Shown here: in pieces, positions 1 to 64,000 of the stretch | Numbering within the stretch: the stretch's first letter is position 1 | Layout of the letters: the number at the start of each line of letters is the position of its first letter | From: Verrucomicrobiales bacterium | Lineage (GTDB): Bacteria > Verrucomicrobiota > Verrucomicrobiia > Verrucomicrobiales > DEV007 | Assembly (NCBI GenBank): GCA_029213025.1 | Contig: JARGOZ010000010.1 | Location: 1-64,000 of the forward strand | DNA: 64,000 nt | Reading direction: 5' to 3' | Program-made: the position numbers and the translations under genes | The notes under the pieces: model-generated | Told to the model about the DNA's origin: nothing | The model's input: only the letters and a program-made list of their open reading frames with translations | Database searches by the model: none

Positions 1-115
1 AGAGATTGACAGATCGAATCCCCTTGTACCCAAAGTTCCACATGAACTTCATGAGGTGACGTTTATCGACGCTGGCGAAGGTGCGCGCACCGTATTGGAT
101 ACTGGGAATAATCAT
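1..115 (-). CDS. N-terminus of an unidentified protein, possibly radical SAM (cut by left edge)
   Basis: An open frame starts at the ATG at 115 and runs off the window after 38 codons. It begins only 2 bases after the stop of the upstream aldolase gene, so the two are probably co-transcribed. The visible peptide opens MIIPSIQYGARTF and contains KFMWNFGYKGIRS. From memory, this resembles the short leader before the CxxxCxxC cluster in some radical SAM/SPASM proteins of PVC bacteria. That cluster would lie outside the window, so the identification is a guess. What is solid is the open frame, the ATG start and the tight spacing. Confidence 0.55.
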   Translation of the reverse strand, partial: MIIPSIQYGARTFASVDKRHLMKFMWNFGYKGIRSVNL

Positions 116-117
116 GG

Positions 118-888
118 TCAGGAAAGTAATTTGAGGGAGGACTCGACGCTGTCGCCACCGTGAACAATGGCACTCAGTGCCCGGGCGATGGCTTTCGGAT
201 TCTTATGTTGCCATACGTTCCGACCAACAGCAATTCCCGACGCGCCCGCATCCACGGCCTTTTTCACCATCGTGAGAAGAGCGGAATCATCTCCCGACGC
301 AGCTCCGCCAAGCACAATTACCGGAACAAAACAGGCGTCGACGATCTTTTTGAAATCATCCACGGTTCCGTTTGTCGGAAACGCTGTTTTCACCACGTCA
401 GCACCCAGTTCTGCTGCGGCCCGAACGGCGAATCCGATGTTTTCCGGTGTGTAATCGTCGGGTCGTCCAATTCCGAAGGGTAGAGTTTCGAGAATAACCG
501 GGATGTCGGCGTCCAGGCTGTCGCCGATCAGCTCCGCTGCTTCGCGAAAGATTTCCACTTCGTTGCGGTGGTGGGTGTAGAGCATGTTCATCACCGCGTT
601 GGCTCCGATTAGTTCGGCGTGCTCCGCATCGAAAATCCGGTAGGCTCCTTCGTCATCGTTGTCTCCGTAGACCGGTTTGTAGCAGTCGGTGCGGAGACAG
701 AGTCCTTTGTCTTCGAGGAGATCGTGAGCGGCGAGAGCGACGCCCATATTCACGACAAATCCATCAACATGCGGGCTGGTTTCCTCGATTAATCCGAGCG
801 GATCTTCCATACCCGGAACCGGGATTGCCGTTCCGTGATCGATGGGTAAAATCACCGTTTTGCCGTCGGACCCGAAAAAGCGGTCCAT
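118..888 (-). CDS. Class I fructose-bisphosphate aldolase-like protein (FbaB/LsrF/DeoC-type)
   Basis: This is a TIM-barrel Schiff-base aldolase. It has the family opening GKTVILPIDHG, the likely Schiff-base lysine in GADVVKTAFP (about K167) and the phosphate-binding end strands VIVLGGA and GASGIAVGRNVWQ. Archaeal-type class I aldolases and LsrF-type thiolases share this layout, and the substrate cannot be fixed from sequence. The frame is open to a TTG at 945, but I chose the ATG at 888. A GAGGAA motif lies just upstream of it, and the protein then begins MDRFFG, as homologues do. An ATG pair at 904-909 is the alternative. At about 256 residues the length is normal. It is followed 2 bases later by the partial gene at the left edge. 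Confidence 0.8.
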   Translation of the reverse strand: MDRFFGSDGKTVILPIDHGTAIPVPGMEDPLGLIEETSPHVDGFVVNMGVALAAHDLLEDKGLCLRTDCYKPVYGDNDDEGAYRIFDAEHAELIGANAVMNMLYTHHRNEVEIFREAAELIGDSLDADIPVILETLPFGIGRPDDYTPENIGFAVRAAAELGADVVKTAFPTNGTVDDFKKIVDACFVPVIVLGGAASGDDSALLTMVKKAVDAGASGIAVGRNVWQHKNPKAIARALSAIVHGGDSVESSLKLLS

Positions 889-963
889 GTTTTCCTCGCG
901 TGTCATCATAATCCCGAAACATCCTGGCAACCGGATAGAAATCAAGGTGCATCAAGGGGAAAG

Positions 964-1422
964 TTAGTCGTGGGGAGCGGGGTCAGATTGTAGTTCATTC
1001 TTGAGGCGATTGCTCATCCAGACGGCAAACGGGTCTTCACCAAAATGATCTACACAGGAAAGGGACCGTTCAAGTTCACCGAATTCGGTTTCCACAGCCT
1101 CGAAGCGCTTGAAGGAATCGTTGTATTGCTTCGTTGCGATGTCGAGACTGTTGGCGGAGTGTCTGATCGATACGAGTTTTCGAGTTCTGTCTGCGAGGGC
1201 GTTGCTGTGAAATTGGCGAATTTTCTTCAGCTTTTCCTGCGCATATTTGATCTCTGCCTCAACAGCTTCTTTCTCGCGGGTTACTTGAACGGCCAGGATC
1301 CGCTGTTGTTCCCGTGCCCAAATCCCGTTGCCGATCAATAGGCCGACAACAATACAAATCACCGAAAGCATGAGAAACACTTTCATAATATATTCTATCT
1401 TACGGAAGCCACGCTTAGTCAA
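964..1422 (-). CDS. Small membrane-anchored coiled-coil protein, unknown function
   Basis: I do not recognise a family. The protein has one hydrophobic segment near the N-terminus (VFLMLSVICIVVGLLIGNGIW). A charged, Lys/Glu-rich stretch of about 90 residues follows and probably forms a coiled coil outside the membrane. The frame can start at a TTG at 1422, which has AAGGAG close upstream, or at the ATG at 1386 immediately before the hydrophobic segment; the ATG has no clear ribosome-binding site. It lies upstream of the aldolase gene on the same strand and may share its promoter. It could be a structural or division-related anchor, but nothing in the sequence proves a role. Confidence 0.6.
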   Translation of the reverse strand: MTKRGFRKIEYIMKVFLMLSVICIVVGLLIGNGIWAREQQRILAVQVTREKEAVEAEIKYAQEKLKKIRQFHSNALADRTRKLVSIRHSANSLDIATKQYNDSFKRFEAVETEFGELERSLSCVDHFGEDPFAVWMSNRLKNELQSDPAPHD

Positions 1423-1466
1423 TTGCTCCTTGCCTTATTCGATCATGGAACGATGTAAGCTTTTTG

Positions 1467-2765
1467 ATGAGTAACAATGTCACATTTTTGAAAGGAAATC
1501 CCCGTGCCTGCGCCCTCGAGTGCCTCCATGACTGGGAGAACTCGACGACTTATGCTCATGAAATTTTTGGCTATCAGGCGGATCGATACGAATTGAAGCC
1601 GGTAGACCGGGGGCTCGCCAAAGAACTGCTTTTTGGAACGCTCCGCCATCTCAGCTTTCTCGATAAAATCATCGATGAGTTGAGAAAGAAAGGTTCCCTG
1701 AAAATGTCGGCGCGCTGCCTCCTTCGTCTCGGGGTATATCAGATTTTTCAGACGAAAATCGCTGATCACGCAGCGGTTCACGAAACCGTTAACCTGGCAC
1801 GTAAACATGAGCGCCCCCTCGTAAATGCAATTTTGCGAAATGCGATTCGTCAGCAGGAAAATTTCGTCGGGAAATCTAAAAACTGGACTCCGGCGGAACG
1901 CTATTCACACCCTGCGTTTCTGATCGAGCGGTGGACCGCTGAATTCGGCGAAGATACCGCAGCGGCTCTTTGCGAATGGAACAATACGCCACCTCCCGTT
2001 TATGCCCGAATTCATGATGAAGAAGGCTACCACGAGCGACTTAACAGGGTACAGTCTGAAACGGTACAGGGTACAGTCGGGGATTCAACAGGGTACAGTC
2101 CGGAGCCGGTTGCCGGTTTTCCGGAGTTTATCAAACTGCCTTCAGGTCCGCTGCCTACGGAGTGGATCGAGTCGGGAACGATTTATATTCAGGATCCGAG
2201 CACCTCACTCGCCTGTTGGCTGCTGGCTCCACAACCGGATGAACTCATTCTCGATACCTGCGCCGCCCCGGGCGGAAAAACGATCCAGCTGGCGTCGATG
2301 GCACCGGCGGGGACGAAAATCATTGCCACTGATTCAAATCCGAAGCGAATCGAAAGGATGGAGGAAAACTTCTCGCGGATGCAGATCGAAGGAGTCACAA
2401 CCCGCGAGGTGGACTGGACCCGGCCGAGCCAAAAGCAATTGACTGAATTACCGAGATTTGACGCGATTTTACTCGATGTTCCCTGCTCAAATACCGGTGT
2501 GATGCGACGGAGGGTTGATGTTCGCTGGCGGCTCCGCCCGTCGGATTTTGCGGAACTGGCTGCTCTACAGCTGAAAATCCTGAAAAATGCGATGCGGGTT
2601 CTCAAGCCGGATGGCCGGATCGTTTACAGCACCTGTTCGATCGATCCGGAAGAAAACCGTAAGCTGGTGGAAAGCTGTGGTCTAAAGATTGTGGAAATTC
2701 GGGAAACAGTTCCGTGGAAAGACGGCGTCGACGGCGCTTTCACCGTGTTGCTGCGCCCGCATTAA
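1467..2765 (+). CDS. rsmB: 16S rRNA (cytosine(967)-C5)-methyltransferase RsmB
   Basis: SAM-dependent m5C methyltransferase of the RsmB/NOL1/NOP2/Sun family, acting on 16S rRNA C967. Residues about 1-135 form the NusB-like RNA-binding domain. The Rossmann methyltransferase domain holds the SAM loop DTCAAPGGKT (about 262-271), the motif IV cysteine in DVPCSNTGV (C340) and the motif VI cysteine in YSTCSIDPEEN (C390). Both cysteines needed for catalysis and product release are present. At 432 residues the length is normal for the family. The oddity is an in-frame array of three 22-bp repeats at about residues 193-212, between the NusB and catalytic parts. It reads NRVQS, VQGTVG and STGYS. The ATG at 1467 is preceded in frame by a TTG at 1464; neither has a strong Shine-Dalgarno. 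Confidence 0.92.
   Translation: MSNNVTFLKGNPRACALECLHDWENSTTYAHEIFGYQADRYELKPVDRGLAKELLFGTLRHLSFLDKIIDELRKKGSLKMSARCLLRLGVYQIFQTKIADHAAVHETVNLARKHERPLVNAILRNAIRQQENFVGKSKNWTPAERYSHPAFLIERWTAEFGEDTAAALCEWNNTPPPVYARIHDEEGYHERLNRVQSETVQGTVGDSTGYSPEPVAGFPEFIKLPSGPLPTEWIESGTIYIQDPSTSLACWLLAPQPDELILDTCAAPGGKTIQLASMAPAGTKIIATDSNPKRIERMEENFSRMQIEGVTTREVDWTRPSQKQLTELPRFDAILLDVPCSNTGVMRRRVDVRWRLRPSDFAELAALQLKILKNAMRVLKPDGRIVYSTCSIDPEENRKLVESCGLKIVEIRETVPWKDGVDGAFTVLLRPH
2042..2100 (+). repeat. 22-bp tandem array, three copies, inside rsmB
   Basis: The core ACAGGGTACAGT starts at 2044, 2066 and 2088, exactly 22 bp apart, with about 9-10 variable bases between cores. The third copy carries the fuller left flank GATTCA. 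The three copies are read in three different frames by the rsmB coding sequence. A block of three units is 66 bp, so it preserves the frame. The same family occurs at 14476, 26783, 35783, 42206 and 53781. Confidence 0.95.
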
Positions 2766-2819
2766 GCTTGCGAAAAAAGCTGTATTGCCTATTCTGTAAG
2801 GAACCATTTTTATCGTCTC

Positions 2820-4268
2820 ATGAAGTCAGCAGCCCTTGGTATTTTCACCCTTAGCGCCGTGATTATTTTCACGTTTACTCTCGGTTTCGTCTGGACCGGA
2901 AGCGCCGGAGTCAAATACGCGAGAGTCGATATGAAAGGCGATCGATCCACAGCCGTGGTGATGGAGGAATACCGGAAATCACTGCAGCCCGAGGCAACTG
3001 ATGTGGATCTGGAAAAGATGGATGTTGGCATGGGTGACATGGCAACTGGTGCAATGGGTGGCGGAGGCGACAATACGGTGGTGTGGATCAGCATTCCCGG
3101 ATTCCGTGGGGACTACATCGAGCAGTCAGGTGCTGCCTTTATGAAAAAAATGGCGGAAGAAGGAGCTTCCACCACCAAGATGCGCCCTAACTTTCCAACT
3201 GTGACCTATCAGGGTCATGTAGCCCTCGCTACGGGAACCACGCCGAATGTTCATGGAATCCCCAGTGACCGTTTTCGTGTCGGTGGGCCGGGAACCGAAA
3301 TCGTAAAAGAGCCGATGGATCCCTCTCTTCTGCAGGCAGAACCGATCTGGGAAACAGCCACCCGCCAGGGCATGCCGACTCTGGTTCACGACTGGCCGTT
3401 GTCTCAGAATCAGACAGGGGAGAACAAAGCGGTGTATTTCCTTACCGATTTCGATGCGGAAGCCACAGATGAACAAAGGCTCGACCGACTTTGGACGGCA
3501 TGGACCAGTCATCAGGGGGAAAAGAAGCTCCGCCTGTTGATGTGCCGGCTTGACGACATTCTCAAATCCGGGCAGGTCAACGGGCCGCGTTCGGAGGAAA
3601 CTTATGAGTCGGTGAAAAAGACCGATGCACTGCTCTCTTCATTTGTAGAAAAAGTTAAGGCCGCGTGGCCGAACCTCAGAGGTACCAAAAACGGAAATCT
3701 CGCCTTTCTGATCACAACGGACCACGGCCTCGCCGGAATCGATAAGAACGTCAATATCTCCGAACTACTCGGTCCCGATATCATGAATAATATCGATGTA
3801 GCAGCGCATGATGCGATCGCTCAGATATACTTCAAAAACCTTCCCGAAGGCGCGGCGGAAGCCAATCTGAGGAAAGACCAGATCGATGCGGAGTTGAAAA
3901 AGAGAATTTACTTCCGGACATACAAGCAGGAAGACCTGCCTTCCGACTGGAATTACAGCTCGGCCGGAGGCCGGATTGGTGACCGGGTTCTGGTATTGAA
4001 ATCAGGCTTTGCCTTTTCGGAAGTCAAAGCGGAGGAACCGATCTTTGATCCCAGCGAAGGGGAAGGTTTTTACGGAGGATTTGGTTTCCCGGTAACTGAC
4101 TCGATTAGAATGTCAGGTCAGATCATACTTTGGGGTTACCCTCAGCAGGTTGGATATGGTGATCTGGGGGAGATCGACCAAACTCCTTTCCACGGATCTG
4201 TGTGCAAAATGCTGGGGATTCAGACTTCCGAAAAAGCGAGCGACAAGGTGTTGGACGGGATCAAGTAG
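2820..4268 (+). CDS. Alkaline phosphatase family protein (nucleotide pyrophosphatase/phosphodiesterase type)
   Basis: Exported or membrane-anchored hydrolase of the type I phosphodiesterase/nucleotide pyrophosphatase branch of the alkaline phosphatase superfamily. The N-terminus has a hydrophobic signal or anchor (residues about 3-24). The segment NFPTVTYQGHVALATGTTPNVHGI is the family active-site block, in which a threonine is the likely nucleophile. The later TTDHGLAG supplies metal-binding Asp and His. A Gly/Met-rich linker near residues 62-80 separates anchor and catalytic domain. Members cleave phosphodiester or pyrophosphate bonds in nucleotides or phospholipids, and the substrate is not predictable here. 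It starts 54 bases after rsmB and ends 2 bases before the convergent gene at 4271. Confidence 0.85.
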   Translation: MKSAALGIFTLSAVIIFTFTLGFVWTGSAGVKYARVDMKGDRSTAVVMEEYRKSLQPEATDVDLEKMDVGMGDMATGAMGGGGDNTVVWISIPGFRGDYIEQSGAAFMKKMAEEGASTTKMRPNFPTVTYQGHVALATGTTPNVHGIPSDRFRVGGPGTEIVKEPMDPSLLQAEPIWETATRQGMPTLVHDWPLSQNQTGENKAVYFLTDFDAEATDEQRLDRLWTAWTSHQGEKKLRLLMCRLDDILKSGQVNGPRSEETYESVKKTDALLSSFVEKVKAAWPNLRGTKNGNLAFLITTDHGLAGIDKNVNISELLGPDIMNNIDVAAHDAIAQIYFKNLPEGAAEANLRKDQIDAELKKRIYFRTYKQEDLPSDWNYSSAGGRIGDRVLVLKSGFAFSEVKAEEPIFDPSEGEGFYGGFGFPVTDSIRMSGQIILWGYPQQVGYGDLGEIDQTPFHGSVCKMLGIQTSEKASDKVLDGIK

Positions 4269-4270
4269 CC

Positions 4271-4600
4271 TCAGCCGCGCTTGCGGAAGAGGTAGAGGTT
4301 GTCGGAAGTGACAGCAACGAATTTCCAGCCTTCATTTTCGACAACTTTGATCGTGTAGGGGAGCATGTTAACCTTCAGCATTTCCTCGCGCATTTCGCTG
4401 GGGAACTTAATTTTTCCGGCTTCATCCACCTCGATTCCGTTTTCTTTGGCGAGCTGTCGAAAACCAATTTCGTCCATCTGTTGAGGACCAAGAGCCCTGT
4501 ATTCATAACTGGTAAGATCGACTATGCCCAAAGAAGTGGCGAGATTAACGATACTAACCAAAAGAACGAGGATGAGGAGAGCTAATGTGGCAAATTTCAT
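4271..4600 (-). CDS. Small signal-anchored protein, unknown function (weakly DUF4177-like tail)
   Basis: The protein has 109 residues. It carries an N-terminal hydrophobic anchor (LALLILVLLVSIVNLATSL) and a soluble domain of about 85 residues. The end, GWKFVAVTSDNLYLFRKRG, resembles the Trp-Lys-Phe-Val strand followed by a hydrophobic strand seen in small DUF4177-type proteins. That is only a resemblance. The ATG at 4600 directly precedes the anchor, so the start is reasonable. It is convergent with the phosphodiesterase gene with a 2-base gap. No catalytic residues stand out. Confidence 0.65.
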   Translation of the reverse strand: MKFATLALLILVLLVSIVNLATSLGIVDLTSYEYRALGPQQMDEIGFRQLAKENGIEVDEAGKIKFPSEMREEMLKVNMLPYTIKVVENEGWKFVAVTSDNLYLFRKRG

Positions 4601-4752
4601 ATGTTCTTATTACACGATTGAAACCGATTTTTGTAAACCCTAATCCCCCTTCGTTTTCGCCTAATTTACGCGTGTCACACTCCCTGGATACGGGGCAAAT
4701 TTTGTAAGATTTAGATTTACAAAGTTGGAAAAAATGGCTTTCTTCGCATCCA

Positions 4753-4808
4753 GTGGGTGTTACCCACCAAACCAAGGGAAAGCTGCCGTCAGATATTATG
4801 TCTGGCGG
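4753..4808 (-). terminator. Two hairpins downstream of the M32 carboxypeptidase gene
   Basis: In the 224-base gap 4601-4824 there are two inverted repeats. One, at 4786-4808, has 8-base arms with one imperfect pair and a 7-base loop. The other, at 4753-4767, is GTGGGT-GTT-ACCCAC with perfect arms. They follow the carboxypeptidase stop on the minus strand and may end its transcript. Neither has a good T-run, so this is a weak call. The rest of the gap is AT-rich and must hold the promoter of the 4271-4600 gene; I see no clear -35/-10 pair. Confidence 0.3.
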
Positions 4809-4824
4809 TGGCATTGGCTCTGAA

Positions 4825-6300
4825 TCACAGGTATCTGCTGGTTAAATGGTCGAGGTGTGCCTTCGATGTCACCGGGGAACCAGCCGCTTTCCCGATCAAT
4901 TCACCGGGGCTGTAGAGACTTCCCGGTTGATGTATTTTCTCTCTCATCCACTGCAGAAGCGGAGCGAAATCACCGTTGTCCATCGAGGACCGCACATCCT
5001 CACAGGAACGGGCGGCAGCAACGAGGTGGGAAGCATTCAGGTTGCCGAGAGAGTAGGTCGGAAAATAACCAAAGCCTCCCATGCTCCAGTGAATATCCTG
5101 AAGACATCCATTGGCAAAACTGTCTACCTTCATACCGAAAGATTCTTCAAATTTTTGGTTCCACGCATCCGGGATGTCATCCAGATCCAGGTCGCCGGAA
5201 AAGATGGCCTTTTCTATTTCGTAGCGCAAAATGATGTGCAGATCGTAAGTGACCTCATCAGCTTCGACCCGAATGAATGGTTTCGTCGCCTGATTGCACG
5301 CCCGGGTCATTTCCTCCGGTGTTAGCGAGGCAAGATTGGGAAAAAACTCAGCGGCTTTAGGCAGCCACTTTTCCCAGAATGCGAGGCTTCGGCCAACATG
5401 ATTTTCCCACATGCGCGACTGCGATTCGTGTACACCGAGAGATACCGCCTGGCCGCAGGGCAGACCGTGATCTTCCGCTACAAGCCCCTGATCGTACAGC
5501 CCGTGGCCTGTTTCATGAAGAACCCCGTAGAGAGAACTGCGGAAGTCGGATATGTCGTATCGGGTGGTGAGGCGGGTGTCTTTTGGACCCAGTCCGGTGC
5601 AGAAGGGATGCACTGCGGTATCGATTCGACCGGCATCAAAATCAAATCCAATGGATTCCGCAACGAGGGCGTTAAATGCCGCCTGTTTTTCGATGGGATA
5701 TTCTGCTTCAAGGGCTTGCGGAGAATCATTTTCCTGTTTACAGGCTTTTTCCACCAGCGGGATCAGATCCACTTTGTAATCGGCAAAAACCTGGTCGATC
5801 ATTTCCACTGTTGCTCCCTTTTCGTAGATATCGAGAAGACCGTCGTAGGGATTGTCGGTATATCCCCAGTATCCGACCTGTTCTTTGCAAAGGCTGATCA
5901 ATTCCGAGAGTGGTTGCCGAAACTGGGAAAACTCGGACTTTTCGCGGGCCTCCGCCCAGGCTTCATGAGCGGTTACTTTGGTTTCTGACAGCTTAATGAC
6001 GAGTTCAATAGGAAGACAGGTTTCGCGATCATAATCCCGCCGCCAATCTCTCACATTGGCGCGTTGTTTTTCGTCGAGAGAATTGTCCTGCTCCGCTTCG
6101 CTGATCCAGTCACCCACTTTTTCGGCAGTGAAGCGGTTGTGGACTTCTCCGCTCAACCAGGAAACCTGGGCAGCCCGGTGCGCGACGCCTTTTTTTGCCA
6201 GATTTACCTCCTGATCCCACGACAAAAGTGCCTGAGTATCGTTGAGCAGTTGCAGCTCCCTGCTGAGCTTGACCAAATTTTCGTATGCTTGATTTGCCAT
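4825..6300 (-). CDS. Carboxypeptidase M32 (Taq carboxypeptidase family)
   Basis: Cytoplasmic zinc metallocarboxypeptidase of peptidase family M32, removing C-terminal residues from peptides. It has 491 residues, as expected for the family, and no signal peptide. The zinc-binding HEXXH motif is HETGH at 262-266. The family-specific block HPFCTGLGPKDTRLTTRY lies about 30 residues before it, and ESQSRMWEN follows with the third zinc ligand region. The ATG start at 6300 opens MANQAYENLVKLSREL, which matches the family opening. It is divergent from the NUDIX gene. A housekeeping peptide-turnover role is likely. Confidence 0.95.
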   Translation of the reverse strand: MANQAYENLVKLSRELQLLNDTQALLSWDQEVNLAKKGVAHRAAQVSWLSGEVHNRFTAEKVGDWISEAEQDNSLDEKQRANVRDWRRDYDRETCLPIELVIKLSETKVTAHEAWAEAREKSEFSQFRQPLSELISLCKEQVGYWGYTDNPYDGLLDIYEKGATVEMIDQVFADYKVDLIPLVEKACKQENDSPQALEAEYPIEKQAAFNALVAESIGFDFDAGRIDTAVHPFCTGLGPKDTRLTTRYDISDFRSSLYGVLHETGHGLYDQGLVAEDHGLPCGQAVSLGVHESQSRMWENHVGRSLAFWEKWLPKAAEFFPNLASLTPEEMTRACNQATKPFIRVEADEVTYDLHIILRYEIEKAIFSGDLDLDDIPDAWNQKFEESFGMKVDSFANGCLQDIHWSMGGFGYFPTYSLGNLNASHLVAAARSCEDVRSSMDNGDFAPLLQWMREKIHQPGSLYSPGELIGKAAGSPVTSKAHLDHLTSRYL

Positions 6301-6390
6301 GGTGCAAAATGAGCGTTGGTGTGAATTTCACAAGTCACCGATTCCCGAAACCGTCCATTGAATTTAGCGGATTTTTTACGAAGTTCGGTG

Positions 6391-6945
6391 ATGAGCGACC
6401 CTATCATTCGACACAGTGGTAAGCACCTTGAGTTTCGCGAAACGACAGACGGATGGGAATACGTGATTCGTCCGAATGCCAGGGGCTGCGTGGCGATCTT
6501 TGCGGTGACGGATGATAATCAGCTGGTGCTGACAGAGCAGTTTCGTCCTCCCGTTGAGCGCAATGTGATCGAACTGCCCGCCGGACTTGCCGGCGACATT
6601 CCGCTACAGGAGGATGAGCCGCTCGAGACGGCGGCACGCAGGGAATTGAAGGAAGAAACCGGCTTTGTTGCCAAAAAATGGGAGATGTTGATTGAGGGAC
6701 CTTCCTCAGCCGGTCTAACTACCGAGTTCAACACGATCTTCTGTGCCCGCGAAATGACCAGAGTTGCGCCAGGCGGAGGAACGAGGGATGAAAATATCAA
6801 GGTTCACATTGTCGACCTGAATGATGTCAACACGTGGTGCGGTGACCGGCGGGCGGAAGGGAAACTGGTGGACTTCAAAATTTTCGCCGCTTTGGAAGTT
6901 TTTAAAGTTCGGGAAGGGAAAACTGAAGGCCGTCTCTGGTATTGA
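6391..6945 (+). CDS. NUDIX hydrolase, ADP-ribose pyrophosphatase-like
   Basis: Nucleoside-diphosphate-linked hydrolase of the NUDIX superfamily. The Nudix box runs from the glycine in PAGLAGDI to RRELKEETGF, with the REL..EETG metal-binding core. The strand LTEQFRPPVERNVIELPAG before it is typical of the ADP-sugar pyrophosphatase branch. I chose the ATG at 6391 (MSDPIIRHSG). The frame extends to a TTG at 6358, but homologues start near the ATG. The protein has about 184 residues. It lies between the divergent carboxypeptidase and fabG and is not obviously linked to either. ADP-ribose or another sugar nucleotide is the likely substrate. Confidence 0.88.
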   Translation: MSDPIIRHSGKHLEFRETTDGWEYVIRPNARGCVAIFAVTDDNQLVLTEQFRPPVERNVIELPAGLAGDIPLQEDEPLETAARRELKEETGFVAKKWEMLIEGPSSAGLTTEFNTIFCAREMTRVAPGGGTRDENIKVHIVDLNDVNTWCGDRRAEGKLVDFKIFAALEVFKVREGKTEGRLWY

Positions 6946-7010
6946 GCCGGAGCAGGGGAGAAGGACCAATTTTTCCTTGCGATATGCTTCATGACGGTTG
7001 AATAACCGCG

Positions 7011-7757
7011 ATGAGCGAGTTTCAAGATCGAGTAGTTGTCGTGACCGGATCCGGAAGGGGGATCGGTAAGGCTATCGCAAAAATGTTTGTCGAAAAAGGG
7101 GCGAAGGTCGCCGTGGTGAGTCGTACAGAAAAAAATTCCAGCGAAACAGCATCTGAATTAAACAGCCTTGGTACCGGCGAAGCGAAAGGCTATGCCGTGG
7201 ATATCTCCGATTACAACTCGGTGGAAGCTTTTGGCAAGCAGGTGGCATCGGATCTCGGGGTGGTAAGCATTCTGGTGAACAATGCAGGCGTTACCCGTGA
7301 CGGTCTCGCTCTGCGGATGAGCGAAGAGGACTGGGATACTGTTCTCGATACCAATTTAAAAGGTGCATTCAATGCCGTGAAAGCATTCCAGAGAGGTATG
7401 TTGAAGCAACCCAACGCCCGCATCATCAATATCAGTTCAGTGATTGGACTTACCGGTAATGCCGGGCAGTCAAACTACGCAGCCAGCAAGGCCGGTTTGA
7501 TTGGCTATACCAAAGCGCTCGCCAAAGAGTTTGCCGGGCGAAAAGTGTGCGTCAACGCAATTGCCCCTGGCTTCATTGTCACGGATATGACCGGCGAACT
7601 TACCGAAGACATGCAAAAGGAAGTTATGGGTGCGATCCCTCTCGGCTTCTTTGGCGACACTTCCGACATTGCCAATGCCGTGGAATTTTTAGCCAGCGAC
7701 AAGGCCCGCTACATTACCGGTCAGGTTCTGACGGTTGATGGCGGCATGGTCATGTAG
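7011..7757 (+). CDS. fabG: 3-oxoacyl-[acyl-carrier-protein] reductase
   Basis: NADPH-dependent short-chain dehydrogenase of type II fatty-acid synthesis that reduces 3-oxoacyl-ACP. It shows the cofactor loop VTGSGRGIGKAIA, the NNAG motif (ILVNNAGVTRDGL), the catalytic serine in INISSVIG, the YAASKAG tyrosine-lysine pair and the C-terminal TGQVLTVDGGM. The 248-residue length and VTRDGL after NNAG are characteristic of FabG rather than a general dehydrogenase. It is not beside fabD/fabF/acpP here. The next gene, cysQ, begins 2 bases after its stop, so the two are co-transcribed. Confidence 0.93.
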   Translation: MSEFQDRVVVVTGSGRGIGKAIAKMFVEKGAKVAVVSRTEKNSSETASELNSLGTGEAKGYAVDISDYNSVEAFGKQVASDLGVVSILVNNAGVTRDGLALRMSEEDWDTVLDTNLKGAFNAVKAFQRGMLKQPNARIINISSVIGLTGNAGQSNYAASKAGLIGYTKALAKEFAGRKVCVNAIAPGFIVTDMTGELTEDMQKEVMGAIPLGFFGDTSDIANAVEFLASDKARYITGQVLTVDGGMVM

Positions 7758-7759
7758 TT

Positions 7760-8536
7760 ATGATCAATCAAATTGATATTGAGGCGGTCAAAAAGATCGC
7801 CCGCGACGCCGGTGATGAAATTCTGACCGTTTACGGGACGGAGTTTGAGGTGGATGTAAAAGAGGACAAATCACCTCTCACCGAGGCTGATCGACGGGGG
7901 AATGAGGTTATCGTGAATTCGCTTCAATCTCTCTACCCGGAGATCCCGATCATTTCCGAGGAAACAAAGACGGTAGACTACAGCGAGCGCAAAGACTGGG
8001 AGTATTTCTGGTTGGTTGATCCGCTGGACGGCACCAAGGAATTTATCAAAAGGAACGGCGAATTTACCGTGAATATTGCCCTCGTTCACCGGGATACACC
8101 GGTATTGGGAGTGGTATTTCAACCCGTCGGTGACCGGCTCTTTTGGTCGCAGGAGGGCAAGGGTGCCTGGTTATCGGAAAATGGTTCAGATCCCGTCGAA
8201 CTGAAAGGTGGTGCCCATTATTCCGCGAAATCCAGAGTAACCGTGGTGGCAAGCCGCTCCCATCGAACGCAGGAAGTGGAGGATTTTGTCGAAAAACTGC
8301 GCGACGAAGGAAAAGAAGTGGATTTCCTGTCTGCCGGAAGTTCGCTTAAGCTTTGTCTTGTCGCCCAGGGCAAAGCGGATGTTTACCCGCGATTAGGACC
8401 AACGATGGAATGGGACACCGGAGCCGCTCACGCTATCGCTGTCGAAGCTGGCCGTAAGGTTCTCGCTGCTGATTCCGGAGCTCCTCTCGTGTACAACAAA
8501 GAAAATCTACTGAATCCGTTTTTCTTTGTCGAATAA
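7760..8536 (+). CDS. cysQ: 3'(2'),5'-bisphosphate nucleotidase CysQ
   Basis: Magnesium-dependent phosphatase of the inositol monophosphatase superfamily. CysQ hydrolyses 3'-phosphoadenosine 5'-phosphate, a by-product of sulfate assimilation and sulfotransfer. Metal-binding motifs are present: the glutamate in ISEETK, DPLDGTKEFIKRNGEFTVNIAL and the late WDTGAAHAIAVEAG. The GTKEFI..NGEFTVNIAL block separates CysQ from inositol phosphatases. Length is 258 residues. It is coupled to fabG by a 2-base gap. The PAP-clearing role would fit with the sulfotransferase at 47229, although the two are far apart. Confidence 0.92.
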   Translation: MINQIDIEAVKKIARDAGDEILTVYGTEFEVDVKEDKSPLTEADRRGNEVIVNSLQSLYPEIPIISEETKTVDYSERKDWEYFWLVDPLDGTKEFIKRNGEFTVNIALVHRDTPVLGVVFQPVGDRLFWSQEGKGAWLSENGSDPVELKGGAHYSAKSRVTVVASRSHRTQEVEDFVEKLRDEGKEVDFLSAGSSLKLCLVAQGKADVYPRLGPTMEWDTGAAHAIAVEAGRKVLAADSGAPLVYNKENLLNPFFFVE

Positions 8537-8540
8537 CACA

Positions 8541-8571
8541 AAAAAAGCCGTGCTTTGAAGGGCACGGCTTT
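8541..8571 (-). terminator. Strong bidirectional intrinsic terminator
   Basis: An inverted repeat AAAGCCGTGC ... GCACGGCTTT (8544-8553 with 8562-8571) has an 8-base loop. On the minus strand it is followed by a T-run of seven, giving a classic terminator for the prepilin-like gene. On the plus strand a short T-run serves cysQ. It lies between the two convergent stops. Confidence 0.9.
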
Positions 8572-8594
8572 CCGGTCAGCAGGGTTTCTGACCC

Positions 8595-9236
8595 CTACCA
8601 GGTTTTTACGTTGTCTGACGCGATATCCTTCTCTTTGCCTGAACTCCAGACCGCAATCGATTCGGTAATGACTTCGGGAAGATTTGATACGCTGCCGGAG
8701 GTTCCCCATTCAGGAGAACCTTCTGTGCCGGAAATTGAGGGCTCATGTACTTCAGGATTCTCGATTCGACCTTTATTGGCCGTATCAAGGCGAATGCCAT
8801 ACATTCTACCGAAAGGATCCCAGAGAGAACCGCCACCATTTGTTTTTAGAGCGATACCTTTGATGTAAGTGTTGCTGGAAAGTTTCTTGGCTGCTTTGCC
8901 GCTGAAAAACGCAATTCCACGGGGGTTCTTCTCTTTTCCGACTCCGGAGTCAGCACCCAGAAGGATGTCCATGTAATTTTCGTCAGTGGCAAAGTCTTCG
9001 TAATCACTGCTCGATGTTACCGGGGAAGCATGTCTGCGATATTCAGTAAAATAAGCCGCCGCCGCGTTACGCACATTGTAGGCGGTGTTGCTGGCATCGG
9101 CTTTACGGGCAGAATTCATCGCAGCAGATGCACCTGTAAAAAGCATTCCCGAGAGGATCCCGATGATTGAAATGACGACAAGGATTTCAATGAGCGTGAA
9201 CCCCTTATTTGTTTGATTGTGAAGTGCGATTTTCAT
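8595..9236 (-). CDS. Type IV pilin / type II secretion pseudopilin-like protein
   Basis: Exported protein with a class III prepilin leader. After the short basic leader KIALHNQTNK comes the cleavage motif G|FTLIE, followed by the hydrophobic helix ILVVISIIGILSGMLF. Pre-pilin peptidase would cut after the glycine and methylate the phenylalanine. The C-terminal region is Gly/Ser/Asn-rich, as in PVC pseudopilins. I chose the ATG at 9236; an in-frame ATG at 9248 adds four residues. No secretion or pilus assembly genes are nearby, so it is an isolated pseudopilin of unknown partner. Confidence 0.82.
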   Translation of the reverse strand: MKIALHNQTNKGFTLIEILVVISIIGILSGMLFTGASAAMNSARKADASNTAYNVRNAAAAYFTEYRRHASPVTSSSDYEDFATDENYMDILLGADSGVGKEKNPRGIAFFSGKAAKKLSSNTYIKGIALKTNGGGSLWDPFGRMYGIRLDTANKGRIENPEVHEPSISGTEGSPEWGTSGSVSNLPEVITESIAVWSSGKEKDIASDNVKTW

Positions 9237-9304
9237 AGTTTGGCGCATGTTAAAGCTGATTGTTGGTCAATGGCGAGTCCTAAATGGTGGAATTCCGTCG
9301 CTGC

Positions 9305-9332
9305 GCAATACTATGTAAACACAATGTATTGC
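9305..9332. promoter_or_regulatory. Dyad in the divergent prepilin/RNase R promoter region
   Basis: The 7-base arms GCAATAC (9305-9311) and GTATTGC (9326-9332) are perfect inverted repeats separated by 14 bases. They sit midway between the starts of the two divergent genes. They could be an operator or part of a promoter. No confident -35/-10 pair was seen. Confidence 0.3.
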
Positions 9333-9374
9333 ATGTAGTCCAGCAAATTCTTCGTAATTTTTATCGTTTTTCTT

Positions 9375-11621
9375 TTGAATAAAGATCTTTTTCAACAAAT
9401 CCAGGATCTCATAGGCAAGAGTGACTACCGCCCCTTGAACAAGTCGGAGTTTGCAAGGGAACTGGGCGTTCCGTCAAAAGAGCGTGCCTCTCTCCGAAAG
9501 GCTCTGTCTCAGTTGGTCGATGAAGGCACTCTCGAATTAGGCAAAAAATCCCGCTACTACAAGCCTTCCAGCCGTTCCGGTGACCAGACTTACGAGGGAG
9601 TGATCATGTTTTCATTCAGTGAAAAAAGAAGGTCCGCGTTCTTTAACGCTGATCATCCCGAAAAATTGCCCCGATCCGCCGTTTCCGATGGAGGCGGTGT
9701 GTACATTTCCCGCCGCTCGGCTGGCACCGCCATTCACGGCGACCGGGTTTCAATTAAACTGGTGAAAAAGGCAGCGCCAAAATGGCACAAGCATGTTAAA
9801 TCGAAGCGCGACAGCTACGCAAAGGGCGATGATCGGCTTGAAGGCGTTGTGGTGGAGATCCTGCAGCGGAATACCACTACCATTGTCGGCACTTACGAGA
9901 AAAAAGGACACGTAGCGATTCTCTCGCCGGATGATAAAAAATTGCCACCGGACTTTCATTTGAAGGAAGTCTTAAAAGAAGCAAAACCGGGCGATGTCGT
10001 GGTGGCGGAGTTTCTCAGCTGGGCCAACACGGACCGCCCGCCTGCTGCGAGAATGACTGAAGTTCTCGGCCGCCCGGATGCTCCCGGGGTGGATATGCTG
10101 ACAGTTATTCATCGCTATCGCCTGCCTTTAAAATTTCCGGACGATGTTCTTTCAGAGGCCGAAGTAATTGATACGGAGGTCACCGATGCAGATATCGCAT
10201 CGAGAGAGGATTGGCGGGACCGTGAAGTTTTTACCATCGACCCGGAAGATGCCCGCGATTTTGATGATGCGATTGCAGTGACCGAGTTAAATGAAGGCTG
10301 GGAACTTGCCGTTCATATTGCTGACGTTTCCCACTATGTGAAACCCGGAACTGCATTGGATAAAGAAGCCCGCAAAAGAGGCAATTCCGTATACCTTGCT
10401 GACCGCGTCATCCCGATGCTTCCGGAGAAATTGAGTAACGGAGTATGCAGTTTGAACCCTCATGTTGACCGGCTGACCCACGCAGCGGTCATGACATTTG
10501 ATACAAAAGGCAACATGAATAGCGCGCGTTTTGTTTCCGCCGTTATCAGAAGTTGTCGACGATACACCTACGAAGAAGCCTTTACCCGTTTAAAACTGAG
10601 TGAACAGGCTGCCGGGGCTTTTGATGATCCCGTGGAAAGAAGTGTGGTGGCTCATATGCAGCGTGCCTGGAGACTGGCTGAAACTTTGCGCAAAAAGCGA
10701 TTTAAAGAGGGGTGTTTTGATCTCGATTTCCCGGAAGTGCGAGCCGTGCTCGACGAAAACGGAATCGCATTTGCCGTGAAGAAAACCGAGCACGATGAAA
10801 GTCATCAACTAATCGAAGAATTCATGCTCGCGGCGAATGAAGCGGTAGCGCGGGAAACGAAGAATGAAGGGGCACCCTCCATTTACCGGATCCATGAAGA
10901 CCCGGACCCGGAAAAACTTCAGGAATTTGCCGACCTCGCCCGCGATTTCGGCCACAGCATTGGCGATCCCACCGTCCGGTCGGAAATTCAAAAACTAACT
11001 CGCGCAGTTAAGGGAAAGCCGGAGGAACACAGCACCAAGATGGCTTTATTAAAGAGTATGATGCGCGCTGCCTACTCGAAAGATCCTATCGGGCATTTTG
11101 GGCTCGCAAAGGTCAACTACTGCCATTTCACCAGTCCGATCCGCCGGTATGCTGATTTGATTGTTCACCGGGCGTTAAAAAAGATCATGTCCCGTCGGAA
11201 AGAGCCATCGGCCCCGGAACATGCGGACCAAACACCTACTGAAGCGGGAGCCGGAGAAATCGCGGCACATATTTCCCGGACCGAGAGGGTCGCCGCGGAT
11301 GCCGAAAGGGATTCCCAGCAGTTGAAATTGATCGAGTATCTCGAAAATTTGATCAAGGATGACTCCAGTCAAACTTTTGAAGCGATCGTCACGGACGTTC
11401 GGGCGATTGGAATCTTTGTTGAACTTAAGGACCTCATGGTGCGCGGACTGATTCGGCGAATGGATCTTCCTTCCCGCTATGACTACTATCTCGACAAAGG
11501 TCGTATGGAATTTGTCAGTGGCTCCGGACAGGGCAAAAATATAGCGATCGCGAAAACAATCCAGGTTCGCCTGATTCGTATCGACAAAGGCCGCGGGTTC
11601 ATCGATTTCACCTTAGCCTAA
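9375..11621 (+). CDS. rnr: Ribonuclease R (RNase II/RNB family exoribonuclease)
   Basis: Processive 3'-5' exoribonuclease that degrades structured RNA. Domain order is an N-terminal winged-helix region (about 1-65), cold-shock OB domains (about 70-250), the RNB catalytic domain (about 270-600) and a C-terminal S1 domain (about 650-748, starting FEAIVTDVRAIGIFVEL). The catalytic aspartates are in DPEDARDFDDAIAV, about residues 289-302. The signature HFTSPIRRYADLIVHR is present. The only plausible start is a TTG at 9375 (MNKDLFQQIQDL), with no Shine-Dalgarno, which is unusual. It stands alone between the prepilin and CHAT genes. Confidence 0.93.
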   Translation: MNKDLFQQIQDLIGKSDYRPLNKSEFARELGVPSKERASLRKALSQLVDEGTLELGKKSRYYKPSSRSGDQTYEGVIMFSFSEKRRSAFFNADHPEKLPRSAVSDGGGVYISRRSAGTAIHGDRVSIKLVKKAAPKWHKHVKSKRDSYAKGDDRLEGVVVEILQRNTTTIVGTYEKKGHVAILSPDDKKLPPDFHLKEVLKEAKPGDVVVAEFLSWANTDRPPAARMTEVLGRPDAPGVDMLTVIHRYRLPLKFPDDVLSEAEVIDTEVTDADIASREDWRDREVFTIDPEDARDFDDAIAVTELNEGWELAVHIADVSHYVKPGTALDKEARKRGNSVYLADRVIPMLPEKLSNGVCSLNPHVDRLTHAAVMTFDTKGNMNSARFVSAVIRSCRRYTYEEAFTRLKLSEQAAGAFDDPVERSVVAHMQRAWRLAETLRKKRFKEGCFDLDFPEVRAVLDENGIAFAVKKTEHDESHQLIEEFMLAANEAVARETKNEGAPSIYRIHEDPDPEKLQEFADLARDFGHSIGDPTVRSEIQKLTRAVKGKPEEHSTKMALLKSMMRAAYSKDPIGHFGLAKVNYCHFTSPIRRYADLIVHRALKKIMSRRKEPSAPEHADQTPTEAGAGEIAAHISRTERVAADAERDSQQLKLIEYLENLIKDDSSQTFEAIVTDVRAIGIFVELKDLMVRGLIRRMDLPSRYDYYLDKGRMEFVSGSGQGKNIAIAKTIQVRLIRIDKGRGFIDFTLA

Positions 11622-11703
11622 CGATCGGATATCTCCTCATTCCAGTCATAATCGACTTGTAATTAGGACTTGAAAAAGCATACTTCCTACCGGTTGATAT
11701 TCA

Positions 11704-14466
11704 ATGACCGTAAGGAAACTGCCTGTCTTCTTGTTGATTTTTTCCTCGATATTCTCACAACGGTTAGCCGTTGCCCAGGCGCCCCGATTACCCTGGGCTC
11801 CCGGTGAACAAAAAGCTCAGCAGGATTTTGAGAAATACCAAAACAACGGTGACTTTGCGAATGCGGAAGTCGCGGGAACAAAACTGGTATGGATAGCGCA
11901 GAAGTATAGAGGTCGGGAGCATCCGGATACTGCGATGAGACTGACTCAGTTGGCTCTGTTCCACAGTATACATACCGGAGGTCATGAGAAAGCGACTCCG
12001 TATTACCAGGAGGCAATCTCAATCTTGAAAAAGCATTTCGGGCACGACCATCAAAATCTGGCCTACCCGCTAATGAACCTCGCGGAAAACTATCGAACCC
12101 GGGGTTTCTACGCTGACGCGGAGCCCATCTACGCGGAGGCTCTACGGGTTGCTGAAAACCGGCTCGGTCCCGGTCACATGGCCACATCGACGATCCTTCA
12201 TAACTTCGCCAATCTGTATGTAAATACCGGGGACTCCGCAAAAGCGGAGCTGTATTATCTACGCTCAATAAGGATTAAGGAAGAACAGCAGATGGGATTG
12301 GCTAATCCGGAACTTGCCATGACCTACGGCAACCTCGCTTCTGTTTACTATAAATCCGGGCAATATCAAAAATCGGAATGGTATAACATGGTGGCGCTAA
12401 AGATCCGGAAAAAGTTGGGTATTACAGATTCCCCGGATTTAGCTTTTAACTACAGCAACCTCGCAAATGTATATCTGGCCACGGGAAAATTTTCGGAAGC
12501 GGAACCCTTGTTTCGGGAAGCGATCCGAATTTATGAATTTAAGGGCGATGTCAGTCCCTATATGGCATTTCCGTTCCACGGTCTGGGTGAAATTTACTTT
12601 TCCAGGGGAGATTATGGCAACGCCCGGGCGAATTTTGACCGGGCTTTGGAGATCCGGGAGACGCAATTAGGATTAACCCACCCTGATACCGCGAAGACTC
12701 TGACCTATCTGGCGCTTGTCTCCTATCTGGGTGCCGCTCCCAAAGAGGCCGTCGGTTTTGCGCGCAGGAGTTCGGAAGCGAAACTGAAGAATCTGGAAAA
12801 TGTACTTACATTTACCACGGAGCGGGAACGTTTCGCGTTTCTTCGGGGAGCGGAACCCTACGACATTCTCGCAACTTTGAAAGCGGGAGAGGAAACCGCA
12901 AACGCAATATTGGCCTACAAAGGTATCGTCCTCGAAAGTATACTCGAAGACCGCCGAATGTTGAAAGCTCTGAGTAGTCCGGCGCTGGAGGCGTCTGTGA
13001 AAAGACTCGATGAGCTAAAGTCGAGATTGAAACCGGTATTGGTCAATACTCAATCCCGCAAACAGAACCTGACCGGAATTACTGCGGGAAAGCTGGAATT
13101 TGAGAAAATTGAAAAAAGCCTCGCCCGGTCGATATCGGGTTTCGGCAATACCAGAGGCTCACTGTCCATCACTTACCGGCAGGTGGCCCTTCGCCTGCCG
13201 AATGATATGGCACTGCTGGAATTTATTCGCTATCGCAATCATTTTGATAAGAAGAACGACTGGTATGGGGTCGTGGTCATCCGCCGGGACAGAAAACCGA
13301 AGTTTGTATCACTGGGCCCGGCGAATTCAGTGGAAAGTGAAATCACGGCGTTCCGCGAAGAAATCGCGAAAGTCGCCTACGGAGAGTCAAATAACGAAGA
13401 GATTGAGCGAAGATCGAAAATCCTTGATAAGCTTTTGATAAACGGGCTTCAGGCTCACCTGGTTGGAATCAATAAGCTGATTGTCTGTCCCGATGCCGCC
13501 CTGAACTTTCTGCCGTTTGCTTCATTGTTAGACCAAAACAACCGGTTTCTCGCACAGAGATTTTCGGTCTATTACGTGGCAAGCGGTAGAGATTTGATTG
13601 CCAAAGTTGTGCCTTCAGATCGACAAACCGGTGCGCCGGTAATTATAGGCAATCCAAATTTTGAGATGGTAAACAACCCACCGGGCAATGTAGCTGACCC
13701 GAAGGAGCCGCAAGGTGCTTTTCTGCTCGCGTTACGATCGGGCTTCCGGTCAGAAAACGGCAAAATTCAGCTGGCACCGTTACCGGGAACCGGAATTGAG
13801 GTGACCCGAATTAAAGAGGTGATTGAAACAAATAGCACCGGCAAGAACGAGGTGATAACGTTATCGGGCGACGCTGTTACCGAGCAAGCAGTGCGTAACC
13901 TGGAAGCTCCGGTAATTGTTCATCTCGCTACCCATGGATTTTTTATGGAAGATACCTGCCATAGCGGCGCTGAATCAATTTCGGGGCATTTCCAAAACCC
14001 GATGTTCCGCAGCGGGATCGCTCTGAGTGGAGCCAATGATACGTTTACTGCCTGGAATCAAAACAAGGTGCCGGATATGGAAAACGACGGAATTCTTCTC
14101 GCGGCAGAGGTCTCGGCTCTGAATTTGAGCGGCACACAGCTGGTTACCCTCAGTGCCTGCAATACGGCGATGGGTGACATAGTTTCCGGGGAGGGAATTT
14201 TGGGCATGCGCCGTGCCTTTGTCATGGCCGGTGCCCGAAATGTGATGATGACTCTCTGGGAAATCCTCGATGATCCAACCCCGGAATTTATGGATGATTT
14301 TTACCGTCGCTATTTGAAAATTGGTAATGCGCCAGAGGCGCTGGCGCAGGTGCAAAGGGAGTGGCTAATGCGATTGCGCAAAGAGTCGGGCACCGGGGCG
14401 GCCATCTATATCGCAGGAGGATTTGTGATGAGCGCCCAGGCCCAAAGTGAGTCCCTGCCGAGGTAA
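11704..14466 (+). CDS. Exported TPR-CHAT domain protein
   Basis: The protein has 920 residues. It begins with a signal peptide (LPVFLLIFSSIFSQRLAVAQA). About eight tetratricopeptide-type repeats of the kinesin-light-chain kind follow (about 50-340), recognisable from recurring YGNLA..Y and YSNLANVY. A linker leads to a C-terminal CHAT domain, a caspase-fold protease module. The expected catalytic dyad is visible: histidine in HLATHGFF (H744) and cysteine in LSACNTAMG (C819), before GEGILGMRRAFVMAGARNVMMTLW. CHAT proteins cleave partner proteins in stress and defence systems, but many are of unknown target. The signal peptide places it outside the cytoplasm. No obvious partner gene is adjacent. 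A three-unit 22-bp repeat array follows its stop. Confidence 0.87.
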   Translation: MTVRKLPVFLLIFSSIFSQRLAVAQAPRLPWAPGEQKAQQDFEKYQNNGDFANAEVAGTKLVWIAQKYRGREHPDTAMRLTQLALFHSIHTGGHEKATPYYQEAISILKKHFGHDHQNLAYPLMNLAENYRTRGFYADAEPIYAEALRVAENRLGPGHMATSTILHNFANLYVNTGDSAKAELYYLRSIRIKEEQQMGLANPELAMTYGNLASVYYKSGQYQKSEWYNMVALKIRKKLGITDSPDLAFNYSNLANVYLATGKFSEAEPLFREAIRIYEFKGDVSPYMAFPFHGLGEIYFSRGDYGNARANFDRALEIRETQLGLTHPDTAKTLTYLALVSYLGAAPKEAVGFARRSSEAKLKNLENVLTFTTERERFAFLRGAEPYDILATLKAGEETANAILAYKGIVLESILEDRRMLKALSSPALEASVKRLDELKSRLKPVLVNTQSRKQNLTGITAGKLEFEKIEKSLARSISGFGNTRGSLSITYRQVALRLPNDMALLEFIRYRNHFDKKNDWYGVVVIRRDRKPKFVSLGPANSVESEITAFREEIAKVAYGESNNEEIERRSKILDKLLINGLQAHLVGINKLIVCPDAALNFLPFASLLDQNNRFLAQRFSVYYVASGRDLIAKVVPSDRQTGAPVIIGNPNFEMVNNPPGNVADPKEPQGAFLLALRSGFRSENGKIQLAPLPGTGIEVTRIKEVIETNSTGKNEVITLSGDAVTEQAVRNLEAPVIVHLATHGFFMEDTCHSGAESISGHFQNPMFRSGIALSGANDTFTAWNQNKVPDMENDGILLAAEVSALNLSGTQLVTLSACNTAMGDIVSGEGILGMRRAFVMAGARNVMMTLWEILDDPTPEFMDDFYRRYLKIGNAPEALAQVQREWLMRLRKESGTGAAIYIAGGFVMSAQAQSESLPR

Positions 14467-14475
14467 ATGCAGATC

Positions 14476-14534
14476 GTACAGGGTACAGTGCCGCATCCAA
14501 CAGGGTACAGTCCCGGACCTAACAGGGTACAGTT
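14476..14534 (+). repeat. 22-bp tandem array, three copies, between convergent genes
   Basis: Cores ACAGGGTACAGT start at 14478, 14500 and 14522, spaced exactly 22 bp. The array fills almost the whole 82-base gap between the stop of the CHAT gene and the stop of the aldolase/dehydrogenase gene. Left flanks are CGT, GCATCCA and GGACCTA. No other terminator is evident in this gap. Confidence 0.95.
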
Positions 14535-14548
14535 CGCAAAATGGACCG

Positions 14549-16522
14549 CTAAATTACGCGGTCATTACCACCGTCGACCGGGATTTGAGCGCCGGTTGTT
14601 TTGCCGAAAAGCGGACTCGCCATCGCTGCCACCATATTACCAATATCTTTGGATTTGATTTCAGTTTTGAGCAGATTCCGGGTTTTGTACTGTTCCACAG
14701 TCATGTTGTAGCGCTCCGCAGAGCGCTGCAGGTTTTCCGGTGTCCAGAGTTTGGTATCAAAAACAGCGTCGGGGTGGATGATGTTACAGCGCACTCCTTC
14801 CGGAGCGAGTTCCAGAGCGGCGACACGGCAGAGCTGTGTCAGACCGGCTTTGGCACAGGAATAGCTGGCTGCACCGGCTCCGGGAGCATTGACATTCCGT
14901 GAACCGACAAGAACGATCGAGGGTTCTCCGAGACCTTTTTTCAAATAGGGAATGGTGTGTTTGAGAAGTTTCTGGTGACTGGTAAGATTCACCGCGAAGG
15001 ATTTATCCCAGTTGGATTGCTCGAGCTGATCCAGGTAGGCTCCGGCGGTGAAAATTCCGGCGTTACTGACCAGAATATCGATTCCCCCAAAGTCCCTGAC
15101 TACCGAAGCGATGGTCTCGATGACTTTTTCATCGTCGGTGAGATTGGCGACGATGCCGATTCCGTTTATCTTCGCCATTTGCTCTTCGATTTCGGGGCTT
15201 AAATCAATACCGATTACTTTGGCGCCCTGTTCGGCGAGGGATTCGGCACAGGCATATCCAATTCCGGCTGCGGAACCGGTCACCACAGCGACCTTGCCCT
15301 GATGAATTGGAGCAGCACCTCCCTTGCGAAGCTTGGCCTGTTCGAGTTCCCAATACTCGATCTCGAATAAATCGGAGGCGGGCAGCGGTTTCCATCCACC
15401 TTCAAATGCAGCTTCCGAAATCTGGATCGTCTTCCAGGTGTGTGTGATGATGTCCTGGATAATTCCTGCTTCTTTCTCGGTGGAGCCAAAGCTGATCACG
15501 CCTTTTCCAGGCCACACGACCCATTTCGGATCGGCAGAGAGCATGGTTTCGCCCTTGTTGTATTCCTGAAAGTAGGCTTCGTAATCCGCAGCAAAACCGG
15601 CGATCGACTCCTCAATGCTTTCGCCAATAACGGCTGGAATTCTTTTGGTGCGAATGGTGTGATCGGGTGTCAGCGGACCCCGGGTGGCAAGATCGGCGAC
15701 ATCCGGGCGGGAGGAAAAGCCCACTGCTTCCGGAGATTGATCGATTTTCGCATAGACCGGCGAGCCTTTCAGTCCGCCGACCTTTCTGCGGATCAGCGCC
15801 AACTCCTCCAAATTCTCTTCGGCTGCAGCGGTTGGCGCGGAGTAAGCTCCTGTCTGGCTCGCGAGATGCTCCTCCGCCATTGTTACGAGTTCAATCATCA
15901 GCTCGTAACTCTTCTTCGCGTCATCGTGGAAGGTGAAGATTCCGTGGTTCATTAGAATCAGACCGTCGATGGATGTCGGATCGATTTCGGAAAGTTGCTT
16001 TGCCACTTGTTTGGAGAGATCAAAGCCGGGCATTACGTAGGGAACGATAAGAACCCGGTCGCCATACACCTCGCGGATGGTCTGTTCACCGTTTTTGTGA
16101 TTGGTGAGAGCCACAACAGCGTTTGCATGTGTGTGATCGACAAACTTCTGCGGAATCACGGCGTGGAGTATGGCTTCGATGCTGGGATTGGGGGCGGATG
16201 GATTGAGCATCGCGGCGCGTTGTTGCGCTACCATTACGGGGTCGCTTAATTCTTCGAGCGCCGCCATTTTCAGCAGGGCATTCATCCGGACCGGAGCGAA
16301 GCCTTCTGCCTCGATGGTGCCAAGATCCCAACCGGAACCTTTTACATAAAGCACGTCTACGGGATCGCCGAAAAAATCTTCTTCACTGATTTTTACCGAA
16401 GTATTACCTCCGCCATGAAGAACCAGTTCCGGGTTTGCACCGAGAAGTTGCGATGTGTAGACCCGCATGGCGAGATCTCCGTTAAAATTTGCTGCGTCAG
16501 TATCGGACCAAAGTGATTTCAT
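14549..16522 (-). CDS. Bifunctional class II aldolase / short-chain dehydrogenase
   Basis: The two enzymes are fused in 657 residues. Residues about 20-400 are a class II aldolase/RhaD-like domain with zinc-ligand histidines in DHTHANAVVALTNH and MNHGIFTFHDD. Residues about 405-657 are an NAD-binding short-chain dehydrogenase with VTGSAAGIGYACAESL, a SNAG motif and the YSCAKAG tyrosine-lysine pair. This arrangement matches the RhaD/RhaE-type fusion that cleaves rhamnulose 1-phosphate and oxidises L-lactaldehyde. Other sugar phosphates are possible. No other rhamnose genes are present in the window. It is divergent from the large cytochrome protein at 16706. Confidence 0.9.
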   Translation of the reverse strand: MKSLWSDTDAANFNGDLAMRVYTSQLLGANPELVLHGGGNTSVKISEEDFFGDPVDVLYVKGSGWDLGTIEAEGFAPVRMNALLKMAALEELSDPVMVAQQRAAMLNPSAPNPSIEAILHAVIPQKFVDHTHANAVVALTNHKNGEQTIREVYGDRVLIVPYVMPGFDLSKQVAKQLSEIDPTSIDGLILMNHGIFTFHDDAKKSYELMIELVTMAEEHLASQTGAYSAPTAAAEENLEELALIRRKVGGLKGSPVYAKIDQSPEAVGFSSRPDVADLATRGPLTPDHTIRTKRIPAVIGESIEESIAGFAADYEAYFQEYNKGETMLSADPKWVVWPGKGVISFGSTEKEAGIIQDIITHTWKTIQISEAAFEGGWKPLPASDLFEIEYWELEQAKLRKGGAAPIHQGKVAVVTGSAAGIGYACAESLAEQGAKVIGIDLSPEIEEQMAKINGIGIVANLTDDEKVIETIASVVRDFGGIDILVSNAGIFTAGAYLDQLEQSNWDKSFAVNLTSHQKLLKHTIPYLKKGLGEPSIVLVGSRNVNAPGAGAASYSCAKAGLTQLCRVAALELAPEGVRCNIIHPDAVFDTKLWTPENLQRSAERYNMTVEQYKTRNLLKTEIKSKDIGNMVAAMASPLFGKTTGAQIPVDGGNDRVI

Positions 16523-16705
16523 AGACGGTGGGTAAATATGTGTCGCAATCTATTATGTTTACTTGAGGTATTCACAAGAATTTAAGGAATTTATTTTTTG
16601 TTTTATCGATTCGAATTCTCTTACGGACTGATTCCAACGTGAGTACGCCATTGTTCAGAACTTTCGGCTGAATTATGGTAATTTTGGTCTTGTCTCTGTT
16701 TAGTT
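16523..16705. promoter_or_regulatory. Divergent intergenic region (183 bases)
   Basis: AT-rich gap between the starts of the aldolase/dehydrogenase gene and the 1713-residue cytochrome protein. It must contain both promoters. I see no convincing -35/-10 pair and no dyad longer than 8 bases. Confidence 0.4.
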
Positions 16706-19700
16706 ATGAAAAACTACCACCGGTTTTTTCTCCCTTTGATTATCGTCTCCACTTTTTGTTTCGGAAGTGAAAAAAGCGAGCCTTTGCCTGAAACAGTTTC
16801 CTACTACCACGACGTGCGTCCACTACTTCAGGCCAATTGTCAGGGCTGCCATCAACCGGCGAAACTAAAATCCGGGTACGTGATGACCGATGTCCCGGGA
16901 TTGATTGCGGGCGGCGATACCGGCGCAGCGGTGTTACCGGGCAAGCCTCACGAATCCTATATGATCGAATTGATCACGACTCAGGAAGGGGAAAAGCGCC
17001 CGGAGATGCCACCAAAAGATGAACCGCTGTCGGATTATCAAGTCGCGTTGGTAAAAAAATGGATCGCACAGGGCGCAAAAGATGATACGCCGCCGAATGC
17101 AAAGCAGCAATTTTCGCAGCAAAATCCGCCCCGCTACCAGGTGGCCCCTATGGCAACTTCACTCGACTTTTCGCCGGATGGAAAGTTGATCGCTCTGTCC
17201 GGGTTTCATGAAGTCCTGCTCTACAAAGCTGATGGAAGCGGCCTCGAAACTCGATTTGTCGGTTTATCGGAAAGAATCGAAAGAGTAAAATTTTCTCCCG
17301 ACGGAAAATTTCTCGCTGTGGCGGGCGGGCTGCCGGGACGAATGGGGGAAATTCAGGTGTGGGATGTGGCAAAGCGGGAATTAAAAATGTCCAAACCGGT
17401 TGGCTACGATACGGCTTATGGAGCGAGCTGGTCTCCTGACGGGAAACTGATCGCTTTTGGCCTTCCCGACAACACGGTTCGAGCAATCAATGCCATGAAT
17501 GGAGAACAAGTTTTGTTTATGGGAAGTCACAATGACTGGGTTCTCGATACTGACTGGGGAATCAAAGGCGAATTTCTCGTTTCGGTCGGTCGCGACATGA
17601 CGACGAAACTCACCGAAGTCAAAACGGAGCGTTTTGTGGACAATTTGACATCAATCACGCCTGGAGCACTCAAAGGCGGGATCAATGCGATCGAGCGACA
17701 CCCGAAGCAGAATCACGTGCTCGTAGGAGGTTCAGATGGAGTTCCTCAAATCTATCGAATGAAACGGGAGACCGTGCGGAAAATCGGCGATAATGCCAAT
17801 TTGATTCGCAAATACCCGGCGATGAAAGGGAGGATCTGGGACGTTTCCTTCCGCCCGGATGGGGAACAGTTTGCCGCTGTATCGTCGCTAAACGGCAAAG
17901 GACAGATCAACATCTACCACTCGGTTTACGATGCCACGATAACTCCGGAACTGAAAAAGCTTTTCGAAACAGTGCGCCGGTCAACCAGGGCCAGTGATAA
18001 CAAAAGCGATAAGCTGGAGGAATTTCACACAAAGAATGCGAAATTGATCAAGAGTGTCGACATCGATATGGCGGCGTTCTCGGTTGATTACTCACCGGAC
18101 GGAAAAATGATCGCGGTAGGGTCCGAAGACGGCAAAATTCGTTTGCTGAACTCAGCCGATCTTAGTGAAGTAAAAACTTTTATTCCGGTTGAGATCAAAC
18201 CAGGGAAAAAGAATTCCGGTGAAGGTGATAACACTGACTTGAGTAAGGGAAAGGGCCACGATTTCTCGTCGGAAAAGTTCCCGGATTTGAAATCAATCAC
18301 CGGACTGACCATTTTCCCGTCCTCGGTGGAGTTAAAATCTCCCGGCGAATATTCCCAGTTTATCGTCACGGCGAAATTAGACTCCGGCCTCACTGCTGAT
18401 GTGACCCGTCGTGTTCAATGGAAAATTGAGTCTGATCTGGGCACAGTGGGAAAGACCGGAATCATTAAGCCGAAGAAAGAAGGGCAGGGCAAGGTCACCG
18501 CAATGATCCGCGAAGGCATTTCTGCTGATGTGGACCTTTCGGTATCCGGACTCAACAGTGATTTCCATCCCGATTTTATCAGAGATGTGAATCCGGTGAT
18601 TTCCCGACTCGGATGCAACATGGGAACCTGCCACGGGGCAAAAGATGGGAAGAACGGATTTAAACTCAGCTTGCGCGGATATGACCCACTGTTCGATGTC
18701 CGGGCCTTTGGTGACGACCACGCCGGGCGCAGGGTGAACTATTCGTCGCCGGACGATTCGTTGATGCTGTTGAAGGCTACCGGGGCAGTGCCTCATGAAG
18801 GAGGAAAACTCACCGGGACTGGATCAGATTACTACGCAACGATTAGGCAGTGGATTGCAGAGGGTGCCCGCCTCGATCAAAGCACACCAAAAGTCGCCCG
18901 GATCGAGCTCTATCCAAAGGATCCTGTCGTTCAGGAGATTGGCGGAATGCAGCAGTTGCGGGTCGTCGCGCACTGGGCCGACGGCAAAAGTCGCGACGTC
19001 ACTCACGAGGCCTACATTGAGTCAGGGAATACCGAAGTGGCTGAACACGATGATTTCGGGTTGATCAATACGATTCGGCGGGGAGAAGCGCCTGTGCTGG
19101 CAAGGTATGAAGGGGCCTACGCAGCTACTACTTTAACTGTGATGGGAGACCGCTCCGGATTCACCTGGGAGGAGCCGGAGAATTGGAGCACGATTGATAA
19201 ACTGGTCGCCGCCAAATTGAAGCGGATGAAGATTAAGCCGGGCGAGACTTGTACGGATGAAGAGTTTATCCGAAGAATTTATCTTGATCTGACCGGCCTG
19301 CCGCCGTCGTCAGACACTACGAGAGCGTTTGTGGCGGATAAGCGACCCATGCGGGAGAAGCGTGCCCAAATCATCGATCAACTCATAGGCTCTCCGGAGT
19401 ACATCGACCACTGGACGAATAAGTGGTCCGACATGTTACAGGTGAATTCCAAATTCCTGGGAGGAGAAGGGGCCCGGCTTTTCCGCGAATGGATCAGAAA
19501 AGAGGTCGCCGCCAACACTCCGTACGATGAGTTTGTTTACAAAATCGTAACTGCATCCGGATCCAACAAGGAAAATCCCGCAGCATCCTACTACAAGATT
19601 CTTCGTGAGCCTGATTTAATCATGGAGAATACGACCCATCTTTTCCTCGCTACGAGATTTAACTGCAATAAGTGCCACGATCACCCCTTCGAGCGTTGGA

Positions 19701-21847
19701 CCCAGGACCAGTATTATGAAACGGCCGCCTATTTCTCTCAGGTTAATTTGGCCAGAGACACGAAGAATGCGCCCAAACAAAACCTGGCCGGAACGGCGGT
19801 GGAAGGTGCCAAACCTTTATATGAAGTGATTTCCGATAAAACGGAAGGCGAAATAAAACACGACCGAACCGGAGAGATCCAACCTCCCCAATTCCCCTAT
19901 GAAACGAAACTGGCCCCGGTAGACTATAAAATTCCGAGTAAACCCAGTCGGCGTGAAAAGCTGGGGGCGTGGATTACGAGTTCTGATAATCAGTATTTCG
20001 CCAGCAGTTATGCAAACCGGATCTGGGGCTATTTACTTGGAACCGGAATCATTGAACCTCTCGATGATATCCGGGCCGGTAATCCGCCTTCAAATCCGCA
20101 GCTGCTGGAGTATCTGACGGATCATTTCGTTGGCTCCGGTTTTAATATCAGAGAACTGATGAGAGAAATCTGCAATTCCCGGACCTATCAGCTGTCGATT
20201 CGGACAAACAAATGGAATGAGACCGACGAAATCAATTTCTCCCACGCAAAGGCAAGGCGGCTTCCGGCCGAGGTACTTTTCGATGCCGTGTACGCCGTTA
20301 CCGGAGCGACTCCGGATATTCCCGGTGCCGGCAAAGGGATTCGCGCCAGTCAGCTCTATGATGCAAAGCTCGATTTGAAATCCGGGTTTCTTGCCAATTT
20401 GGGGAGACCGGTTCGCGAAAGTTCCTGTGAGTGCGAAAGATCGGCTGATATGCAGATGAGCGCGGTGATGGCATTTCTTTCCGGCCCGGCCATTGCCGAC
20501 GCAGTTGGTGCGGAAAACAGTGAACTGGCCGAACTCATCCATCAAAATCCGGATGACAAAAAACTCGTTTCAGAAATCTACTACCGGGTTTTGAGTCGTT
20601 CTCCCAATGCAGAGGAGATCAAGGCGGCACTGGCTAGTTTTACCGAAATCGAGAAAGATCACGAAACGTTGATTCAACAATTGGCGAAGGCGGAAAGTGA
20701 TTGGGTGGCGAAGAAATCCGAACTGGAAATCGCCCGCTTTCGTAAAATCAATCAGGCCAGGGCAACTCTCAATGCATACCTTCCCGAGCATGATAAAAAA
20801 CGCCAGGCGGCGTTAGCCGATCAGAAGAGCAAAGTGGCGGAAGCGGCCAAAGTTTTGAAAGATAAAGAGGCTCAGCTTCCCAAACTGGCTGAAGAGTTTG
20901 TCCAGACGGTTAAACCTTCCGATTTGTGGACGAAATGGTCGGTTCTGCCTGTTTCAGCGGTTACTGCATCGGATAAGTCGAAGGTGGAAAAACTTGCTGA
21001 TGGATCGATCCGGTCTACATCCGGGAACAAAGCCCGCAATCTTGACTTTATATTAGTTGCCGACTGGAAAGATACACCGGTCACCGGACTCATGATTGAA
21101 GCCATTCCTGACGAAACCTTCGGTGGCTATGGCCCCGGGCTGAATAACAACGGCAATTTTGTGATAACAGAAGTGCAGCTGCAGGATGGCAGTTCACCGG
21201 ATCCGAAGAAAAGGAAAAATATCGTATTCTCTGACGCCAGGGCTGACTTCAATCAGCAGGGATTCAGTGTGAAAAATGTATTTAACGGGAAAACCGATCG
21301 TTCTGATAAAGGCTGGGCGATTGGCGGTGCCAATTATATGGAACCGCACCGGGCGATGCTGAAGTTAAAGGAAACATTCAAGGGCAATCCTGATGGCACG
21401 AAGCTCAATCTAACGATCATGAACCGGTATAGCGGGGGCGACTATCCAATTGGACGATTTCGTATTTGGTATACTTCAGATCCCGATCCTTTAAATGAAG
21501 GTCTCCCGGCGAATATCGCGAACCTGGTAACGAAATCACCGGCCAGTCGCACTGCGGATGAAAGTAAAGCACTCACCGAATATGTTCGGGATAACAATGC
21601 GGACTATTTAAAAGCCAGGTTTACTCATCTTCGCTTGCAGCGGCCGATTCCGAAAGATCCGAAACTGATTTCGCTGGAAAATGCCATCAAAGTAGCGGAG
21701 CAACCTGTGGTGGATGATCACCGTCTGCAACAACTACGCCAGGATATGGGATACTCCAACCGGCAGGCCGCAAACCGCAGATTAACGGCTGCTCAGGATT
21801 TGACCTGGGCGCTTATTAACAATCCGTCTTTCCTGTTCAATCGATAA
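16706..21847 (+). CDS. Planctomycete-type cytochrome c / WD40 / DUF1549 / DUF1553 protein
   Basis: Giant exported protein of 1713 residues. Order: signal peptide (LPLIIVSTFCFG); planctomycete cytochrome c domain with heme motif CQGCH at C45-H49 in RPLLQANCQGCHQPA; WD40-type repeats recognisable from SPDGK (about 150-480); an Ig-like bacterial domain (LTIFPSSVELKSPGEYSQF, about 530-610); a second Cys-rich motif GCNMGTCHG; DUF1549 (about 830-1050, with IYLDLTGLPPS and NKCHDHPFERW); DUF1553 (about 1110-1350); and an Ala/Lys/Glu-rich coiled coil (about 1360-1430). Such proteins occur in PVC bacteria next to DUF1501 genes, as here (50 bases downstream). A role in extracellular polysaccharide breakdown or electron transfer is suspected but unproven. 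Confidence 0.88.
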   Translation: MKNYHRFFLPLIIVSTFCFGSEKSEPLPETVSYYHDVRPLLQANCQGCHQPAKLKSGYVMTDVPGLIAGGDTGAAVLPGKPHESYMIELITTQEGEKRPEMPPKDEPLSDYQVALVKKWIAQGAKDDTPPNAKQQFSQQNPPRYQVAPMATSLDFSPDGKLIALSGFHEVLLYKADGSGLETRFVGLSERIERVKFSPDGKFLAVAGGLPGRMGEIQVWDVAKRELKMSKPVGYDTAYGASWSPDGKLIAFGLPDNTVRAINAMNGEQVLFMGSHNDWVLDTDWGIKGEFLVSVGRDMTTKLTEVKTERFVDNLTSITPGALKGGINAIERHPKQNHVLVGGSDGVPQIYRMKRETVRKIGDNANLIRKYPAMKGRIWDVSFRPDGEQFAAVSSLNGKGQINIYHSVYDATITPELKKLFETVRRSTRASDNKSDKLEEFHTKNAKLIKSVDIDMAAFSVDYSPDGKMIAVGSEDGKIRLLNSADLSEVKTFIPVEIKPGKKNSGEGDNTDLSKGKGHDFSSEKFPDLKSITGLTIFPSSVELKSPGEYSQFIVTAKLDSGLTADVTRRVQWKIESDLGTVGKTGIIKPKKEGQGKVTAMIREGISADVDLSVSGLNSDFHPDFIRDVNPVISRLGCNMGTCHGAKDGKNGFKLSLRGYDPLFDVRAFGDDHAGRRVNYSSPDDSLMLLKATGAVPHEGGKLTGTGSDYYATIRQWIAEGARLDQSTPKVARIELYPKDPVVQEIGGMQQLRVVAHWADGKSRDVTHEAYIESGNTEVAEHDDFGLINTIRRGEAPVLARYEGAYAATTLTVMGDRSGFTWEEPENWSTIDKLVAAKLKRMKIKPGETCTDEEFIRRIYLDLTGLPPSSDTTRAFVADKRPMREKRAQIIDQLIGSPEYIDHWTNKWSDMLQVNSKFLGGEGARLFREWIRKEVAANTPYDEFVYKIVTASGSNKENPAASYYKILREPDLIMENTTHLFLATRFNCNKCHDHPFERWTQDQYYETAAYFSQVNLARDTKNAPKQNLAGTAVEGAKPLYEVISDKTEGEIKHDRTGEIQPPQFPYETKLAPVDYKIPSKPSRREKLGAWITSSDNQYFASSYANRIWGYLLGTGIIEPLDDIRAGNPPSNPQLLEYLTDHFVGSGFNIRELMREICNSRTYQLSIRTNKWNETDEINFSHAKARRLPAEVLFDAVYAVTGATPDIPGAGKGIRASQLYDAKLDLKSGFLANLGRPVRESSCECERSADMQMSAVMAFLSGPAIADAVGAENSELAELIHQNPDDKKLVSEIYYRVLSRSPNAEEIKAALASFTEIEKDHETLIQQLAKAESDWVAKKSELEIARFRKINQARATLNAYLPEHDKKRQAALADQKSKVAEAAKVLKDKEAQLPKLAEEFVQTVKPSDLWTKWSVLPVSAVTASDKSKVEKLADGSIRSTSGNKARNLDFILVADWKDTPVTGLMIEAIPDETFGGYGPGLNNNGNFVITEVQLQDGSSPDPKKRKNIVFSDARADFNQQGFSVKNVFNGKTDRSDKGWAIGGANYMEPHRAMLKLKETFKGNPDGTKLNLTIMNRYSGGDYPIGRFRIWYTSDPDPLNEGLPANIANLVTKSPASRTADESKALTEYVRDNNADYLKARFTHLRLQRPIPKDPKLISLENAIKVAEQPVVDDHRLQQLRQDMGYSNRQAANRRLTAAQDLTWALINNPSFLFNR

Positions 21848-21896
21848 TTCGAAAGTGAACATTTTATAGCAAAGGAAATCCAACCCACTACATATT

Positions 21897-23366
21897 ATGA
21901 TCAGACTACCAGGTGAAATCGCAAAAGATCTCTGTGATCCCCATTTAAAACCGGGGCGACGGGATTTTCTAAGATTCGGCGGGGCCGGAATGCTGGGAAT
22001 GAGTTTGAACAATATTCTCGCCGTTCAAAATGCCAGTGCCGCTTCAGTTCTTTCGGGTCGACCGGGGTGGGGCAATGCGAAGTCAGTCATTATGCTCTAT
22101 TTGCAGGGCGGGCCAAGTCACCTCGATTTGTGGGACCCCAAACCTGATGCTCCCGATACGGTTCGATCCATCTTTAAACCGATCAATACCAAAGTGGATG
22201 GCTGTCAATACACCGAGGTGCTTCCGAAACTGGCGAAGGTGAACGACAAATTTACTACGGTTCGCTCGATGAGCTATACCCCCAACGGCTTGTTTAATCA
22301 CACCGCTGCGATCTATCAGATCATGACCGGTTACACGACTGACAAGGTCAGTCCCTCCGGTCAACTGGAGCCTCCTTCACCGAAGGATTTCCCCAACTTC
22401 GGTTCCAATATCATCCGCTTGAAACCTACCGATGAACCAATGCTGCCGTTCGTCGTGATGCCGCGCCCTCTGCAGGAATCAAATGTGGTTAATAAAGGCG
22501 GAACGGCCGGTTTCCTGGGTAAAGCCTACGACCCTTACTATCTGTTCCCGGAAGGCGATGACATGAATATGACGAAGATGGATTCGCTCAAGGTGGATGA
22601 CCTCCAACTCCGTCCGGATGTGTTTTCCCTCCGGTTGCAAAGGCGCGCCAAGCTACGTGAGGCGCTCAATGCACAGATGCCGATCATCGATAAAGCGGTA
22701 GAGAATTACAACCTCGACGAATATTATGATAAAGCTTTGAATCTGATTGTGTCAGGCAGGGCTCGCGACGCGTTTAATATAGAAGCTGAATCGGAGAAAA
22801 CCCGGGATATGTATGGCAGAAATACCTTCGGCCAAAGCTGTCTGTTAGCAAGGCGGCTGGTCGAAGCCGGAACAAAAGTCGTCGAAGTTGTCTGGCCGAA
22901 AGTGGCGAACTCCAGCAATCACAGTTGGGATCACCATGTCGGACTGCCGAAGCGGATGAAAGATGAATCAGCGCCCATGCTGGATTCCGGACTGTCCGCC
23001 CTGTTTCAGGATCTCGATGACCGGGGCATGCTGGATGAAACGCTGGTTGTGGCGATCGGAGAATTCGGACGCAGCCCGGAGAAAGGGGTTTCCACCTCCG
23101 GCAACGGAAACAGCGCCGATGGCCGCGATCACTGGCCTTATTGTTATACAGCTGTGATCGGCGGTGCCGGAATTAAACGCGGATATGTGCACGGAAAATC
23201 CGACAAAACCGGCAGTGCTCCGGTTGAGGACCCGGTTCATCCTACGGAAATCCTTGCTACGATTTACCACAGTATGGCGATTGATCCCCAGACGATTGTT
23301 TACAACCACCTCAATCAACCGAGAGAACTTGTTAAAGCCGAATATGTAGAAAAGCTGTTCGCTTAA
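21897..23366 (+). CDS. DUF1501 domain protein (Tat-exported, sulfatase-fold)
   Basis: Family of unknown function, abundant in planctomycetes and verrucomicrobia and usually paired with a DUF1549/DUF1553 cytochrome protein, as here. A twin-arginine signal is visible ([23 protein letters not shown]), so the protein is probably exported folded. Core motifs include [30 protein letters not shown] and [11 protein letters not shown] with GRDHWP, which form the metal-binding region of an alkaline-phosphatase/sulfatase-like fold. Length is 489 residues, normal for the family. It ends 7 bases before the convergent PVC heme gene. The substrate is unknown. Confidence 0.93.
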
Positions 23367-23373
23367 TAGATTC

Positions 23374-26300
23374 TCACTGGAGGTCGGCTTTGCCGGCATC
23401 AACGACTGCCACCCGAAACTGATCGAGTCCCCAGCCTTTGAGACCACTGATAGTGATTCGGTGGTCTCCGGGTTTCACGGGAATATCAAGCTGGGCCGCA
23501 TTGCCATTTTCCGGAAGTTCGATCTCCTGCTCGTTTAAGAACAGGTTCATATCTTTCGTTTTTCCTTCGATCTTCAGCTTCAGTTTGGTGTTTGACGGAG
23601 CTTTGAATTCGAAACGGGCAACACCATAGCGATTCCTCCCTCTACCCACGACAGAGGGCATTTCATTTACCGGCAGATGGCCGTCCACTTTGGCATAAAG
23701 CTTCGTCCACTGATAGGTTTTGTCGTCCTCGCCGAAAATCTTTTTGCCGTAAAATCCGATATCGTCACGGGTTCTCTCATGAGGTTGCAGCACCTGCCAG
23801 CTTCGGATGTAGGTAGTGGCAGTAGTCTTGAAATCACCCTCTTTGCCGAGTTCAGACAGGAATCTCACCAGATCGATGAATTCATCTTCGCGAAGCTGCA
23901 GAGTCAGTCCGGGTGGCATCAGGGAAACCGGGCTGATTGTCTGATTTTTGATCTGATTTTTCGCAATGCGGTTTTCGTTTCCGGCCGCGTCCCGAATTAC
24001 GATTTCGTTTTTATCTTCCCGGGCCACTGCCCCGGCAAAGGTGTCGCCGTTTTTCAGAGTAACCAAAGTGGTGTGATATCCCTCCTTGATTTTCTTTCCT
24101 GGCTCAAGCAGCGATTCAATCAGATAATCGACCGGCGCAGACGACCCGATACTCACAAGATCGGGTCCGATAATTCCTCCTGCGCCGCCAATCGCGTGGC
24201 ATACCATGCACTGGAGGCTGGCGCGACGATACACAATTTCCCCCCGGTGTGGATCGCCTGTTGTCGCCACCGCATTCATCATCGCTTCCATTTCCTCTGC
24301 GGTGAGCGCCATTTTCATCGGCTTCAAGCTGCCGGCTTTTTGAATGGCTTTAATCAGTGCGTCCGGTTTAGTTGCCGCACCGGAGGCTTTCTGAATGCCG
24401 GCCAGAGCAACCGGTTCCGGCAAGGTGACGCCCTTGGCTGACAAGGCGTTCGTCAGGTGGGTTGTGGCGTTGTTGTTGGACAGGAATGCGGCAAATACTT
24501 CCCCGGCAGCCGCTGTATCTTGAAAAGTCGGCAGGCTGGCTGCGGCAATTCGCGCTGCGGCTGCCGGGCTGAATTTCGACAGTCCAGTAATAGCCCGGGT
24601 CCTTTGGCTGATTGGCGCTTTGGGATTCCGGGCCAGCTGACTGAGAAACTCACCTGTTTGGGCACCGCCAAACACCCGCAGACCGGCTAAAGCTGCATTG
24701 GCACGAAATGCGTCTTTTCCGAGAAAGGCCTTTTCCAGGTCCGTTCGGGCCGAAGAAATTTTCCAATACCCGGCGAGCAGGGCCGCCTGCTCAAAAATCG
24801 CGTTGTTTTTTGATTTCAGAAAATCGGTTACTGAATCCAAATCGCTTTTTGGTTTGGTTCGGCGAAGTTTGGCGGCATTGGCAAGTGAAGCGAGGATGAT
24901 CGACTTTTGAGCGTCCGCTGTATCCTTTTCTTTGGCTTTCGAAAACAGTACATCCAGCTGGTCAGGGCTGGCAGATCGCGCCGCCCATTCACACAAGTCG
25001 GAAATATCTTTCTGCGAAGCAAATTTGCCGTTTTTCAGTGCAGAAAATAAACTGGCGCTTCCGGTTTTGGTGTTCACCGCACTCATTGCGTAGAGCAGCT
25101 GAGCGGGTGTTTCAAAAGGGTTGCCTGACTCTGCGGCACTGAGCCACTTGTAGTCGTGTTCACGACAAATGTTCCAAACGGCGAAATCGAGAAAATCATC
25201 CGGTTCTTCTATCCCCTCCAAAGCACAAAGAGCAGTTTGAACCGTATCGGGGTAGGGGAGTTCACTCAAAAGGCTGACGCCCCAAAGCCGAACCCTCGGG
25301 TGCGGATCCTTCACGGCTTTTTCCGCTACTTCCTTCGCTGCGGTAGTTTCTGAAGCGTGGTAGTAAATGGCCCGGATGGCACCGGCGCGCACCTGCGGAG
25401 ACTTCGAATTTATCGCCAGATCAACGGCCCAGTCTTTCCGGAACTGGTTGGTTGCCTGGGAAGCCTGGATAAGATGGAGTTTTTTCAGATCACTATCACC
25501 CTCTGTTTTCCACGCTGATTTGATCCCGGCCAGGGCGGCGTCTTTCTCCCGCATCCGCAGTTCGACAGTAGCCATTTGCTCGTTCCAACCTACCGGCCCG
25601 GCCAGCTTAGCGAGGGATTCCTCGTTCATCTTGCTGAGATCTGCTTTCTTGTCGAGAGGGCGGTCTTCAAAGGTGACCCGCCAGATACGTCCGTGCTCGT
25701 GGTCCCTTCGCTCATCGCGGAAATCGACCTCCCCGTGCTGGATGATCGGATTGTACCAGTCGGCAATGTAAACGGCTCCGTCCGGCCCCATTTTTACATC
25801 AATCGGTCGGAAAGCCCGGTGTGTGCAGCTAACCAGATCTTCCACCTGGGTTGAGGTGTAGGCACTGGTGCCGTTTTCTGTGACTTTAAATCGATTCACC
25901 CTATGGCCGCGGAAGTCCGCTGCAGCAATCGTTCCGATGTATTCCTCCGGCAGATGTGCGCCGCTTAAAACCTCTGCGCCACAATGCTTCGGTTGGCCGG
26001 GGTTTAGTCCGGAGAGAAACCGGGATGCTCCGGGCGAAGTGCGAAACACTGATTTCGGATAGACAAAATTGATGCCCTCGCTGCCGGCGCCATCGGTCAT
26101 GAAGCTTTGGCCGTACTTGTCAAAAACATGGCCCCACGGATTGATCAGGCCTTTCATAAAAACCTCTGCCCGATGCGTCTCCGGACGGAAACTCCACATA
26201 CCACCGCCCAACAATCGCCGAATTCCGTAGGGAGTTTCAAGATGACTGTGTATGTAAATTGATTGATTCATCCAGATCATGCCTTCCGGGCCCCAGCGAA

Positions 26301-26844
26301 AGGTGTGGAGGAGATGGTGCGTGTCCTCGGTGCCAAATCCGGACTGCACGACCCGTCGGTGATCTGCTTTACCGTCTCCGTCGGTGTCCTTTAAAAACAG
26401 CATTTCAGTGGAGTTGGCCACATAGGCACCGCCATCGCCGGGGAGGACCGCTGTCGGAATATGCAAATGATCGGCAAACACGGTCGATTTGTCAGCCGTG
26501 CCGTCTCCATCAGTATCTTCCAGAATAATGACCTGATCGATCTCTTCCTGTCCGGGCGCGATGTGGGGATAAAGCGGACTACTCACCACCCAGAGTCGGC
26601 CCTGAGTATCCCAGTTCATATGGACGGGTTTTTTCAGAAGCGGTTCAGCCGCGAAAATGTTGATTTTGGCTCCTTCCGGAAGTTTAAAACCGGCCGCCTG
26701 GTCTTTGACGTCAGTGCTGGGAATATCGCGCAGCCCGTTTTGTGCGGTAGCCAGTCCCGAAACGACCGCAACAATGATGACCGTACAGGGTACAGTCCAT
26801 GACCTAACAGGGTACAGTCTGTTGAAAAAGTTGATTGGTGTCAT
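23374..26844 (-). CDS. PVC-type heme-binding dehydrogenase with HEAT repeats and cytochrome c domain
   Basis: About 1156 residues, exported. Order: signal peptide; a beta-propeller of the membrane-bound dehydrogenase type (about 35-400, with VHMNWDTQGRLWVVSSPLYP and a DTDGDGTAD loop); HEAT-like repeats (about 470-830); a cytochrome c domain with CMVCH at about 879-883 in the Planctomycete Paracoccus-type context GGAGGIIGPDL; and a C-terminal beta-rich domain. I chose the ATG at 26844, one base after the SGNH gene stop, because the frame upstream overlaps that gene. The signal peptide contains two copies of the 22-bp repeat (about residues 9-20, reading LYPV and TVPCT), which is striking. Likely sugar-alcohol or sugar oxidation in the periplasm, but unproven. 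Confidence 0.87.
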   Translation of the reverse strand: MTPINFFNRLYPVRSWTVPCTVIIVAVVSGLATAQNGLRDIPSTDVKDQAAGFKLPEGAKINIFAAEPLLKKPVHMNWDTQGRLWVVSSPLYPHIAPGQEEIDQVIILEDTDGDGTADKSTVFADHLHIPTAVLPGDGGAYVANSTEMLFLKDTDGDGKADHRRVVQSGFGTEDTHHLLHTFRWGPEGMIWMNQSIYIHSHLETPYGIRRLLGGGMWSFRPETHRAEVFMKGLINPWGHVFDKYGQSFMTDGAGSEGINFVYPKSVFRTSPGASRFLSGLNPGQPKHCGAEVLSGAHLPEEYIGTIAAADFRGHRVNRFKVTENGTSAYTSTQVEDLVSCTHRAFRPIDVKMGPDGAVYIADWYNPIIQHGEVDFRDERRDHEHGRIWRVTFEDRPLDKKADLSKMNEESLAKLAGPVGWNEQMATVELRMREKDAALAGIKSAWKTEGDSDLKKLHLIQASQATNQFRKDWAVDLAINSKSPQVRAGAIRAIYYHASETTAAKEVAEKAVKDPHPRVRLWGVSLLSELPYPDTVQTALCALEGIEEPDDFLDFAVWNICREHDYKWLSAAESGNPFETPAQLLYAMSAVNTKTGSASLFSALKNGKFASQKDISDLCEWAARSASPDQLDVLFSKAKEKDTADAQKSIILASLANAAKLRRTKPKSDLDSVTDFLKSKNNAIFEQAALLAGYWKISSARTDLEKAFLGKDAFRANAALAGLRVFGGAQTGEFLSQLARNPKAPISQRTRAITGLSKFSPAAAARIAAASLPTFQDTAAAGEVFAAFLSNNNATTHLTNALSAKGVTLPEPVALAGIQKASGAATKPDALIKAIQKAGSLKPMKMALTAEEMEAMMNAVATTGDPHRGEIVYRRASLQCMVCHAIGGAGGIIGPDLVSIGSSAPVDYLIESLLEPGKKIKEGYHTTLVTLKNGDTFAGAVAREDKNEIVIRDAAGNENRIAKNQIKNQTISPVSLMPPGLTLQLREDEFIDLVRFLSELGKEGDFKTTATTYIRSWQVLQPHERTRDDIGFYGKKIFGEDDKTYQWTKLYAKVDGHLPVNEMPSVVGRGRNRYGVARFEFKAPSNTKLKLKIEGKTKDMNLFLNEQEIELPENGNAAQLDIPVKPGDHRITISGLKGWGLDQFRVAVVDAGKADLQ
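26783..26820 (+). repeat. 22-bp tandem array, two copies, inside a signal peptide
   Basis: Cores ACAGGGTACAGT start at 26785 and 26807, exactly 22 bp apart, with the left flank TGACCTA before the second copy. The host gene runs on the opposite strand, so the array is antisense to it and encodes LYPV and TVPCT in the n-region and start of the hydrophobic region of the signal peptide. Confidence 0.95.
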
Positions 26845-26845
26845 A

Positions 26846-27844
26846 TCAGGCAGGTTTAGAAGGATTCTGGATTTTGGTCCGGATTTCGTTGATCGTTGCT
26901 TCTCTTTCTTTAATGAGCGGATCAAACATCGGGATTTCTTTGGCATTGTTTCCCTGCTCATGTTTACGGAACAGAAACAGGTAGGTTTCGTTGGCGGGGC
27001 GCCAGCGATGGAAAAAGAGCCGGTTTTTCTCAACAATTTCCGAGCGAAGTTGAGTGAACTTCGAGTAATCGGATTTGGCGATTCTCTCAGCGGGCAGTTT
27101 CAGGCCGGTAATTATGTGATTGGCGATCATCTGATAACCAGCATCACCGTAGTGGATTCCATTTTCAGTGAGCGCAGGTTCGGCAACCTCGCCGGAATGC
27201 CCAATGGCCGAAAACAGATCGATCGTCTTGTAGTTATTCTCCCTGGCGAGCTTCACGATAGCTTTTGAAAAAGCGGCCAGATTTTTGTTATTTTCCACCT
27301 GATCGGGTAGAGGTGGCCCGAGATTCTCCAGAGGAGGCGGAGTGATTAAGATGATCTCGCGCAGGTCTTTGCCGGCGGAGTTGCGGATATTGTCAATCAA
27401 CTGGCGGTAGCCGGAGATAAAAACATCCAGATCCGATTCCAAACCAGCCCCGATTACCGAAGTCACTGCGTTTTGTTCGTTAGTCCACTGCTGGTTGATC
27501 GACATGGCTGCTCCGGTGCCATAGCAGATCATGACGACATTCGGGCGCATCTCACTGATTGCTTTACCGAGCCGTTCCCGGCCTTCTGAAGGTGGGCCGA
27601 AATACGAGCGGGCATCATTGAAAACTGAGTCACCGCTCCAACCGAGATTTCGGAAAACGAGATTTTTTGCCTCCGACGCAACCAGTATATGGCTCTCGAT
27701 GTGGCCGTAACTTTGGGCTCTCTCGACAAAAGTATTCCCGATGAAGGCCACCCGGTCATTGTCGCGCAGGATTTCCTCTGCGGACAAATTGTAAACGGCC
27801 ATAATCGCCGAAATAATTACTAAATACCAAAAATTTTGGACCAT
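26846..27844 (-). CDS. SGNH/GDSL-like hydrolase of the PVC type
   Basis: Exported protein of about 332 residues with an N-terminal signal (LVIISAIMAVYNLSA). The fold markers of SGNH hydrolases are present: block I VAFIGNTFVERAQ, block III-like VVMICYGTGAAM and block V ENGIHYGDAGYQMIANHI with the catalytic-type histidine. Block I has GNTF instead of GDSL, so the usual nucleophilic serine is missing. It is linked to the PVC heme protein by a one-base gap and lies downstream of DUF2141. I chose the ATG at 27844; a GTG at 27865 is also in frame. It may be a binding protein or use an alternative nucleophile. Confidence 0.75.
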   Translation of the reverse strand: MVQNFWYLVIISAIMAVYNLSAEEILRDNDRVAFIGNTFVERAQSYGHIESHILVASEAKNLVFRNLGWSGDSVFNDARSYFGPPSEGRERLGKAISEMRPNVVMICYGTGAAMSINQQWTNEQNAVTSVIGAGLESDLDVFISGYRQLIDNIRNSAGKDLREIILITPPPLENLGPPLPDQVENNKNLAAFSKAIVKLARENNYKTIDLFSAIGHSGEVAEPALTENGIHYGDAGYQMIANHIITGLKLPAERIAKSDYSKFTQLRSEIVEKNRLFFHRWRPANETYLFLFRKHEQGNNAKEIPMFDPLIKEREATINEIRTKIQNPSKPA

Positions 27845-27930
27845 CTCGAAATGTAGAGACGGCACGGAATGAAATCAAATTATGAGTCAATCCTGATTGC
27901 GCTTTTTGCCGATCAATCGATCCGCAAATA

Positions 27931-28350
27931 TTACTTCAGAAACACTTCGATCCTGCCGCCGTTCTCCGGCACGCGGAAAACACACTTGGCAAATTCGGGA
28001 GGTCCGAATCTTGTTTTGGGATTATTGGAGAAGCCGTAAGGTTCGACAGGAATCTTAAAACGGCCTTTGGTATCCAGCACTCCGTTCCCGTTGGTGTCCC
28101 AAACCACTGCCACGGCGTAAAGGCCGGGAGGCAGGTTCCTGGCCGTTGTGATAACCGGTCCGGGAGCTTTTACGGGGACCTTCGGAGACTCCGGAAGTTC
28201 ATTCACTCGAAAGTCGCTGGCGTTGTTGTAAAAGCCTACCATCAAGGTGCCGCCGGGGCGATCCACGCCGTGAACAATCACTTCGACATCAGCGGCCTGG
28301 CTGCAGACAGAGAAAATCAGGAGAAAAGCTGTGATCAGATATTTCATCAT
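27931..28350 (-). CDS. DUF2141 domain protein, exported
   Basis: The protein has 139 residues and a signal peptide (LITAFLLIFSVCSQA) with predicted cleavage before ADVEV. The body matches DUF2141 from memory: a beta-sandwich with VGFYNNASDF, then VVWDTNGNGVLDTKGRFKIPVEPYGFSNN, where Asp/Asn residues resemble a calcium-binding loop. The function of the family is unknown. It lies between the E1-alpha gene and the SGNH gene on the same strand, with gaps of 53 and 86 bases. The ATG pair at 28350/28347 both fit. Confidence 0.85.
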   Translation of the reverse strand: MMKYLITAFLLIFSVCSQAADVEVIVHGVDRPGGTLMVGFYNNASDFRVNELPESPKVPVKAPGPVITTARNLPPGLYAVAVVWDTNGNGVLDTKGRFKIPVEPYGFSNNPKTRFGPPEFAKCVFRVPENGGRIEVFLK

Positions 28351-28403
28351 TCGAAATTGAAACGGTTCAACAGCCGGATTGGTTAGGAAAACCAGACTTC
28401 AAA

Positions 28404-29444
28404 TTAGCTCCGCCATGTATTTTCACTTTCGACCAGGTCCGAACTGGAAATGGCCTGCCAGGTTTCTTTAACCGGACTGGGTGAAGATTCACTTTGGGCC
28501 TGTACTGTCGCCTCCTCGACTTCTTTTTGGATTCGTTGTTTGAGTTGTTCGATTTCCATTTCAGTCATCCAGCCATTCTGGAGAATTTGTTCAACCGCAA
28601 CTTTGTTGCAGTCCCGCCCGAAATGATCTTCGCGGGCCGATGCGGCGACGTATCGGGCATCATCATGCTCGCCGTGGCCGGCCAGTCTGAGCATCCGGCC
28701 TACCACCATTTGCGGGCCCGCTCCGGAGCGGGCTTTGCTAATTGCTTCGGAAAAAACTTCGACACATTCGAGAGGGTCGGTGCCATCGATAGAATAGCCG
28801 GAAACTCCGTAGCCTTTCGCGCGATCCACGAGGCTTTCGCAGGCAAACTGCCGGTCCTCTTTGGTAGAGTAGGCATATTGGTTGTTTGCCACTGCAACCA
28901 CGAGAGGCAGCTTTTCCACCGCCGCCTGGTTCATCGCTTCGTGAAATGCGCCCGTGGAAGTTCCTCCATCACCGATTGTGGCGCCGCCTACCACGCCTGA
29001 TTCGCCTTTAAATCGCTTGGCTATCAGCATGCCGTTGACGACGGCGATCAACGATCCGAGGTGGGAAATCATGGCCGGCATCCCTTTTGAAGGAAGCCCC
29101 CGGTGAATATTGCCGTCACGGCCTTTCATAGGGCCTTCGACAGATCCCAAATAGGTCCGCGCTGCATCAATGAGGGGTTCCCCAAAGGCCATCCTGCCTG
29201 CCTGATCCCGGATCAATCCGGCAAAAATGTCGCCACCCGATTGATCGAGTTGGGCACCGAGTGCGGCACTGAATGCCTCTTGCCCACGCCCCAGGTAGAC
29301 GCCGCCGGTGATTTTTCCGGCCCGGTATAGAGCGGCAATTTTGTCTTCGAATGATCGCCCGAAAACCATCCATTTGAAGGTCTTTAGATACGATTCTTTC
29401 CACTGCTCCGGATCGCTATGCTTCTTTGCTGCCATCAGGGCCAT
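28404..29444 (-). CDS. Thiamine-diphosphate-dependent 2-oxoacid or acetoin dehydrogenase E1 alpha subunit
   Basis: Alpha subunit of the E1 component of a 2-oxoacid dehydrogenase complex; it decarboxylates a 2-oxoacid using thiamine diphosphate. The cofactor motif GDG...NN is GDGGTSTGAFHEAMNQAAVEKLPLVVAVANNQYAYST. The conserved HRG region appears as GNIHRGLPS. The protein has 346 residues. Normally the E1 beta, E2 and E3 genes follow, but none is in this window. Pyruvate, acetoin and branched-chain substrates are all possible. An internal ATG at 29435 is an alternative start. It is divergent from the sulfatase at 29550. Confidence 0.87.
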   Translation of the reverse strand: MALMAAKKHSDPEQWKESYLKTFKWMVFGRSFEDKIAALYRAGKITGGVYLGRGQEAFSAALGAQLDQSGGDIFAGLIRDQAGRMAFGEPLIDAARTYLGSVEGPMKGRDGNIHRGLPSKGMPAMISHLGSLIAVVNGMLIAKRFKGESGVVGGATIGDGGTSTGAFHEAMNQAAVEKLPLVVAVANNQYAYSTKEDRQFACESLVDRAKGYGVSGYSIDGTDPLECVEVFSEAISKARSGAGPQMVVGRMLRLAGHGEHDDARYVAASAREDHFGRDCNKVAVEQILQNGWMTEMEIEQLKQRIQKEVEEATVQAQSESSPSPVKETWQAISSSDLVESENTWRS

Positions 29445-29549
29445 CCTGGACTAATATCGACGGTATCGCTAACAGAATTCCAAATGCTTCCAGGAGCCGG
29501 CAGCGTTTTCGCGGCTTTGACTAATCCGGCCAGTCGCGTTATTTGGCGC

Positions 29550-30917
29550 ATGCATCAACGTACGAAGATTACCATTTTATCGGTTCTAGCGCTGTTTTCC
29601 GGACTGACCGCCAGGGCCGAAAATCCACCAAATATTGTCCTGTTACTCTCAGATGACCAGGCGTGGACGGACTACAGCTTTATGGGGCATGAGCATATCG
29701 AATCTCCGCATTTGGATAAACTCGCAACGAAAAGCGCTGTGTTCCGGAGGGGATATGTCCCTACCGCGCTGTGCCGACCGGCTTTGATGACACTTGCGAC
29801 CGGCTTATACACCCACCAACATAAAATTAGCGGCAACGATCCGGCCCACACCCTGGCGCACCCCGTAAAAGAGAAGGAGAAGTACGATCAACTCCGTGAA
29901 GCTTTGATTTCCAATGTCGACAAAAATCCGACGATAGCCCGGATCCTCAGCGGAAACGGCTATCTCTGTCATCAGTCGGGAAAATGGTGGGAAGGAAGTT
30001 TTTCCCGTGGTGGTTTCACCCACGGAATGACCAGAGGCTTTCCCAAACCGGGTGGGCGCCACGGGGACGATGGATTGAAAATCGGTCGGGAGGGCATGAA
30101 GCCCGTATTCGATTTTATTGATCACTCGGTTTCAGAAAAGAAGCCTTTTTATCTTTGGTACGCTCCGTTTATGCCCCACACGCCGCACACTCCACCCAAA
30201 GAACTTTTTGATAAGTACAAAGCAAAAGTGGACTCCCCGTTTGTCGCGCGATACTACGCGATGTGTGAATGGTTTGATCAAACCTGCGGCCAGCTTATCG
30301 ATTATATCGACGATAAAGGACAAACTGATAACACTTTGTTTGTCTATATCTGCGATAACGGATGGATCCAGAGCGAGAATGTCAAAAAGTATGCCCCACG
30401 CTCAAAGCAATCCTGTAATGAAGGTGGCGTGCGCCAACCTACTCTTTTCAGTTGGCCGGGTGTGATTGAAGCCGGGGATCGAGGTGAGCAACTGTGCTCC
30501 AGTATTGACATTGTTCCAACCATGCTGGCTGCCGCCGGACTGGAGGCACCGGAATCCATGCCGGGAATGAATTTACTTCCCTGTTTGAAGAGTGGTGAAG
30601 CTTCTCCGAGGAAGAAAGTCTTTGGTGAAGGATTTGCGCACGATGTAGCCAATGTGGAAAACCCGGACGACTCACTTCTCTACCGCTGGTTGGTGGAAGG
30701 GAAATGGAAATTAATCCTCACGTACGACGGCGAAGTAGGACGGTACAAATCTTCTCATCCGAGAACCGAAAAGAGACCTCAGCTTTACGATTTACTGGCC
30801 GACCCTCATGAGAACAAAAATCTGGCTGCGGAAAATCCGGAAGTCGTCGCCCGCATGGCGGCGGATATTCAGAACTGGTGGCCCAGCGAACGTTCGGTTT
30901 TGACCAGTTGGGAATAA
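29550..30917 (+). CDS. Sulfatase family protein (arylsulfatase A-like)
   Basis: Exported sulfatase of about 455 residues. It has a signal peptide (ILSVLALFSGLTARA) and the family opening PPNIVLLLSDDQAW, whose aspartates bind metal. The formylglycine motif reads CRPALMTLATG with cysteine C75; the canonical form is C-x-P-S-R, so Ser and Arg are replaced by Ala and Leu. Later blocks include PFYLWYAPFMPHTPH and ICDNGW. I chose the ATG at 29550 because the signal peptide starts there; the open frame extends to 29418 but that part overlaps the divergent gene. Sulfated polysaccharides are typical PVC substrates. No sulfatase-maturating enzyme is seen here. Confidence 0.88.
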   Translation: MHQRTKITILSVLALFSGLTARAENPPNIVLLLSDDQAWTDYSFMGHEHIESPHLDKLATKSAVFRRGYVPTALCRPALMTLATGLYTHQHKISGNDPAHTLAHPVKEKEKYDQLREALISNVDKNPTIARILSGNGYLCHQSGKWWEGSFSRGGFTHGMTRGFPKPGGRHGDDGLKIGREGMKPVFDFIDHSVSEKKPFYLWYAPFMPHTPHTPPKELFDKYKAKVDSPFVARYYAMCEWFDQTCGQLIDYIDDKGQTDNTLFVYICDNGWIQSENVKKYAPRSKQSCNEGGVRQPTLFSWPGVIEAGDRGEQLCSSIDIVPTMLAAAGLEAPESMPGMNLLPCLKSGEASPRKKVFGEGFAHDVANVENPDDSLLYRWLVEGKWKLILTYDGEVGRYKSSHPRTEKRPQLYDLLADPHENKNLAAENPEVVARMAADIQNWWPSERSVLTSWE

Positions 30918-30918
30918 C

Positions 30919-30941
30919 AACAGGAGCATTTAACGCCTGTT
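30919..30941. terminator. Hairpin between convergent sulfatase and DUF1992 genes
   Basis: The arms AACAGG (30919-30924) and CCTGTT (30936-30941) are perfect inverted repeats with an 11-base loop, straddling the end of the DUF1992 gene. There is no real T-run, so termination is a weak inference. Confidence 0.3.
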
Positions 30942-31238
30942 TGGTAAGTTCAGTTTAGCGGTGAGGGAGTTGAATTCCATTTTCAACTCCTCAAGCCTTT
31001 CCTGTTCCGCCCCGGCGGCAATCTTCTTTTCAAGCTTTTCCATCTGCTTCAGAATATCCACTTCAAGTGGGTGGAAACCGGAACTTGCGAGAATGGAATA
31101 ACCCATGCGCAAGTGATGGGGCGTCGCGAAGTAGGCATCCAGATCCACCTTTTTGCCTTTTAGATCTTCAGGTTGCGTTAAATTCCCGTTCTTTATCGCT
31201 TCACTGATCTTTTCTGCAATAGGTCCGCTCCAGCTCAT
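30930..31238 (-). CDS. DUF1992 (DnaJ subfamily C member 28-like) protein
   Basis: About 102 residues. The core GPIAEKISEAIKNGNL ... HHLRMGYSILASSGFHPLEV matches the DUF1992 pattern (IAE..I..A...G.....PGKGKPL ... LRM.Y.IL...GF.P.E). The function is unknown. The C-terminal half is a Lys/Glu-rich coiled coil. I chose the ATG at 31238 because its first bases overlap the stop of the upstream membrane-protein gene (ATGA), giving translational coupling. The open frame extends upstream to 31301 inside that gene. It is the last gene of the arg operon. Confidence 0.78.
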   Translation of the reverse strand: MSWSGPIAEKISEAIKNGNLTQPEDLKGKKVDLDAYFATPHHLRMGYSILASSGFHPLEVDILKQMEKLEKKIAAGAEQERLEELKMEFNSLTAKLNLPNRR

Positions 31239-32143
31239 TCGCCCGCTTGTTGATCGCCAAAAGCCTCTTCGTATAATACCGAAAACGCGGTAACCATCCA
31301 TGCACCGCTGATGAACATTCCTACAACTAAAAAGAGCACTCCGATATTCAGCAGGAAGTAGGCAATGATGCTGAAAATCGTCATCTTGAAAAAATGTTTC
31401 ATGTAGGCTTTTGTCGCGAGGCCCAGTGCGTTATTCCAACTCGCGTCGCAATCCAGACATAGCAACGCGGCGAGAGTGGCAATGGTTCCGAATATCGAGG
31501 AAACCAGTCCCAGTAACAGGAGACCACCGGATAGACCACCTATCACCATTCCTGGATTCGCTTCCGCCCATGCTTCATTACTGGTGATGTAGATAAAGAA
31601 GCCAATGAACGGCAGCAAAACGACGAAAATCGGAATCCACATCAGCGTGGATATCGCTACCAGAGAACCGAATCTTCTTTTAAAGCCGTCAAACAGGTTT
31701 TCGAGATCTCCATTCTGTCCCCGCACCCGTTTTAAGGTGTAATACATGTAGCCGCCCATCATCGGAAACAGCATGAAGAAAACCGGAAAAACCAGGTTCG
31801 AGGCAAAACCGATGATAACCTGTACCAGGGCGTAAAAGCCAACAAACGGCCAAAAGTCGGAAACCATGACTTTCCAGCTTTTCCCGATCACATCGAATAT
31901 GCCGAAATTGAAATCGGATTTGAGCCGGGCCTGCCTGGGGAAGAATGAATGGTTCGCCGGTGGATAGCTGGCACCAGTTGACAGTTCCGAATTGGCCAAC
32001 GGCACCCAGTCTTGCAATCCTTCCCGCCAGACCAGAGTTTGGCCGTTGATCGTACCGGCTGCCTGCATAGCCTGAATTGCCGAATCAGAGACAGGACCTT
32101 CCTGTGCGCCGTTTTGTTCGTAAAACCACTGTTGAGTTTCCAT
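31235..32143 (-). CDS. DUF4339 (GYF-like) domain membrane protein
   Basis: 302 residues. The N-terminus (about 1-55) is a GYF_2/DUF4339 domain: QQWFYEQNGAQEGPVSDSAIQAM ... LVWREGLQDWVPLA. A polar linker and about five to six transmembrane segments follow (for example FWPFVGFYALVQVIIGF, IFVVLLPFIGFFIYI, GGLLLLGLVSSIFGTIATLAALLCL and IIAYFLLNIGVLFLVVGMFI). GYF-like domains usually bind proline-rich peptides. The membrane part resembles bacterial DUF975-type integral proteins, but I am not certain. It starts 7 bases after argF and overlaps DUF1992 by 4 bases. Nothing links it functionally to arginine synthesis. Confidence 0.75.
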   Translation of the reverse strand: METQQWFYEQNGAQEGPVSDSAIQAMQAAGTINGQTLVWREGLQDWVPLANSELSTGASYPPANHSFFPRQARLKSDFNFGIFDVIGKSWKVMVSDFWPFVGFYALVQVIIGFASNLVFPVFFMLFPMMGGYMYYTLKRVRGQNGDLENLFDGFKRRFGSLVAISTLMWIPIFVVLLPFIGFFIYITSNEAWAEANPGMVIGGLSGGLLLLGLVSSIFGTIATLAALLCLDCDASWNNALGLATKAYMKHFFKMTIFSIIAYFLLNIGVLFLVVGMFISGAWMVTAFSVLYEEAFGDQQAGE

Positions 32144-32150
32144 TACTTGT

Positions 32151-33065
32151 TCAGGTGCTGAAGCCTATGTCAGCGAGTCTCACCAGAACCGCTTTCTGTG
32201 CATGAAGGCGGTTTTCCGCCTGGTCAAAAATTTCCGTAGCTCTTTCTTCAAGAAGGGCTTCCGTCAGTTCTTTATCCCGGTACGCCGGCAAACAGTGTTG
32301 CACGATAGCATCGGAATTCGCCAGTTTCATCAAGTCATGATTGATCTGATAGGGAGCCAACGTTTTGAGCCGGTCAGCGGCTTCCGCTTCTTTGCCCATG
32401 CTTACCCAGGTATCAGTATATAGCACATCGGCGCCTTCCGCCGCGGCCCGGGGATCGTCGGTTATGGTCAAAGGGGAATCTCCAAGCCGTTCGATAAACT
32501 CTGCCCGGGGTTGAAATTCGCGCGGGGCGGCGATGGTCAGATCGAAGCCGAGTCGCTTCGATGCCCAGGCCCAACTGCGTCCCATATTGCAGTCACCATC
32601 TCCGAAAAATACGATTTTTTTTCCGTCCCAGGTGCCCAGTTTTTCCCGAATGGTTAACAGGTCGGCAAGAATTTGGCAGGGGTGTTCCTCATCGGTTAAC
32701 GCATTGATTGTGGGTATTTTACCGAACTCAGCGAAGTCCACGACATCCTGCTGATCAAAAGTACGAATCACACAGCCGTGGACCATTCTACCCAAAACAC
32801 GGGCGGTATCCTTAATAGGTTCGCCGCGTCCCAACTGGATATCATTGGCGTTCAAAAACATGGGCCGCCCGCCCAGTTCATGAATCCCCACTTCGAAGCT
32901 GACCCTGGTACGAGTCGATGACTTGGTAAAAATCATTGCCCAGGTTTGTTCGGCCAACGGAAGAACACGATGATTTCCCCGTTTCGATTTCAACGACTGT
33001 GCCAGGTATACGAGGTCAGTGATTTCCTCGCCCGACAGATCTTCAATTCCAAGCAAGTGATTCAT
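32151..33065 (-). CDS. argF: Ornithine carbamoyltransferase
   Basis: Transfers carbamoyl from carbamoyl phosphate to L-ornithine to form citrulline, the sixth step of arginine synthesis. Motifs seen are SSTRTR at 49-54 (carbamoyl-phosphate binding), the DEEHPCQ loop and HCLPAYRDKELT with the HCLP ornithine-binding cysteine. 304 residues is normal. Its start overlaps the argD stop by 4 bases, so the two are translationally coupled. Catabolic OTC (ArcB) is less likely given the argB-argD-argF order. Confidence 0.96.
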   Translation of the reverse strand: MNHLLGIEDLSGEEITDLVYLAQSLKSKRGNHRVLPLAEQTWAMIFTKSSTRTRVSFEVGIHELGGRPMFLNANDIQLGRGEPIKDTARVLGRMVHGCVIRTFDQQDVVDFAEFGKIPTINALTDEEHPCQILADLLTIREKLGTWDGKKIVFFGDGDCNMGRSWAWASKRLGFDLTIAAPREFQPRAEFIERLGDSPLTITDDPRAAAEGADVLYTDTWVSMGKEAEAADRLKTLAPYQINHDLMKLANSDAIVQHCLPAYRDKELTEALLEERATEIFDQAENRLHAQKAVLVRLADIGFST

Positions 33066-34279
33066 AATTCAGCAATAACATCCTCCATGATTTCGAAAGC
33101 CTTGTCGATCTCCTCTTTCGTTGTATTGAGCGGCGGAAGCCATCGCACCACCGATGCACCGGCTGGAACGGTGAGAAGTCCGGCTTTCATGAGTTGATTG
33201 ACCAGATAAATGGACGGGGAAGGGGAGACCTCGCCAAAAGCGTCTTCGTTGAGAATAAAACCAAGCATCAGACCAAGGCCCCGTAAGCCTTGTATGTGGG
33301 GGAAATTCCAGCCTTCAACCCGCTCACGAATATAGTTCTCGAGGTTGCGCACATTGTCCAGACACCCGGTATTCCCGATTTCCTGTAAAACGGCGAGAGC
33401 AACGGCCGATCCCAGCGGTGTTCCGCCAAAGGTAGAGCCGTGAGTGCCCGGCCCCAGGGAACCGGCGCATTTGTCGCTGATCCACATCGCCCCCATCGGA
33501 AATCCGCCCGCCATACCTTTTGCCCAGGTGATGACGTCCGGTTCTACATTCGGTGCAATCGAGCGAAAGCCGCACCAGTCGCCGGTTCGCCCGAAGCCGC
33601 ATTGGACCTCGTCAAACATGAGCAAAACTCCGTGTTGTTCGCGAATCTCCACCGCTGTTTGAATAAATTCGGGAGTCGCGACGTGGATGCCACCTTCACC
33701 TTGAACCGGCTCAAAAAGAATCGCTGCAGTCTTATCCAAAACAGCGGCTCGAAGCGCTTCGCAGTCGTTAAACGGGACGTGAAGAAAACCGGGGAGCAAT
33801 GGGTCAAATCCGGTTTTAACTTTATCCTGACCAGTCGCAGCGATACCTCCGAGGGTCCGTCCGTGAAACGAATTGTTGCAGGTAATCACTTCGAATCGAT
33901 CACTGTTGCCATTTTGATCGTAAAAATATTTTCGCGCCAGTTTTACCGCCCCGTCGTTCGCTTCCGCGCCGCTATTGGCGAAAAATACTTTTCCCGATAA
34001 TTGCACAGCGGTTTCGACGATAAATTCCGCCAATTCCGCCTGTTTCGGGATGTGATACAGGTTGGAGCAATGAATCAGCGTGGCTGACTGTTCCCGCAGA
34101 ACCTCCTGCATGCATTTCGGCGAATGTCCCAACGAGCACACTGCAATGCCCGAAGCAAAATCGAGGTATTGCTTTCCGGATTCGTCCCAAATCCACGCGC
34201 CGTCGCCTTTTACAAAGGAAACCGGGAAGCGTCCGTAGTTTCCCAGGACGTATTTTTCTGTGCGCTCGAAGGTGTTCAT
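33062..34279 (-). CDS. argD: Acetylornithine aminotransferase
   Basis: PLP-dependent class III aminotransferase that converts N-acetylglutamate semialdehyde to N-acetylornithine. The PLP lysine is in DVITWAKGMAGGFPMGAM. The glycine-rich cofactor loop ANSGAEANDGAVKLAR and the aspartate in MFDEVQCGFGRTG are present. 405 residues is normal. It overlaps argB and argF by 4 bases each, so the three genes form a tightly coupled operon. In many bacteria the same enzyme also serves lysine synthesis. Confidence 0.95.
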   Translation of the reverse strand: MNTFERTEKYVLGNYGRFPVSFVKGDGAWIWDESGKQYLDFASGIAVCSLGHSPKCMQEVLREQSATLIHCSNLYHIPKQAELAEFIVETAVQLSGKVFFANSGAEANDGAVKLARKYFYDQNGNSDRFEVITCNNSFHGRTLGGIAATGQDKVKTGFDPLLPGFLHVPFNDCEALRAAVLDKTAAILFEPVQGEGGIHVATPEFIQTAVEIREQHGVLLMFDEVQCGFGRTGDWCGFRSIAPNVEPDVITWAKGMAGGFPMGAMWISDKCAGSLGPGTHGSTFGGTPLGSAVALAVLQEIGNTGCLDNVRNLENYIRERVEGWNFPHIQGLRGLGLMLGFILNEDAFGEVSPSPSIYLVNQLMKAGLLTVPAGASVVRWLPPLNTTKEEIDKAFEIMEDVIAEL

Positions 34280-35163
34280 TTTACGATCTCGGTGCCGATT
34301 CCTTCTTTGGTGAAAATCTCAAGCAGCAGTGTGTGCGACACTCTGCCGTCGATCATGTGAACCTTTCCCACACCCGCATTGAGAGCTTCTACAGAGGAAC
34401 GGACTTTCGGAATCATCCCGCCTCCGATAATTCCGCTCCCGATCATTCCTTCTACATCTCCGGCTTTGATTGAATGAATCAGAGTCTCCGGTTTCGACGG
34501 ATCTTCCATTACACCGAGCACATCGCTCAGATAAACCAGCTTCGCGGCCTTCAATTTCGAAGCGAGAGCACTGGCCGCCAGATCGGCATTTACATTCAGC
34601 GATAAACCGGTGTCTTTTTCCCGGGCGATTGGTGAAACCACAGGAACTGCATTATCTGCGATAGCAGCTTCGATCCGACTCAAATCAAAATCGACAACCC
34701 GCCCGACCCGGCCGAGACTGACTTCCTGTTTCACGTCTTCCGACCAACCGGAGATTCGTTCGCCGATGAAAGCGGTATTTCCGGGGACACCGTGTGCTTT
34801 GCCGCCATAGTGCTGTATATCCTCGACCAGTCCGGGGTTAATCTGCGAACTCAGCGTGTTCTCGACGATTTCCATCGCTTCATCCGTGGTGATGCGGAGC
34901 CCGCTCACGAAGGTGGCCTCCAGACCAGTTTCCTGCATCGCCGCGGAAATGGCTTTACCGCCCCCGTGAACCAGCACAGGATTGATTCCGGCGATCTCGA
35001 GAAACACAACATCGCGCAGCAAGTTCTTCACTAGTTCGCGGTTATCCATCGCACTACCCCCGACTTTAATCAGGAAGGTTTCCCCCCGAAATTTTTGTAA
35101 ATAGGGAAGCGCTTCCAGCAAAACTGCCGCTTTCTCCGTCTGAGATTGAAAATCAAAAGCCAT
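34276..35163 (-). CDS. argB: Acetylglutamate kinase
   Basis: Phosphorylates N-acetyl-L-glutamate, the second step of arginine synthesis. The family motifs are visible: FLIKVGGSAM, NPVLVHGGGKAIS, and the C-terminal nucleotide and regulatory region with GGMIPKVRSSVEALNAGVGKVHMIDGR. 295 residues is normal. It is the first gene of the operon that continues through argD, argF, the DUF4339 membrane protein and DUF1992. It is divergent from bioD with a 98-base gap containing a dyad. Confidence 0.95.
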   Translation of the reverse strand: MAFDFQSQTEKAAVLLEALPYLQKFRGETFLIKVGGSAMDNRELVKNLLRDVVFLEIAGINPVLVHGGGKAISAAMQETGLEATFVSGLRITTDEAMEIVENTLSSQINPGLVEDIQHYGGKAHGVPGNTAFIGERISGWSEDVKQEVSLGRVGRVVDFDLSRIEAAIADNAVPVVSPIAREKDTGLSLNVNADLAASALASKLKAAKLVYLSDVLGVMEDPSKPETLIHSIKAGDVEGMIGSGIIGGGMIPKVRSSVEALNAGVGKVHMIDGRVSHTLLLEIFTKEGIGTEIVK

Positions 35164-35223
35164 GAAAATGGAAAGCGGAGAACTTGACGGGAAAATGGAG
35201 CGCGGGCAAGAAAAGAATTTTAC

Positions 35224-35248
35224 AACTCTGAAGCAACATCTCAGAGTT
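35224..35248. promoter_or_regulatory. Perfect dyad between argB and bioD
   Basis: The 8-base arms AACTCTGA (35224-35231) and TCAGAGTT (35241-35248) are perfect inverted repeats with a 9-base spacer, 14 bases before the bioD start. It resembles a dimeric regulator site. It does not match the ARG box of ArgR or the BirA operator as I know them. On RNA it could instead be a leader hairpin. Confidence 0.4.
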
Positions 35249-35261
35249 CCGGCAGCTAAAA

Positions 35262-35966
35262 ATGGGCCATTCGATCTTCATTACAGGAACTGACACGGGG
35301 GTTGGTAAGACCTTTTTCACCACCGGAATCATTCGCGCACTTCGGGAACTCGGTGTCGATGTGGTGGGTTTTAAGCCTATCGAATGCGGTGGGCGGTCCG
35401 ACAGCAAAGCTCTTCTGGAGGCTTCCGGCGAACCGTATTCTCTGGATGAAATCAATCCGGTCTGGCTGGATCAGCCTCTTTCTCCCCTGGCTGCAATGGA
35501 TTTTTCTGATGAAATTCCATTGGAAAGCATCAAGAAGGCGCACCTGGATCTGGTGGATCGGCATGAGTTGGTCATTGTCGAAGGGGCCGGTGGTTGGCTC
35601 GTTCCGGTGACGGAAAATCAAACTATGGCCGACCTCGCAAAAGAAATGTGCGACGAAGTGATCATCGTGGCCGCCAACCGGCTCGGGGTTATCAATCATA
35701 CCATGCTGACCTACCGGGCCATCGCAGCCATGAACATGGATTGCGCCCGGATGATTCTAAACCATCCACCGGTGAATGAGGGTGATTCAACAGGGTACGG
35801 TCCGCGACTGTACCCTGTTGAATCACTGCCGGTCGGATCTTCAGCAGATTTGTCGCTCGCCAGCAACGCAAGTACGATTCAAAAATGTCTTCCTGATCTG
35901 GATTTATTTCCGCTGCGCAACGAGACTTGTTTCGCTCAGCTGGCTCAGTCCCTGTTCGCCGGTTGA
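35262..35966 (+). CDS. bioD: Dethiobiotin synthetase with a repeat-derived insertion
   Basis: ATP-dependent carboxylase that closes the ureido ring of dethiobiotin from diaminopelargonic acid, the penultimate step of biotin synthesis. The P-loop is GTDTGVGKTFFT, followed by FKPIECGG and the catalytic region VEGAGGWLVPV. MILNHPP is the nucleotide-base motif near the C-terminus. 234 residues is normal to slightly long. The oddity is residues about 174-188, DSTGYGPRLYPVES, encoded by the two facing repeat copies at 35783-35825, immediately after NHPPVNEG. No other bio genes are nearby. Confidence 0.92.
   Translation: MGHSIFITGTDTGVGKTFFTTGIIRALRELGVDVVGFKPIECGGRSDSKALLEASGEPYSLDEINPVWLDQPLSPLAAMDFSDEIPLESIKKAHLDLVDRHELVIVEGAGGWLVPVTENQTMADLAKEMCDEVIIVAANRLGVINHTMLTYRAIAAMNMDCARMILNHPPVNEGDSTGYGPRLYPVESLPVGSSADLSLASNASTIQKCLPDLDLFPLRNETCFAQLAQSLFAG
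35783..35825. repeat. Inverted pair of the 22-bp repeat family forming a hairpin inside bioD
   Basis: The left arm TGATTCAACAGGGTAC (35783-35798) and its exact reverse complement (35810-35825) are each 16 bases. Allowing one G-U pair, the stem extends to 20 base pairs with a CGC loop, 43 bases in all. The left core is ACAGGGTACGGT (one mismatch) and the right core, on the minus strand, is exact. The bioD frame reads through it. Confidence 0.96.
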
Positions 35967-36019
35967 TTTTCCGGAATCGGAGCGTGGACATTTTCAATTT
36001 TTGGTCCATATATCCAGCC

Positions 36020-37267
36020 GTGAGCCTGATCGTTCAAAAGTATGGTGGAACCTCGGTGGGCACTCCGGAAAGAATCCGGAATGTCGCGAGGCGGATTCTT
36101 GATACCCGGGCGGAAGGCCATCAGGTCGTAGCTGTGGTGTCCGCGATGTCCGGCGTGACCAATCGTCTGATAGAACTTGCCAATGAAGTTACCGGCGAAA
36201 GTGAGCCGACTGACCGGGAAATGGACGTTCTTCTCGCGACCGGGGAACAAACCACCATCGCTCTGACCGCAATGTGTCTCAATTCGATGGGCAGCAAGGC
36301 CGTATCACTTACCGGCGCTCAGGCCGGAATCGAAACCGACGGGGTTCACACCAAAGCTCGAATTTCCAACATATCTCCGAGCGGAGTTCACGAACTTCTC
36401 AACGACGGGAACATCGTAATTTTGGCCGGTTTTCAGGGGAAAACTCCGGACGGGAAAATCACTACCCTCGGCCGGGGCGGTTCGGATCTCACCGCTATAG
36501 CGATGGCGGCAGCGATTGACGCAGATCTTTGTCAGATTTTCACAGACGTCGATGGTGTCTATACCTGTGACCCGAGAGTAGTCAAAGACGCCCGGAAACT
36601 CGAAGAAATCAGCTACGATGAATTGCTTGAGATGGCGAGTTCCGGAACGAAGGTGATGCAGAGTCGTTCGGTAGAGTTTGCGAAAAAATTTGGCGTAGTT
36701 TTTGAGGTCCGAAGTAGTTTAAATCGAAATTCCGGAACAATCGTACGAGAAGAAACCATGAGCATGGAATCCGTAGTTATCCGCGGGGTGAGTTTGGAGC
36801 GCGAGCAGGCCAAAGTCACCATCACAGGTGTAGGAGACCACCCCGGAACAGCGGGTAAAATCTTCGGTGCCATTTCAGAAGCCAACATCAATGTGGATAT
36901 GATCGTGCAGAACGTATCTGTATCCAAAACCGGGACTACCGATATATCATTTACGGTTCATAAAAACGATATAGCGAAAGCGGAAAGAGCTTTGCAACCG
37001 GTCCTCGTAGATCTGGGGGAGAATGTAAAAATTGATGCGGTAGACGGTATTGCAAAACTCAGCGTAGTAGGGATTGGGATGAAATCCCATTCCGGTGTCG
37101 CTGCTGAGATGTTCGCCGCGCTTTCCAATGCGGGAGTCAATATAGAAATGATCTCCACCTCGGAAATCAAGATTACGGTAACTGTGGCAGAACACCAGAT
37201 CGAAGAGGCGGCGAAGGCAGTCCACGCCGCTTTCGAGTTGGGGGATTCGCCAATCAAAGAACGATAG
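36020..37267 (+). CDS. lysC: Aspartate kinase
   Basis: Phosphorylates L-aspartate, the first step to lysine, threonine and methionine. The kinase domain opens IVQKYGGTSVGTPERI and holds GRGGSDLTAIAMAAA and the aspartate-binding FTDVDGVYTCDPR. Two C-terminal ACT domains follow from about residue 260, starting VTITGVGDHPGTAGKIFGA, and would give feedback control by lysine or threonine. I chose the GTG at 36020 because the protein then has 415 residues and starts just before the KYGGTS motif. An open frame extends back to 35927 into bioD but lacks family similarity. Confidence 0.93.
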   Translation: MSLIVQKYGGTSVGTPERIRNVARRILDTRAEGHQVVAVVSAMSGVTNRLIELANEVTGESEPTDREMDVLLATGEQTTIALTAMCLNSMGSKAVSLTGAQAGIETDGVHTKARISNISPSGVHELLNDGNIVILAGFQGKTPDGKITTLGRGGSDLTAIAMAAAIDADLCQIFTDVDGVYTCDPRVVKDARKLEEISYDELLEMASSGTKVMQSRSVEFAKKFGVVFEVRSSLNRNSGTIVREETMSMESVVIRGVSLEREQAKVTITGVGDHPGTAGKIFGAISEANINVDMIVQNVSVSKTGTTDISFTVHKNDIAKAERALQPVLVDLGENVKIDAVDGIAKLSVVGIGMKSHSGVAAEMFAALSNAGVNIEMISTSEIKITVTVAEHQIEEAAKAVHAAFELGDSPIKER

Positions 37268-37274
37268 ATCTGAA

Positions 37275-38333
37275 CTAAATTCGGACCCAGTTCTTTAAGT
37301 GGGCGTGCTCAAATATCATTTCATTCTGGATTTTTAAATCCTGCCCCATTCCGGCTTCCCGTGCTCTTAAATACATCGCGTGGGCAATGCCCACATCGGC
37401 GTACGCCAGTCCGACGGCATTGAAGTAGGTTCGCTCGGATTCTGATTCTCTGCCCGGAACGGTCCCGTCGATGATATCGATCAGATTGCCATGAACATCA
37501 TTGTCAGTTAATTCACCGTCTTTATACATTCGGCTCAGAGTCTGAGTCCGGTGTTTAACAGTATCCCAGTCATCGCAGACGATTTTATCGCATTGTTTGG
37601 CTACAGCATACTCATCCTCCCAGCCACCGACATGACTGTAAAACGCGCCTGGCTTCATCCATTCTGCTTTCAGTAACGGGGCCTGAGCACTCGTTGCTGT
37701 GACAATGATATCCGCGTCACTCACCGCATCAGCGAGAACCGTGTTCGCCGGGGTAAATTTCATATCCGGAAGGAGAGGGGACATTTCGTTGAAAAATACC
37801 TCCTCCTCTTTTGGTTCCTTTGCGGCAAACCGGCATTCCTCCAATCCGGGAACGGCTGTTTTCATCGCAAGCAGGTGCATTTTTGCCTGTTCGCCGGCGC
37901 CGATAAATCCAATGACTTTGGAATCCTTACGCGCGAGATGTTTTGCGGCCAGTCCTCCCATCGCTCCCACCCGGAGATTGGAGCACAGAGTTCCCTCCAT
38001 AAAAGCGATAGGGAAACCGTGTTCAATTTCTGATAGAATAATTACCGCACTGAGGTTTTGAATTCCGTACTTCACCGGATTGGGCGGGAACACGGAAACC
38101 CACTTCACTCCGCAAATTTTTTCATTGGTAAACGTAGCCGGAAGGCAGTTGATTCTCTCCTGGGTTTCATCATTGAATATCTGAACGATTTTTTCCGGAA
38201 ATAACACATTTCCTTTACGATAATCGAGCATCGCCCTTTCGGCGGCGTCCATAGCCAGTGATAAATCCAAACACCCTGAACCAAGCAAATCTTCCTGAGA
38301 AAAATATTGGCAGTGAATTTCGTGGTTACTCAT
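37275..38333 (-). CDS. Ornithine cyclodeaminase / mu-crystallin family protein
   Basis: NAD(P)-dependent protein of 352 residues. The Rossmann loop is IGFIGAGEQAKMHLLAM. The N-terminal half carries NEKICGVKWVSVFPPNP and LSAVIILSEIEHGFPIAFMEGTLCSNLRVGAMGGLAAKHLAR, typical of the family. True ornithine cyclodeaminases make proline from ornithine; relatives reduce imines or are amine-oxidase accessory subunits. The opening YFSQEDLLGSGCLDL is closer to the longer accessory-like group, so the substrate is uncertain. The CBS gene lies 11 bases upstream on the same strand. Confidence 0.85.
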   Translation of the reverse strand: MSNHEIHCQYFSQEDLLGSGCLDLSLAMDAAERAMLDYRKGNVLFPEKIVQIFNDETQERINCLPATFTNEKICGVKWVSVFPPNPVKYGIQNLSAVIILSEIEHGFPIAFMEGTLCSNLRVGAMGGLAAKHLARKDSKVIGFIGAGEQAKMHLLAMKTAVPGLEECRFAAKEPKEEEVFFNEMSPLLPDMKFTPANTVLADAVSDADIIVTATSAQAPLLKAEWMKPGAFYSHVGGWEDEYAVAKQCDKIVCDDWDTVKHRTQTLSRMYKDGELTDNDVHGNLIDIIDGTVPGRESESERTYFNAVGLAYADVGIAHAMYLRAREAGMGQDLKIQNEMIFEHAHLKNWVRI

Positions 38334-38344
38334 ACCTTGATTTC

Positions 38345-38764
38345 TTAATAGAGTGATACAAGAAATTTGATCAAATCTTTGCTTGTGACGATCCCCAGGA
38401 GTTCCCTGCCGGAAACGACCGGTAAAGCATGGAAGTCCGCTTCCAGCAAAATTGCTGCGGCATCCCTGACGGAATGATTTTCGGTAAGGGTCCGGGGAGT
38501 ACTACACATCAGGTCTTCAATCGTCATCGAATGGTCCAGTGTGACGTCGACACTTTCATCGCTTTGATCAAACGCATCGCCGAAGCTGACCCGCATCAGA
38601 TCCGTCCAGCTTATAATCCCCACCAATTCTCTACCGCTGACTACAGGGAGATGGTGGATGTCATTTTCCTTGAAGAGTTGCCGGACTTTGGAGACAGGTT
38701 CGCCCTGATGAATAGTTACCGGGTCTTTCGACATGATGTGCGTGATCGATACGTTTTTTCGCAT
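38345..38764 (-). CDS. CBS domain pair protein
   Basis: 139 residues made of two CBS domains: ITHIMSKDPVTIHQGEPVSKVRQLFKENDIHHLPVV and EDLMCSTPRTLTENHSVRDAAAILLEADFHALPVV, each ending GRELVGI or GRELLGIVT. Tandem CBS pairs bind adenosine nucleotides and sense energy status. No catalytic domain is attached. It sits between pdxA (68 bases upstream) and the ornithine cyclodeaminase-family gene (11 bases downstream), so it may be co-transcribed with both. Confidence 0.92.
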   Translation of the reverse strand: MRKNVSITHIMSKDPVTIHQGEPVSKVRQLFKENDIHHLPVVSGRELVGIISWTDLMRVSFGDAFDQSDESVDVTLDHSMTIEDLMCSTPRTLTENHSVRDAAAILLEADFHALPVVSGRELLGIVTSKDLIKFLVSLY

Positions 38765-38832
38765 GACCTACTCTTGCCTGACTGCGGAGCTTTTCCTCCG
38801 CCTCATTTGGAGAAGGCACAGCATATTTTGTT

Positions 38833-39789
38833 CTACAGTCCGATCAGCTTCGCATTGAGCTTTACCGCTTCAAACAGACTTGAGGGATTCGCCTTTCCCT
38901 GCCACGCGATATCCAGTGCCGTGCCGTGATCGACAGACGTTCTCGGAAAAGGAAGCCCTAGCGTGGTATTCACCGCTTTGTCGAAAGCGAGGGCTTTCAC
39001 AGGGATGTGGCCCTGATCATGATACATACAAATAAAAGCATCTGTTGTTTCCAATCGCCATTTGAGAAAAGCTGTATCCGGTGGCAGCGGGCCCTCCAAG
39101 TCGCAACCTGCTTCCCGGCAGCGTTCTATTGCCGGTATAATTCTTTCCTCCTCTTCTTTACAACCGAACAGACCGTTTTCACCGGAGTGCGGATTCAATC
39201 CTAACACGACAATTTTCGGTTCTTTCGCCCGGATCCTTTTTACGGCGTCACGGGTTAGATTGATCACTTCTTCGATTCGATCAATCGTCATCAGCAACGG
39301 TACTTCGATGTATCCGCAGTGAGTAGTAACAAAGCTGCAGGTAATAATATCGGAATACTGCATCATACAGTATTTTTCGGTGCCGGTTTTCGCTGCGAAT
39401 ATTTCAGTATGTCCGGGGAACCGAATCCCTGCAGCAGCGAGAGCCTCTTTATTCAAGGGGGCGGTAGCCACACCGTCAATTTCGCCACCGAGCGCAGCAT
39501 CGATAGCTTCCCGCACATAAGTATATCCGGCGTGGCCGGTAAACGAATTCACTTTTCCCGGTTCAAAATCGGCCAGCGAAATGGCTTCGAAGTTTTTGAC
39601 CTCGCTGAGTTTCACATTGGCCAGTCCGGTCTTTTCGGCGGCGGCATCCAGCACGGCGAGGTCGCCAAAGATTATCGGATCACAAATCGTCCGAATGCTT
39701 TGCTGAGCCATTAGGTGCAGACACACTTCCGGACCGACTCCGGCCGGATCGCCCATGGTGACTGCAATTCGTGGCTTGTTTTGCTGCAT
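38833..39789 (-). CDS. pdxA: 4-hydroxythreonine-4-phosphate dehydrogenase
   Basis: NAD-dependent oxidation of 4-phosphohydroxy-L-threonine in the DXP-dependent pathway to pyridoxal phosphate. The opening RIAVTMGDPAGVGPEV is diagnostic. Other motifs are TAPLNKEAL with PGHTEIFA, FVTTHCGYIEVP and the metal-binding CMYHDQGHIPVKALAFDKAVNTTLGLPFPRTSVDHGTA. 318 residues is normal. It is divergent from the ABC-F gene. No other vitamin B6 genes are in the window. Confidence 0.95.
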   Translation of the reverse strand: MQQNKPRIAVTMGDPAGVGPEVCLHLMAQQSIRTICDPIIFGDLAVLDAAAEKTGLANVKLSEVKNFEAISLADFEPGKVNSFTGHAGYTYVREAIDAALGGEIDGVATAPLNKEALAAAGIRFPGHTEIFAAKTGTEKYCMMQYSDIITCSFVTTHCGYIEVPLLMTIDRIEEVINLTRDAVKRIRAKEPKIVVLGLNPHSGENGLFGCKEEEERIIPAIERCREAGCDLEGPLPPDTAFLKWRLETTDAFICMYHDQGHIPVKALAFDKAVNTTLGLPFPRTSVDHGTALDIAWQGKANPSSLFEAVKLNAKLIGL

Positions 39790-39879
39790 TGGTTTCCCCC
39801 TTCAATACAGGATATTCGGCGATTTTCCACCTCATACTGCGGTTGCGAAATCCATGTGATACGGTATAGAGAAACGGAT

Positions 39880-41496
39880 ATGCTGACGATTCGAAAACTG
39901 AAGAAATCCTACGGTGGACAAACCCTGTTTGAGGATGCCGATCTCCAAATTAACTACGGAGAACGCGTTGCTATTGTCGGTCCAAACGGAGCGGGCAAGT
40001 CTACTATATTTCGTATCATTTTAGAGGAAGAGGAAGCGGATAAGGGCGAAGTGGAACGGGATGAATGGACCTTCGTCGGCTTCCTGCCTCAGGAAAGCGA
40101 ACCTGTAGGTGATGAGACTGTTCTTGAAATAGCGACAGGTCGCGCCGGGCAGATCGACGATCTGGAAACCACATTAAAGCGATACGAAGACGCCGGAAAC
40201 GTAGATGATCCCCACTACAGTCAGACGCAGGCCAAATTCGATGCTCTCAACGATCCTACAGTGGAAGCAAAAGCGAAAAAAATGCTTCGGGGTCTCGGAT
40301 ACGATGAAAAAGATTTCGAACGTCCGGCGAAAGAAATGAGCGGCGGCTGGGTCATGCGGGCCCACCTCGCGAGACTCCTCGTCATGGAGCCGGATCTTCT
40401 TATGCTCGATGAGCCTACCAACCATTTGGATTTGATGTCGCTGCTCTGGTTCCGGGACTACCTGAAAAACTATTCCGGTGCTGTTCTCCTGATCTCTCAC
40501 GACAGGGGCTTTATGGATGAGCTGGTCGATACGGTTTACGAGATTTCCGAGAAAAAGTTAAAGTCGTACTCAGGTAATTATTCAGACTACGAAAAACAGA
40601 GGCAAAAGAATTACGAAGTGGCCAATGCCTCTTATAAAAACCAACAGAAGCAGATCAAAGAGTTACAGGATTTTGCCAATAAATTCCGTTCTGTTTCATC
40701 CAAAGCTTCCCAGGCGCAATCTAAGCTCAAAGAGATTGAGCGAATGGACAAAGTCGAGAAGCCTCAGGCCCCGAAAAAGCCGTTTCGCTTTCAAATCCCC
40801 GATCCACCCAGAGGCGGGCAGAAGGCGGTGACTCTGGAGCAAATCGATTTTGCTTATGAAACCGGGCCAAACATCTACGAGAACCTCGATTTTTCTATTG
40901 AGCGGGGCGAGCGTACTGTCCTGGTTGGTCCCAACGGAGCCGGTAAATCAACTCTGCTGAAAATTCTCGCCGATGAACTGAAGATTCAGAAAGGTACCCG
41001 AAAAGAAGGTCACAATGCGAAGATCGGTTATTTCAGCCAACATCGTCAAGCCACTCTTGATCCCAACGCTACGGTGGTTTCCGAAGTGATGAATGCCGCT
41101 CCCACTTTGCGGGAAGACGAAGCGCGCGGGATTTTGGGTTCGTTTATGTTTCGCAAAGAGGAAGTCTACAAGATGACGAAAGTTCTCAGTGGAGGAGAAA
41201 AGTCCCGCCTCAGTTTGGTGAAATTTCTTGTCGACCCGCCTAACATTCTGCTGATGGACGAGCCCACAACTCACCTTGATATCCTTACGGTCGAGTCATT
41301 GATTTTAGCTCTGCAGAATTATGCAGGAACACTGGTGTTTATTTCCCACGATGTCCACTTCATCAAACAGCTCGCTACCGATGTTGTCTATGTGGCGTTC
41401 GGAAAACTGAAACGGTTTTCCGGGGACTGGGAATACTTCATCGAAAAATCAGGAGGCGGCGACGAACGTGCTGCCTTGACGGCCAGTCTCGACTAG
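39880..41496 (+). CDS. ABC-F family ATP-binding protein
   Basis: Soluble protein of 538 residues with two ABC ATPase domains and no membrane segments. The Walker A motifs are GPNGAGKST in both halves. Signature motifs are MSGGW (first) and LSGGEKSRLSL (second). Walker B segments are LLMLDEPTNHLD and ILLMDEPTTHLD. A charged linker between the domains carries the interdomain helices typical of ABC-F factors acting on ribosomes (EttA/Uup/YheS/resistance factors). I chose the ATG at 39880 because the protein then begins MLTIRKLKKSYGG. The open frame upstream overlaps pdxA. Confidence 0.93.
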   Translation: MLTIRKLKKSYGGQTLFEDADLQINYGERVAIVGPNGAGKSTIFRIILEEEEADKGEVERDEWTFVGFLPQESEPVGDETVLEIATGRAGQIDDLETTLKRYEDAGNVDDPHYSQTQAKFDALNDPTVEAKAKKMLRGLGYDEKDFERPAKEMSGGWVMRAHLARLLVMEPDLLMLDEPTNHLDLMSLLWFRDYLKNYSGAVLLISHDRGFMDELVDTVYEISEKKLKSYSGNYSDYEKQRQKNYEVANASYKNQQKQIKELQDFANKFRSVSSKASQAQSKLKEIERMDKVEKPQAPKKPFRFQIPDPPRGGQKAVTLEQIDFAYETGPNIYENLDFSIERGERTVLVGPNGAGKSTLLKILADELKIQKGTRKEGHNAKIGYFSQHRQATLDPNATVVSEVMNAAPTLREDEARGILGSFMFRKEEVYKMTKVLSGGEKSRLSLVKFLVDPPNILLMDEPTTHLDILTVESLILALQNYAGTLVFISHDVHFIKQLATDVVYVAFGKLKRFSGDWEYFIEKSGGGDERAALTASLD

Positions 41497-41535
41497 ATCG
41501 ATATTTTCTGTGTAAAGAATCCAGGCAGCTGAATT

Positions 41536-42111
41536 TTACTTCTTCTGTATGGCCTCAATTTTCTCTTTTCCGGATGCATCGGTATAGGAAACAGTGACGG
41601 AGGATTCGTCTACTTTGGTTAACCGGTATTTCGTATTGGGATCGCCCGGTAGAACGAATGTATCGCCCTCTTTGACATAAAAGGATTTTCCCGGATCGAG
41701 CTGTGATTTCATCTCAGCATAGTAAGTGGGAATATCCACCGGCACGTTGCGAACCAATTGATGTTTTTTCCCTGTGGGCAACCAGGTTATTTCCAGTTCC
41801 GACGCATCGCCAATTTCACCATTTTCGTTGCGCGCCTGTTTTTCTACAAAGGATTCGAGACGGATCTGTTTGTCCGCTGAAGTCTCACCAATGGCGAGAT
41901 AGAAATTATCCCTTCGCGGCCATTTCGCCGACGGGAGCCGTTGTATCTGGAATCGTTCAGCATCGGGGCGGGCGGCGAAACTTGCTCTGTAGATCTGAGA
42001 TTTTCTGTCGATAAAGGCCACTTTTTCAGCAAGATCAATATCCTGGCAGAAAGCCGGAATTGGCGGAAAGCAAAAGATAACTATCGCGAACAAGGAAAGC
42101 GGTCTCATCAT
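41536..42111 (-). CDS. Secreted protein of unknown function (possibly Amuc_1099-like)
   Basis: About 191 residues. The signal peptide (PLSLFAIVIFCFPPIPAFC) ends before QDIDLA. The body is beta-rich, with LEITWLPTGKKHQLVRNVPVDIPTYYAEM and KYRLTKVDESSVTVSYTDASGKEKIEAI at the end. The late strands faintly recall proteins of the Akkermansia Amuc_1099 pilus-like system, but I cannot support that from sequence alone. I chose the ATG at 42111 since the signal peptide starts there; the frame continues to 42210 without coding character and into a repeat array. No partner genes are recognised. Confidence 0.6.
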   Translation of the reverse strand: MMRPLSLFAIVIFCFPPIPAFCQDIDLAEKVAFIDRKSQIYRASFAARPDAERFQIQRLPSAKWPRRDNFYLAIGETSADKQIRLESFVEKQARNENGEIGDASELEITWLPTGKKHQLVRNVPVDIPTYYAEMKSQLDPGKSFYVKEGDTFVLPGDPNTKYRLTKVDESSVTVSYTDASGKEKIEAIQKK

Positions 42112-42205
42112 TCCAAACCGTAAGATCCAGTTTTGGAACCGCAAGCAGTAAGAAAATCCAGGCCCGTATTCGGTTCGCTCCTTTTGAGGACAGCTTAATC
42201 CGCCG

Positions 42206-42243
42206 TTCAACAGGGTACAGTCTTCGATTTAACAGGGTACAAT
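42206..42243 (+). repeat. 22-bp tandem array, two copies, intergenic
   Basis: Cores start at 42210 (ACAGGGTACAGT) and 42232 (ACAGGGTACAAT, one mismatch), 22 bp apart. The left flank of the first is TTCA. The array lies directly next to the pnp terminator hairpin and upstream of the secreted-protein gene. The same variant core ACAAT also occurs in the array at 53781. Confidence 0.93.
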
Positions 42244-42248
42244 GAACG

Positions 42249-42285
42249 CAAAAAAGCCCGACCGCAGTAGCGGACGGGCTCTTTT
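42249..42285 (-). terminator. Intrinsic terminator of pnp
   Basis: Arms AGCCCG (42255-42260) and CGGGCT (42275-42280) extend with CCGC/GCGG inside, leaving a short AGTA loop. On the minus strand the stem is followed by TTTTTTGCG. This is a strong terminator at the end of the rpsO-pnp operon. The plus strand has CTTTT after the stem and could also terminate. Confidence 0.9.
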
Positions 42286-42309
42286 AATATTGTTTTCTCG
42301 ACCGTAAGT

Positions 42310-44448
42310 TTAGCCTTCAGCCAGTTCTTTCTCGGCTTCCTCACCGCGCTCTTCCATAGCTGCTTTGCGGCTCATTTTGACGCGTCCTTTTTCGTCGATC
42401 CCGATGCACTTGGCGTAAACCATGTCACCAACTTTGACTACGTCTTCCACTTCCTTCACGCGGAAATCGGCGAGTTCAGAGATGTGAATCATGCCGTCTT
42501 TGCCGGGGAGAACTTCGATGAAAGCTCCAAAGTTGGTCGTGTTAACGATCTTACCATGGTAAATGACACCGATCTCGATCTCAGCAGTCACGCGCTTGAC
42601 CAATTCGATCGCACGCTGGAGACCTTCACCGTTGGCTGCATAGATATTGACAGTTCCATCATCGTCGATGCTGATATCGGCACCGGTTTCGCTCTGGATT
42701 CCTTTGATGTTCTTACCACCAGGTCCAATCAATTCACCAATCTTGCTGGGATCGATTTGGAAGCTCTCGATTCTCGGCGCGTATTCGCTGAGTTCGCTGG
42801 CGTTTTTGATCACTCCGTCCATCACATCGAGGACTTTCATCCGTCCGTTCATGGCCTTATCGACACCTTCATTCAGGATGTCCAGCGGGATACCAGGGAG
42901 CTTAAGGTCCAACTGGTAGCCGGTCACACCTTCACGGGTTCCGCAGAGTTTGAAATCCATGTCACCGAAGAAATCTTCGCTGCCGATGATGTCGAGAATA
43001 GTGACGTGCTTTTGGATGTTGCCGGCATCATCCAGCTCTGTAACCAAACCGCAGGAAATACCCGCCACGTTAGCCTTGATCGGAACACCGGCATCAAGAA
43101 GCGCAAGTGAGCCGGAACAAACCGATGCCATGGAAGTCGAACCATTGGATTCCATGACTTCGCTGGTTACACGAATGGCATAGGGGAACTCCGCCAAATC
43201 CGGGATAACCGGTTCGATGGAACGCTCCGCCAAAGCTCCGTGTCCAATTTCGCGGCGGTTCATACCACCCATTCTTCCGCATTCGCCAACTGAAAAAGGC
43301 GGGAAGTTGTAGTGAAGAATGAAACGCTTGGTGTCTTCGCCACCGGCGTAGTTGTCGAGATACTGAACTTCGTCACCGGGAGCAAGAGTCGCCAAAGCGA
43401 GGGCTTGAGTTTCTCCACGGGCAAACAGGGAGGAACCGTGCGTTCTTGGCATTACGCTGGTTTCAGCGGAAAGATCACGGATATCGTTTTCGCCGCGTCC
43501 GTCCATTCTTTTACCTTCGTTGAGCAGAGAAAGGCGGACTGACTTTTTCTGCATGTAATCAAAAGCCTGATTGATTTCGAAACTGCCGGCATCTTCAAAT
43601 TTTTCGATAACTGCAGCTTCCACTTCGTCACGAAGAGCGCCGACTGCTTTTCCACGAGCGACTTTCTGCTTAATCATGAGAGCCTCTTCGATGCGGTCAC
43701 CGGCCACCTGGTAAGCGATGTCGAGAATTTCGTCTTTAACGAGGAGAAGATCGGATTCGCGCTTCTCTTTTCCACAGCGTCTCATGAGCTCTTCCTGAGC
43801 ATCGATGAGCGGCTGAATGGAATCCTGAGCGAACGCCAGAGCTTCTTTAAACTTGGCGTCGGGAACCTCGTTACCGGCCCCTTCAATCATGATCACCTTG
43901 TCGCGAAGACCGGCGTATACGAGATCGAGTGTGCTTTCTTCGCGCTGTTCGAAAGTCGGGTTGGCAACAAATTCGCCGTTTACCAAACCAACACGAACGG
44001 CGGCGATGGGTCCAGCAAAAGGGATGTCAGAAACACAAAGAGCGGCGGAAGCGCCGTTCATGCTCGGAATATCCGCATCGTTAACCATATCGGCACTCAA
44101 GAGCAGAGAAATGACCTGTGTGTCGTAGAAATAACCCTTCGGGAAAAGCGGGCGCAGAGGACGGTCAGTCATCCGGCAGGTGAGAATTTCCTTTTCAGTG
44201 GGGCGACCCTCCCGTTTGAAATAACCTCCGGGAAAACGGCCGGCAGCAGCTGCTTTTTCTTTGTATTCTACAGAAAGCGGGAACCAGTCCTGGCCTTCTC
44301 TTATACTGGTTTGGGACACTGCTGTAACCATTACAATGGTGTCACCTACACGGACGGTAACGGCACCATCTGCCAATTTACCCATGCGTCCGACTTCGAA
44401 TTCGATTTCCTGCGCGCCGACCTGGCACGTCACTTTTTCAATGCTCAT
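42310..44448 (-). CDS. pnp: Polyribonucleotide nucleotidyltransferase (PNPase)
   Basis: Phosphorolytic 3'-5' exoribonuclease of the degradosome. Order: two RNase PH domains (about 1-230 and about 310-540; KEKAAAAGRFPGGYFKREGRP and FSVGECGRMGGMNRREIGHGALAERSI are characteristic), an alpha-helical linker, a KH domain (IGPGGKNIKGIQSETGADISIDDDG) and a C-terminal S1 domain (GVIYHGKIVNTTNFGAFIEVLPGKDGMIHISELAD). 712 residues is normal. It follows rpsO with a 166-base gap, as in many bacteria. A hairpin in that gap could attenuate or be a processing site. Confidence 0.97.
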   Translation of the reverse strand: MSIEKVTCQVGAQEIEFEVGRMGKLADGAVTVRVGDTIVMVTAVSQTSIREGQDWFPLSVEYKEKAAAAGRFPGGYFKREGRPTEKEILTCRMTDRPLRPLFPKGYFYDTQVISLLLSADMVNDADIPSMNGASAALCVSDIPFAGPIAAVRVGLVNGEFVANPTFEQREESTLDLVYAGLRDKVIMIEGAGNEVPDAKFKEALAFAQDSIQPLIDAQEELMRRCGKEKRESDLLLVKDEILDIAYQVAGDRIEEALMIKQKVARGKAVGALRDEVEAAVIEKFEDAGSFEINQAFDYMQKKSVRLSLLNEGKRMDGRGENDIRDLSAETSVMPRTHGSSLFARGETQALALATLAPGDEVQYLDNYAGGEDTKRFILHYNFPPFSVGECGRMGGMNRREIGHGALAERSIEPVIPDLAEFPYAIRVTSEVMESNGSTSMASVCSGSLALLDAGVPIKANVAGISCGLVTELDDAGNIQKHVTILDIIGSEDFFGDMDFKLCGTREGVTGYQLDLKLPGIPLDILNEGVDKAMNGRMKVLDVMDGVIKNASELSEYAPRIESFQIDPSKIGELIGPGGKNIKGIQSETGADISIDDDGTVNIYAANGEGLQRAIELVKRVTAEIEIGVIYHGKIVNTTNFGAFIEVLPGKDGMIHISELADFRVKEVEDVVKVGDMVYAKCIGIDEKGRVKMSRKAAMEERGEEAEKELAEG

Positions 44449-44491
44449 GTTTTAGTATATATTTTGTAATCACCCCGAAAAGAAAAACGGA

Positions 44492-44521
44492 CCTCAAACC
44501 TTTCGCTTCACGAAAAGGAGG
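44492..44521 (-). promoter_or_regulatory. Hairpin between rpsO and pnp (attenuator or processing site)
   Basis: The arms CCTC (44492-44495) and CCTTTCG (44499-44505) pair with CGAAAAGGAGG (44511-44521), with a small bulge. On the minus strand the stem is followed by TCCGTTTTTC. It lies between the rpsO stop and the pnp start, where other bacteria have a terminator or RNase III site. A second, weaker repeat ATGTCG/CGACAT lies nearby at about 44546-44571. Confidence 0.45.
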
Positions 44522-44614
44522 CCCGGCAAGAGTTCGGACTTTAAGAAATGTCGGGAGACCACAGGCGACATGCCCGCAGAAAAAATCCTCCCGAAACAAA
44601 AGACACCGGCGGAA

Positions 44615-44872
44615 TTACCGGCGCAGTCCGAGAGATTTGATAATTTGAGAATAACGCTCCGGCTGGGTTCTCGCCAAATAGTCGAGAAGCTTACGGCGTC
44701 TGGCAACCATACGAAGAAGACCGCGTCGTGAAGACACATCCTTCTTATTTTCTGACATATGATCAGTCAGTTGCTTGATTCGGGTTGTGAGACGTACAAT
44801 TTGTACATCAGCACTACCAGTATCATTATCATGGAGTCTAAGCTCCTCTACCTTTTTTACAGTTTCACTCAT
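44615..44872 (-). CDS. rpsO: 30S ribosomal protein S15
   Basis: Small-subunit protein that binds the 16S rRNA central domain early in assembly. The 85-residue sequence shows the family pattern: TGSADVQIVRLTTRIKQLTDHMSENKKDVSSRRGLLRMVARRRKLLDYLARTQPERYSQIIKSLGLRR. Gene order rpsO-pnp on the minus strand matches the conserved arrangement. The start ATG is at 44872. Confidence 0.97.
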   Translation of the reverse strand: MSETVKKVEELRLHDNDTGSADVQIVRLTTRIKQLTDHMSENKKDVSSRRGLLRMVARRRKLLDYLARTQPERYSQIIKSLGLRR

Positions 44873-45023
44873 TGGAATGATTTATTTGGCATCACCCTGA
44901 TGCCGAAATGTGTTTTTGAACTTCGTTCGTATTAACGGCGCAAAAAAACCACAGAAATTATAGGATGCAATGGAAAAGATTGTTCGAAAACCGTATTTTA
45001 GTGATGAATAGTTCACAATTTTA

Positions 45024-45665
45024 ATGGAGAAAATTCCCTCAGACGTTCCGATTCCCGATTGTATGCCAGTTATGGTGCTGGGAGAGGCTACCCATTTTCC
45101 CCGTTCACTGATGCCATTGTACATTTTTGAACCGCGCTACAGGGAAATGCTCCAGTATGCTTTGGAAGGTGACCGGATGTTCGGAGTCGCCGCCGCGGTA
45201 CCGGGCATAGATCAGGAAAGTTCAATCAATCCGGTGCGACCGGTTTTTACCGCGGGATTGATCAGAGCCTGTATCCGTCATGATAACGGCACTTCTCATT
45301 TGATGCTACAGGGCTTGCAGAGAGTGGAAATTGTTGGCTGGGACCAGGTTTACCCTTTTCGAATTGCCACCATTATTCCGGTGAAAAACGTTTCAATCGA
45401 TGAGGAAGGGGAACAACAGCTGGCCTATGAACTGATCGCTCTGTGTCAGAAATCGATTGAAGAAGGGGCGGCAGGCGCAACCAAAAGCGGACCGATGCGA
45501 AAGATTCTGGAAATGCTCAGTGATCCAGCGGAGATCGCCGATATGGTGGGGCACAATTTTGTAGAAGATTCCGGGAGAAGGCAGGAGTTGCTGGAAATTG
45601 TAAACGTGAAAGACCGCCTTGATTTTCTGATCCAGCACATCAAACAGGGGGCCAAGGGACTTTAG
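45024..45665 (+). CDS. LON substrate-binding domain protein
   Basis: 213 residues corresponding to only the N-terminal substrate-binding (LAN) domain of Lon protease. The opening PDCMPVMVLGEATHFPRSLMPLYIFEPRYREMLQYAL is typical. The ATPase and peptidase domains are absent, and nothing downstream encodes them. Stand-alone LON-domain proteins are widespread and poorly understood; they may help select substrates or bind partner proteins. The 3' end overlaps the convergent DUF2288 gene by 4 bases. It is divergent from rpsO. Confidence 0.9.
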   Translation: MEKIPSDVPIPDCMPVMVLGEATHFPRSLMPLYIFEPRYREMLQYALEGDRMFGVAAAVPGIDQESSINPVRPVFTAGLIRACIRHDNGTSHLMLQGLQRVEIVGWDQVYPFRIATIIPVKNVSIDEEGEQQLAYELIALCQKSIEEGAAGATKSGPMRKILEMLSDPAEIADMVGHNFVEDSGRRQELLEIVNVKDRLDFLIQHIKQGAKGL

Positions 45666-46012
45666 GATGTTTCCTTTTTGATAGGTTGGATCAATACAAA
45701 AGGAGAGACCACCAGAGCTTTGAAACGTGCTTTAGATTCTTCCCAGTAAAAAGCGTGGGGAGTCGATGGTTGCACGAGATCCCCGCTTTTCTTCCACGAT
45801 GCGACCGCGTCGGAATTATCTTCAGTAAAAGCTTTTCCAACCTCGATAAGGTCAAGGACTGGATCGACATAAAGGAGATTGCCGGCAGCGTAATGCTTTT
45901 CGAGGTAACGCCACTCAACCTCACCGGTGTACTTTTCCAGCTTGTCGAGATCAGAGTCGGTATCCTCACCGAGGATACCGTACTTCATTTCTTCATCCGC
46001 AGCGTCGCTCAT
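45662..46012 (-). CDS. DUF2288 family protein
   Basis: 116 residues of unknown function. The family pattern from memory is visible: EVEWRYLEKHYAAGNLLYVDPVLDLIEVGKAFTEDNSDAVASWKKSGDLVQPS, then ARFKALVVSPFVLIQPI. No catalytic motif is evident. It lies 4 bases after the NdpA-like gene, so the two are probably co-transcribed. It overlaps the convergent LON gene by 4 bases. Confidence 0.82.
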   Translation of the reverse strand: MSDAADEEMKYGILGEDTDSDLDKLEKYTGEVEWRYLEKHYAAGNLLYVDPVLDLIEVGKAFTEDNSDAVASWKKSGDLVQPSTPHAFYWEESKARFKALVVSPFVLIQPIKKETS

Positions 46013-46016
46013 GAAT

Positions 46017-47075
46017 CTATCCCTCTGCGTGATAGTAGATTTTCACAAACTTCATTTGTTTCGATTCATCGAAACCTTTCTCCATAAATTGTTCGGAAGC
46101 TTTTTGAAAGCCATTGGAGAAACGCAAATCCACACCTACATCGAGCTGCATCCGGCTGTTGATTTTGCGTTCCGCTTTTTTGGCTTCCTTTTTCGATACG
46201 ACGAAATTGTTCGCCAGGGGCTGACCGATTTGCTCCTCTTCATAGGCATTTTTGAAATCTTCGAAATCCTTTGAAACTTTGGGTTCAACAAGGGCCACTT
46301 CGCGGAAATCCTCCATATCAAATGCCTCCGCTTCGGTCAGGTAGGAAACGGCTTTTTTCGCTACATCAACTCTTTCTTCTTTCATCGCGATGTCGTCCAC
46401 GTCCGAATTGGCGAAAGCGACACACATTTCTGAATAACGACGAGTCAGGTAGTCGTTATCCTGTACCGGGGAGGCGTTGACGAACTCACATCGCCAGAAT
46501 TGGGCATTGCCGCTTTTATCAAAAAGATAGACCTTGTAGCCTTCATCTTTTCCGTGATTTATAATCAGACAGCCTTTGTCAATTTTATCGGGGTATATAC
46601 CCTGCTGGGTAGTGAGTTGCAAATCTTCACCTGAAGCAGTGACCTGTAGAAACGGGACTTTGCTTTCTGATTTGATAATGCTGACGGCGTCGGTTTTTTC
46701 CCCGTCAATCATCATATTTGTCAGATGAGTTACACACAAATCTCCCGATTTAATGTTGGGGTGTTTTGATGCATCATAAAGGTGCCTGGCGATTCCGGCA
46801 CTACCTTCGATCAGGTTGTCCTGAGGATTTTCGAAGATATTGCTGATTAGACAATAGAGAGGGTTGGAATTGAGCCCGTCAGGGTGCTCCAGCCGGTGAA
46901 GCTCCAGTGATTTGAACGGTTTCAGGAAGCAAAGGGCCAGCAACTCCGCATCATCCTCGGAAATTTTGCAGAGATTTTTTGACGTTCGCAGACCTTCCTG
47001 GCGAAGCGGGTTTCCAATTTGAGCGAGAGCCATGCCGGAAAGTTCGGCATCAGAAAAATTGACAGAGACAGCCAT
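46017..47075 (-). CDS. Nucleoid-associated protein NdpA/YejK-like
   Basis: 352 residues resembling the 37-kDa nucleoid-associated family. The typical C-terminal third of the N-domain is CLIINHGKDEGYKVYLFDKSGNAQFWRCEFVNASPVQDNDY. The C-terminal part is rich in charged residues (VVSKKEAKKAERKINSRMQLDVGVDLRF). In gamma-proteobacteria YejK associates with DNA; in other phyla its role is untested. DUF2288 follows 4 bases downstream. The start ATG is at 47075. Confidence 0.8.
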   Translation of the reverse strand: MAVSVNFSDAELSGMALAQIGNPLRQEGLRTSKNLCKISEDDAELLALCFLKPFKSLELHRLEHPDGLNSNPLYCLISNIFENPQDNLIEGSAGIARHLYDASKHPNIKSGDLCVTHLTNMMIDGEKTDAVSIIKSESKVPFLQVTASGEDLQLTTQQGIYPDKIDKGCLIINHGKDEGYKVYLFDKSGNAQFWRCEFVNASPVQDNDYLTRRYSEMCVAFANSDVDDIAMKEERVDVAKKAVSYLTEAEAFDMEDFREVALVEPKVSKDFEDFKNAYEEEQIGQPLANNFVVSKKEAKKAERKINSRMQLDVGVDLRFSNGFQKASEQFMEKGFDESKQMKFVKIYYHAEG

Positions 47076-47191
47076 TATGTTTGTTGATTTGTGTTTGGTT
47101 GAATTGGCGATTAGGTAGCACGTCGCAGGTAATTATCAAAAGACAAAGATTGTTAAAAAACATAAAATTCGTGCACCCCTGGATGGATTCT

Positions 47192-47220
47192 TTGACAATA
47201 GCCAAACGCACCGGAATTTA
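47192..47220 (+). promoter_or_regulatory. Possible promoter of the sulfotransferase gene
   Basis: A perfect -35 box TTGACA at 47192-47197 is followed after 17 bases by AATTTA (47215-47220) as a poor -10. The ATG at 47229 is only 8 bases further on, which would give an almost leaderless transcript. The strong -35 makes it worth noting but the -10 is weak. Confidence 0.3.
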
Positions 47221-47228
47221 GAGAAAAT

Positions 47229-48380
47229 ATGGGAGTTCGATGGACAATAGAACGGGCAATGGAGGAGTCCCCTCCGCATTTTCACCCTCTCGCTGGATGT
47301 GACTGGGAGAATTTTTCAGCACATCTTTCGGCCCATGAAGGGTTTACGGAACGTACACACAGCCAAAGGGTAAAGAGTCGCCTGGCTGTGATTGCAAGAC
47401 AGCCTTTCACGGTGATGGAACGTCTTGTGTTTTCGAAAAAAGTGGAGAATTACCAACTTCCCCAGCCACCCATTTTCATCATCGGTCACTGGCGAAGCGG
47501 TACGACGCACCTGCATAACCTGATGTCGTCAGCTCCCCAATTTTCCACGATTGATTTTGGTCAGACAGCGATGCCGCACAATCTTTTAAATCCCACCCGC
47601 TTCATTGGCAGGGCCGCCATGTCGACTGCTGTTCCAAAGGACCGGGGGATGGACCGTGTGAAAATGGGTATGAAAGAGCCGCAGGAGGAGGAAATGGCTT
47701 TAGGAAATCTTAACCCGGTAAGCTACTACAATGTTTTCTATTACCCGCAGGAAATGCAGCAACAGTTTGACCGGTCGATCTTTTTGGAAGGTTTAACTGC
47801 GGAGGAAGTTGAGAAATTTAAAGAGGTGTATGTCAGGCTTTTGAAAAAGCTGTCTATTGCCGGCAAAGGCAAGCCGCTGTTATTGAAAAACCCGGCTTCG
47901 ACCGCCAGAGTTGAGCTTTTGGATCAGCTGTTTTCCGGAGCCCGGTTTATTCATATCGTAAGAAATCCTTACGAAGTATTTGCATCGATGCTTCACCATT
48001 ATCCCCGGCTGTTTAACGCTTTTGCCTGGCAAAAGTTTGATAATATCGACCTCGAAGAGATGGTGTTTTACAAATACGGCCGACTCATGAAAGGATTTCT
48101 CGATCAAAGAAAACAGGTGGAAGGTCGCCTTTTGGAAACCTCGTACGAGAAGATTGTTTCCGATCCTGTAGGCGAAATCGGACGGTTTTATGATTCGTTC
48201 GGGCTGACAGGGAAAGACCAAGCCCTCGACGAAATCAAATCCTACGTCAGCGCTCGCAAGGGCTACAAGAGAAACCAGTATCAGTTAACCGCTGACCAGG
48301 TGGAGCGGATACAGAGCGAGTGGGGCTTTGCGCTCGACGAATGGGGCTACGACGTGCCGGATTCTATCGAAGTCGTTTAG
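47229..48380 (+). CDS. Sulfotransferase family protein
   Basis: 383 residues. The PAPS 5'-phosphosulfate-binding loop is IIGHWRSGTTHLHNLMSS (about 84-101), and the 3'-phosphate-binding region is VELLDQLFSGARFIHIVRNPYEVFASMLHHYPRL (about 235-270). These proteins move sulfate from PAPS to an acceptor such as a sugar, lipid or phenol. The acceptor is not predictable. The gene overlaps the 3' end of the convergent acyl ligase-carrier gene by 4 bases. CysQ at 7760 could remove the PAP product. Confidence 0.88.
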   Translation: MGVRWTIERAMEESPPHFHPLAGCDWENFSAHLSAHEGFTERTHSQRVKSRLAVIARQPFTVMERLVFSKKVENYQLPQPPIFIIGHWRSGTTHLHNLMSSAPQFSTIDFGQTAMPHNLLNPTRFIGRAAMSTAVPKDRGMDRVKMGMKEPQEEEMALGNLNPVSYYNVFYYPQEMQQQFDRSIFLEGLTAEEVEKFKEVYVRLLKKLSIAGKGKPLLLKNPASTARVELLDQLFSGARFIHIVRNPYEVFASMLHHYPRLFNAFAWQKFDNIDLEEMVFYKYGRLMKGFLDQRKQVEGRLLETSYEKIVSDPVGEIGRFYDSFGLTGKDQALDEIKSYVSARKGYKRNQYQLTADQVERIQSEWGFALDEWGYDVPDSIEVV

Positions 48381-50272
48381 TCTTCCAGCTCCTTCTGCAA
48401 AGCCAGCAACGCCTCTTCTTCGGACATTTCATTGATATCTTTGTCGTCAGATGCAGCGGCGGGTGGGGCGTCACCGAGGCCGAGAGCATTCAACAGGTAA
48501 CCGGAAAGGTCTTTGATCCTCGGGTAATCAAATACGAGGGTGGCCGGCAGTTCCAGATCGCCGCCCAGATCATTCTGCAGATTGGTGGCGAAAGTCACCA
48601 TCATGAGTGAATCCATACCTGCTTCCTGGAGGCCGGTTTCGGGCGCAGGTGGCGCGGTGGTATTGGTCAATGCCTGTATCGAATTCTGCAGATGAGTAAT
48701 CAGCATTCGCTCACGCGAAGATCCATGACTGTTTGTCAATTGCGTCAGCAAAGTAGGGTTGTCTGCCTTATCATCGCCTTCAGCCTGCGCGGCGACCGGC
48801 TCGGGGCCGAGTTTGCGCAATTCGATTTTGAGAACTTTGCCGGCTGGATTTCTCGGCAATTCGTCGAGGAAAATGATTTTCGAAGGGACTTTGTATTGCC
48901 CGAGATTGGCCAGCGCATAGTTTCGGATCGCGTTGGCATCAGGTTCCGTGCTGTCACTTACCACAAAAACGGCCACCTCTTCACCGAGGACTGGTTCCGG
49001 TAATCCGACTACCGCGCAATCTTTGACTCCGGGTGCATCGAGTAAGACACGTTCCACTTCTGAAGGGAACACTTTCATCCCGCCGATCGCAATCATGTCT
49101 TTGATGCGATCTACGATATAGAAATACCCGTTTCGATCCATTTTGCCTACATCACCGGAATAGAACCAGCCGTCGCGAACTGCCAGAGCCGTTTCTTCCG
49201 GACGGTTCCAGTAACCCAACATCACATTGGGGCCGCGCACGATGATTTCACCGGGTGTTTCCGGATCGCAAGTTTCGCCGGTCTCCGGATCAACCACTTT
49301 CATCTCGACCAGATCAACCGGGACACCGATTGAACCCGGGACATGTTTCAGAGGATGGTTGTATGATGCAAATGGCGCAGTCTCCGTCAGCCCGTAGCCT
49401 TCATAAACCGGCATGCCGAATTTCTCTTGCCAGGCGGCTCCCAGTTGCGGAGCAAGCGTTGCCGCTGCGGAGAAACAATATGTGACGGATTCTATATCGA
49501 CCGGTTCACAGGAATCGAGCATCAGGTGAAAGGTGGTCGGCACTCCGAACAGTTTTGTTACCTTTTGCTCAAATATAATTTTCTTTGTCTCCGCCAGATC
49601 GAAAACCGGCTGCAAAATGATAGTTGCCCCAATGTTCAAACCCGAGTTCAAAATAGCATTCTGGCCGTAACAATGAAACAGGGGGACCATCAGAAGAAGA
49701 CGGTCATCTGTAGTCATGCCGCAAAGGTGGTTAAACGAATGAACTGTAGATCGAACATTCTTGTGCGACAGTGTCGCGCCTTTCGGGAAACCGGTAGTTC
49801 CGGATGTATAGAGAATGATTCCGGGATCATCCGGCTCCATTTCAAGAAATTCACCTTCAGGAAGACCGGGTTGATTGAGAAGTATATCGTTATTCACTTC
49901 CTGACCATCCCCGGAAACAGTCAGGGTTTCGCAATTATCATAGGAAACGCCGGATTGTGTAGTTATGACAATTCCGGCATCGCAATCGGAAATGATAAAG
50001 CCCGCCTCTTCTTCAGTAAGCCTGGTATTAACCGAAACAGCGATTGCCCCGATCCGTAAGATTCCATAGTACCAGACGGGAAAAGCAGGCACATTGCCCA
50101 GAACTAATGCAACACGGTCACCTCTGGACACACCGAGATCCCGCAGAATGCACGAAGCCCGCCCCGAGAGTTGTTCCAGCTCGGTGTAGTTTAACCGGGA
50201 ATCGCCGAACACCAGAGCCGACTTCTCCGGAAACAGTTTCGAACATTCAATCAAGCCCTGACAGATATTCAT
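48377..50272 (-). CDS. AMP-dependent acyl ligase fused to a carrier (phosphopantetheine) domain
   Basis: 631 residues. Residues about 1-500 form an ANL-family adenylating enzyme: LYTSGTTGFPKGATLSHKN (ATP loop), YGLTETAP (A5), YSGDVGKMDRNGYFYIVDRIKDMI (A7/A8) and the catalytic lysine near NPAGKVLKIELRKLG (A10). Residues about 525-610 form a carrier domain with the phosphopantetheine serine in AGMDSLMMV (S555). Activation of an acid and loading onto the attached carrier is likely. The aromatic amino acid lyase gene lies 15 bases upstream on the same strand, so cinnamate or coumarate is a plausible substrate, by inference. No ketosynthase or thioesterase is adjacent. Confidence 0.85.
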   Translation of the reverse strand: MNICQGLIECSKLFPEKSALVFGDSRLNYTELEQLSGRASCILRDLGVSRGDRVALVLGNVPAFPVWYYGILRIGAIAVSVNTRLTEEEAGFIISDCDAGIVITTQSGVSYDNCETLTVSGDGQEVNNDILLNQPGLPEGEFLEMEPDDPGIILYTSGTTGFPKGATLSHKNVRSTVHSFNHLCGMTTDDRLLLMVPLFHCYGQNAILNSGLNIGATIILQPVFDLAETKKIIFEQKVTKLFGVPTTFHLMLDSCEPVDIESVTYCFSAAATLAPQLGAAWQEKFGMPVYEGYGLTETAPFASYNHPLKHVPGSIGVPVDLVEMKVVDPETGETCDPETPGEIIVRGPNVMLGYWNRPEETALAVRDGWFYSGDVGKMDRNGYFYIVDRIKDMIAIGGMKVFPSEVERVLLDAPGVKDCAVVGLPEPVLGEEVAVFVVSDSTEPDANAIRNYALANLGQYKVPSKIIFLDELPRNPAGKVLKIELRKLGPEPVAAQAEGDDKADNPTLLTQLTNSHGSSRERMLITHLQNSIQALTNTTAPPAPETGLQEAGMDSLMMVTFATNLQNDLGGDLELPATLVFDYPRIKDLSGYLLNALGLGDAPPAAASDDKDINEMSEEEALLALQKELED

Positions 50273-50287
50273 CCGTTTAGTTGTAGC

Positions 50288-51958
50288 TCAGACTAAATTC
50301 AGATCGTTGAAAGAATCCACTACTGGCGATACCGCGCTTATGAGTTCTCCCTGCTCGGAAATTGAATCGTAGAGAGACGTAATCAATGGTTCGAGGCTGT
50401 TGGAAGTTTCATTACTGATCAGCGGCGCTTTTGCCCCGGGTTTTCTGTCTATGGCATCGTAAACAGCATTGTAGACGGGTTCCAGCATGCTGCTGAGCAC
50501 CGTGCGCCCGTCAAAGTTACCATCTTCGATCAACGATGACCGTAAATCGACTGCCTGAACCGCAAAAATCAGAGAAACTGCGGCGTAGCGATTTGACAGA
50601 TCGACGGACTGAGAGGCGAGATTGGCTGCGCCCCAACTCAAGCCGTTGATATTTTGATTGTACTGTTCAGCATGGGTAGGGAAGTCATCCACCAAAGGTT
50701 TACCCAGATGGGTAATCATGGGCATAATCGAATTACCCAAAATCTGCAGCCCTTTCAAATTCATATCGATCGGAGAGGAGCCCTGTTGAGTGAGAGACGC
50801 TGGCAAACCGTGATTGAATTCCGGTGATACCAACAAGGCAATCTGTACATCGAGGTGTTTGGCGATCAGACCCAGATATTTCCTGAGATCATCCATAGCC
50901 ATGCCGATGTATTGTCCGAGAAAATTACCGCTCTGATAAAAACGATCACATCCGGTATCAATCAAAGGATTGTCAGTGATTGAGTTCATCTCGGTCTCGA
51001 TAGTTTCCTCTACCCGCAGCATACCGTCGACGATTGGTCCCATATACTGGGGCAAACAGCGAATCGAATACCGGTCCTGGAGATGGTTTCCGCTGGAAGG
51101 ACGGGTATAATCAACGTCCAGCAAATCCCTCATCATTTCAGCGGACCAGATTTGACCGCGATGAGGCTTGCAGCGATGAACAAATGAAGCAAACGGATCT
51201 TCGTGGGCGAGCAAAGCCTTCGCCATCATGGCGTGCGCGGCGAAGGAAATTCCCAGAATATTCTTTGCCGAATGCAGGTTGTTCGCCGCGATAGCGGTGG
51301 AAAAGGTGGTGCCGTTTACGATCGCCAGACCTTCCTTGGGTTGTAATTCGATTGGCTTCAGCCCGGCAACTTGCAGCGCTTCGTCTCTTGAGATTTCCCG
51401 GTCGCTGCCGGTAGTGATTTGGCAGGGTGCCGCCTGGCCGGTAATCGCTCTGGCAATCACAGCGAGAGGCACAAGATCGCCACTGGCACCGATTGACCCC
51501 AGTTCACCCACTACAGGTGTGAGATCTTCGTTCAGAAAGGCAACCAGCCGCTCTACTATTTCCATTCTCACTCCGGAGGCACCGCGCAGAAGCATATTCG
51601 CCCGCAAAAGCATAGTCGCCCGGACGTGCTCTTTCGGAATCGGCTTACCTGTGGAACAGGAAAGAAATTCGAGCAAATTTTGCTGGGATATCCCGGCGTC
51701 TGCGGAGGATACCGGTAAATCAGCCATTCCTCCGAAACCGGTGGTAATACCGTAAATTTTTTGCCCCTCGTCAACGGCTCTGCTCACAGCATCTTCCGCC
51801 AGTTTCATCCGGGTCCTGACTTCCCCGCTGTCAGTGATGGATACCTTTTTCGCCCCATACGCAACTGACTGAATGTCTTCAATATCCAGTGGGTCGCCGC
51901 ACAGACAAAGGGTCGCAGGTTCGCAAAGTGTCAGATTATGGTAGCTGTGGTTTGTCAA
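50288..51958 (-). CDS. Aromatic amino acid ammonia-lyase (HAL/PAL/TAL family)
   Basis: 556 residues of the MIO-dependent ammonia-lyase/aminomutase superfamily. The MIO triad is A158-S159-G160 in GSIGASGDLVPLA. The catalytic tyrosine is Y69 in IYGITTGFGGM. The substrate-selectivity pair is F98-L99 in NLLEFLS. In known enzymes Phe-Leu goes with phenylalanine, His-Leu with tyrosine and Ser-His with histidine, so a phenylalanine lyase (cinnamate former) is favoured. The start is a TTG at 51958 with no Shine-Dalgarno; the next methionine is at residue 51, too late. Histidine catabolism is less likely because no hut genes are near. Confidence 0.87.
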   Translation of the reverse strand: MTNHSYHNLTLCEPATLCLCGDPLDIEDIQSVAYGAKKVSITDSGEVRTRMKLAEDAVSRAVDEGQKIYGITTGFGGMADLPVSSADAGISQQNLLEFLSCSTGKPIPKEHVRATMLLRANMLLRGASGVRMEIVERLVAFLNEDLTPVVGELGSIGASGDLVPLAVIARAITGQAAPCQITTGSDREISRDEALQVAGLKPIELQPKEGLAIVNGTTFSTAIAANNLHSAKNILGISFAAHAMMAKALLAHEDPFASFVHRCKPHRGQIWSAEMMRDLLDVDYTRPSSGNHLQDRYSIRCLPQYMGPIVDGMLRVEETIETEMNSITDNPLIDTGCDRFYQSGNFLGQYIGMAMDDLRKYLGLIAKHLDVQIALLVSPEFNHGLPASLTQQGSSPIDMNLKGLQILGNSIMPMITHLGKPLVDDFPTHAEQYNQNINGLSWGAANLASQSVDLSNRYAAVSLIFAVQAVDLRSSLIEDGNFDGRTVLSSMLEPVYNAVYDAIDRKPGAKAPLISNETSNSLEPLITSLYDSISEQGELISAVSPVVDSFNDLNLV

Positions 51959-52186
51959 ACTGATAAAGGTTGGTTGACGTTATCAAAACATACAAGTCCT
52001 GTCATGCGGAAATGTTATGCTTTTATGTATATTCTGGAAAATATACTCAATTTAACTGTATTTGAAAGACTTAAATAACTTTAACGATGGTTTTTTTAGT
52101 AAATTCGGCGCTTTTGTTAGAAATTACCGGTTCATCTATTGGTATAAGGAACGCAGTCGAAGCGGTTTCATGTATTTTCGACTTTT
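51959..52186 (-). promoter_or_regulatory. Promoter region of the ammonia-lyase/acyl-ligase operon (228 bases)
   Basis: The longest noncoding stretch, AT-rich, between the RND pump stop and the lyase start. It contains a perfect dyad GTATATT-CTGGAA-AATATAC at 52027-52046, described separately. No strong -35/-10 pair is visible. The 3' end of the pump gene has no obvious terminator, so read-through is possible. Confidence 0.45.
52027..52046. promoter_or_regulatory. 20-bp dyad upstream of the ammonia-lyase gene
   Basis: Perfect 7-base arms GTATATT and AATATAC with a 6-base spacer, about 70 bases before the lyase start. Its size fits a dimeric regulator operator. On the minus strand it overlaps a weak promoter-like TTGAGT with 17 bases to CATAAA. 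No regulator gene is adjacent. Confidence 0.45.
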
Positions 52187-55100
52187 TTATTCAGGATCGT
52201 AAGTAGCCGGGTAGGCGCGACCTATAAACAGCAAATATACCGATGGGACAAAACACAGGGCGAGGAGGGTAGCTCCGCCCACTCCACCCGCAATTGTGGT
52301 TGCTACCGGTGGCCAGAATCCACCATCGTCGAGCATGAGAGGGATAAAGCCGGCAATTGTGGTCAGCGTGGTAGCCAAAATATGTCTGGTTCTCCGGATA
52401 ATGATTTCAGCAATCGCCGAGGGCACCCCAACCCTTGCTTCCGGGTCGTCGCGGATTCCAGCCATCACGACGATGGCGTCATTCACAGCAACTCCAACCA
52501 AACCCATAGTTCCTACCACCCCCATAAACCCGAAGGGAAATTTAAACAACCAAAGTGAACCCAGCCCCAGACCGATGGAAAGCCCGCCTACCAGTGCAAT
52601 TACCAGAGCAACCCGAAATGATCGAAATGACGCCACCAGTGTTGCTATGATCAAAGCGATCAACAGGGGAATATTCGCCATCAAATTGTTCACTGCTTCG
52701 TCGCGCTTTTCCGCTTCGCCGCCGTATTCGAGAGAATAACCCGGCGGCAAAAAGAAATCCGAGTTGGCAAGCCGTTCCTTAAATTCCGTTATGACGAGAT
52801 CGGGAAGCGTGCCTGCAGTGATATAAGCTCTCACCTCGTTGAATCTCTGACCGTCGCGGCGGGTGATTGCGGCGACCTCCGAACCGAGTTCGAGTTCACT
52901 AATAGCGGCGAGGGGGAATCCGCTTCCTGGTTGATGCAGGTGCGGCGACTGTAGTTCAAGTGTTGCAATATCACCGGTGTTCTGTCGAGTCAGGCTGTCA
53001 GTCCGGACCCGAATCGGTATTTCCTCAGTGCCGTCGATCAGCGAACCACTGTGGAGGCCTTCCAGAGATGAATACAGCTGATTTTCGATCTCATGATTGC
53101 TGAGTCCGGCTTTGCGGACGTCATATTCGTCGAGTATTACAGCCAGTTTCGGGACAATTTCGTTTAGATCCGCGCGAGTGTGAACGACTTCATTAGTCTC
53201 GGCCAGAATCAGCCGAACCTTGTTGCCCAGTTTTTGCAAAATCGCGATGTCAGGTCCGAACAGTTTTACTTCCACCGGGGCTTTAAACGGAGGTCCCTGT
53301 TCCAGCTGACGGACGAGGACCCGGCAGGTCACAAATTCGTCATCCACCTTGTTCTGCATTTTGCGAATAATCTCGCGCGAATTTACTCCGGGCTCACATT
53401 CCACCAGCGCTTGACCATAGAAAGCTGCATTGCGGCGTGAGGCCATCATGTTGTAGAAAAAAGCCGGGGAACTTTCGCCGATAAACCAATGGACCCGCTT
53501 TACTCCGTCCATTTTCAGAACAGAATCCCGAATCGCGGCCGCTGTCTTCCTCGTCTCTGCTAACGTGGTGGAGGCAGTCATCTCCATTTCGATTTGGAAC
53601 TGCTCCCGGTCTGCCGGCGGGAAAAACTGCTCGGGCAAACTACGGGAAACGTAAAATCCGGTCACAGGCAGGAGAAATCCAATAACCACCCCGAGAACCG
53701 GCAAATGAAACAATTTTACCAGCAGCCAACGATAAACTTTAAGCAGAAATTGGCTGTAGATCCCACGCTGCAAAAAGCCGGACTGTACCCTGTTGGATGT
53801 GGAACTGTACCCTGTTGAATCACCAATTGTACCCTGTTGAGTCTTGCCTGGTCGGAACAAAAGTGCGGTGAGCGCCGGGATTACGGTCATCGCAAGAAGG
53901 AACGAAGCGTTGATCGCAAGAATCACGCTGATCGCAATCGAACCGACAAATTCACCACTGGAACCCGGCAGCATCACGATAGGGGCAAAGGCGAGGGTAG
54001 TGGTTAAGGTCGACCCAAACAGCGGCAGCCCGAGCTGCCGGATTGTTTCGGTAATCGCCTCCAGCGGGCTTTTTCCTTCCCTCAAACCGTTGCCTACCTC
54101 ATCCACCATGACAATTGCGTTGTCGATGAGTAATCCAAGAGCAATAATCAGGCCGGTTACCGACATTTGATGAATCGGTATATCAAGGACCCGCATACCG
54201 CTGATCACAATCAGTGTGGATAGCGGGAGAGCCACTCCGACCACGATCATACTCCTCCAGCCCATCAGCAGAAAAACAACGATCACCACAGCCAATGTCC
54301 CGACAAGGAGGTTTTTAGCCAATTGAGTGAGACGGTCCTGCACATAAATATTCTGCGTGAACAAAACATCCAATTCGATTCCGCGAGGCAGGCTATCTGT
54401 AAACTCAGCGAGTCTTTCGTATAGATCTTCGTTCCAAAGATCGATACGGCTTTCATCCCGGACGAACGCAGCCACGACAATCGAATCTTTCCCGTCGACG
54501 ATGGTCATGCTGTCCGGAGGGGATTTGACGCCTTTTTTGATCCGGGCAATTTCATCGAGTCTGGCCAACTCATTTGATCCATACCGAATCGGGGTTGAGC
54601 CAATTCGCTCGAGGGAATCGAGGTCCTGATCGAGTTCAATGACCAATTCGGAATCCTCGCCCCGGAACATTCCCGCTGAACGCTTCGATTCACTTTGTTC
54701 AATCTGCTGAGAAATGTTGCCAATCGAAACGCCCAACCGGTGGAGATTTTCGCCCGGAACCTCGATAAGCACCTCTTCCTTTTGTTTTCCGAAAATCGCA
54801 ACGCTCTCCGTTCCCGGCAGAGCGCGGATAATTGCCTTCAAGTCTTCACTCAACCGGGTCAGAATAGTGAAATTTGGCTGTTCATCACCGGTCCACTGCA
54901 GTGCAACGATCGAAGCGTAGGACCGCATTTCCGGCCGCTCGAACTCCGGGTCGTGAGCTTCATCGGGAAGGGATTTCGTCGTTTCCGATATTTCATCGCG
55001 GACGCGGGACCAAACGGTATCGACATCTGTGACCTCCTCCTTGAGCTCAATGGTGACCGTCGAAATACCGGCCATGCTCTCCGAGGTAATATGCTTTATC

Positions 55101-55321
55101 CCTTTAATTGTTTGGATATCCTCTTCCAAAGGTCGGCTGATCTGCGACTCAACCCTGTCTGCGTCCGCCCCGGGGAAAACGGTTCGAACGATTCCGTACC
55201 GCTGGACGAGTATCGGATCCTCCATCCTCGGCATGGTGGAATACGAACTCAGCCCCGCGACAGTGATGATGCCGATGAGGAGTAAAAGCAGTCGGTGATT
55301 GTTGTAAAGGAGTGTCGCCAT
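52187..55321 (-). CDS. RND-family efflux permease
   Basis: 1044 residues. Inner-membrane proton-driven pump of the AcrB/CusA type. It starts MATLLYNNHRLLLLLIGIIT (TM1) with the family motif MPRMEDP. TM4 holds GLIIALGLLIDNAIVMVDEV, where the first aspartate of the proton relay is kept and the second is Asn. Twelve transmembrane helices and two large periplasmic loops are apparent. I chose the ATG at 55321, which overlaps the adaptor stop by one base. In the cytoplasmic linker after about residue 490 an in-frame repeat array reads QQGTIGDSTGYSSTSNRVQS. No outer-membrane channel gene is present, and the substrate is unknown. Confidence 0.93.
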   Translation of the reverse strand: MATLLYNNHRLLLLLIGIITVAGLSSYSTMPRMEDPILVQRYGIVRTVFPGADADRVESQISRPLEEDIQTIKGIKHITSESMAGISTVTIELKEEVTDVDTVWSRVRDEISETTKSLPDEAHDPEFERPEMRSYASIVALQWTGDEQPNFTILTRLSEDLKAIIRALPGTESVAIFGKQKEEVLIEVPGENLHRLGVSIGNISQQIEQSESKRSAGMFRGEDSELVIELDQDLDSLERIGSTPIRYGSNELARLDEIARIKKGVKSPPDSMTIVDGKDSIVVAAFVRDESRIDLWNEDLYERLAEFTDSLPRGIELDVLFTQNIYVQDRLTQLAKNLLVGTLAVVIVVFLLMGWRSMIVVGVALPLSTLIVISGMRVLDIPIHQMSVTGLIIALGLLIDNAIVMVDEVGNGLREGKSPLEAITETIRQLGLPLFGSTLTTTLAFAPIVMLPGSSGEFVGSIAISVILAINASFLLAMTVIPALTALLFRPGKTQQGTIGDSTGYSSTSNRVQSGFLQRGIYSQFLLKVYRWLLVKLFHLPVLGVVIGFLLPVTGFYVSRSLPEQFFPPADREQFQIEMEMTASTTLAETRKTAAAIRDSVLKMDGVKRVHWFIGESSPAFFYNMMASRRNAAFYGQALVECEPGVNSREIIRKMQNKVDDEFVTCRVLVRQLEQGPPFKAPVEVKLFGPDIAILQKLGNKVRLILAETNEVVHTRADLNEIVPKLAVILDEYDVRKAGLSNHEIENQLYSSLEGLHSGSLIDGTEEIPIRVRTDSLTRQNTGDIATLELQSPHLHQPGSGFPLAAISELELGSEVAAITRRDGQRFNEVRAYITAGTLPDLVITEFKERLANSDFFLPPGYSLEYGGEAEKRDEAVNNLMANIPLLIALIIATLVASFRSFRVALVIALVGGLSIGLGLGSLWLFKFPFGFMGVVGTMGLVGVAVNDAIVVMAGIRDDPEARVGVPSAIAEIIIRRTRHILATTLTTIAGFIPLMLDDGGFWPPVATTIAGGVGGATLLALCFVPSVYLLFIGRAYPATYDPE
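53781..53840 (-). repeat. 22-bp tandem array, three copies, inside the RND permease gene
   Basis: On the plus strand the complementary core ACTGTACCCTGT starts at 53782 and 53804, and a one-mismatch copy (ATTGTACCCTGT) at 53826, exactly 22 bp apart. Read in the gene's direction the peptides are QGTI, TGYS and NRVQ. Three units are 66 bases, so the frame is kept. The flanks are GATTCA and ATCCA, as in other arrays. Confidence 0.95.
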
Positions 55322-56241
55322 TACTTCGTCATGGGCACTGCCTTCACTTTTTGTCCCGGAACAATTCGGTGTGTGCCGGTCGCCACCACATTGGTTATCC
55401 GGAAGACTGTGCCATCGACCCAGGCCCGGCTGTTTTCGACATGGAAAACTTCCACGAAATGGCGTTCTACGATTTCCCCGGCATCCGCATCGTTTTCCAC
55501 CGAGAAAACGGACCACAACCCGCGGCTTTCCCTGGTGAGAGCGGAGAGGGGGACCCAGAATCCCGGGGTATCTTCGACCCGGTCAATTTCCAGTTGCACA
55601 GTCTGTCCCGGCAGATTTTTTTCTGAGACTTTCGCGGGAAGGGTAAAAATAACCGTTCGGGTACGACCGTTACGGTCAACTTCCGGCAGGCGGCTGTCCA
55701 GTTTCGCGCGGTGCTTGTCTCCGGCGAGATCCAATTCGTACACCTCTCCCGCCGACATTTTATCTGCGACATCAACCGGGAGACTAAACCACACTTCAAG
55801 TGGAGAATCTTCCACAATACGTAAAACCGGAGTTCCGGGGCTAACCACTGCGCCCACTGTGGCGTGTCTCATTGAGACAAAACCGTCGAAAGGAGCTTTC
55901 ATGTCGGTTCCCGCGTCCAATTCTGCAAGGATGCCATTCTTTTTCACTTCATCGCCGGGGTCGACATTGATGCTCTTGATCCTGCCGCCACGTTCGAACC
56001 CTAAATCAGCCGTTTGCCGGGCCTTTGTAATTCCATTGTAGGTTCTCTTTACGTGAAACGATTTTCCAGGACTTACCTCCAGTGTGTTAACCTTGAGAAT
56101 GCGAACTCCATCGTCATTTTTTGCCGAATTTTCCGCAGGAGCAGTCTCGGTTCGGCCGGCCAGGAAGACTACGAGGATGAGCGCAGCCAGGAGCAGGCAA
56201 ACCAGTCCGGACAACACGTTGCTTATCATTCTCACAGGCAT
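55321..56241 (-). CDS. RND periplasmic adaptor (membrane fusion protein)
   Basis: 306 residues of the HlyD/AcrA-like adaptor family. An N-terminal anchor (LSGLVCLLLAALILVVFLA) leads to a split biotinyl/lipoyl-like domain (GKARQTADLGF-type start, FERGGRIKSINVDPGDEVKKNGILAELD, then MKAPFDGFVSMRHATVGAVVSPGTPVLRIV) and a beta-barrel domain. It links the RND pump to an outer-membrane channel. Its stop overlaps the pump ATG by one base (TAATG). ATG 56241 is the chosen start; another at 56229 is possible. Confidence 0.9.
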   Translation of the reverse strand: MPVRMISNVLSGLVCLLLAALILVVFLAGRTETAPAENSAKNDDGVRILKVNTLEVSPGKSFHVKRTYNGITKARQTADLGFERGGRIKSINVDPGDEVKKNGILAELDAGTDMKAPFDGFVSMRHATVGAVVSPGTPVLRIVEDSPLEVWFSLPVDVADKMSAGEVYELDLAGDKHRAKLDSRLPEVDRNGRTRTVIFTLPAKVSEKNLPGQTVQLEIDRVEDTPGFWVPLSALTRESRGLWSVFSVENDADAGEIVERHFVEVFHVENSRAWVDGTVFRITNVVATGTHRIVPGQKVKAVPMTK

Positions 56242-56414
56242 GAATCGTTTTCGCTCATAATGTTAGGGGGCGCAATAGGAAAAACCAAAACCTATTTTGT
56301 TAAAATAACGGTTACCCCGCGGAACGATTAGCCGTATTCTGGAGTGGCTTTCAGAACTTGTGGTTTTTCAAGTTGACCGTAAGTTATCAAATCAACACCG
56401 AAAAGTCTTATATT
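56242..56414. promoter_or_regulatory. Divergent promoter region, adaptor versus FAD enzyme (173 bases)
   Basis: The gap separates the starts of the adaptor-pump operon and the FAD-dependent enzyme. A TTGACC box at about 56373 and TATATT just before the 56415 ATG are the only promoter-like pieces, and their spacing is wrong. No large dyad was seen. Shared control of the two units is an inference from the layout. Confidence 0.35.
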
Positions 56415-58091
56415 ATGGGGAATCTAAATTCAAAAGATTATGACGTTGTAATTTTGGGAGGAGGGCTGGCCGGGCTGACGTGCGCTCTACAGTGCCGGAA
56501 AGAATGTCCGGAAGCATCGATCGCAGTGCTTGAAAAGAGTGACCATCCGGTCCCGGAAGCGACCCATAAAATCGGAGAGTCGAGTGTTGAGGTTGGTGCG
56601 CACTACTACTACAAAGTTCTCGATCTGGAAGACCATCTCGAAAATGATCAGATTCCCAAGATGGGGTTACGCCTGTTTTTTGACCGCGACGATAATTCGG
56701 CGATTGATAACCGCCTCGAAGTGGGTGGGACCGGCTTCCCGCCATTTCCCAGCTATCAATTTGACCGCGGGCGTTTTGAAAACCACCTCCGCGAGCGGAG
56801 CCTTTCCGATGGAATCGACTTTGTGTCTTCGGCCAACATAAAGAACATCGAAATCAATGAAGGACGCACTCCCCACGAGGTGACATTTGAAAAAGACGGC
56901 GAGTCACAAAACGTTTCCGCGAAATGGATCGTAGATGCCAGTGGTCGGGCCGGCCTCCTCAAACGGAAATTTGGTCTTCAGCAGGAATGCGATCATAACG
57001 CCAGCTCGGCGTGGGTTCGGATCGGCAAAAGAATCAAGGTTGATGACTGGAGCGATAACAAAGAGTGGGGCAGTGCTCATGGTGAAGAAAACCCGCGTTG
57101 GCAAAGCACAAACCACCTGCTTGGAGAAGGCTACTGGATTTGGTTGATCCCGCTGGCTTCCGGTTCCACTAGCATTGGTATCGTTGCCGATCAGGATATC
57201 CACCCGCTGAGCGAATACAATTCTGAAGAGAAGTTTCTCAGCTGGATCGACAAGTACCAGCCGGTTCTGGGAAAACAGTTGCGGGCTAATCAGGAATTGA
57301 TTCAGGATTTCGGTGCGATCAAACGCTACTCCCGCGAGTGCAAGGAGCAGTTTTCAAAAGACCGCTGGGCGATTGTCGGCGATGCGGGTTTCTTTATTGA
57401 CCCCTTCTATTCACCGGGGAATGATTTTATCGCTCTGGCGAATACGTTTACCTGTGATCTGATTAAAAGAGATTTGGCAGGTGATATGTCGAATCTCTAC
57501 CGCTACTTTATGTACAACAAACTGTTCCGTGTTTTCTTTAATAACACCGGAAAGGTTTTTAAACAGAACTACCAGTTGTTTGGCAACCATCAGGTGATGC
57601 CGGTTAAGATTATCTGGGACTGGTTGATCTACTGGTCGGTGACAGGACAAATTTTCATTCACGACCGTTTGTGTGACAAGAACATGTATACCCGCCACAT
57701 GTTCAAACTAAAGCGCCTCAATGATCTCAATCATGACATGCAGGCGCATTTTAGAAAGTGGCACAAGGAAAAGCCTTCCTGGCAGAATGAGGGGCTGATC
57801 AATACATCAGAACTATGTATCGCAATGGATACCAACCGGGCACTTCTGGACGAATTGAGTGATAAGGAATTCAATAAGCGGTTTGCTGAAAATGTGGCGA
57901 AGATGGAAAATCTTTTTTGGGAAATCGCCGATCATTCCGGCATCCCGATCGATACACACATCAAGAGAAAGGATCATCCTGAAGCGGTCAAAGGGGGATT
58001 TGCAGAAGTGTTTATGGTTTCGTCAAACAAGGGTGAAAAAGAGAAATCGATGGATGATAAAATGTCTTCAGATTCTCTCGTAGCGATGTAG
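56415..58091 (+). CDS. Flavin-dependent halogenase-like oxidoreductase
   Basis: About 558 residues. The FAD-binding loop is VVILGGGLAGLTCALQC (about 11-27). KIGESSVEVGAHYYYKVL carries the GES element found in flavin halogenases and geranylgeranyl-reductase relatives. WIWLIP at W241-P246 matches the WxWxIP halogenase motif, and GDAGFFIDPFYSPGNDF resembles the FxxPxxSxG element. These point to the flavin halogenase superfamily, but many members are non-halogenating monooxygenases or reductases. I chose the ATG at 56415 (MGNLNSKDYD); an open frame reaches back to 56358. The C-terminal extension of about 200 residues has no known motif. Confidence 0.8.
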   Translation: MGNLNSKDYDVVILGGGLAGLTCALQCRKECPEASIAVLEKSDHPVPEATHKIGESSVEVGAHYYYKVLDLEDHLENDQIPKMGLRLFFDRDDNSAIDNRLEVGGTGFPPFPSYQFDRGRFENHLRERSLSDGIDFVSSANIKNIEINEGRTPHEVTFEKDGESQNVSAKWIVDASGRAGLLKRKFGLQQECDHNASSAWVRIGKRIKVDDWSDNKEWGSAHGEENPRWQSTNHLLGEGYWIWLIPLASGSTSIGIVADQDIHPLSEYNSEEKFLSWIDKYQPVLGKQLRANQELIQDFGAIKRYSRECKEQFSKDRWAIVGDAGFFIDPFYSPGNDFIALANTFTCDLIKRDLAGDMSNLYRYFMYNKLFRVFFNNTGKVFKQNYQLFGNHQVMPVKIIWDWLIYWSVTGQIFIHDRLCDKNMYTRHMFKLKRLNDLNHDMQAHFRKWHKEKPSWQNEGLINTSELCIAMDTNRALLDELSDKEFNKRFAENVAKMENLFWEIADHSGIPIDTHIKRKDHPEAVKGGFAEVFMVSSNKGEKEKSMDDKMSSDSLVAM

Positions 58092-58111
58092 CAGCACCCG
58101 GGCGTCGGTGT

Positions 58112-59191
58112 CTAGCGAGCCCATTCCAGAACAAATGCTGCCGCCCCCTGAACAACAAGCCTCATTCGCCGGAAATCGATGGTTTCCAGGATATCTGATT
58201 TTTTGTGGTAATTGGGATTCCTGAAGTTGGCTGAATCGGTCAGCATTAGAGCAGGAATATCGGCCTCCCAGTAGGAGTAATGATCGCTGCGGGAGGCGTT
58301 ACCAATGAGTCCGCCCCATCTCGAAACACTGAAAATCGGCAAATCCTGCACGTAGGTGGTGAAAACTCCATCCAGTTTGCGCCCGTACCGGTAGCTATCG
58401 AAATTGCCAACAGTCACGATCGTATTTCCTACTGTAGGCGGCTCAAACAGGACTGGGATTCTGGCAGGGGATTTCTGCGAATTGGGAGCATCGGTGAAAT
58501 AGCCAATCATTTCGAGATTCAGACATAGCTCGGGCGGGGCCATTTTGCCTTCCTGAATAGTTTTTATATAAGCGCGTGAGCCGATCAGTCCGAGTTCCTC
58601 AAGATCAAAAAACACAAACCTCACAGTTTTTGAAGGCCCGGAACCACTGTTCAGGACTTTTGCGATTTCCAACACGCCTGCTACACCGGAAGAATTGTCA
58701 TCCGCCCCGGGACTGTCAGCAAAGGTGTCGTAGTGGGCTGTAACATCGATGATTTTATCAGGGAACTTCTTCCCTTTGATTTCCCCGTAGAGATTGATCC
58801 CTGACCCGATTTTTCCGGTGTGAAAAGTTAGTCTGTTTGGTTGGATACCGATATCTCGTAATGTTCGCTCCAGATAGAGCAATTTCCTCTCCCGGGCCTG
58901 AGGATTTGTGATGGCTAGTCCGTGTGGCTTCAGATTTTGATTTGCCTTGCTAATTTCATTAGTTTCCCCGGGACTATCACGAATTCCAGAGGACCTGGGC
59001 ACTTTACTGAATACAGAGCCTATCGAAGACAGTTCCCGTACATGCTGTTCGAGCAATGATTGGGAAACGCCCTCAGTACCGGTGGCAACATCGCTTTTTT
59101 TTCGACAATACCCGCACCAGCTATCGAATAAGAAAACGATAACTCCCGTAATCAACAGGCCTATGAGGGCTTTCCCTACAATCCGCATCAT
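58112..59191 (-). CDS. M28 family zinc metallopeptidase
   Basis: 359 residues. A single N-terminal membrane segment (ALIGLLITGVIVFLF) anchors the catalytic domain outside the cytoplasm. Zinc ligands of peptidase family M28 are visible: HYDTFADSPGADDNSSGVAGVLEIA, FFDLEELGLIGSRAY (the catalytic Glu pair), LNLEMIGYF and the C-terminal SDHYSYWEADIPALMLTD histidine. Members are aminopeptidases or related carboxypeptidases. It begins 3 bases after menB ends, so the two are co-transcribed, though no functional link is evident. Confidence 0.9.
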   Translation of the reverse strand: MMRIVGKALIGLLITGVIVFLFDSWCGYCRKKSDVATGTEGVSQSLLEQHVRELSSIGSVFSKVPRSSGIRDSPGETNEISKANQNLKPHGLAITNPQARERKLLYLERTLRDIGIQPNRLTFHTGKIGSGINLYGEIKGKKFPDKIIDVTAHYDTFADSPGADDNSSGVAGVLEIAKVLNSGSGPSKTVRFVFFDLEELGLIGSRAYIKTIQEGKMAPPELCLNLEMIGYFTDAPNSQKSPARIPVLFEPPTVGNTIVTVGNFDSYRYGRKLDGVFTTYVQDLPIFSVSRWGGLIGNASRSDHYSYWEADIPALMLTDSANFRNPNYHKKSDILETIDFRRMRLVVQGAAAFVLEWAR

Positions 59192-59194
59192 TGA

Positions 59195-60016
59195 TTACGG
59201 GACTCTGGGGAATTTCGAGAAATCCGGTTTTCGCTTCTCCACGAATGCGTTTTTTCCCTCCTTCGCCTCTTCACTCATGTAGTAGAGAAGGGTGGCATTT
59301 CCCGCCAGGTCAAGTAAACCCATCTGCCCGTCACAGTCGGCATTGAGCGCGGTTTTTAGACAACGAAGCGCCAGTGGTGAATGTTCCAGCATTTCGTGGG
59401 CCCACTGAACGGTTTCTTCTTCCAGCTTATCCAGCGGGACAACCGTGTTTACCAGGCCCATTTCGAGAGCCTGTTCAGCATCGTATTGGCGGCAAAGATA
59501 CCAAATTTCACGAGCCTTCTTTTGCCCGACAATTCTTGCGAGATAGCTGGATCCCAGGCCTCCGTCGAAGGAACCCACTTTAGGCCCGGTTTGGCCAAAT
59601 TTTGCGTTATCAGCCGCAATGGTCAGATCACATACCACATGGAGCACGTGACCTCCTCCAATCGCATAGCCCGCTACCATAGCGATAACCGGCTTGGGTA
59701 ATGAGCGGATCTTCTTTTGAACGTCGAGAATATTCAAACGGGGAACGCCGTCATCACCAACATATCCGGCGTGGCCCCGCACTTTTTGGTCGCCACCTGA
59801 GCAAAATGCCAGATCACCTTCGCCGGTCAAAATCACGACACCTACATCCGGGTCCTCGTGAGCCAAATCGAAAGCGACGAGCATTTCTTTCACCGTTTGC
59901 GGGCGAAACGCATTTCGAACTTCCGGACGGTTTATGGTAATTTTCGCGATCCGGTTGTCGTCTGTCTTTTCGTATTTTAGATCTTCAAAATCGTGGGCTG
60001 AAATCCAATTTGTCAT
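59195..60016 (-). CDS. menB: 1,4-dihydroxy-2-naphthoyl-CoA synthase
   Basis: Crotonase-family enzyme of menaquinone synthesis that closes the naphthoquinone ring of o-succinylbenzoyl-CoA. Distinctive features are [64 protein letters not shown] and the C-terminal [13 protein letters not shown], which fit MenB better than ordinary enoyl-CoA hydratase. I chose the ATG at 60016 ([13 protein letters not shown], 273 residues). The open frame continues upstream to 60106 without family similarity. No other men genes are in the window. Confidence 0.94.
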
Positions 60017-60133
60017 CGCACGGACTCTACGCCTTAGTTCGACACTTAGAAGCATTTTTGCAAAAGTTAGGCGCAATTTCTGCGGGATAAGCGGTGCTAA
60101 ACACACAAGATTGCGATACGGTTCCCCTTTTCA

Positions 60134-62749
60134 ATGGATTGGCTCTATCCCAAAGTCCTGATTCTCGCGATTCCGGCAATATTGTTGCTGGTATGGTTCG
60201 ACTCGCGTTCCGTTCATCCGATGTCCGGTGCCCGTCGCCGTGCGCTTTTGATTGTGCGGTCGATCTGCATCGTGCTGGCTCTTCTCTGTCTCGCTTCTCC
60301 GGCTCGACTCGTGGAAAGTGAAAAACAAGGCGTTATTTTTGTGATTGATCATTCACGGAGCCTTGGCAAAGAAGGTGTCGAAAAGGCACTCTCTGAAGCA
60401 AAAACAATATCTGCAGCAATCGAGGGCGATACGCAAATTGGCTACGTGGCGGCCGGAACCGAAGGTGAAGTCCTGCAATTTCCCGCCAAACCGAATGACT
60501 CCCAGGTTACGTTGGATCAGAAGATCCTCGATAATTATGGTGCCGCGACCAACCTGGAAGCAGGTTGTCGTCTGGCTCGAGGCATTTTTCCGGCCGGGTC
60601 GTCCCGGCATTTGGTTATACTGGGCGATGGCGTCGAAACGCGGGGCTCGCTGTTGAAATTTGCCCGGGAAGCTGCGGTTTCGAATATCAAAATTCACGCA
60701 AAAGGGGTGAGCGGCCCGATCGAACCTGACGTGAGGATCACACGTCTTAAGGCCTCGCAAACCCGAATTACCGAGGGGGCTGCACTGACCTTGACGGCCA
60801 CAATCGAGGGTTCCATATCAGGAAGCGGCAAACTGCGCCTGTTCGAAAACGGAATTGAAGATGACAACGCTGAAGTGGAAATTGTAGCCGGTGAACCCCT
60901 GATTCACACGTTCCGTCGATCTCCCGACCGGAGGAATATTTACAATTACCGGGTAACGATTGAGGGCTTCGAAGGGCGGGATGCTATTCCGGAAAACAAC
61001 GAGGCTCTGGCGATTGTGGATGTCCGGGGAAAACCGCTAATCCTCTATTGCGAAGGAGAGGAGAACGAAGACCGGTATCTGATTGAAGCTATGGCGAGGG
61101 AAGGTATTCAGATTGACTCGCGATCACCGTCCGCTCTTCCTTCCAGCCTTCAGGAATTAGCTGGCTATGATGCGGTTATTTTCTCGGATGTACCAGCTCA
61201 TCGTGTCGGTGAGTCCCGCATGTTGGCACTCCGTGACTATGTGGAGAAACTGGGCGGAGGTTTTGTTATGGTCGGTGGAATGCGATCTTTTGGTGTGGGT
61301 GGATACTACCGAACCCCGATCGAAGAAATTCTGCCGGTGAAACTCAAAGCTCCTGATCAGGAGGAGTCCATGTCTTCAGCCCTCGCACTGGTTATTGACC
61401 GCTCCGGATCGATGGCTGGTCAAAAGATAGAAGTTTGCAAATCAGCCGCCATTGCTACCACTGAGTTGTTGAGCTCAAAAGATTATATCGGGGTCTATGC
61501 CTTTGACTCTCAGTCCCATGACATCGTCCCGATGACGAAAGTTACCTCTACGAGCTCAATTGCAAATCAAATCGCCGTGGTCGGGTCCGGTGGTGGTACC
61601 AATATCTATCCGGCCATGATGTCCGCCCGGGAAGCTCTCGGCAAAGTAAAAGCCAAAATTAAGCATATGATCGTTTTGACCGACGGCCAGACGTCCGGTC
61701 AGGGATATCAGGCGCTTGCTTCTCAGTGCCAGGCGGAAGGGATTACAATTTCGACAGTGGCGGTTGGAGCCGGAGCTCAGATCGGTCTGCTCCAAACAAT
61801 TGCCGCAGCAGGTGGGGGACAGAACTATGTGACGATGGACCCCGCCGATATCACACGAATTTTTACTCAGGATACCATGGTTCACACCGGGAGAATGATT
61901 CGCGAAGAAGCTTTTGAACCGCAATTGGTGGAAAATCACCCTATGTTGAAGGGCTGGGACCCTCTCGATGCACCTCCGCTTCTCGGCTACGTGAAAACCA
62001 ACCGGAAAGCCACTTCGCAAATTCCTCTTGTCACCGATACAGGTGATCCGCTTCTCGCTCACTGGCGGTTCGGTCTGGGCAAGGTCACCGCGTTTACATC
62101 TGACTGCAAATCACGATGGGCGGCCCTGTGGGTAGCCGATTGGCCGGGTTACAGTCAGATGTGGGCCCAGGTTCTCATGGAAACCGCCCGACCACCGCAG
62201 GGGCGTCACATGGATTTGCGCCTCGACCAAACTGGAAGTGAAGTTCTGATCACCGCAGATATCCTTTCTGATGCCGGGACCAGGAGGAATGGTGCTCTGG
62301 TAGAGGCTGATATATTTTATGTGGCAGCCAATTCATTGGGTGCCGGAATGAAACCGGTAAACAAACTGAATCTCGAACAGCGGGGCCCCGGACTCTATGA
62401 AGCAAAATTTCGACCCGACGAGGCGGGAGTATACATGATAAGAGCACGGTCCGGATCGGAAGTGGTATCGGCAGGACACGTTCACAATCCTTCGAGTGAA
62501 GTCGCTTCGGGCCGAATCGATGAGGACCTCCTGCGTAGAGTCTGCTCAATTACCGGCGGTCAATATCTTGAAAATTCGGAAGAGAAAATCGAATTGCAGG
62601 GAAGTACTACCGCCCGCTACATTGAGCTCTGGCCATGGTTTTTACTCTCACTGGTAATTCTTTTCATCATCGATCTGATATTACGACGGTGGGAAAATGT
62701 ACTGGGTATCCAGGAATTTTTCCGTTTCAGCAAGCGGGTCAGTACTTAG
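60134..62749 (+). CDS. VWA / glutamine-amidotransferase-like membrane protein
   Basis: 871 residues. Two N-terminal membrane segments (VLILAIPAILLLVWF; LIVRSICIVLALLCLASPA) precede a first VWA-like domain (FVIDHSRSLG). A beta-sandwich follows (about 195-300), then a GATase1-like domain (about 305-405; YDAVIFSDVPAH, GGGFVMVGGMRSFG). A second VWA domain has the metal motif VIDRSGSMAG (D422 region) and LTDGQTSGQG. One membrane segment is near the C-terminus (WPWFLLSLVILFIIDLIL). Such proteins occur in PVC bacteria beside Bat/MoxR-like genes, but none is here. The function is unknown; protein assembly or sensing is possible. Confidence 0.82.
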   Translation: MDWLYPKVLILAIPAILLLVWFDSRSVHPMSGARRRALLIVRSICIVLALLCLASPARLVESEKQGVIFVIDHSRSLGKEGVEKALSEAKTISAAIEGDTQIGYVAAGTEGEVLQFPAKPNDSQVTLDQKILDNYGAATNLEAGCRLARGIFPAGSSRHLVILGDGVETRGSLLKFAREAAVSNIKIHAKGVSGPIEPDVRITRLKASQTRITEGAALTLTATIEGSISGSGKLRLFENGIEDDNAEVEIVAGEPLIHTFRRSPDRRNIYNYRVTIEGFEGRDAIPENNEALAIVDVRGKPLILYCEGEENEDRYLIEAMAREGIQIDSRSPSALPSSLQELAGYDAVIFSDVPAHRVGESRMLALRDYVEKLGGGFVMVGGMRSFGVGGYYRTPIEEILPVKLKAPDQEESMSSALALVIDRSGSMAGQKIEVCKSAAIATTELLSSKDYIGVYAFDSQSHDIVPMTKVTSTSSIANQIAVVGSGGGTNIYPAMMSAREALGKVKAKIKHMIVLTDGQTSGQGYQALASQCQAEGITISTVAVGAGAQIGLLQTIAAAGGGQNYVTMDPADITRIFTQDTMVHTGRMIREEAFEPQLVENHPMLKGWDPLDAPPLLGYVKTNRKATSQIPLVTDTGDPLLAHWRFGLGKVTAFTSDCKSRWAALWVADWPGYSQMWAQVLMETARPPQGRHMDLRLDQTGSEVLITADILSDAGTRRNGALVEADIFYVAANSLGAGMKPVNKLNLEQRGPGLYEAKFRPDEAGVYMIRARSGSEVVSAGHVHNPSSEVASGRIDEDLLRRVCSITGGQYLENSEEKIELQGSTTARYIELWPWFLLSLVILFIIDLILRRWENVLGIQEFFRFSKRVST

Positions 62750-62754
62750 ATAGA

Positions 62755-63396
62755 TCAATCTTTTTCAATCCATTTTGCGTATTCCGAATCCGGGATTTGC
62801 CAGGACAGAATCATTCCCAAACCGTCTGATGGAGTCTTCTTTCCGTGCCCGGATTCAAAAGGAAGTGGAATTAGATTCACGAAAGCGCCGAACACAGCGG
62901 CGGAACAAAATGTTTGAATAGTGATGATCCACAATTCGGGTTGTCTTTGAAATAAAACCTCGGAACCGGTAAACGACCAAAGAACTGCCACAAGAAAAAG
63001 CTCAATTCCCGGACCGGCAAAGTAGATCAAAAAGTTTTTCAACTGAGGTTTGACCAGATCTGCAGGGCGGGGGAGAACGTAGCCCGAAAGAGGAATTGCA
63101 CGAAATTCGGTTTCGAGCCCGCAAATTTTTTTCACGCCAATGAGTCGTCCCGTGCCGATCGAAACCTTGTCGACATGCCATCCAACCAACTTTGCCATGA
63201 TAGCGTGGCCAAATTCGTGAATCATCAGAAGGACTGCCCACGAAACGATAAATATCGGGACGCTAAGCTTATAGATGGAAAACTCCTTGAACAACGAGGC
63301 GAAGATCATCGCGCCGAAAAAGATTGTTAGAATCACAACCGTCGCTGTTTCAGTCGGGTTTAGTGGCTTGTTCTCGTTTTCCTGAAACTCCGACAT
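62755..63396 (-). CDS. Site-2 protease family (M50) membrane metallopeptidase
   Basis: 213 residues with four or so transmembrane segments. The zinc motif HEXXH is HEFGH (H60-H64) in VLLMIHEFGHAIMAKLVGWHV. The second M50 motif is weaker: NLIPLPFESGHGKKTPSDG, with N, P and the metal-ligand Asp. The protease would cut within or near the membrane. It starts 1 base after the stop of the rsmI gene and is probably co-transcribed with it. It may be a housekeeping intramembrane protease or an inactive relative. Confidence 0.8.
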   Translation of the reverse strand: MSEFQENENKPLNPTETATVVILTIFFGAMIFASLFKEFSIYKLSVPIFIVSWAVLLMIHEFGHAIMAKLVGWHVDKVSIGTGRLIGVKKICGLETEFRAIPLSGYVLPRPADLVKPQLKNFLIYFAGPGIELFLVAVLWSFTGSEVLFQRQPELWIITIQTFCSAAVFGAFVNLIPLPFESGHGKKTPSDGLGMILSWQIPDSEYAKWIEKD

Positions 63397-63397
63397 T

Positions 63398-64000
63398 TCA
63401 ATCCGATGCGTCTCTTCTCATCTTTCGGGACAGACCTTCGATTACCAGAGTAATCTCGCCTTTCACCGTACTTTCGCCAAATTCCGCAATAATTTCCGCC
63501 GCCGTTCCCCGGTGGTAGGTTTCAAACCGCTTGGTAATCTCGCGGGCTACACAAACATTTCGTTCAGAATCCAGTGCATCGATCACATTCAATGTTTTAA
63601 GAATTCGGTAAGGGGACTCGAAAAAGATCGAAGTGCCCGCAGAGTTCAATGCGGCCTCCAGAGCCTTTTGCTTCTTTCCCGATTTAACAGGCAGGAAACC
63701 GTGAAATGAAAACTGATCGGTGGGCAATCCCGAGCCGACAAGCCCGGTGATTACGGCGGAAGGACCGGGTATTACTTCGATACGGATTCCCCGACTCACC
63801 GCTTCTTTCACAAGCCGGAATCCAGGATCGGAAATTGACGGGCTGCCCGCATCGGAAAGAACCGCCAGTGTTTCATTGCTTGTGATTAACTTTTCGGTCA
63901 ACTCCACCGATTTGCGCTCTTCGTTGTGGTCGTGCAACGAGAGCAGGGTTTTCCCGGTAATACCATAATGGTCCAACAACCGGCGCGAATGACGGGTGTC
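63398..64000 (-). CDS. rsmI: 16S rRNA (cytidine(1402)-2'-O)-methyltransferase RsmI (cut by right edge)
   Basis: SAM-dependent tetrapyrrole-methylase-fold enzyme that methylates the ribose of C1402 in 16S rRNA. The frame is open to the last base of the window, so the N-terminus (about 80 residues with the first SAM motif) is missing. The visible part begins DTRHSRRLLDHYGI, which matches the AEDTR..RKLL..Y element of RsmI. Later motifs are VLSDAGSPSISDPGFRLVKEA, EVIPGPSAVITGLVGSGLPTDQFSFHGFLP and FFESPYRI, and the C-terminus is complete. Confidence 0.93.
   Translation of the reverse strand, partial: DTRHSRRLLDHYGITGKTLLSLHDHNEERKSVELTEKLITSNETLAVLSDAGSPSISDPGFRLVKEAVSRGIRIEVIPGPSAVITGLVGSGLPTDQFSFHGFLPVKSGKKQKALEAALNSAGTSIFFESPYRILKTLNVIDALDSERNVCVAREITKRFETYHRGTAAEIIAEFGESTVKGEITLVIEGLSRKMRRDASD

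Follow-up and report, generated by a model that had tools for sequence, protein, structure and literature searches.

Arrays in the window

The window analysed here is a 64-kb stretch of DNA, positions 1–64,000 of contig JARGOZ010000010.1 (assembly GCA_029213025.1), from an uncultured Verrucomicrobiales bacterium (DEV007). A short core sequence recurs at six loci (Table 1). A first-pass annotation had listed 15 core copies, and each was found again at its position, 12 of them exact and 3 differing at a single base; matches with up to two mismatches number 17, against 1.7 expected. The pitch is exactly 22 bp in every direct array, as had been claimed, and the cores at 35790 and 35807 do form an inverted pair. 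Four of the six loci had been placed inside genes. This holds for the arrays in the methyltransferase and transporter genes, and a further array lies in the C-terminal part of an ORF; it does not hold for the other three. The arrays beside the CHAT/TPR and PNPase genes are intergenic, and the array near the GDSL-lipase gene overlaps no more than the 5ʹ end, itself doubtful, of a DUF7133 ORF.

Table 1. Arrays found in the window and the genes that host them (window coordinates)
Feature	Position	Strand	Context
Host gene, RsmB/F rRNA methyltransferase	1464..2765	+	Pfam PF01189, PF01029
Three-unit direct array (+++), 63 bp	2038..2100	+	In frame within RsmB-type 16S rRNA methyltransferase gene
Three-unit direct array (+++)	14472..14534	+	Between convergent CHAT/TPR (11704–14466) and aldolase/SDR (14549–16522) genes, 5 and 14 bp from their respective stops
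Two-unit direct array (++)	26779..26819	+	26 bp past stop of GDSL-lipase gene (26846–27865, minus)
Two-unit inverted array (+-), 41 bp	35784..35824	+	C-terminal part of AAA_26 (BioD-like) ORF 35262–35966
Two-unit direct array (++)	42204..42244	+	65 bp downstream of PNPase gene (42310–44448, minus)
Host gene, AcrB/AcrD/AcrF-family RND transporter	52187..55516	-	Pfam PF00873
Three-unit direct array	53781..53843	-	In frame within AcrB-type RND transporter gene

Unit, abundance and dialects

Each unit consists of 19 bp that form a pseudo-palindrome, GAYYNAAC-AGG-GTACRGTC, with a 3-bp free spacer, and it occurs in any orientation. The roughly ten bases between cores, earlier described as variable, are mostly conserved; the three spacer bases alone are free. 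Neighbouring cores with at most one mismatch in our first 0.64-Mb sample lie 22 (++), 17 (+-) or 27 bp (-+) apart, and once 44 bp. Of 80 sampled arrays, 79 have at least two units, with singles counted from a score of 16.

Adjacent units (105 pairs) differ at 3.98 positions, as compared with 3.99 for random units, and two adjacent pairs are identical, where 1.2 are expected. Units are thus no more alike within arrays than between them, unlike those of a minisatellite. Since neighbouring units are as unlike as random ones, the pitch appears to be kept by function and not by duplication history. No positive covariation was seen at six mirrored arm pairs, in sets of 97 and 203 units; arms that mirror each other without covarying argue against a hairpin.

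The annotation had offered a binding site for a dimer or a helical array as one possible explanation, and this idea gains support from the pseudo-palindromic unit, the independently varying arms, the fixed two-turn pitch and the free orientation. Each array is very probably a cooperative binding platform for a putative sequence-recognising protein. One dimer would read each 19-bp pseudo-palindrome, whose 8-bp half-sites flank AGG, and binding would require at least two dimers separated by 22 bp (two turns). Such a requirement would explain why single sites are nearly absent.

The 7.88-Mb genome has 1470 core copies with at most one mismatch, whereas the reversed core, used as a control, gives 20; for exact copies the counts are 773 and 0. 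Hundreds of arrays are present per chromosome, here and in relatives of the genus. Among 56 genomes, the two-core pattern is confined to this genus: core pairs (at most two mismatches) occur in 31 of 32 congeners and in none of the 23 genomes from other genera, with seven of the matching congeners having only 1–2 matches each, within the range that controls reach. A scan of 84,980 genomes gave 70 matching stretches, 67 of them labelled Verrucomicrobia or Verrucomicrobiales. The tandem anatomy of the other three, and of three viral stretches, marks them as ordinary minisatellites with units of 11, 21 or 22 bp (L162, L170, L185, L332, L333 and L334). Our literature search found no description of the motif, or of such arrays, in Verrucomicrobia.

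The spelling of the arrays varies from species to species, although AGGGT is kept in the dialects that were read. One congener, G029, uses a different spelling, AATAGGGTACAAT, at 21-bp pitch in 402 pairs, while exact pairs in the other spelling number 0. Since this zero count is an effect of dialect, we do not claim that any congener is devoid of arrays. Nine congeners with low counts were examined for other dialects at a few short loci each or in total, and one weak pair emerged, in G003.

Spacing, gene context and history

Arrays are spaced about 10 kb apart in this genome and 17 kb in another species; sampled densities are one per 12 kb in G000 and one per 19 kb in G007. The gaps are far more even than chance predicts. 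Their coefficient of variation (CV) is 0.56 in G000 (null 0.96 ± 0.14) and 0.37 in G007 (null 0.95 ± 0.13, with two split calls merged), and G007 has 0 gaps below 6 kb where 10.9 are expected. In G029, 2 of 58 gaps are below 4 kb (null 8.2 ± 2.3), and the CV is 0.69 (null 0.84 ± 0.09, P 0.027). The initial contigs had been chosen for having matches, and the test was rerun on a sample that also took in long contigs, its nulls holding the counts fixed, although most pieces and several long contigs of this sample were still known to carry matches. An apparent 91-kb array-free gap on contig C338, of which ~70 kb reads N, was excluded from later statistics. The idea that array-free stretches are islands is unsupported: the genes of a 33-kb stretch on C153 are ordinary ones (SufBD, PTS enzyme I, CusB), and one on G007 contig C52 has two giant ORFs.

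Among 63 intergenic arrays, 35 have a stop codon no more than 30 bp away (null 8.3 ± 2.6), as do 15 of 29 arrays in G007 (null 4.5 ± 2.1). The clustering after stops is what RNA-level or terminator elements, forming hairpins downstream of genes, would produce. However, the mirrored positions do not covary, the stem is broken by the G000 and SLGN dialects, some arrays lie mid-gene, and the intergenic arrays have no clear strand preference as judged by eye. We consider this the least probable of the explanations. Operators of a global transcription regulator are also improbable. Palindromes in cooperative arrays are operator-like and share the geometry of ArgR boxes, but there are hundreds of arrays, their neighbour genes are mixed, they are evenly spaced, and the nearest gene boundary is usually a stop and not a start (44 of 63 arrays, null 26.0). 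Furthermore, 12 of 80 arrays lie within genes. No association with one gene class was seen among the neighbours examined.

The annotation had also stated that the reading frame is kept within genes. This is true of 63-bp arrays, which span 21 codons: in this genome nine arrays lie 100 bp or more within a gene, and six of them have three units. The other three have two units, and 11 of 13 in-gene arrays of G007 are 41 bp long, so that a length of 63 bp does not generally account for a kept frame.

Are the arrays insertions? Several congeners bear an array, or array-like codons, where the array of the window lies in rsmB, and because several of these orthologues have the array at the DNA level, we discarded the possibility that it is absent from RsmB orthologues. 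The first arginine of the array is encoded by the rare codon AGG in 9 of 11 scorable orthologues, against 27 of 577 in the background, a test that counts related species as independent. In the RND pump gene, G028 and G002 each have two cores at 22-bp pitch at the matching codon position, with degenerate right arms and, in one G002 core, a mismatch; the G004 orthologue lacks the array. The annotation had named shared residues in orthologues as a refuting outcome. Within the genus such residues are indeed shared, which shows that some arrays are old and not spurious.

A close pair of genomes, G031 and G014, shares 15 orthologous sites, among which there is no clean empty site, with three aligning poorly or on one side. 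Changes are mainly point mutations, with one exact 22-bp unit difference. Aligned bases, on which the sign of constraint in this pair depends, agree at 165 of 176 core and 1133 of 1304 flank positions, but this contrast is nearly gone (165/192 and 1133/1368) when gapped cells (16 core, 64 flank) are counted as differences. The core gaps stem mostly from two deletions.

These comparisons bear on the annotation's other suggestion, a mobile or self-expanding small repeat residing in permissive places, like Rickettsia palindromic elements, REP/BIME or small dispersed repeats; a tandem-repeat search of the window was also made. The many dispersed copies, the intergenic bias, the in-frame residence in genes and the BIME-like mixture of orientations would all fit such a repeat, as would a 9-bp flanking direct repeat at 1 of 54 arrays. 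However, target-site duplication is not general in those 54 arrays, the orthologous sites of G031 and G014 are filled in both members and give no sign of insertion at empty sites, adjacent units are not duplicates, spacing is even, and G029 is spelled differently throughout. We regard mobility as very improbable. Very probably the arrays stay where they are and change through point mutations, now and then also through a unit gained or lost, rather than by transposing.

Possible function and relation to known systems

What might a reader of hundreds of sites do? Most likely a process driven by recognition maintains the arrays, as a code of self-recognition or of chromosome organisation. We tentatively favour the first, by analogy with the uptake sequences of Neisseriaceae and Pasteurellaceae, although we rate it at slightly below an even chance: the putative reader may mark self DNA for exchange. 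Fragments bearing arrays would be preferentially taken up or recombined, and such preference would cause arrays to build up by molecular drive in permissive places, directly after stop codons and sometimes in frame within genes. Where one array is present, another less than roughly a fragment length away would add little, which would give the even 10–20-kb spacing; a toy drive model with chosen parameters yields a CV of 0.44–0.56. Dialects would arise as the specificity of the reader drifts and the sites follow. All 23 good genomes in the genus have ComEC, as do 29 of 33 genomes overall; it is a widespread protein and does not discriminate for the uptake reading.

An alternative explanation is that a protein organising the nucleoid or chromosome is anchored at the arrays, as SlmA, Noc or MatP are at their sites but cooperatively and genome-wide, and ties the chromosome every 10–20 kb. 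This is possible, although we think it rather unlikely. Even spacing, found in three species, also fits an organiser, and palindromic, orientation-free sites at fixed helical phase, the AGG codon constraint in RsmB and the lack of association with a single gene class are consistent with it. On the other hand, spacing depends on the species (G000 and G007), the different spelling and pitch found in G029 are not what one would usually expect of an essential organiser, and the strong bias to non-coding DNA by stops resembles weakly selected elements settling in free space.

We give about equal weight to accepting and doubting a broader proposal, that this is a genus-wide recognition code made up of cooperative multi-site arrays at even spacing, with one reader driving hundreds of sites per genome and having switched both spelling and pitch (22 to 21 bp) genome-wide in one species; it would be a new array-type self-DNA tag or chromosome ruler. 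If the arrays are uptake tags, self-recognising transformation would have arisen independently once more, and we know of no earlier self-recognising uptake tag built from cooperative arrays; their dialects, over dozens of genomes, would allow the co-evolution of code and reader to be studied. Chromosome anchors would constitute a sequence-defined ruler of bacterial chromosomes on the 10–20-kb scale. Either reading predicts a DNA-binding protein with hundreds of sites. Gene annotation is complicated by sites that can sit in frame within proteins.

Among known systems, the sites of SlmA, Noc and MatP are palindromic, chromosome-wide, orientation-free and read by dimers, with tens of them in a genome and conservation across wide taxa. 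The arrays are likewise palindromic, orientation-free and spread over the chromosome, but number hundreds per genome and change dialect. REP/BIME elements form hundreds of intergenic mixed-orientation arrays, often past stop codons. The arrays resemble them in all these respects, but differ in their even spacing, in showing no sign of mobility and in lacking hairpin covariation: at the mirrored pairs scored above, the stem is not kept by compensatory change. ArgR-type tandem operators consist of two pseudo-palindromes with 3 bp between them, a separation that the arrays share, but the arrays are genome-wide and not promoter-associated.

The arrays can also be compared with the DUS of Neisseriaceae and the USS of Pasteurellaceae. 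As described in four papers (PMC3630211, PMC2397512, PMC7811141, PMC1939737), these are lineage-restricted, occur in many copies with species dialects around an invariant core, are frequent just past stops, lie in part within coding sequence and are fairly evenly distributed; PMC2397512 argues that many recent DUS arose by recombination rather than point mutation. The arrays share these features, including the lineage restriction and the dialects around an invariant core, as well as the strong over-representation of a short motif. However, DUS and USS are single sites at ~1 per kb, and we do not class the arrays with them: nearly all arrays are multi-unit, and they are about ten times sparser, with at least two palindromic units at 21- or 22-bp pitch, 10–20 kb apart, in a different phylum.

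The repeat unit and its arrays

The first-pass annotation had counted 15 copies of the core ACAGGGTACAGT in six arrays of the window, 12 exact and three with a single mismatch, and every one was recovered in place. Genome-wide, the core occurs 773 times exactly (0 for the reversed pattern) and 1470 times with at most one mismatch, far above the 20 matches of the reversed pattern. In a first sample of 644,666 bases (the window and 40 contig pieces), neighbouring cores of the same orientation lie 22 bp apart; there are also distances of 17 bp (plus-minus), 27 bp (minus-plus) and, once, 44 bp. These spacings reduce to a single rule, a 19-bp unit, GAYYNAAC-AGG-GTACRGTC, plus three free bases, in any orientation; the few off-lattice pairs involve weak matches of chance level. 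The final sample (958,670 bases in 47 pieces, N stretches left out) holds 80 arrays: 41 with two units, 28 with three, nine with four, one with six and one single, single sites being scored as arrays only from 16 of 18 upward. The same caller found no array in seven reversed sequences.

The unit is a pseudo-palindrome in which two 8-bp half-sites flank AGG. Six mirrored arm pairs showed no positive covariation, either in 97 units from G007, a congener, or in 203 units from this genome (G000), which excludes a hairpin and points to the symmetry of a site for a protein dimer. In G000, complementarity at the outermost pair falls below expectation (z -3.1). Tandem duplication does not account for the arrays, since neighbouring units are as dissimilar as random ones: adjacent same-orientation units differ at a mean of 3.98 positions versus 3.99 for random pairs (105 pairs), and two of the 105 pairs are identical, with 1.2 expected. 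The unit pitch thus appears to be maintained by something that reads it.

Distribution and dialects

The two-core pattern (up to two mismatches) has 797 matches in G000 and is present in 31 of 32 congeners (1 to 208 each), draft genomes of varying completeness; it was found in none of 23 searched genomes of other genera. Seven congeners have merely one or two matches, and because the reversed control gives 0-2 per genome, the count does not establish arrays in these seven. A three-core scan of 84,980 genomes returned 70 stretches, 67 of them labelled Verrucomicrobia or Verrucomicrobiales, labels that carry no genus. The other three were rejected as 21-22 bp minisatellites; they have an AACAGGG core (L162, L170 and L185, in records labelled Tannerellaceae, Vampirovibrionales and Saprospiraceae), a resemblance that probably stems from the search pattern. 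In IMG/VR, searched with the AACAGGGT spelling only, the arm-bearing pair had no match and the bare triple gave three stretches, all rejected as minisatellites.

The exact ACAGGGT pair count ranges from 745 in G000 down to 0 in G003, G016, G021 and G029. The zero in G029 hid another spelling, AATAGGGT, with 402 pairs, among those listed nearly all at 21-bp pitch and one at 22; a zero count may therefore mean another dialect. Outside G029 this spelling turned up only in G018 (three), the remaining 31 genomes of the genus giving no match, and G029 is not free of the other spelling either (three exact 12-mers). Spelling and pitch can thus differ for an entire genome. The JAHDCN, JAEUHH and SLGN loci (Table) were picked by a pattern that demands C or T following GGGT, which biases this position in their dialects.

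Table. Positions of features, and dialects of the unit
Feature	Source	Position	Spelling
Array inside RsmB-type gene	window	2038-2100	
TPR-CHAT protein	window	11704-14466	
Class II aldolase domain fused to short-chain dehydrogenase domain	window	14549-16522	
Unrelated short tandem repeat, 13 bp x 1.9	window	19259-19283	
Unrelated short tandem repeat, 18 bp x 2.1	window	51585-51622	
RND pump family gene	window	52187-55516	
Array inside AcrB-type pump gene	window	53781-53843	
Array with 9-bp flanking direct repeat	L043	11435-11475	
Giant ORF, 9780 residues	C52 (G007)	4092-33434	
Giant ORF, 8736 residues	C52 (G007)	33668-59878	
Dialect	JAHDCN		GACCTAACAGGGTTAGGTC
Dialect	JAEUHH		GATCNAACAGGGTCTGATC
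Dialect, 15 units	SLGN		GACCGAACAGGGTTGGGTC
Dialect	G000		GAYTCAACAGGGTACAGTC
Dialect	G007		GACCCAACAGGGTTGGGTC

Conservation of array sites

Comparison of orthologues suggests that arrays in coding DNA are old and constrained. For the RsmB-type gene, 19 congener loci were retrieved, 17 of them displayable at the array position. Six of the 17 keep exact AACAGGGT there, three of these (L102, L103, L109) with an exact inverted second core on the lattice; the rest range from graded variants to no trace (e.g. L107, L108). At the corresponding place G028 carries two units, whereas the G029 gene shows that genome's own dialect in reverse orientation. AGG encodes the first array arginine in 9 of 11 orthologues with the RVxSE stretch, versus 27 of 577 arginines at other places in these genes (P 5e-11), and the second array arginine in 5 of 8 (P 1e-5), values that treat related species as independent. 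In the pump gene, two cores with a pitch of 22 bp stand at the matching codon position in the orthologues of G028 (68% identity) and G002 (65%); their right arms are degenerate, and one G002 core has a single mismatch. The G004 orthologue (58%) is without these cores. The genus shows a strong expansion of the RND pump family (27 matches in G000, up to 25 in congeners). More broadly, a usable gene was available at 48 of 80 arrays; 39 were kept and 33 gene pieces searched. Three of 18 putative orthologous G028 loci (17 array sites; one locus, L285, stops at the match end) carry an array at the equivalent position, 32-89 bp past the match, and the pump gene is a fourth site common to both genomes.

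A mobile repeat is a reading that we set aside. Target-site duplications showed no excess over shuffled flanks in 54 arrays tested, one 9-bp repeat apart (L043), the sole sign that could point to insertion. Of 21 array flanks in the close congener pair G031/G014, 15 could be placed and aligned (mostly ~90% identity, range 70-93%), and none of the 15 sites is a clean empty site. They diverge mainly via point substitutions, one via an exact 22-bp unit and one via an 8-bp deletion; three (L225, L230, L233) align one-sidedly or poorly, and at L233 the G014 array is barely recognisable. At the remaining 12, identical aligned positions number 165/176 in cores, 124/138 in arms, 99/115 in variable bases and 1133/1304 in flanks, with gapped cells (16 core, 64 flank) set aside. 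Scored as differences, these give 165/192 for cores versus 1133/1368 for flanks; with the contrast nearly gone, this comparison supports constraint weakly. Exact pairs number 25 in G031 versus 5 in G014, which argues that array gain or decay is still ongoing. Arrays would be kept in place, mainly with change by point mutation.

Chromosomal placement and candidate functions

By gene boundaries from a simple in-house caller, 12 of 80 G000 arrays lie within predicted genes. Sixty-three intergenic arrays have a gene boundary called on both sides; a stop codon lies no more than 30 bp away from 35 of these (null 8.3 +/- 2.6), and a stop is the nearest boundary for 44 (null 26.0 +/- 3.9). For G007 the figures are 13 of 42 within genes, 15 of 29 intergenic arrays with a stop at most 30 bp away (null 4.5 +/- 2.1) and 19 of 29 with a stop as the nearest boundary (null 12.4 +/- 2.8, P 0.015). 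The neighbours are mixed, and no single regulon is apparent among them, whether by Pfam in the window (RsmB, PNPase, amino-acid kinase with ACT domains, AAA_26, CHAT/TPR, others) or by eye elsewhere (e.g. MutL-, KdsB-, PyrH- and HisG-like). TPR-CHAT proteins often occur in caspase-like or defence settings.

Arrays are also evenly spaced. The 43 inter-array gaps in G000 average 10.0 kb with a CV of 0.56, versus 0.96 +/- 0.14 (uniform) or 1.09 +/- 0.15 (intergenic only) for random placement of equal numbers, and four are below 4 kb versus 16-18 expected; neither value was reached in 3000 shuffles of either kind, with the null conditioned on counts and many of the pieces already known to carry matches. 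Three long G007 contigs (794 kb) gave 44 arrays (reversed control 0; CV 0.44 versus 0.95 +/- 0.13). Merging two split calls leaves 42, with 39 gaps that average 17.4 kb and range from 6.2 to 31.4 kb, a CV of 0.37 versus 0.95 +/- 0.13, and no gap below 6 kb versus 10.9 expected. The result is unchanged when the array-free first 66 kb of one contig, C52, is left out of the null. Two giant ORFs fill most of that stretch (L312-L314). Among the direct arrays listed for G029, 2 of 58 gaps are below 4 kb versus 8.2 +/- 2.3 (P 0.004), and the CV is 0.69 versus 0.84 +/- 0.09 (P 0.027). With 0.8-1.7 sites per fragment length, a toy molecular-drive simulation gave CVs of 0.44-0.56.

What might such arrays do? 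The better-supported readings have one core in common, which is most likely what the arrays are: a cooperative dimer-binding array of at least two units with a putative reader. The very even spacing speaks for the main rival, that arrays are sites of a putative chromosome-organising protein, which we consider rather unlikely; passages of PMC1939737 describe uptake sequences as spaced less evenly than expected of compaction sequences. By analogy, we tentatively favour an uptake-sequence-like self tag with a putative reader. ComEC is present in 29 of 33 genomes of the genus (23 of 23 good ones), which allows transformation yet does not discriminate between the readings. Nothing comparable to the motif or its arrays was found in the open-access literature searched. 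Unlike DUS/USS, the arrays are multi-unit palindromes at low density, which counts against uptake. Like DUS/USS as described in passages of PMC3630211, PMC2397512, PMC7811141 and PMC1939737, they vary in dialect while the core stays invariant, often sit next to stop codons and are distributed relatively evenly.

What the first reader, a model, noticed from the sequence alone, without database searches (positions are those of the whole stretch)
47229..58091. Possible aromatic-acid-based metabolite locus with its own pump
The region contains a phenylalanine-type ammonia-lyase (would make cinnamate) 15 bases upstream of an acid-activating ligase fused to a carrier domain, a convergent sulfotransferase, an RND pump with adaptor, and a flavin halogenase-like enzyme divergent from the pump. 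Together this could make, modify (halogenate or sulfate) and export an aromatic compound loaded on a carrier. There is no ketosynthase, condensation domain or thioesterase here, so it does not match aryl polyene, flexirubin or NRPS loci that I know. It may be a minimal or unrecognised cluster, or simply neighbouring genes.
Basis: inference. Interest (0 to 1): 0.65.

Follow-up and report, generated by a model that had tools for sequence, protein, structure and literature searches.

The report
Split cinnamate-starting polyketide pathway with pump
These genes make cinnamic acid from phenylalanine and load it on a carrier; related bacteria in two phyla keep them next to a polyketide synthase, two halogenase-like enzymes and a pump, whereas here the synthase lies elsewhere in the genome, so the locus is half of an uncharacterised natural-product pathway.

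Summary
The lyase has the Phe-type active site (MIO ASG, selectivity pair FL) and groups with the assayed enzyme PbPAL. The next gene is an AMP-ligase fused to a carrier domain. In three same-genus genomes (Verrucomicrobiota) and in Pirellulales (Planctomycetota) the same pair runs into a large type I PKS (KS-AT-DH-KR-ACP-KS*-AT*), with two flavin-halogenase-like genes and the same adaptor-RND pump. In an Alphaproteobacterium, lyase, ligase and carrier are one protein, followed by a PKS. The window lacks the PKS, but its genome holds the orthologue across two contig ends (C295/C140); the second halogenase and AT* are missing. The sulfotransferase is a resident gene, not part of it. Most likely function: cinnamoyl-carrier starter, extended by malonyl units and KR/DH to a phenyl-polyene-type polyketide, possibly halogenated, exported by the pump. 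Starter supply is well supported; chain length, halogenation and release are inferred. The terminal KS* (Cys to Ser) with inactive AT* is conserved in both phyla and unexplained. I found no published product for this cluster; it is a new variant of a known kind.

The parts
50288..51958 (-). phenylalanine ammonia-lyase (predicted), makes cinnamate; TTG start
   Evidence: Pfam PF00221 1e-132; best PDB match 9EQ5 = PbPAL, 1.1e-169; MIO triad ASG and selectivity pair FL
48377..50272 (-). AMP-forming acyl ligase fused to a C-terminal carrier domain (loading protein)
   Evidence: PF00501, PF13193, PF00550; phosphopantetheine Ser in AGMDSLM
52187..55321 (-). RND (AcrB/AcrD/AcrF family) efflux permease; likely start ATG 55321, overlapping the adaptor stop
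   Evidence: PF00873 8.7e-150; TAATG overlap; same neighbourhood in relatives
55321..56241 (-). periplasmic adaptor (membrane fusion protein) of the pump
   Evidence: TIGR01730 RND_mfp above cut-off
56415..58091 (+). flavin-dependent halogenase-like enzyme (FHal1), divergent from the pump; ATG 56415 (ORF from 56358)
   Evidence: PF04820 5.2e-15; PltA and other flavin halogenases as best PDB matches; GGGLAG, PKMG Lys, WIWLIP and DPFYSPG motifs
47229..48380 (+). sulfotransferase: neighbour, judged NOT part of the pathway (boundary marker)
   Evidence: PF13469 1e-28; homologues in 30/34 genomes of the genus including cluster-free ones; NA37-sulfotransferase pair conserved in G023

Best explanation
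The locus is the starter-supply, tailoring and export half of a cinnamate-primed type I polyketide pathway. The lyase deaminates L-Phe to trans-cinnamate. The ligase domain adenylates cinnamate and loads it on its own carrier domain. The carrier hands it to the KS of a single-module type I PKS (KS-AT-DH-KR-ACP-KS*), which in this genome is encoded away from the locus, across contigs C295/C140. Malonyl extension with ketoreduction and dehydration gives a phenyl-diene or, if iterative, a phenyl-polyene thioester. FHal1 probably halogenates an activated position. The MFP-RND pump exports the product. Shown: gene content, order and conservation, active-site motifs, the PKS orthologue in the same assembly, the lyase-ligase-carrier fusion in another phylum. 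Inferred: substrate of the ligase, hand-over to the unlinked PKS, number of cycles, halogenation, release, cargo of the pump.
For: Adaptor-RND, PAL-ligase/ACP-PKS, FHal2, FHal1 together in Pirellulales G298, G387, G563, G291 (G470 and G474 cut by contig ends), and FHal1<>FHal2-MFP-RND-PAL-ligase/ACP-PKS in same-genus G068 and G136, with G168 in two contig fragments. Co-occurrence in exactly 4 of 289 genomes. PAL-ligase-ACP fused in one 1201-aa ORF followed by a PKS in Alphaproteobacterium L006. PKS orthologue in the window's own genome: C295 part 66% and C140 part 60% identical to the G068 PKS; the two contig ends meet in frame with no apparent gap. C295 belongs to this lineage: it shares an EPSP-synthase operon with G023 (62.9-83% identity), the same relative that best matches the window's sulfotransferase. 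PAL has FL like PbPAL, an assayed PAL, and groups with it in the tree. KS1 Cys and His motifs, AT1 GHSLG/HAFH (malonyl type), DH, KR and ACP motifs intact.
Against: In this genome the PKS is not linked to the locus, FHal2 is absent from the assembly and the terminal AT* is gone, so the pathway may be altered or decaying here. The phenyl ring of cinnamate is not electron-rich, an awkward target for this halogenase class. No thioesterase or other release enzyme is conserved. No ligase or halogenase activity has been measured.
Confidence: 0.72

Rival explanations
1. The locus works on its own without a PKS: it makes a simple (halogenated) cinnamic acid derivative released from the carrier and exported.
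For: No ketosynthase on the window's contig; the PKS is unlinked here.
Against: Every relative with an uncut contig has the PKS directly after the ligase, and the orthologous PKS with intact KS1, AT1, DH, KR and ACP is retained in this genome.
Confidence: 0.1
2. The pathway in this genome is a remnant being lost: split from its PKS, without FHal2 and without the terminal AT*.
For: FHal2 not found in the assembly; AT* absent from the C140 part; PKS relocated.
Against: All remaining ORFs are intact with conserved active-site motifs. AT* already lacks its catalytic Ser motif in all relatives where it could be read, so its loss need not matter. FHal2 could lie in the 5% of the genome not assembled.
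Confidence: 0.15
3. The PKS closes the chain to an aromatic product (chalcone/flavanone- or pyrone-like), as the fungal FnsA does, rather than to a polyene.
For: Same domain order as FnsA: activating domain-carrier-KS-AT-DH-KR-ACP (PMC9606254). A phenolic or 1,3-dicarbonyl product would suit flavin halogenases.
Against: FnsA has a TE, here absent; DH and KR look active.
Confidence: 0.12
4. The lyase-ligase pair belongs to a furanolide pathway (cyb/ncl/mac type).
For: The closest lyase-ligase neighbours outside this cluster are cyanobacterial furanolide-type loci, ligase 44-49% identical.
Against: No CybE-like TPP enzyme or CybF-like KASIII among the genes scanned in the window locus, and the relative clusters are built around a PKS instead; the furanolide-type lyases have YH (Tyr type), these have FL.
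Confidence: 0.03

Closest known systems
PbPAL of Planctomyces brasiliensis (PDB 9EQ5; PMC5651878, PMC12535398)
   Same: Falls in the group of lyases of this cluster (100/100 support), FL selectivity pair, ASG MIO; characterised as a PAL; the 2017 paper reports that PAL genes of its set are associated with fatty-acid and polyketide operons
   Different: Only the enzyme has been studied; no pathway or product assigned; its genome was not available here to test for the full cluster
Furanolide clusters cyb/ncl/mac (CybB lyase, CybC ligase)
   Same: Adjacent lyase-ligase pair; ligase homologous over its whole catalytic part
   Different: Tyr-type lyase, ligase without carrier domain, CybE/CybF instead of a PKS; no match to the pump in these loci
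FnsA fungal NRPS-PKS (naringenin synthase, PMC9606254)
   Same: Carboxylate-activating domain + carrier priming a KS-AT-DH-KR-ACP with a cinnamic-type acid
   Different: One fungal protein with TE; A domain instead of an acyl-CoA-ligase-type domain; neighbouring genes are reported as unrelated to the pathway
Aryl polyene / flexirubin clusters (PMC3992019, abstract only)
   Same: Ammonia-lyase + ligase supply an aryl starter; predicted product partly similar (aryl polyene)
   Different: Flexirubins start from a Tyr lyase and a 4-coumarate ligase; type II (discrete KS/CLF) synthases by general knowledge, here a type I megasynthase; no dialkylresorcinol genes seen
Strobilurin clusters of Basidiomycetes (PMC6158276, abstract only)
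   Same: Aryl starter, reducing PKS; a halogenase is mentioned in the text (search counts)
   Different: Fungal; different PKS C-terminus; no homology tested

Membership tests
Phenylalanine ammonia-lyase (MIO aromatic lyase) | ASG triad forming MIO, catalytic Tyr loop, FL at the selectivity positions | tested here: met
   GASGDL, IYGITTGFGG, NLLEFL in the window protein; FL in all 12 PKS-cluster lyases of Verrucomicrobiota and Planctomycetota, in L006 and in PbPAL; YH in nearly all cyanobacterial homologues
Phenylalanine ammonia-lyase (MIO aromatic lyase) | Deaminates L-Phe in vitro | not testable with these tools
   Only the relative PbPAL has been assayed (PMC5651878)
Cinnamate-primed type I PKS cluster | Lyase + ligase-carrier loading protein | tested here: met
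   fusion in L006
Cinnamate-primed type I PKS cluster | PKS linked to the loading gene | tested here: not met
   Not in the window; orthologue on C295/C140 of the same assembly; linked in all relatives with uncut contigs. So the window locus is not itself such a cluster; the claim is that it works as part of one
Cinnamate-primed type I PKS cluster | Ligase prefers cinnamate | not testable with these tools
   Inferred from adjacency, fusion and homology to CybC
Flavin-dependent halogenase | FAD motif, active-site Lys, WxWxIP, conserved DPxYSxG motif | tested here: met
   GGGLAG, Lys101 (577-aa numbering) in PKMG aligned with KRG of 3e1t, WIWLIP, DPFYSPG; conserved in FHal1 and FHal2 sets
Flavin-dependent halogenase | Halide incorporation | not testable with these tools
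   no assay; similarity to known halogenases is low
Furanolide biosynthesis | CybE (TPP) and CybF (KASIII-like) next to lyase-ligase | tested here: not met
   absent from the window locus; relative clusters have a PKS there; a TPP enzyme and a KASIII-like enzyme are present in cyanobacterial L009
Aryl polyene / flexirubin cluster | Discrete type II KS/CLF set linked to lyase/ligase | tested here: not met
   no KS on the contig; the linked synthase in relatives is a type I megasynthase

The most novel reading that the evidence does not exclude
A family of natural-product clusters shared by Verrucomicrobiota and Planctomycetota in which a cinnamoyl-primed type I PKS ends in a KS whose active-site Cys is Ser and an AT without its catalytic Ser. 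This conserved pseudo-module would release or hand over the chain (or set its length) in place of a thioesterase, giving halogenated phenyl-polyenes exported by a dedicated RND pump. In the window's species the pathway works from two separate loci.
Probability: 0.3. Interest if true: 0.7.

Novelty: new variant of a known kind. Interest (0 to 1): 0.55.

Why it matters
Few natural products have been assigned to Verrucomicrobiota and Planctomycetota (general knowledge). This cluster is compact (seven genes), recurs in both phyla, has a clear starter logic and an unusual conserved terminal KS(Ser)-AT(inactive) pair with no thioesterase, so one heterologous expression could show both a new product class and how the chain is released. 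It also shows that inspection of this locus alone misses the link, because the PKS and its starter genes have been separated.

Tried and rejected
Sulfotransferase as tailoring enzyme: rejected. Furanolide membership: rejected. Recent foreign DNA by composition: GC of the cluster equals that of the window (0.505 vs 0.50-0.51), and there is no tRNA or Rfam RNA in the window, so no sign of a recent island. Exact sequence overlap between C295 and C140 ends: none found; only frame and alignment continuity. A phylum-wide sample of 367 genomes added no further member. Literature searches for a Planctomycete PKS with lyase and halogenase found no description of this cluster (by titles and abstracts), but only open-access papers are held. 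Ligase PDB matches (feruloyl-CoA synthetase, FadD13, 4CL) do not decide the substrate. The empty site for the cluster could only be approached from the sulfotransferase side; the other side is not syntenic in G023. No structure was predicted: the families were clear from sequence.

Full report
OBSERVATION. The lyase stop and ligase start are 15 bases apart, the adaptor stop and permease start overlap as TAATG, and the sulfotransferase and ligase stops overlap by four bases. The window is on contig C168 of a 7.88-Mb, 338-contig assembly, 95% complete with 4.5% contamination.

THE CLUSTER IS REAL AND LARGER THAN THE WINDOW SHOWS. Among 289 genomes of the same order, close lyase (above 690 bits), ligase-carrier (above 860 bits; next best 232) and halogenase-clade (480 bits or more; next best 227) matches occur in exactly the same four genomes: the window's own, G068, G136 and G168, all of one genus. 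In the three relatives and in Pirellulaceae (Planctomycetota) the ligase-carrier gene is followed at once by a very large ORF. In L002 (the same contig as G068:C81) this is a type I PKS with KS-AT-DH-KR-ACP-KS-AT. A survey of 346 genomes of the order of L004 (a Pirellulaceae MAG; called Pirellulales here) found six with the ligase-carrier protein. Mapping showed adaptor and RND pump, lyase, ligase-carrier, PKS, FHal2 and FHal1 together in G298, G387, G563 and G291; G470 and G474 are cut by contig ends. So there is a seven-gene cluster: adaptor, pump, lyase, loading ligase, PKS and two different halogenase-like proteins. The order differs between phyla (halogenases at the PKS end in Planctomycetota, at the pump end in Verrucomicrobiota), which suggests selection on the set and not mere close descent (inference). 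In Alphaproteobacterium L006 lyase, ligase and carrier form one 1201-residue protein, again followed by a PKS: a fusion that directly ties the three functions together.

THE MISSING PKS. The window's contig has no ketosynthase, but the genome has nine ketoacyl-synthase matches on other contigs. Two contigs hold the orthologue of the cluster PKS: C295:1-2586 (-) matches residues 16-860 of the G068 PKS at 66%, and C140:1-4101 (+) matches residues 863-2227 at 60%. Both pieces run off the first base of their contig and meet in frame (...KDEDDSV | ALSQTIAKL..., aligned with ...KDRSDGAALIETLGRL... of G068), so they are very probably one gene. Pfam gives KS-AT on one and DH-KR-ACP-KS on the other. 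C295 is not an obvious contaminant: GC and tetranucleotide usage agree with the window, and four of its genes are syntenic with G023 (62.9-83% identity), the same relative that best matches the window's sulfotransferase and keeps it beside NA37. Two further differences in this genome are the absence of FHal2 from the assembly and of the terminal AT* from the PKS. That the locus itself is a misassembly is unlikely, since the junction lies between two complete genes whose stop codons overlap by four bases, but only long reads can settle it.

WHAT EACH PART DOES. Lyase: ASG for the MIO group, the catalytic Tyr loop, and FL at the two selectivity positions, as in all PKS-cluster homologues and PbPAL; nearly all cyanobacterial homologues have the Tyr-type YH. 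The best solved match is 9EQ5, which is PbPAL of Planctomyces brasiliensis, chosen and assayed as a PAL in PMC5651878. In the tree it falls within the 13-row group of PKS-cluster lyases (100/100). Ligase: an acyl-CoA-ligase-type domain plus carrier domain with its Ser. Its nearest neighbours outside this cluster, 43-49% identical and also beside a lyase, lie in loci with a TPP enzyme (L009, L011), and in L009 also with a KASIII-like enzyme, as in furanolide clusters. There CybB is the ammonia lyase and CybC, described as a long-chain acyl-CoA synthetase, makes coumaroyl-CoA (PMC12395478; see also PMC13288894). Cinnamate as substrate is therefore the natural inference, not a test. PKS: KS1 with DTACSSSL and both His motifs, AT1 with GHSLG and HAFH (malonyl type by general knowledge), DH with the H...P and D motifs, KR with the LDD motif, ACP with LGLDSLM. 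The second KS has DTASSSSL (Cys to Ser) in every cluster where it could be read (G136, the others), and the following AT has GxGxG in place of GHSxG. Halogenases: FAD motif, PKxG Lys, WxWxIP and DPxYSPG are invariant or nearly so, with PltA and other flavin halogenases as best solved matches. The genome has phosphopantetheinyl transferase candidates.

MECHANISM. Phe to cinnamate (lyase), cinnamate to cinnamoyl-S-carrier (ligase), transfer to KS1, extension with malonyl units, ketoreduction and dehydration. One cycle gives 5-phenylpenta-2,4-dienoyl-ACP, several cycles a phenyl-polyene. Halogenation probably happens on a carrier-bound or otherwise activated intermediate, because plain phenyl is a poor substrate for this enzyme class (general knowledge). 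The terminal KS*-AT* pair is unlikely to extend the chain in the usual way; I propose that it takes part in release or hand-over, or limits chain length, but I have no evidence that chooses between these. Export by the RND pump is inferred from its constant presence. The fungal FnsA, with the same domain order plus TE (PMC9606254), shows that such an architecture can also give an aromatised product, so the product class is open.

WHAT DOES NOT BELONG. The sulfotransferase has homologues throughout the genus, in 24 of 24 good genomes whether or not they have the cluster; in G068 its closest homologue lies on another contig, and in cluster-free G023 it stands beside the same NA37 gene as in the window. 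The genes beyond FHal1 (peptidase M28, MenB) look unrelated by annotation.

VERDICT. A conserved, apparently uncharacterised cinnamate-primed type I PKS cluster, seen in the window in a split form. I found no paper describing it (open-access library only). The general link of such lyases with polyketide operons was already reported (PMC5651878). The kinds of parts are known; their combination, the two-phylum distribution, the conserved KS(Ser)-AT(inactive) end and the split in this genome are what is new.

Noticed in passing
G000:C211 (L052-L054), C234 (L055), C33 (L057): The genome holds other large ketosynthase-bearing genes: 3991-aa and 2909-aa ORFs on C211, a 2563-aa ORF on C234 and a 1567-aa ORF on C33, only about 31-39% identical to the cluster PKS over their main matches.
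   Followed up: no
L006:9983-13588: Aromatic amino acid lyase, AMP-ligase and carrier domain fused in one 1201-aa ORF in an Alphaproteobacterium, followed by a 1870-aa PKS and, further on, more PKS and ligase genes.
   Followed up: partly
L022:8158-13391 and L023, L024 (Shewanella): A lyase homologue with the selectivity pair AL lies beside a TPP enzyme and another AMP-binding ligase gene in L022, resembling a furanolide-type locus in Shewanella.
   Followed up: no
L041:3838-5688: A third, divergent flavin halogenase-like gene (28% to FHal1) next to the cluster in G068.
   Followed up: no
window:16706-21847: 1713-aa protein combining Planctomycete-type cytochrome (PSCyt1, PSCyt2), PSD1 and WD40 repeats.
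   Followed up: no
window:55321-56241: The adaptor (306 aa) is shorter than in relatives (about 355-408 aa ORFs); part of the difference in L002 is an acidic C-terminal tail.
   Followed up: no
L131 (G470:C120): In one Pirellulales genome the PKS and FHal1 ORFs are each split into two pieces, possibly sequencing errors or decay.
   Followed up: no
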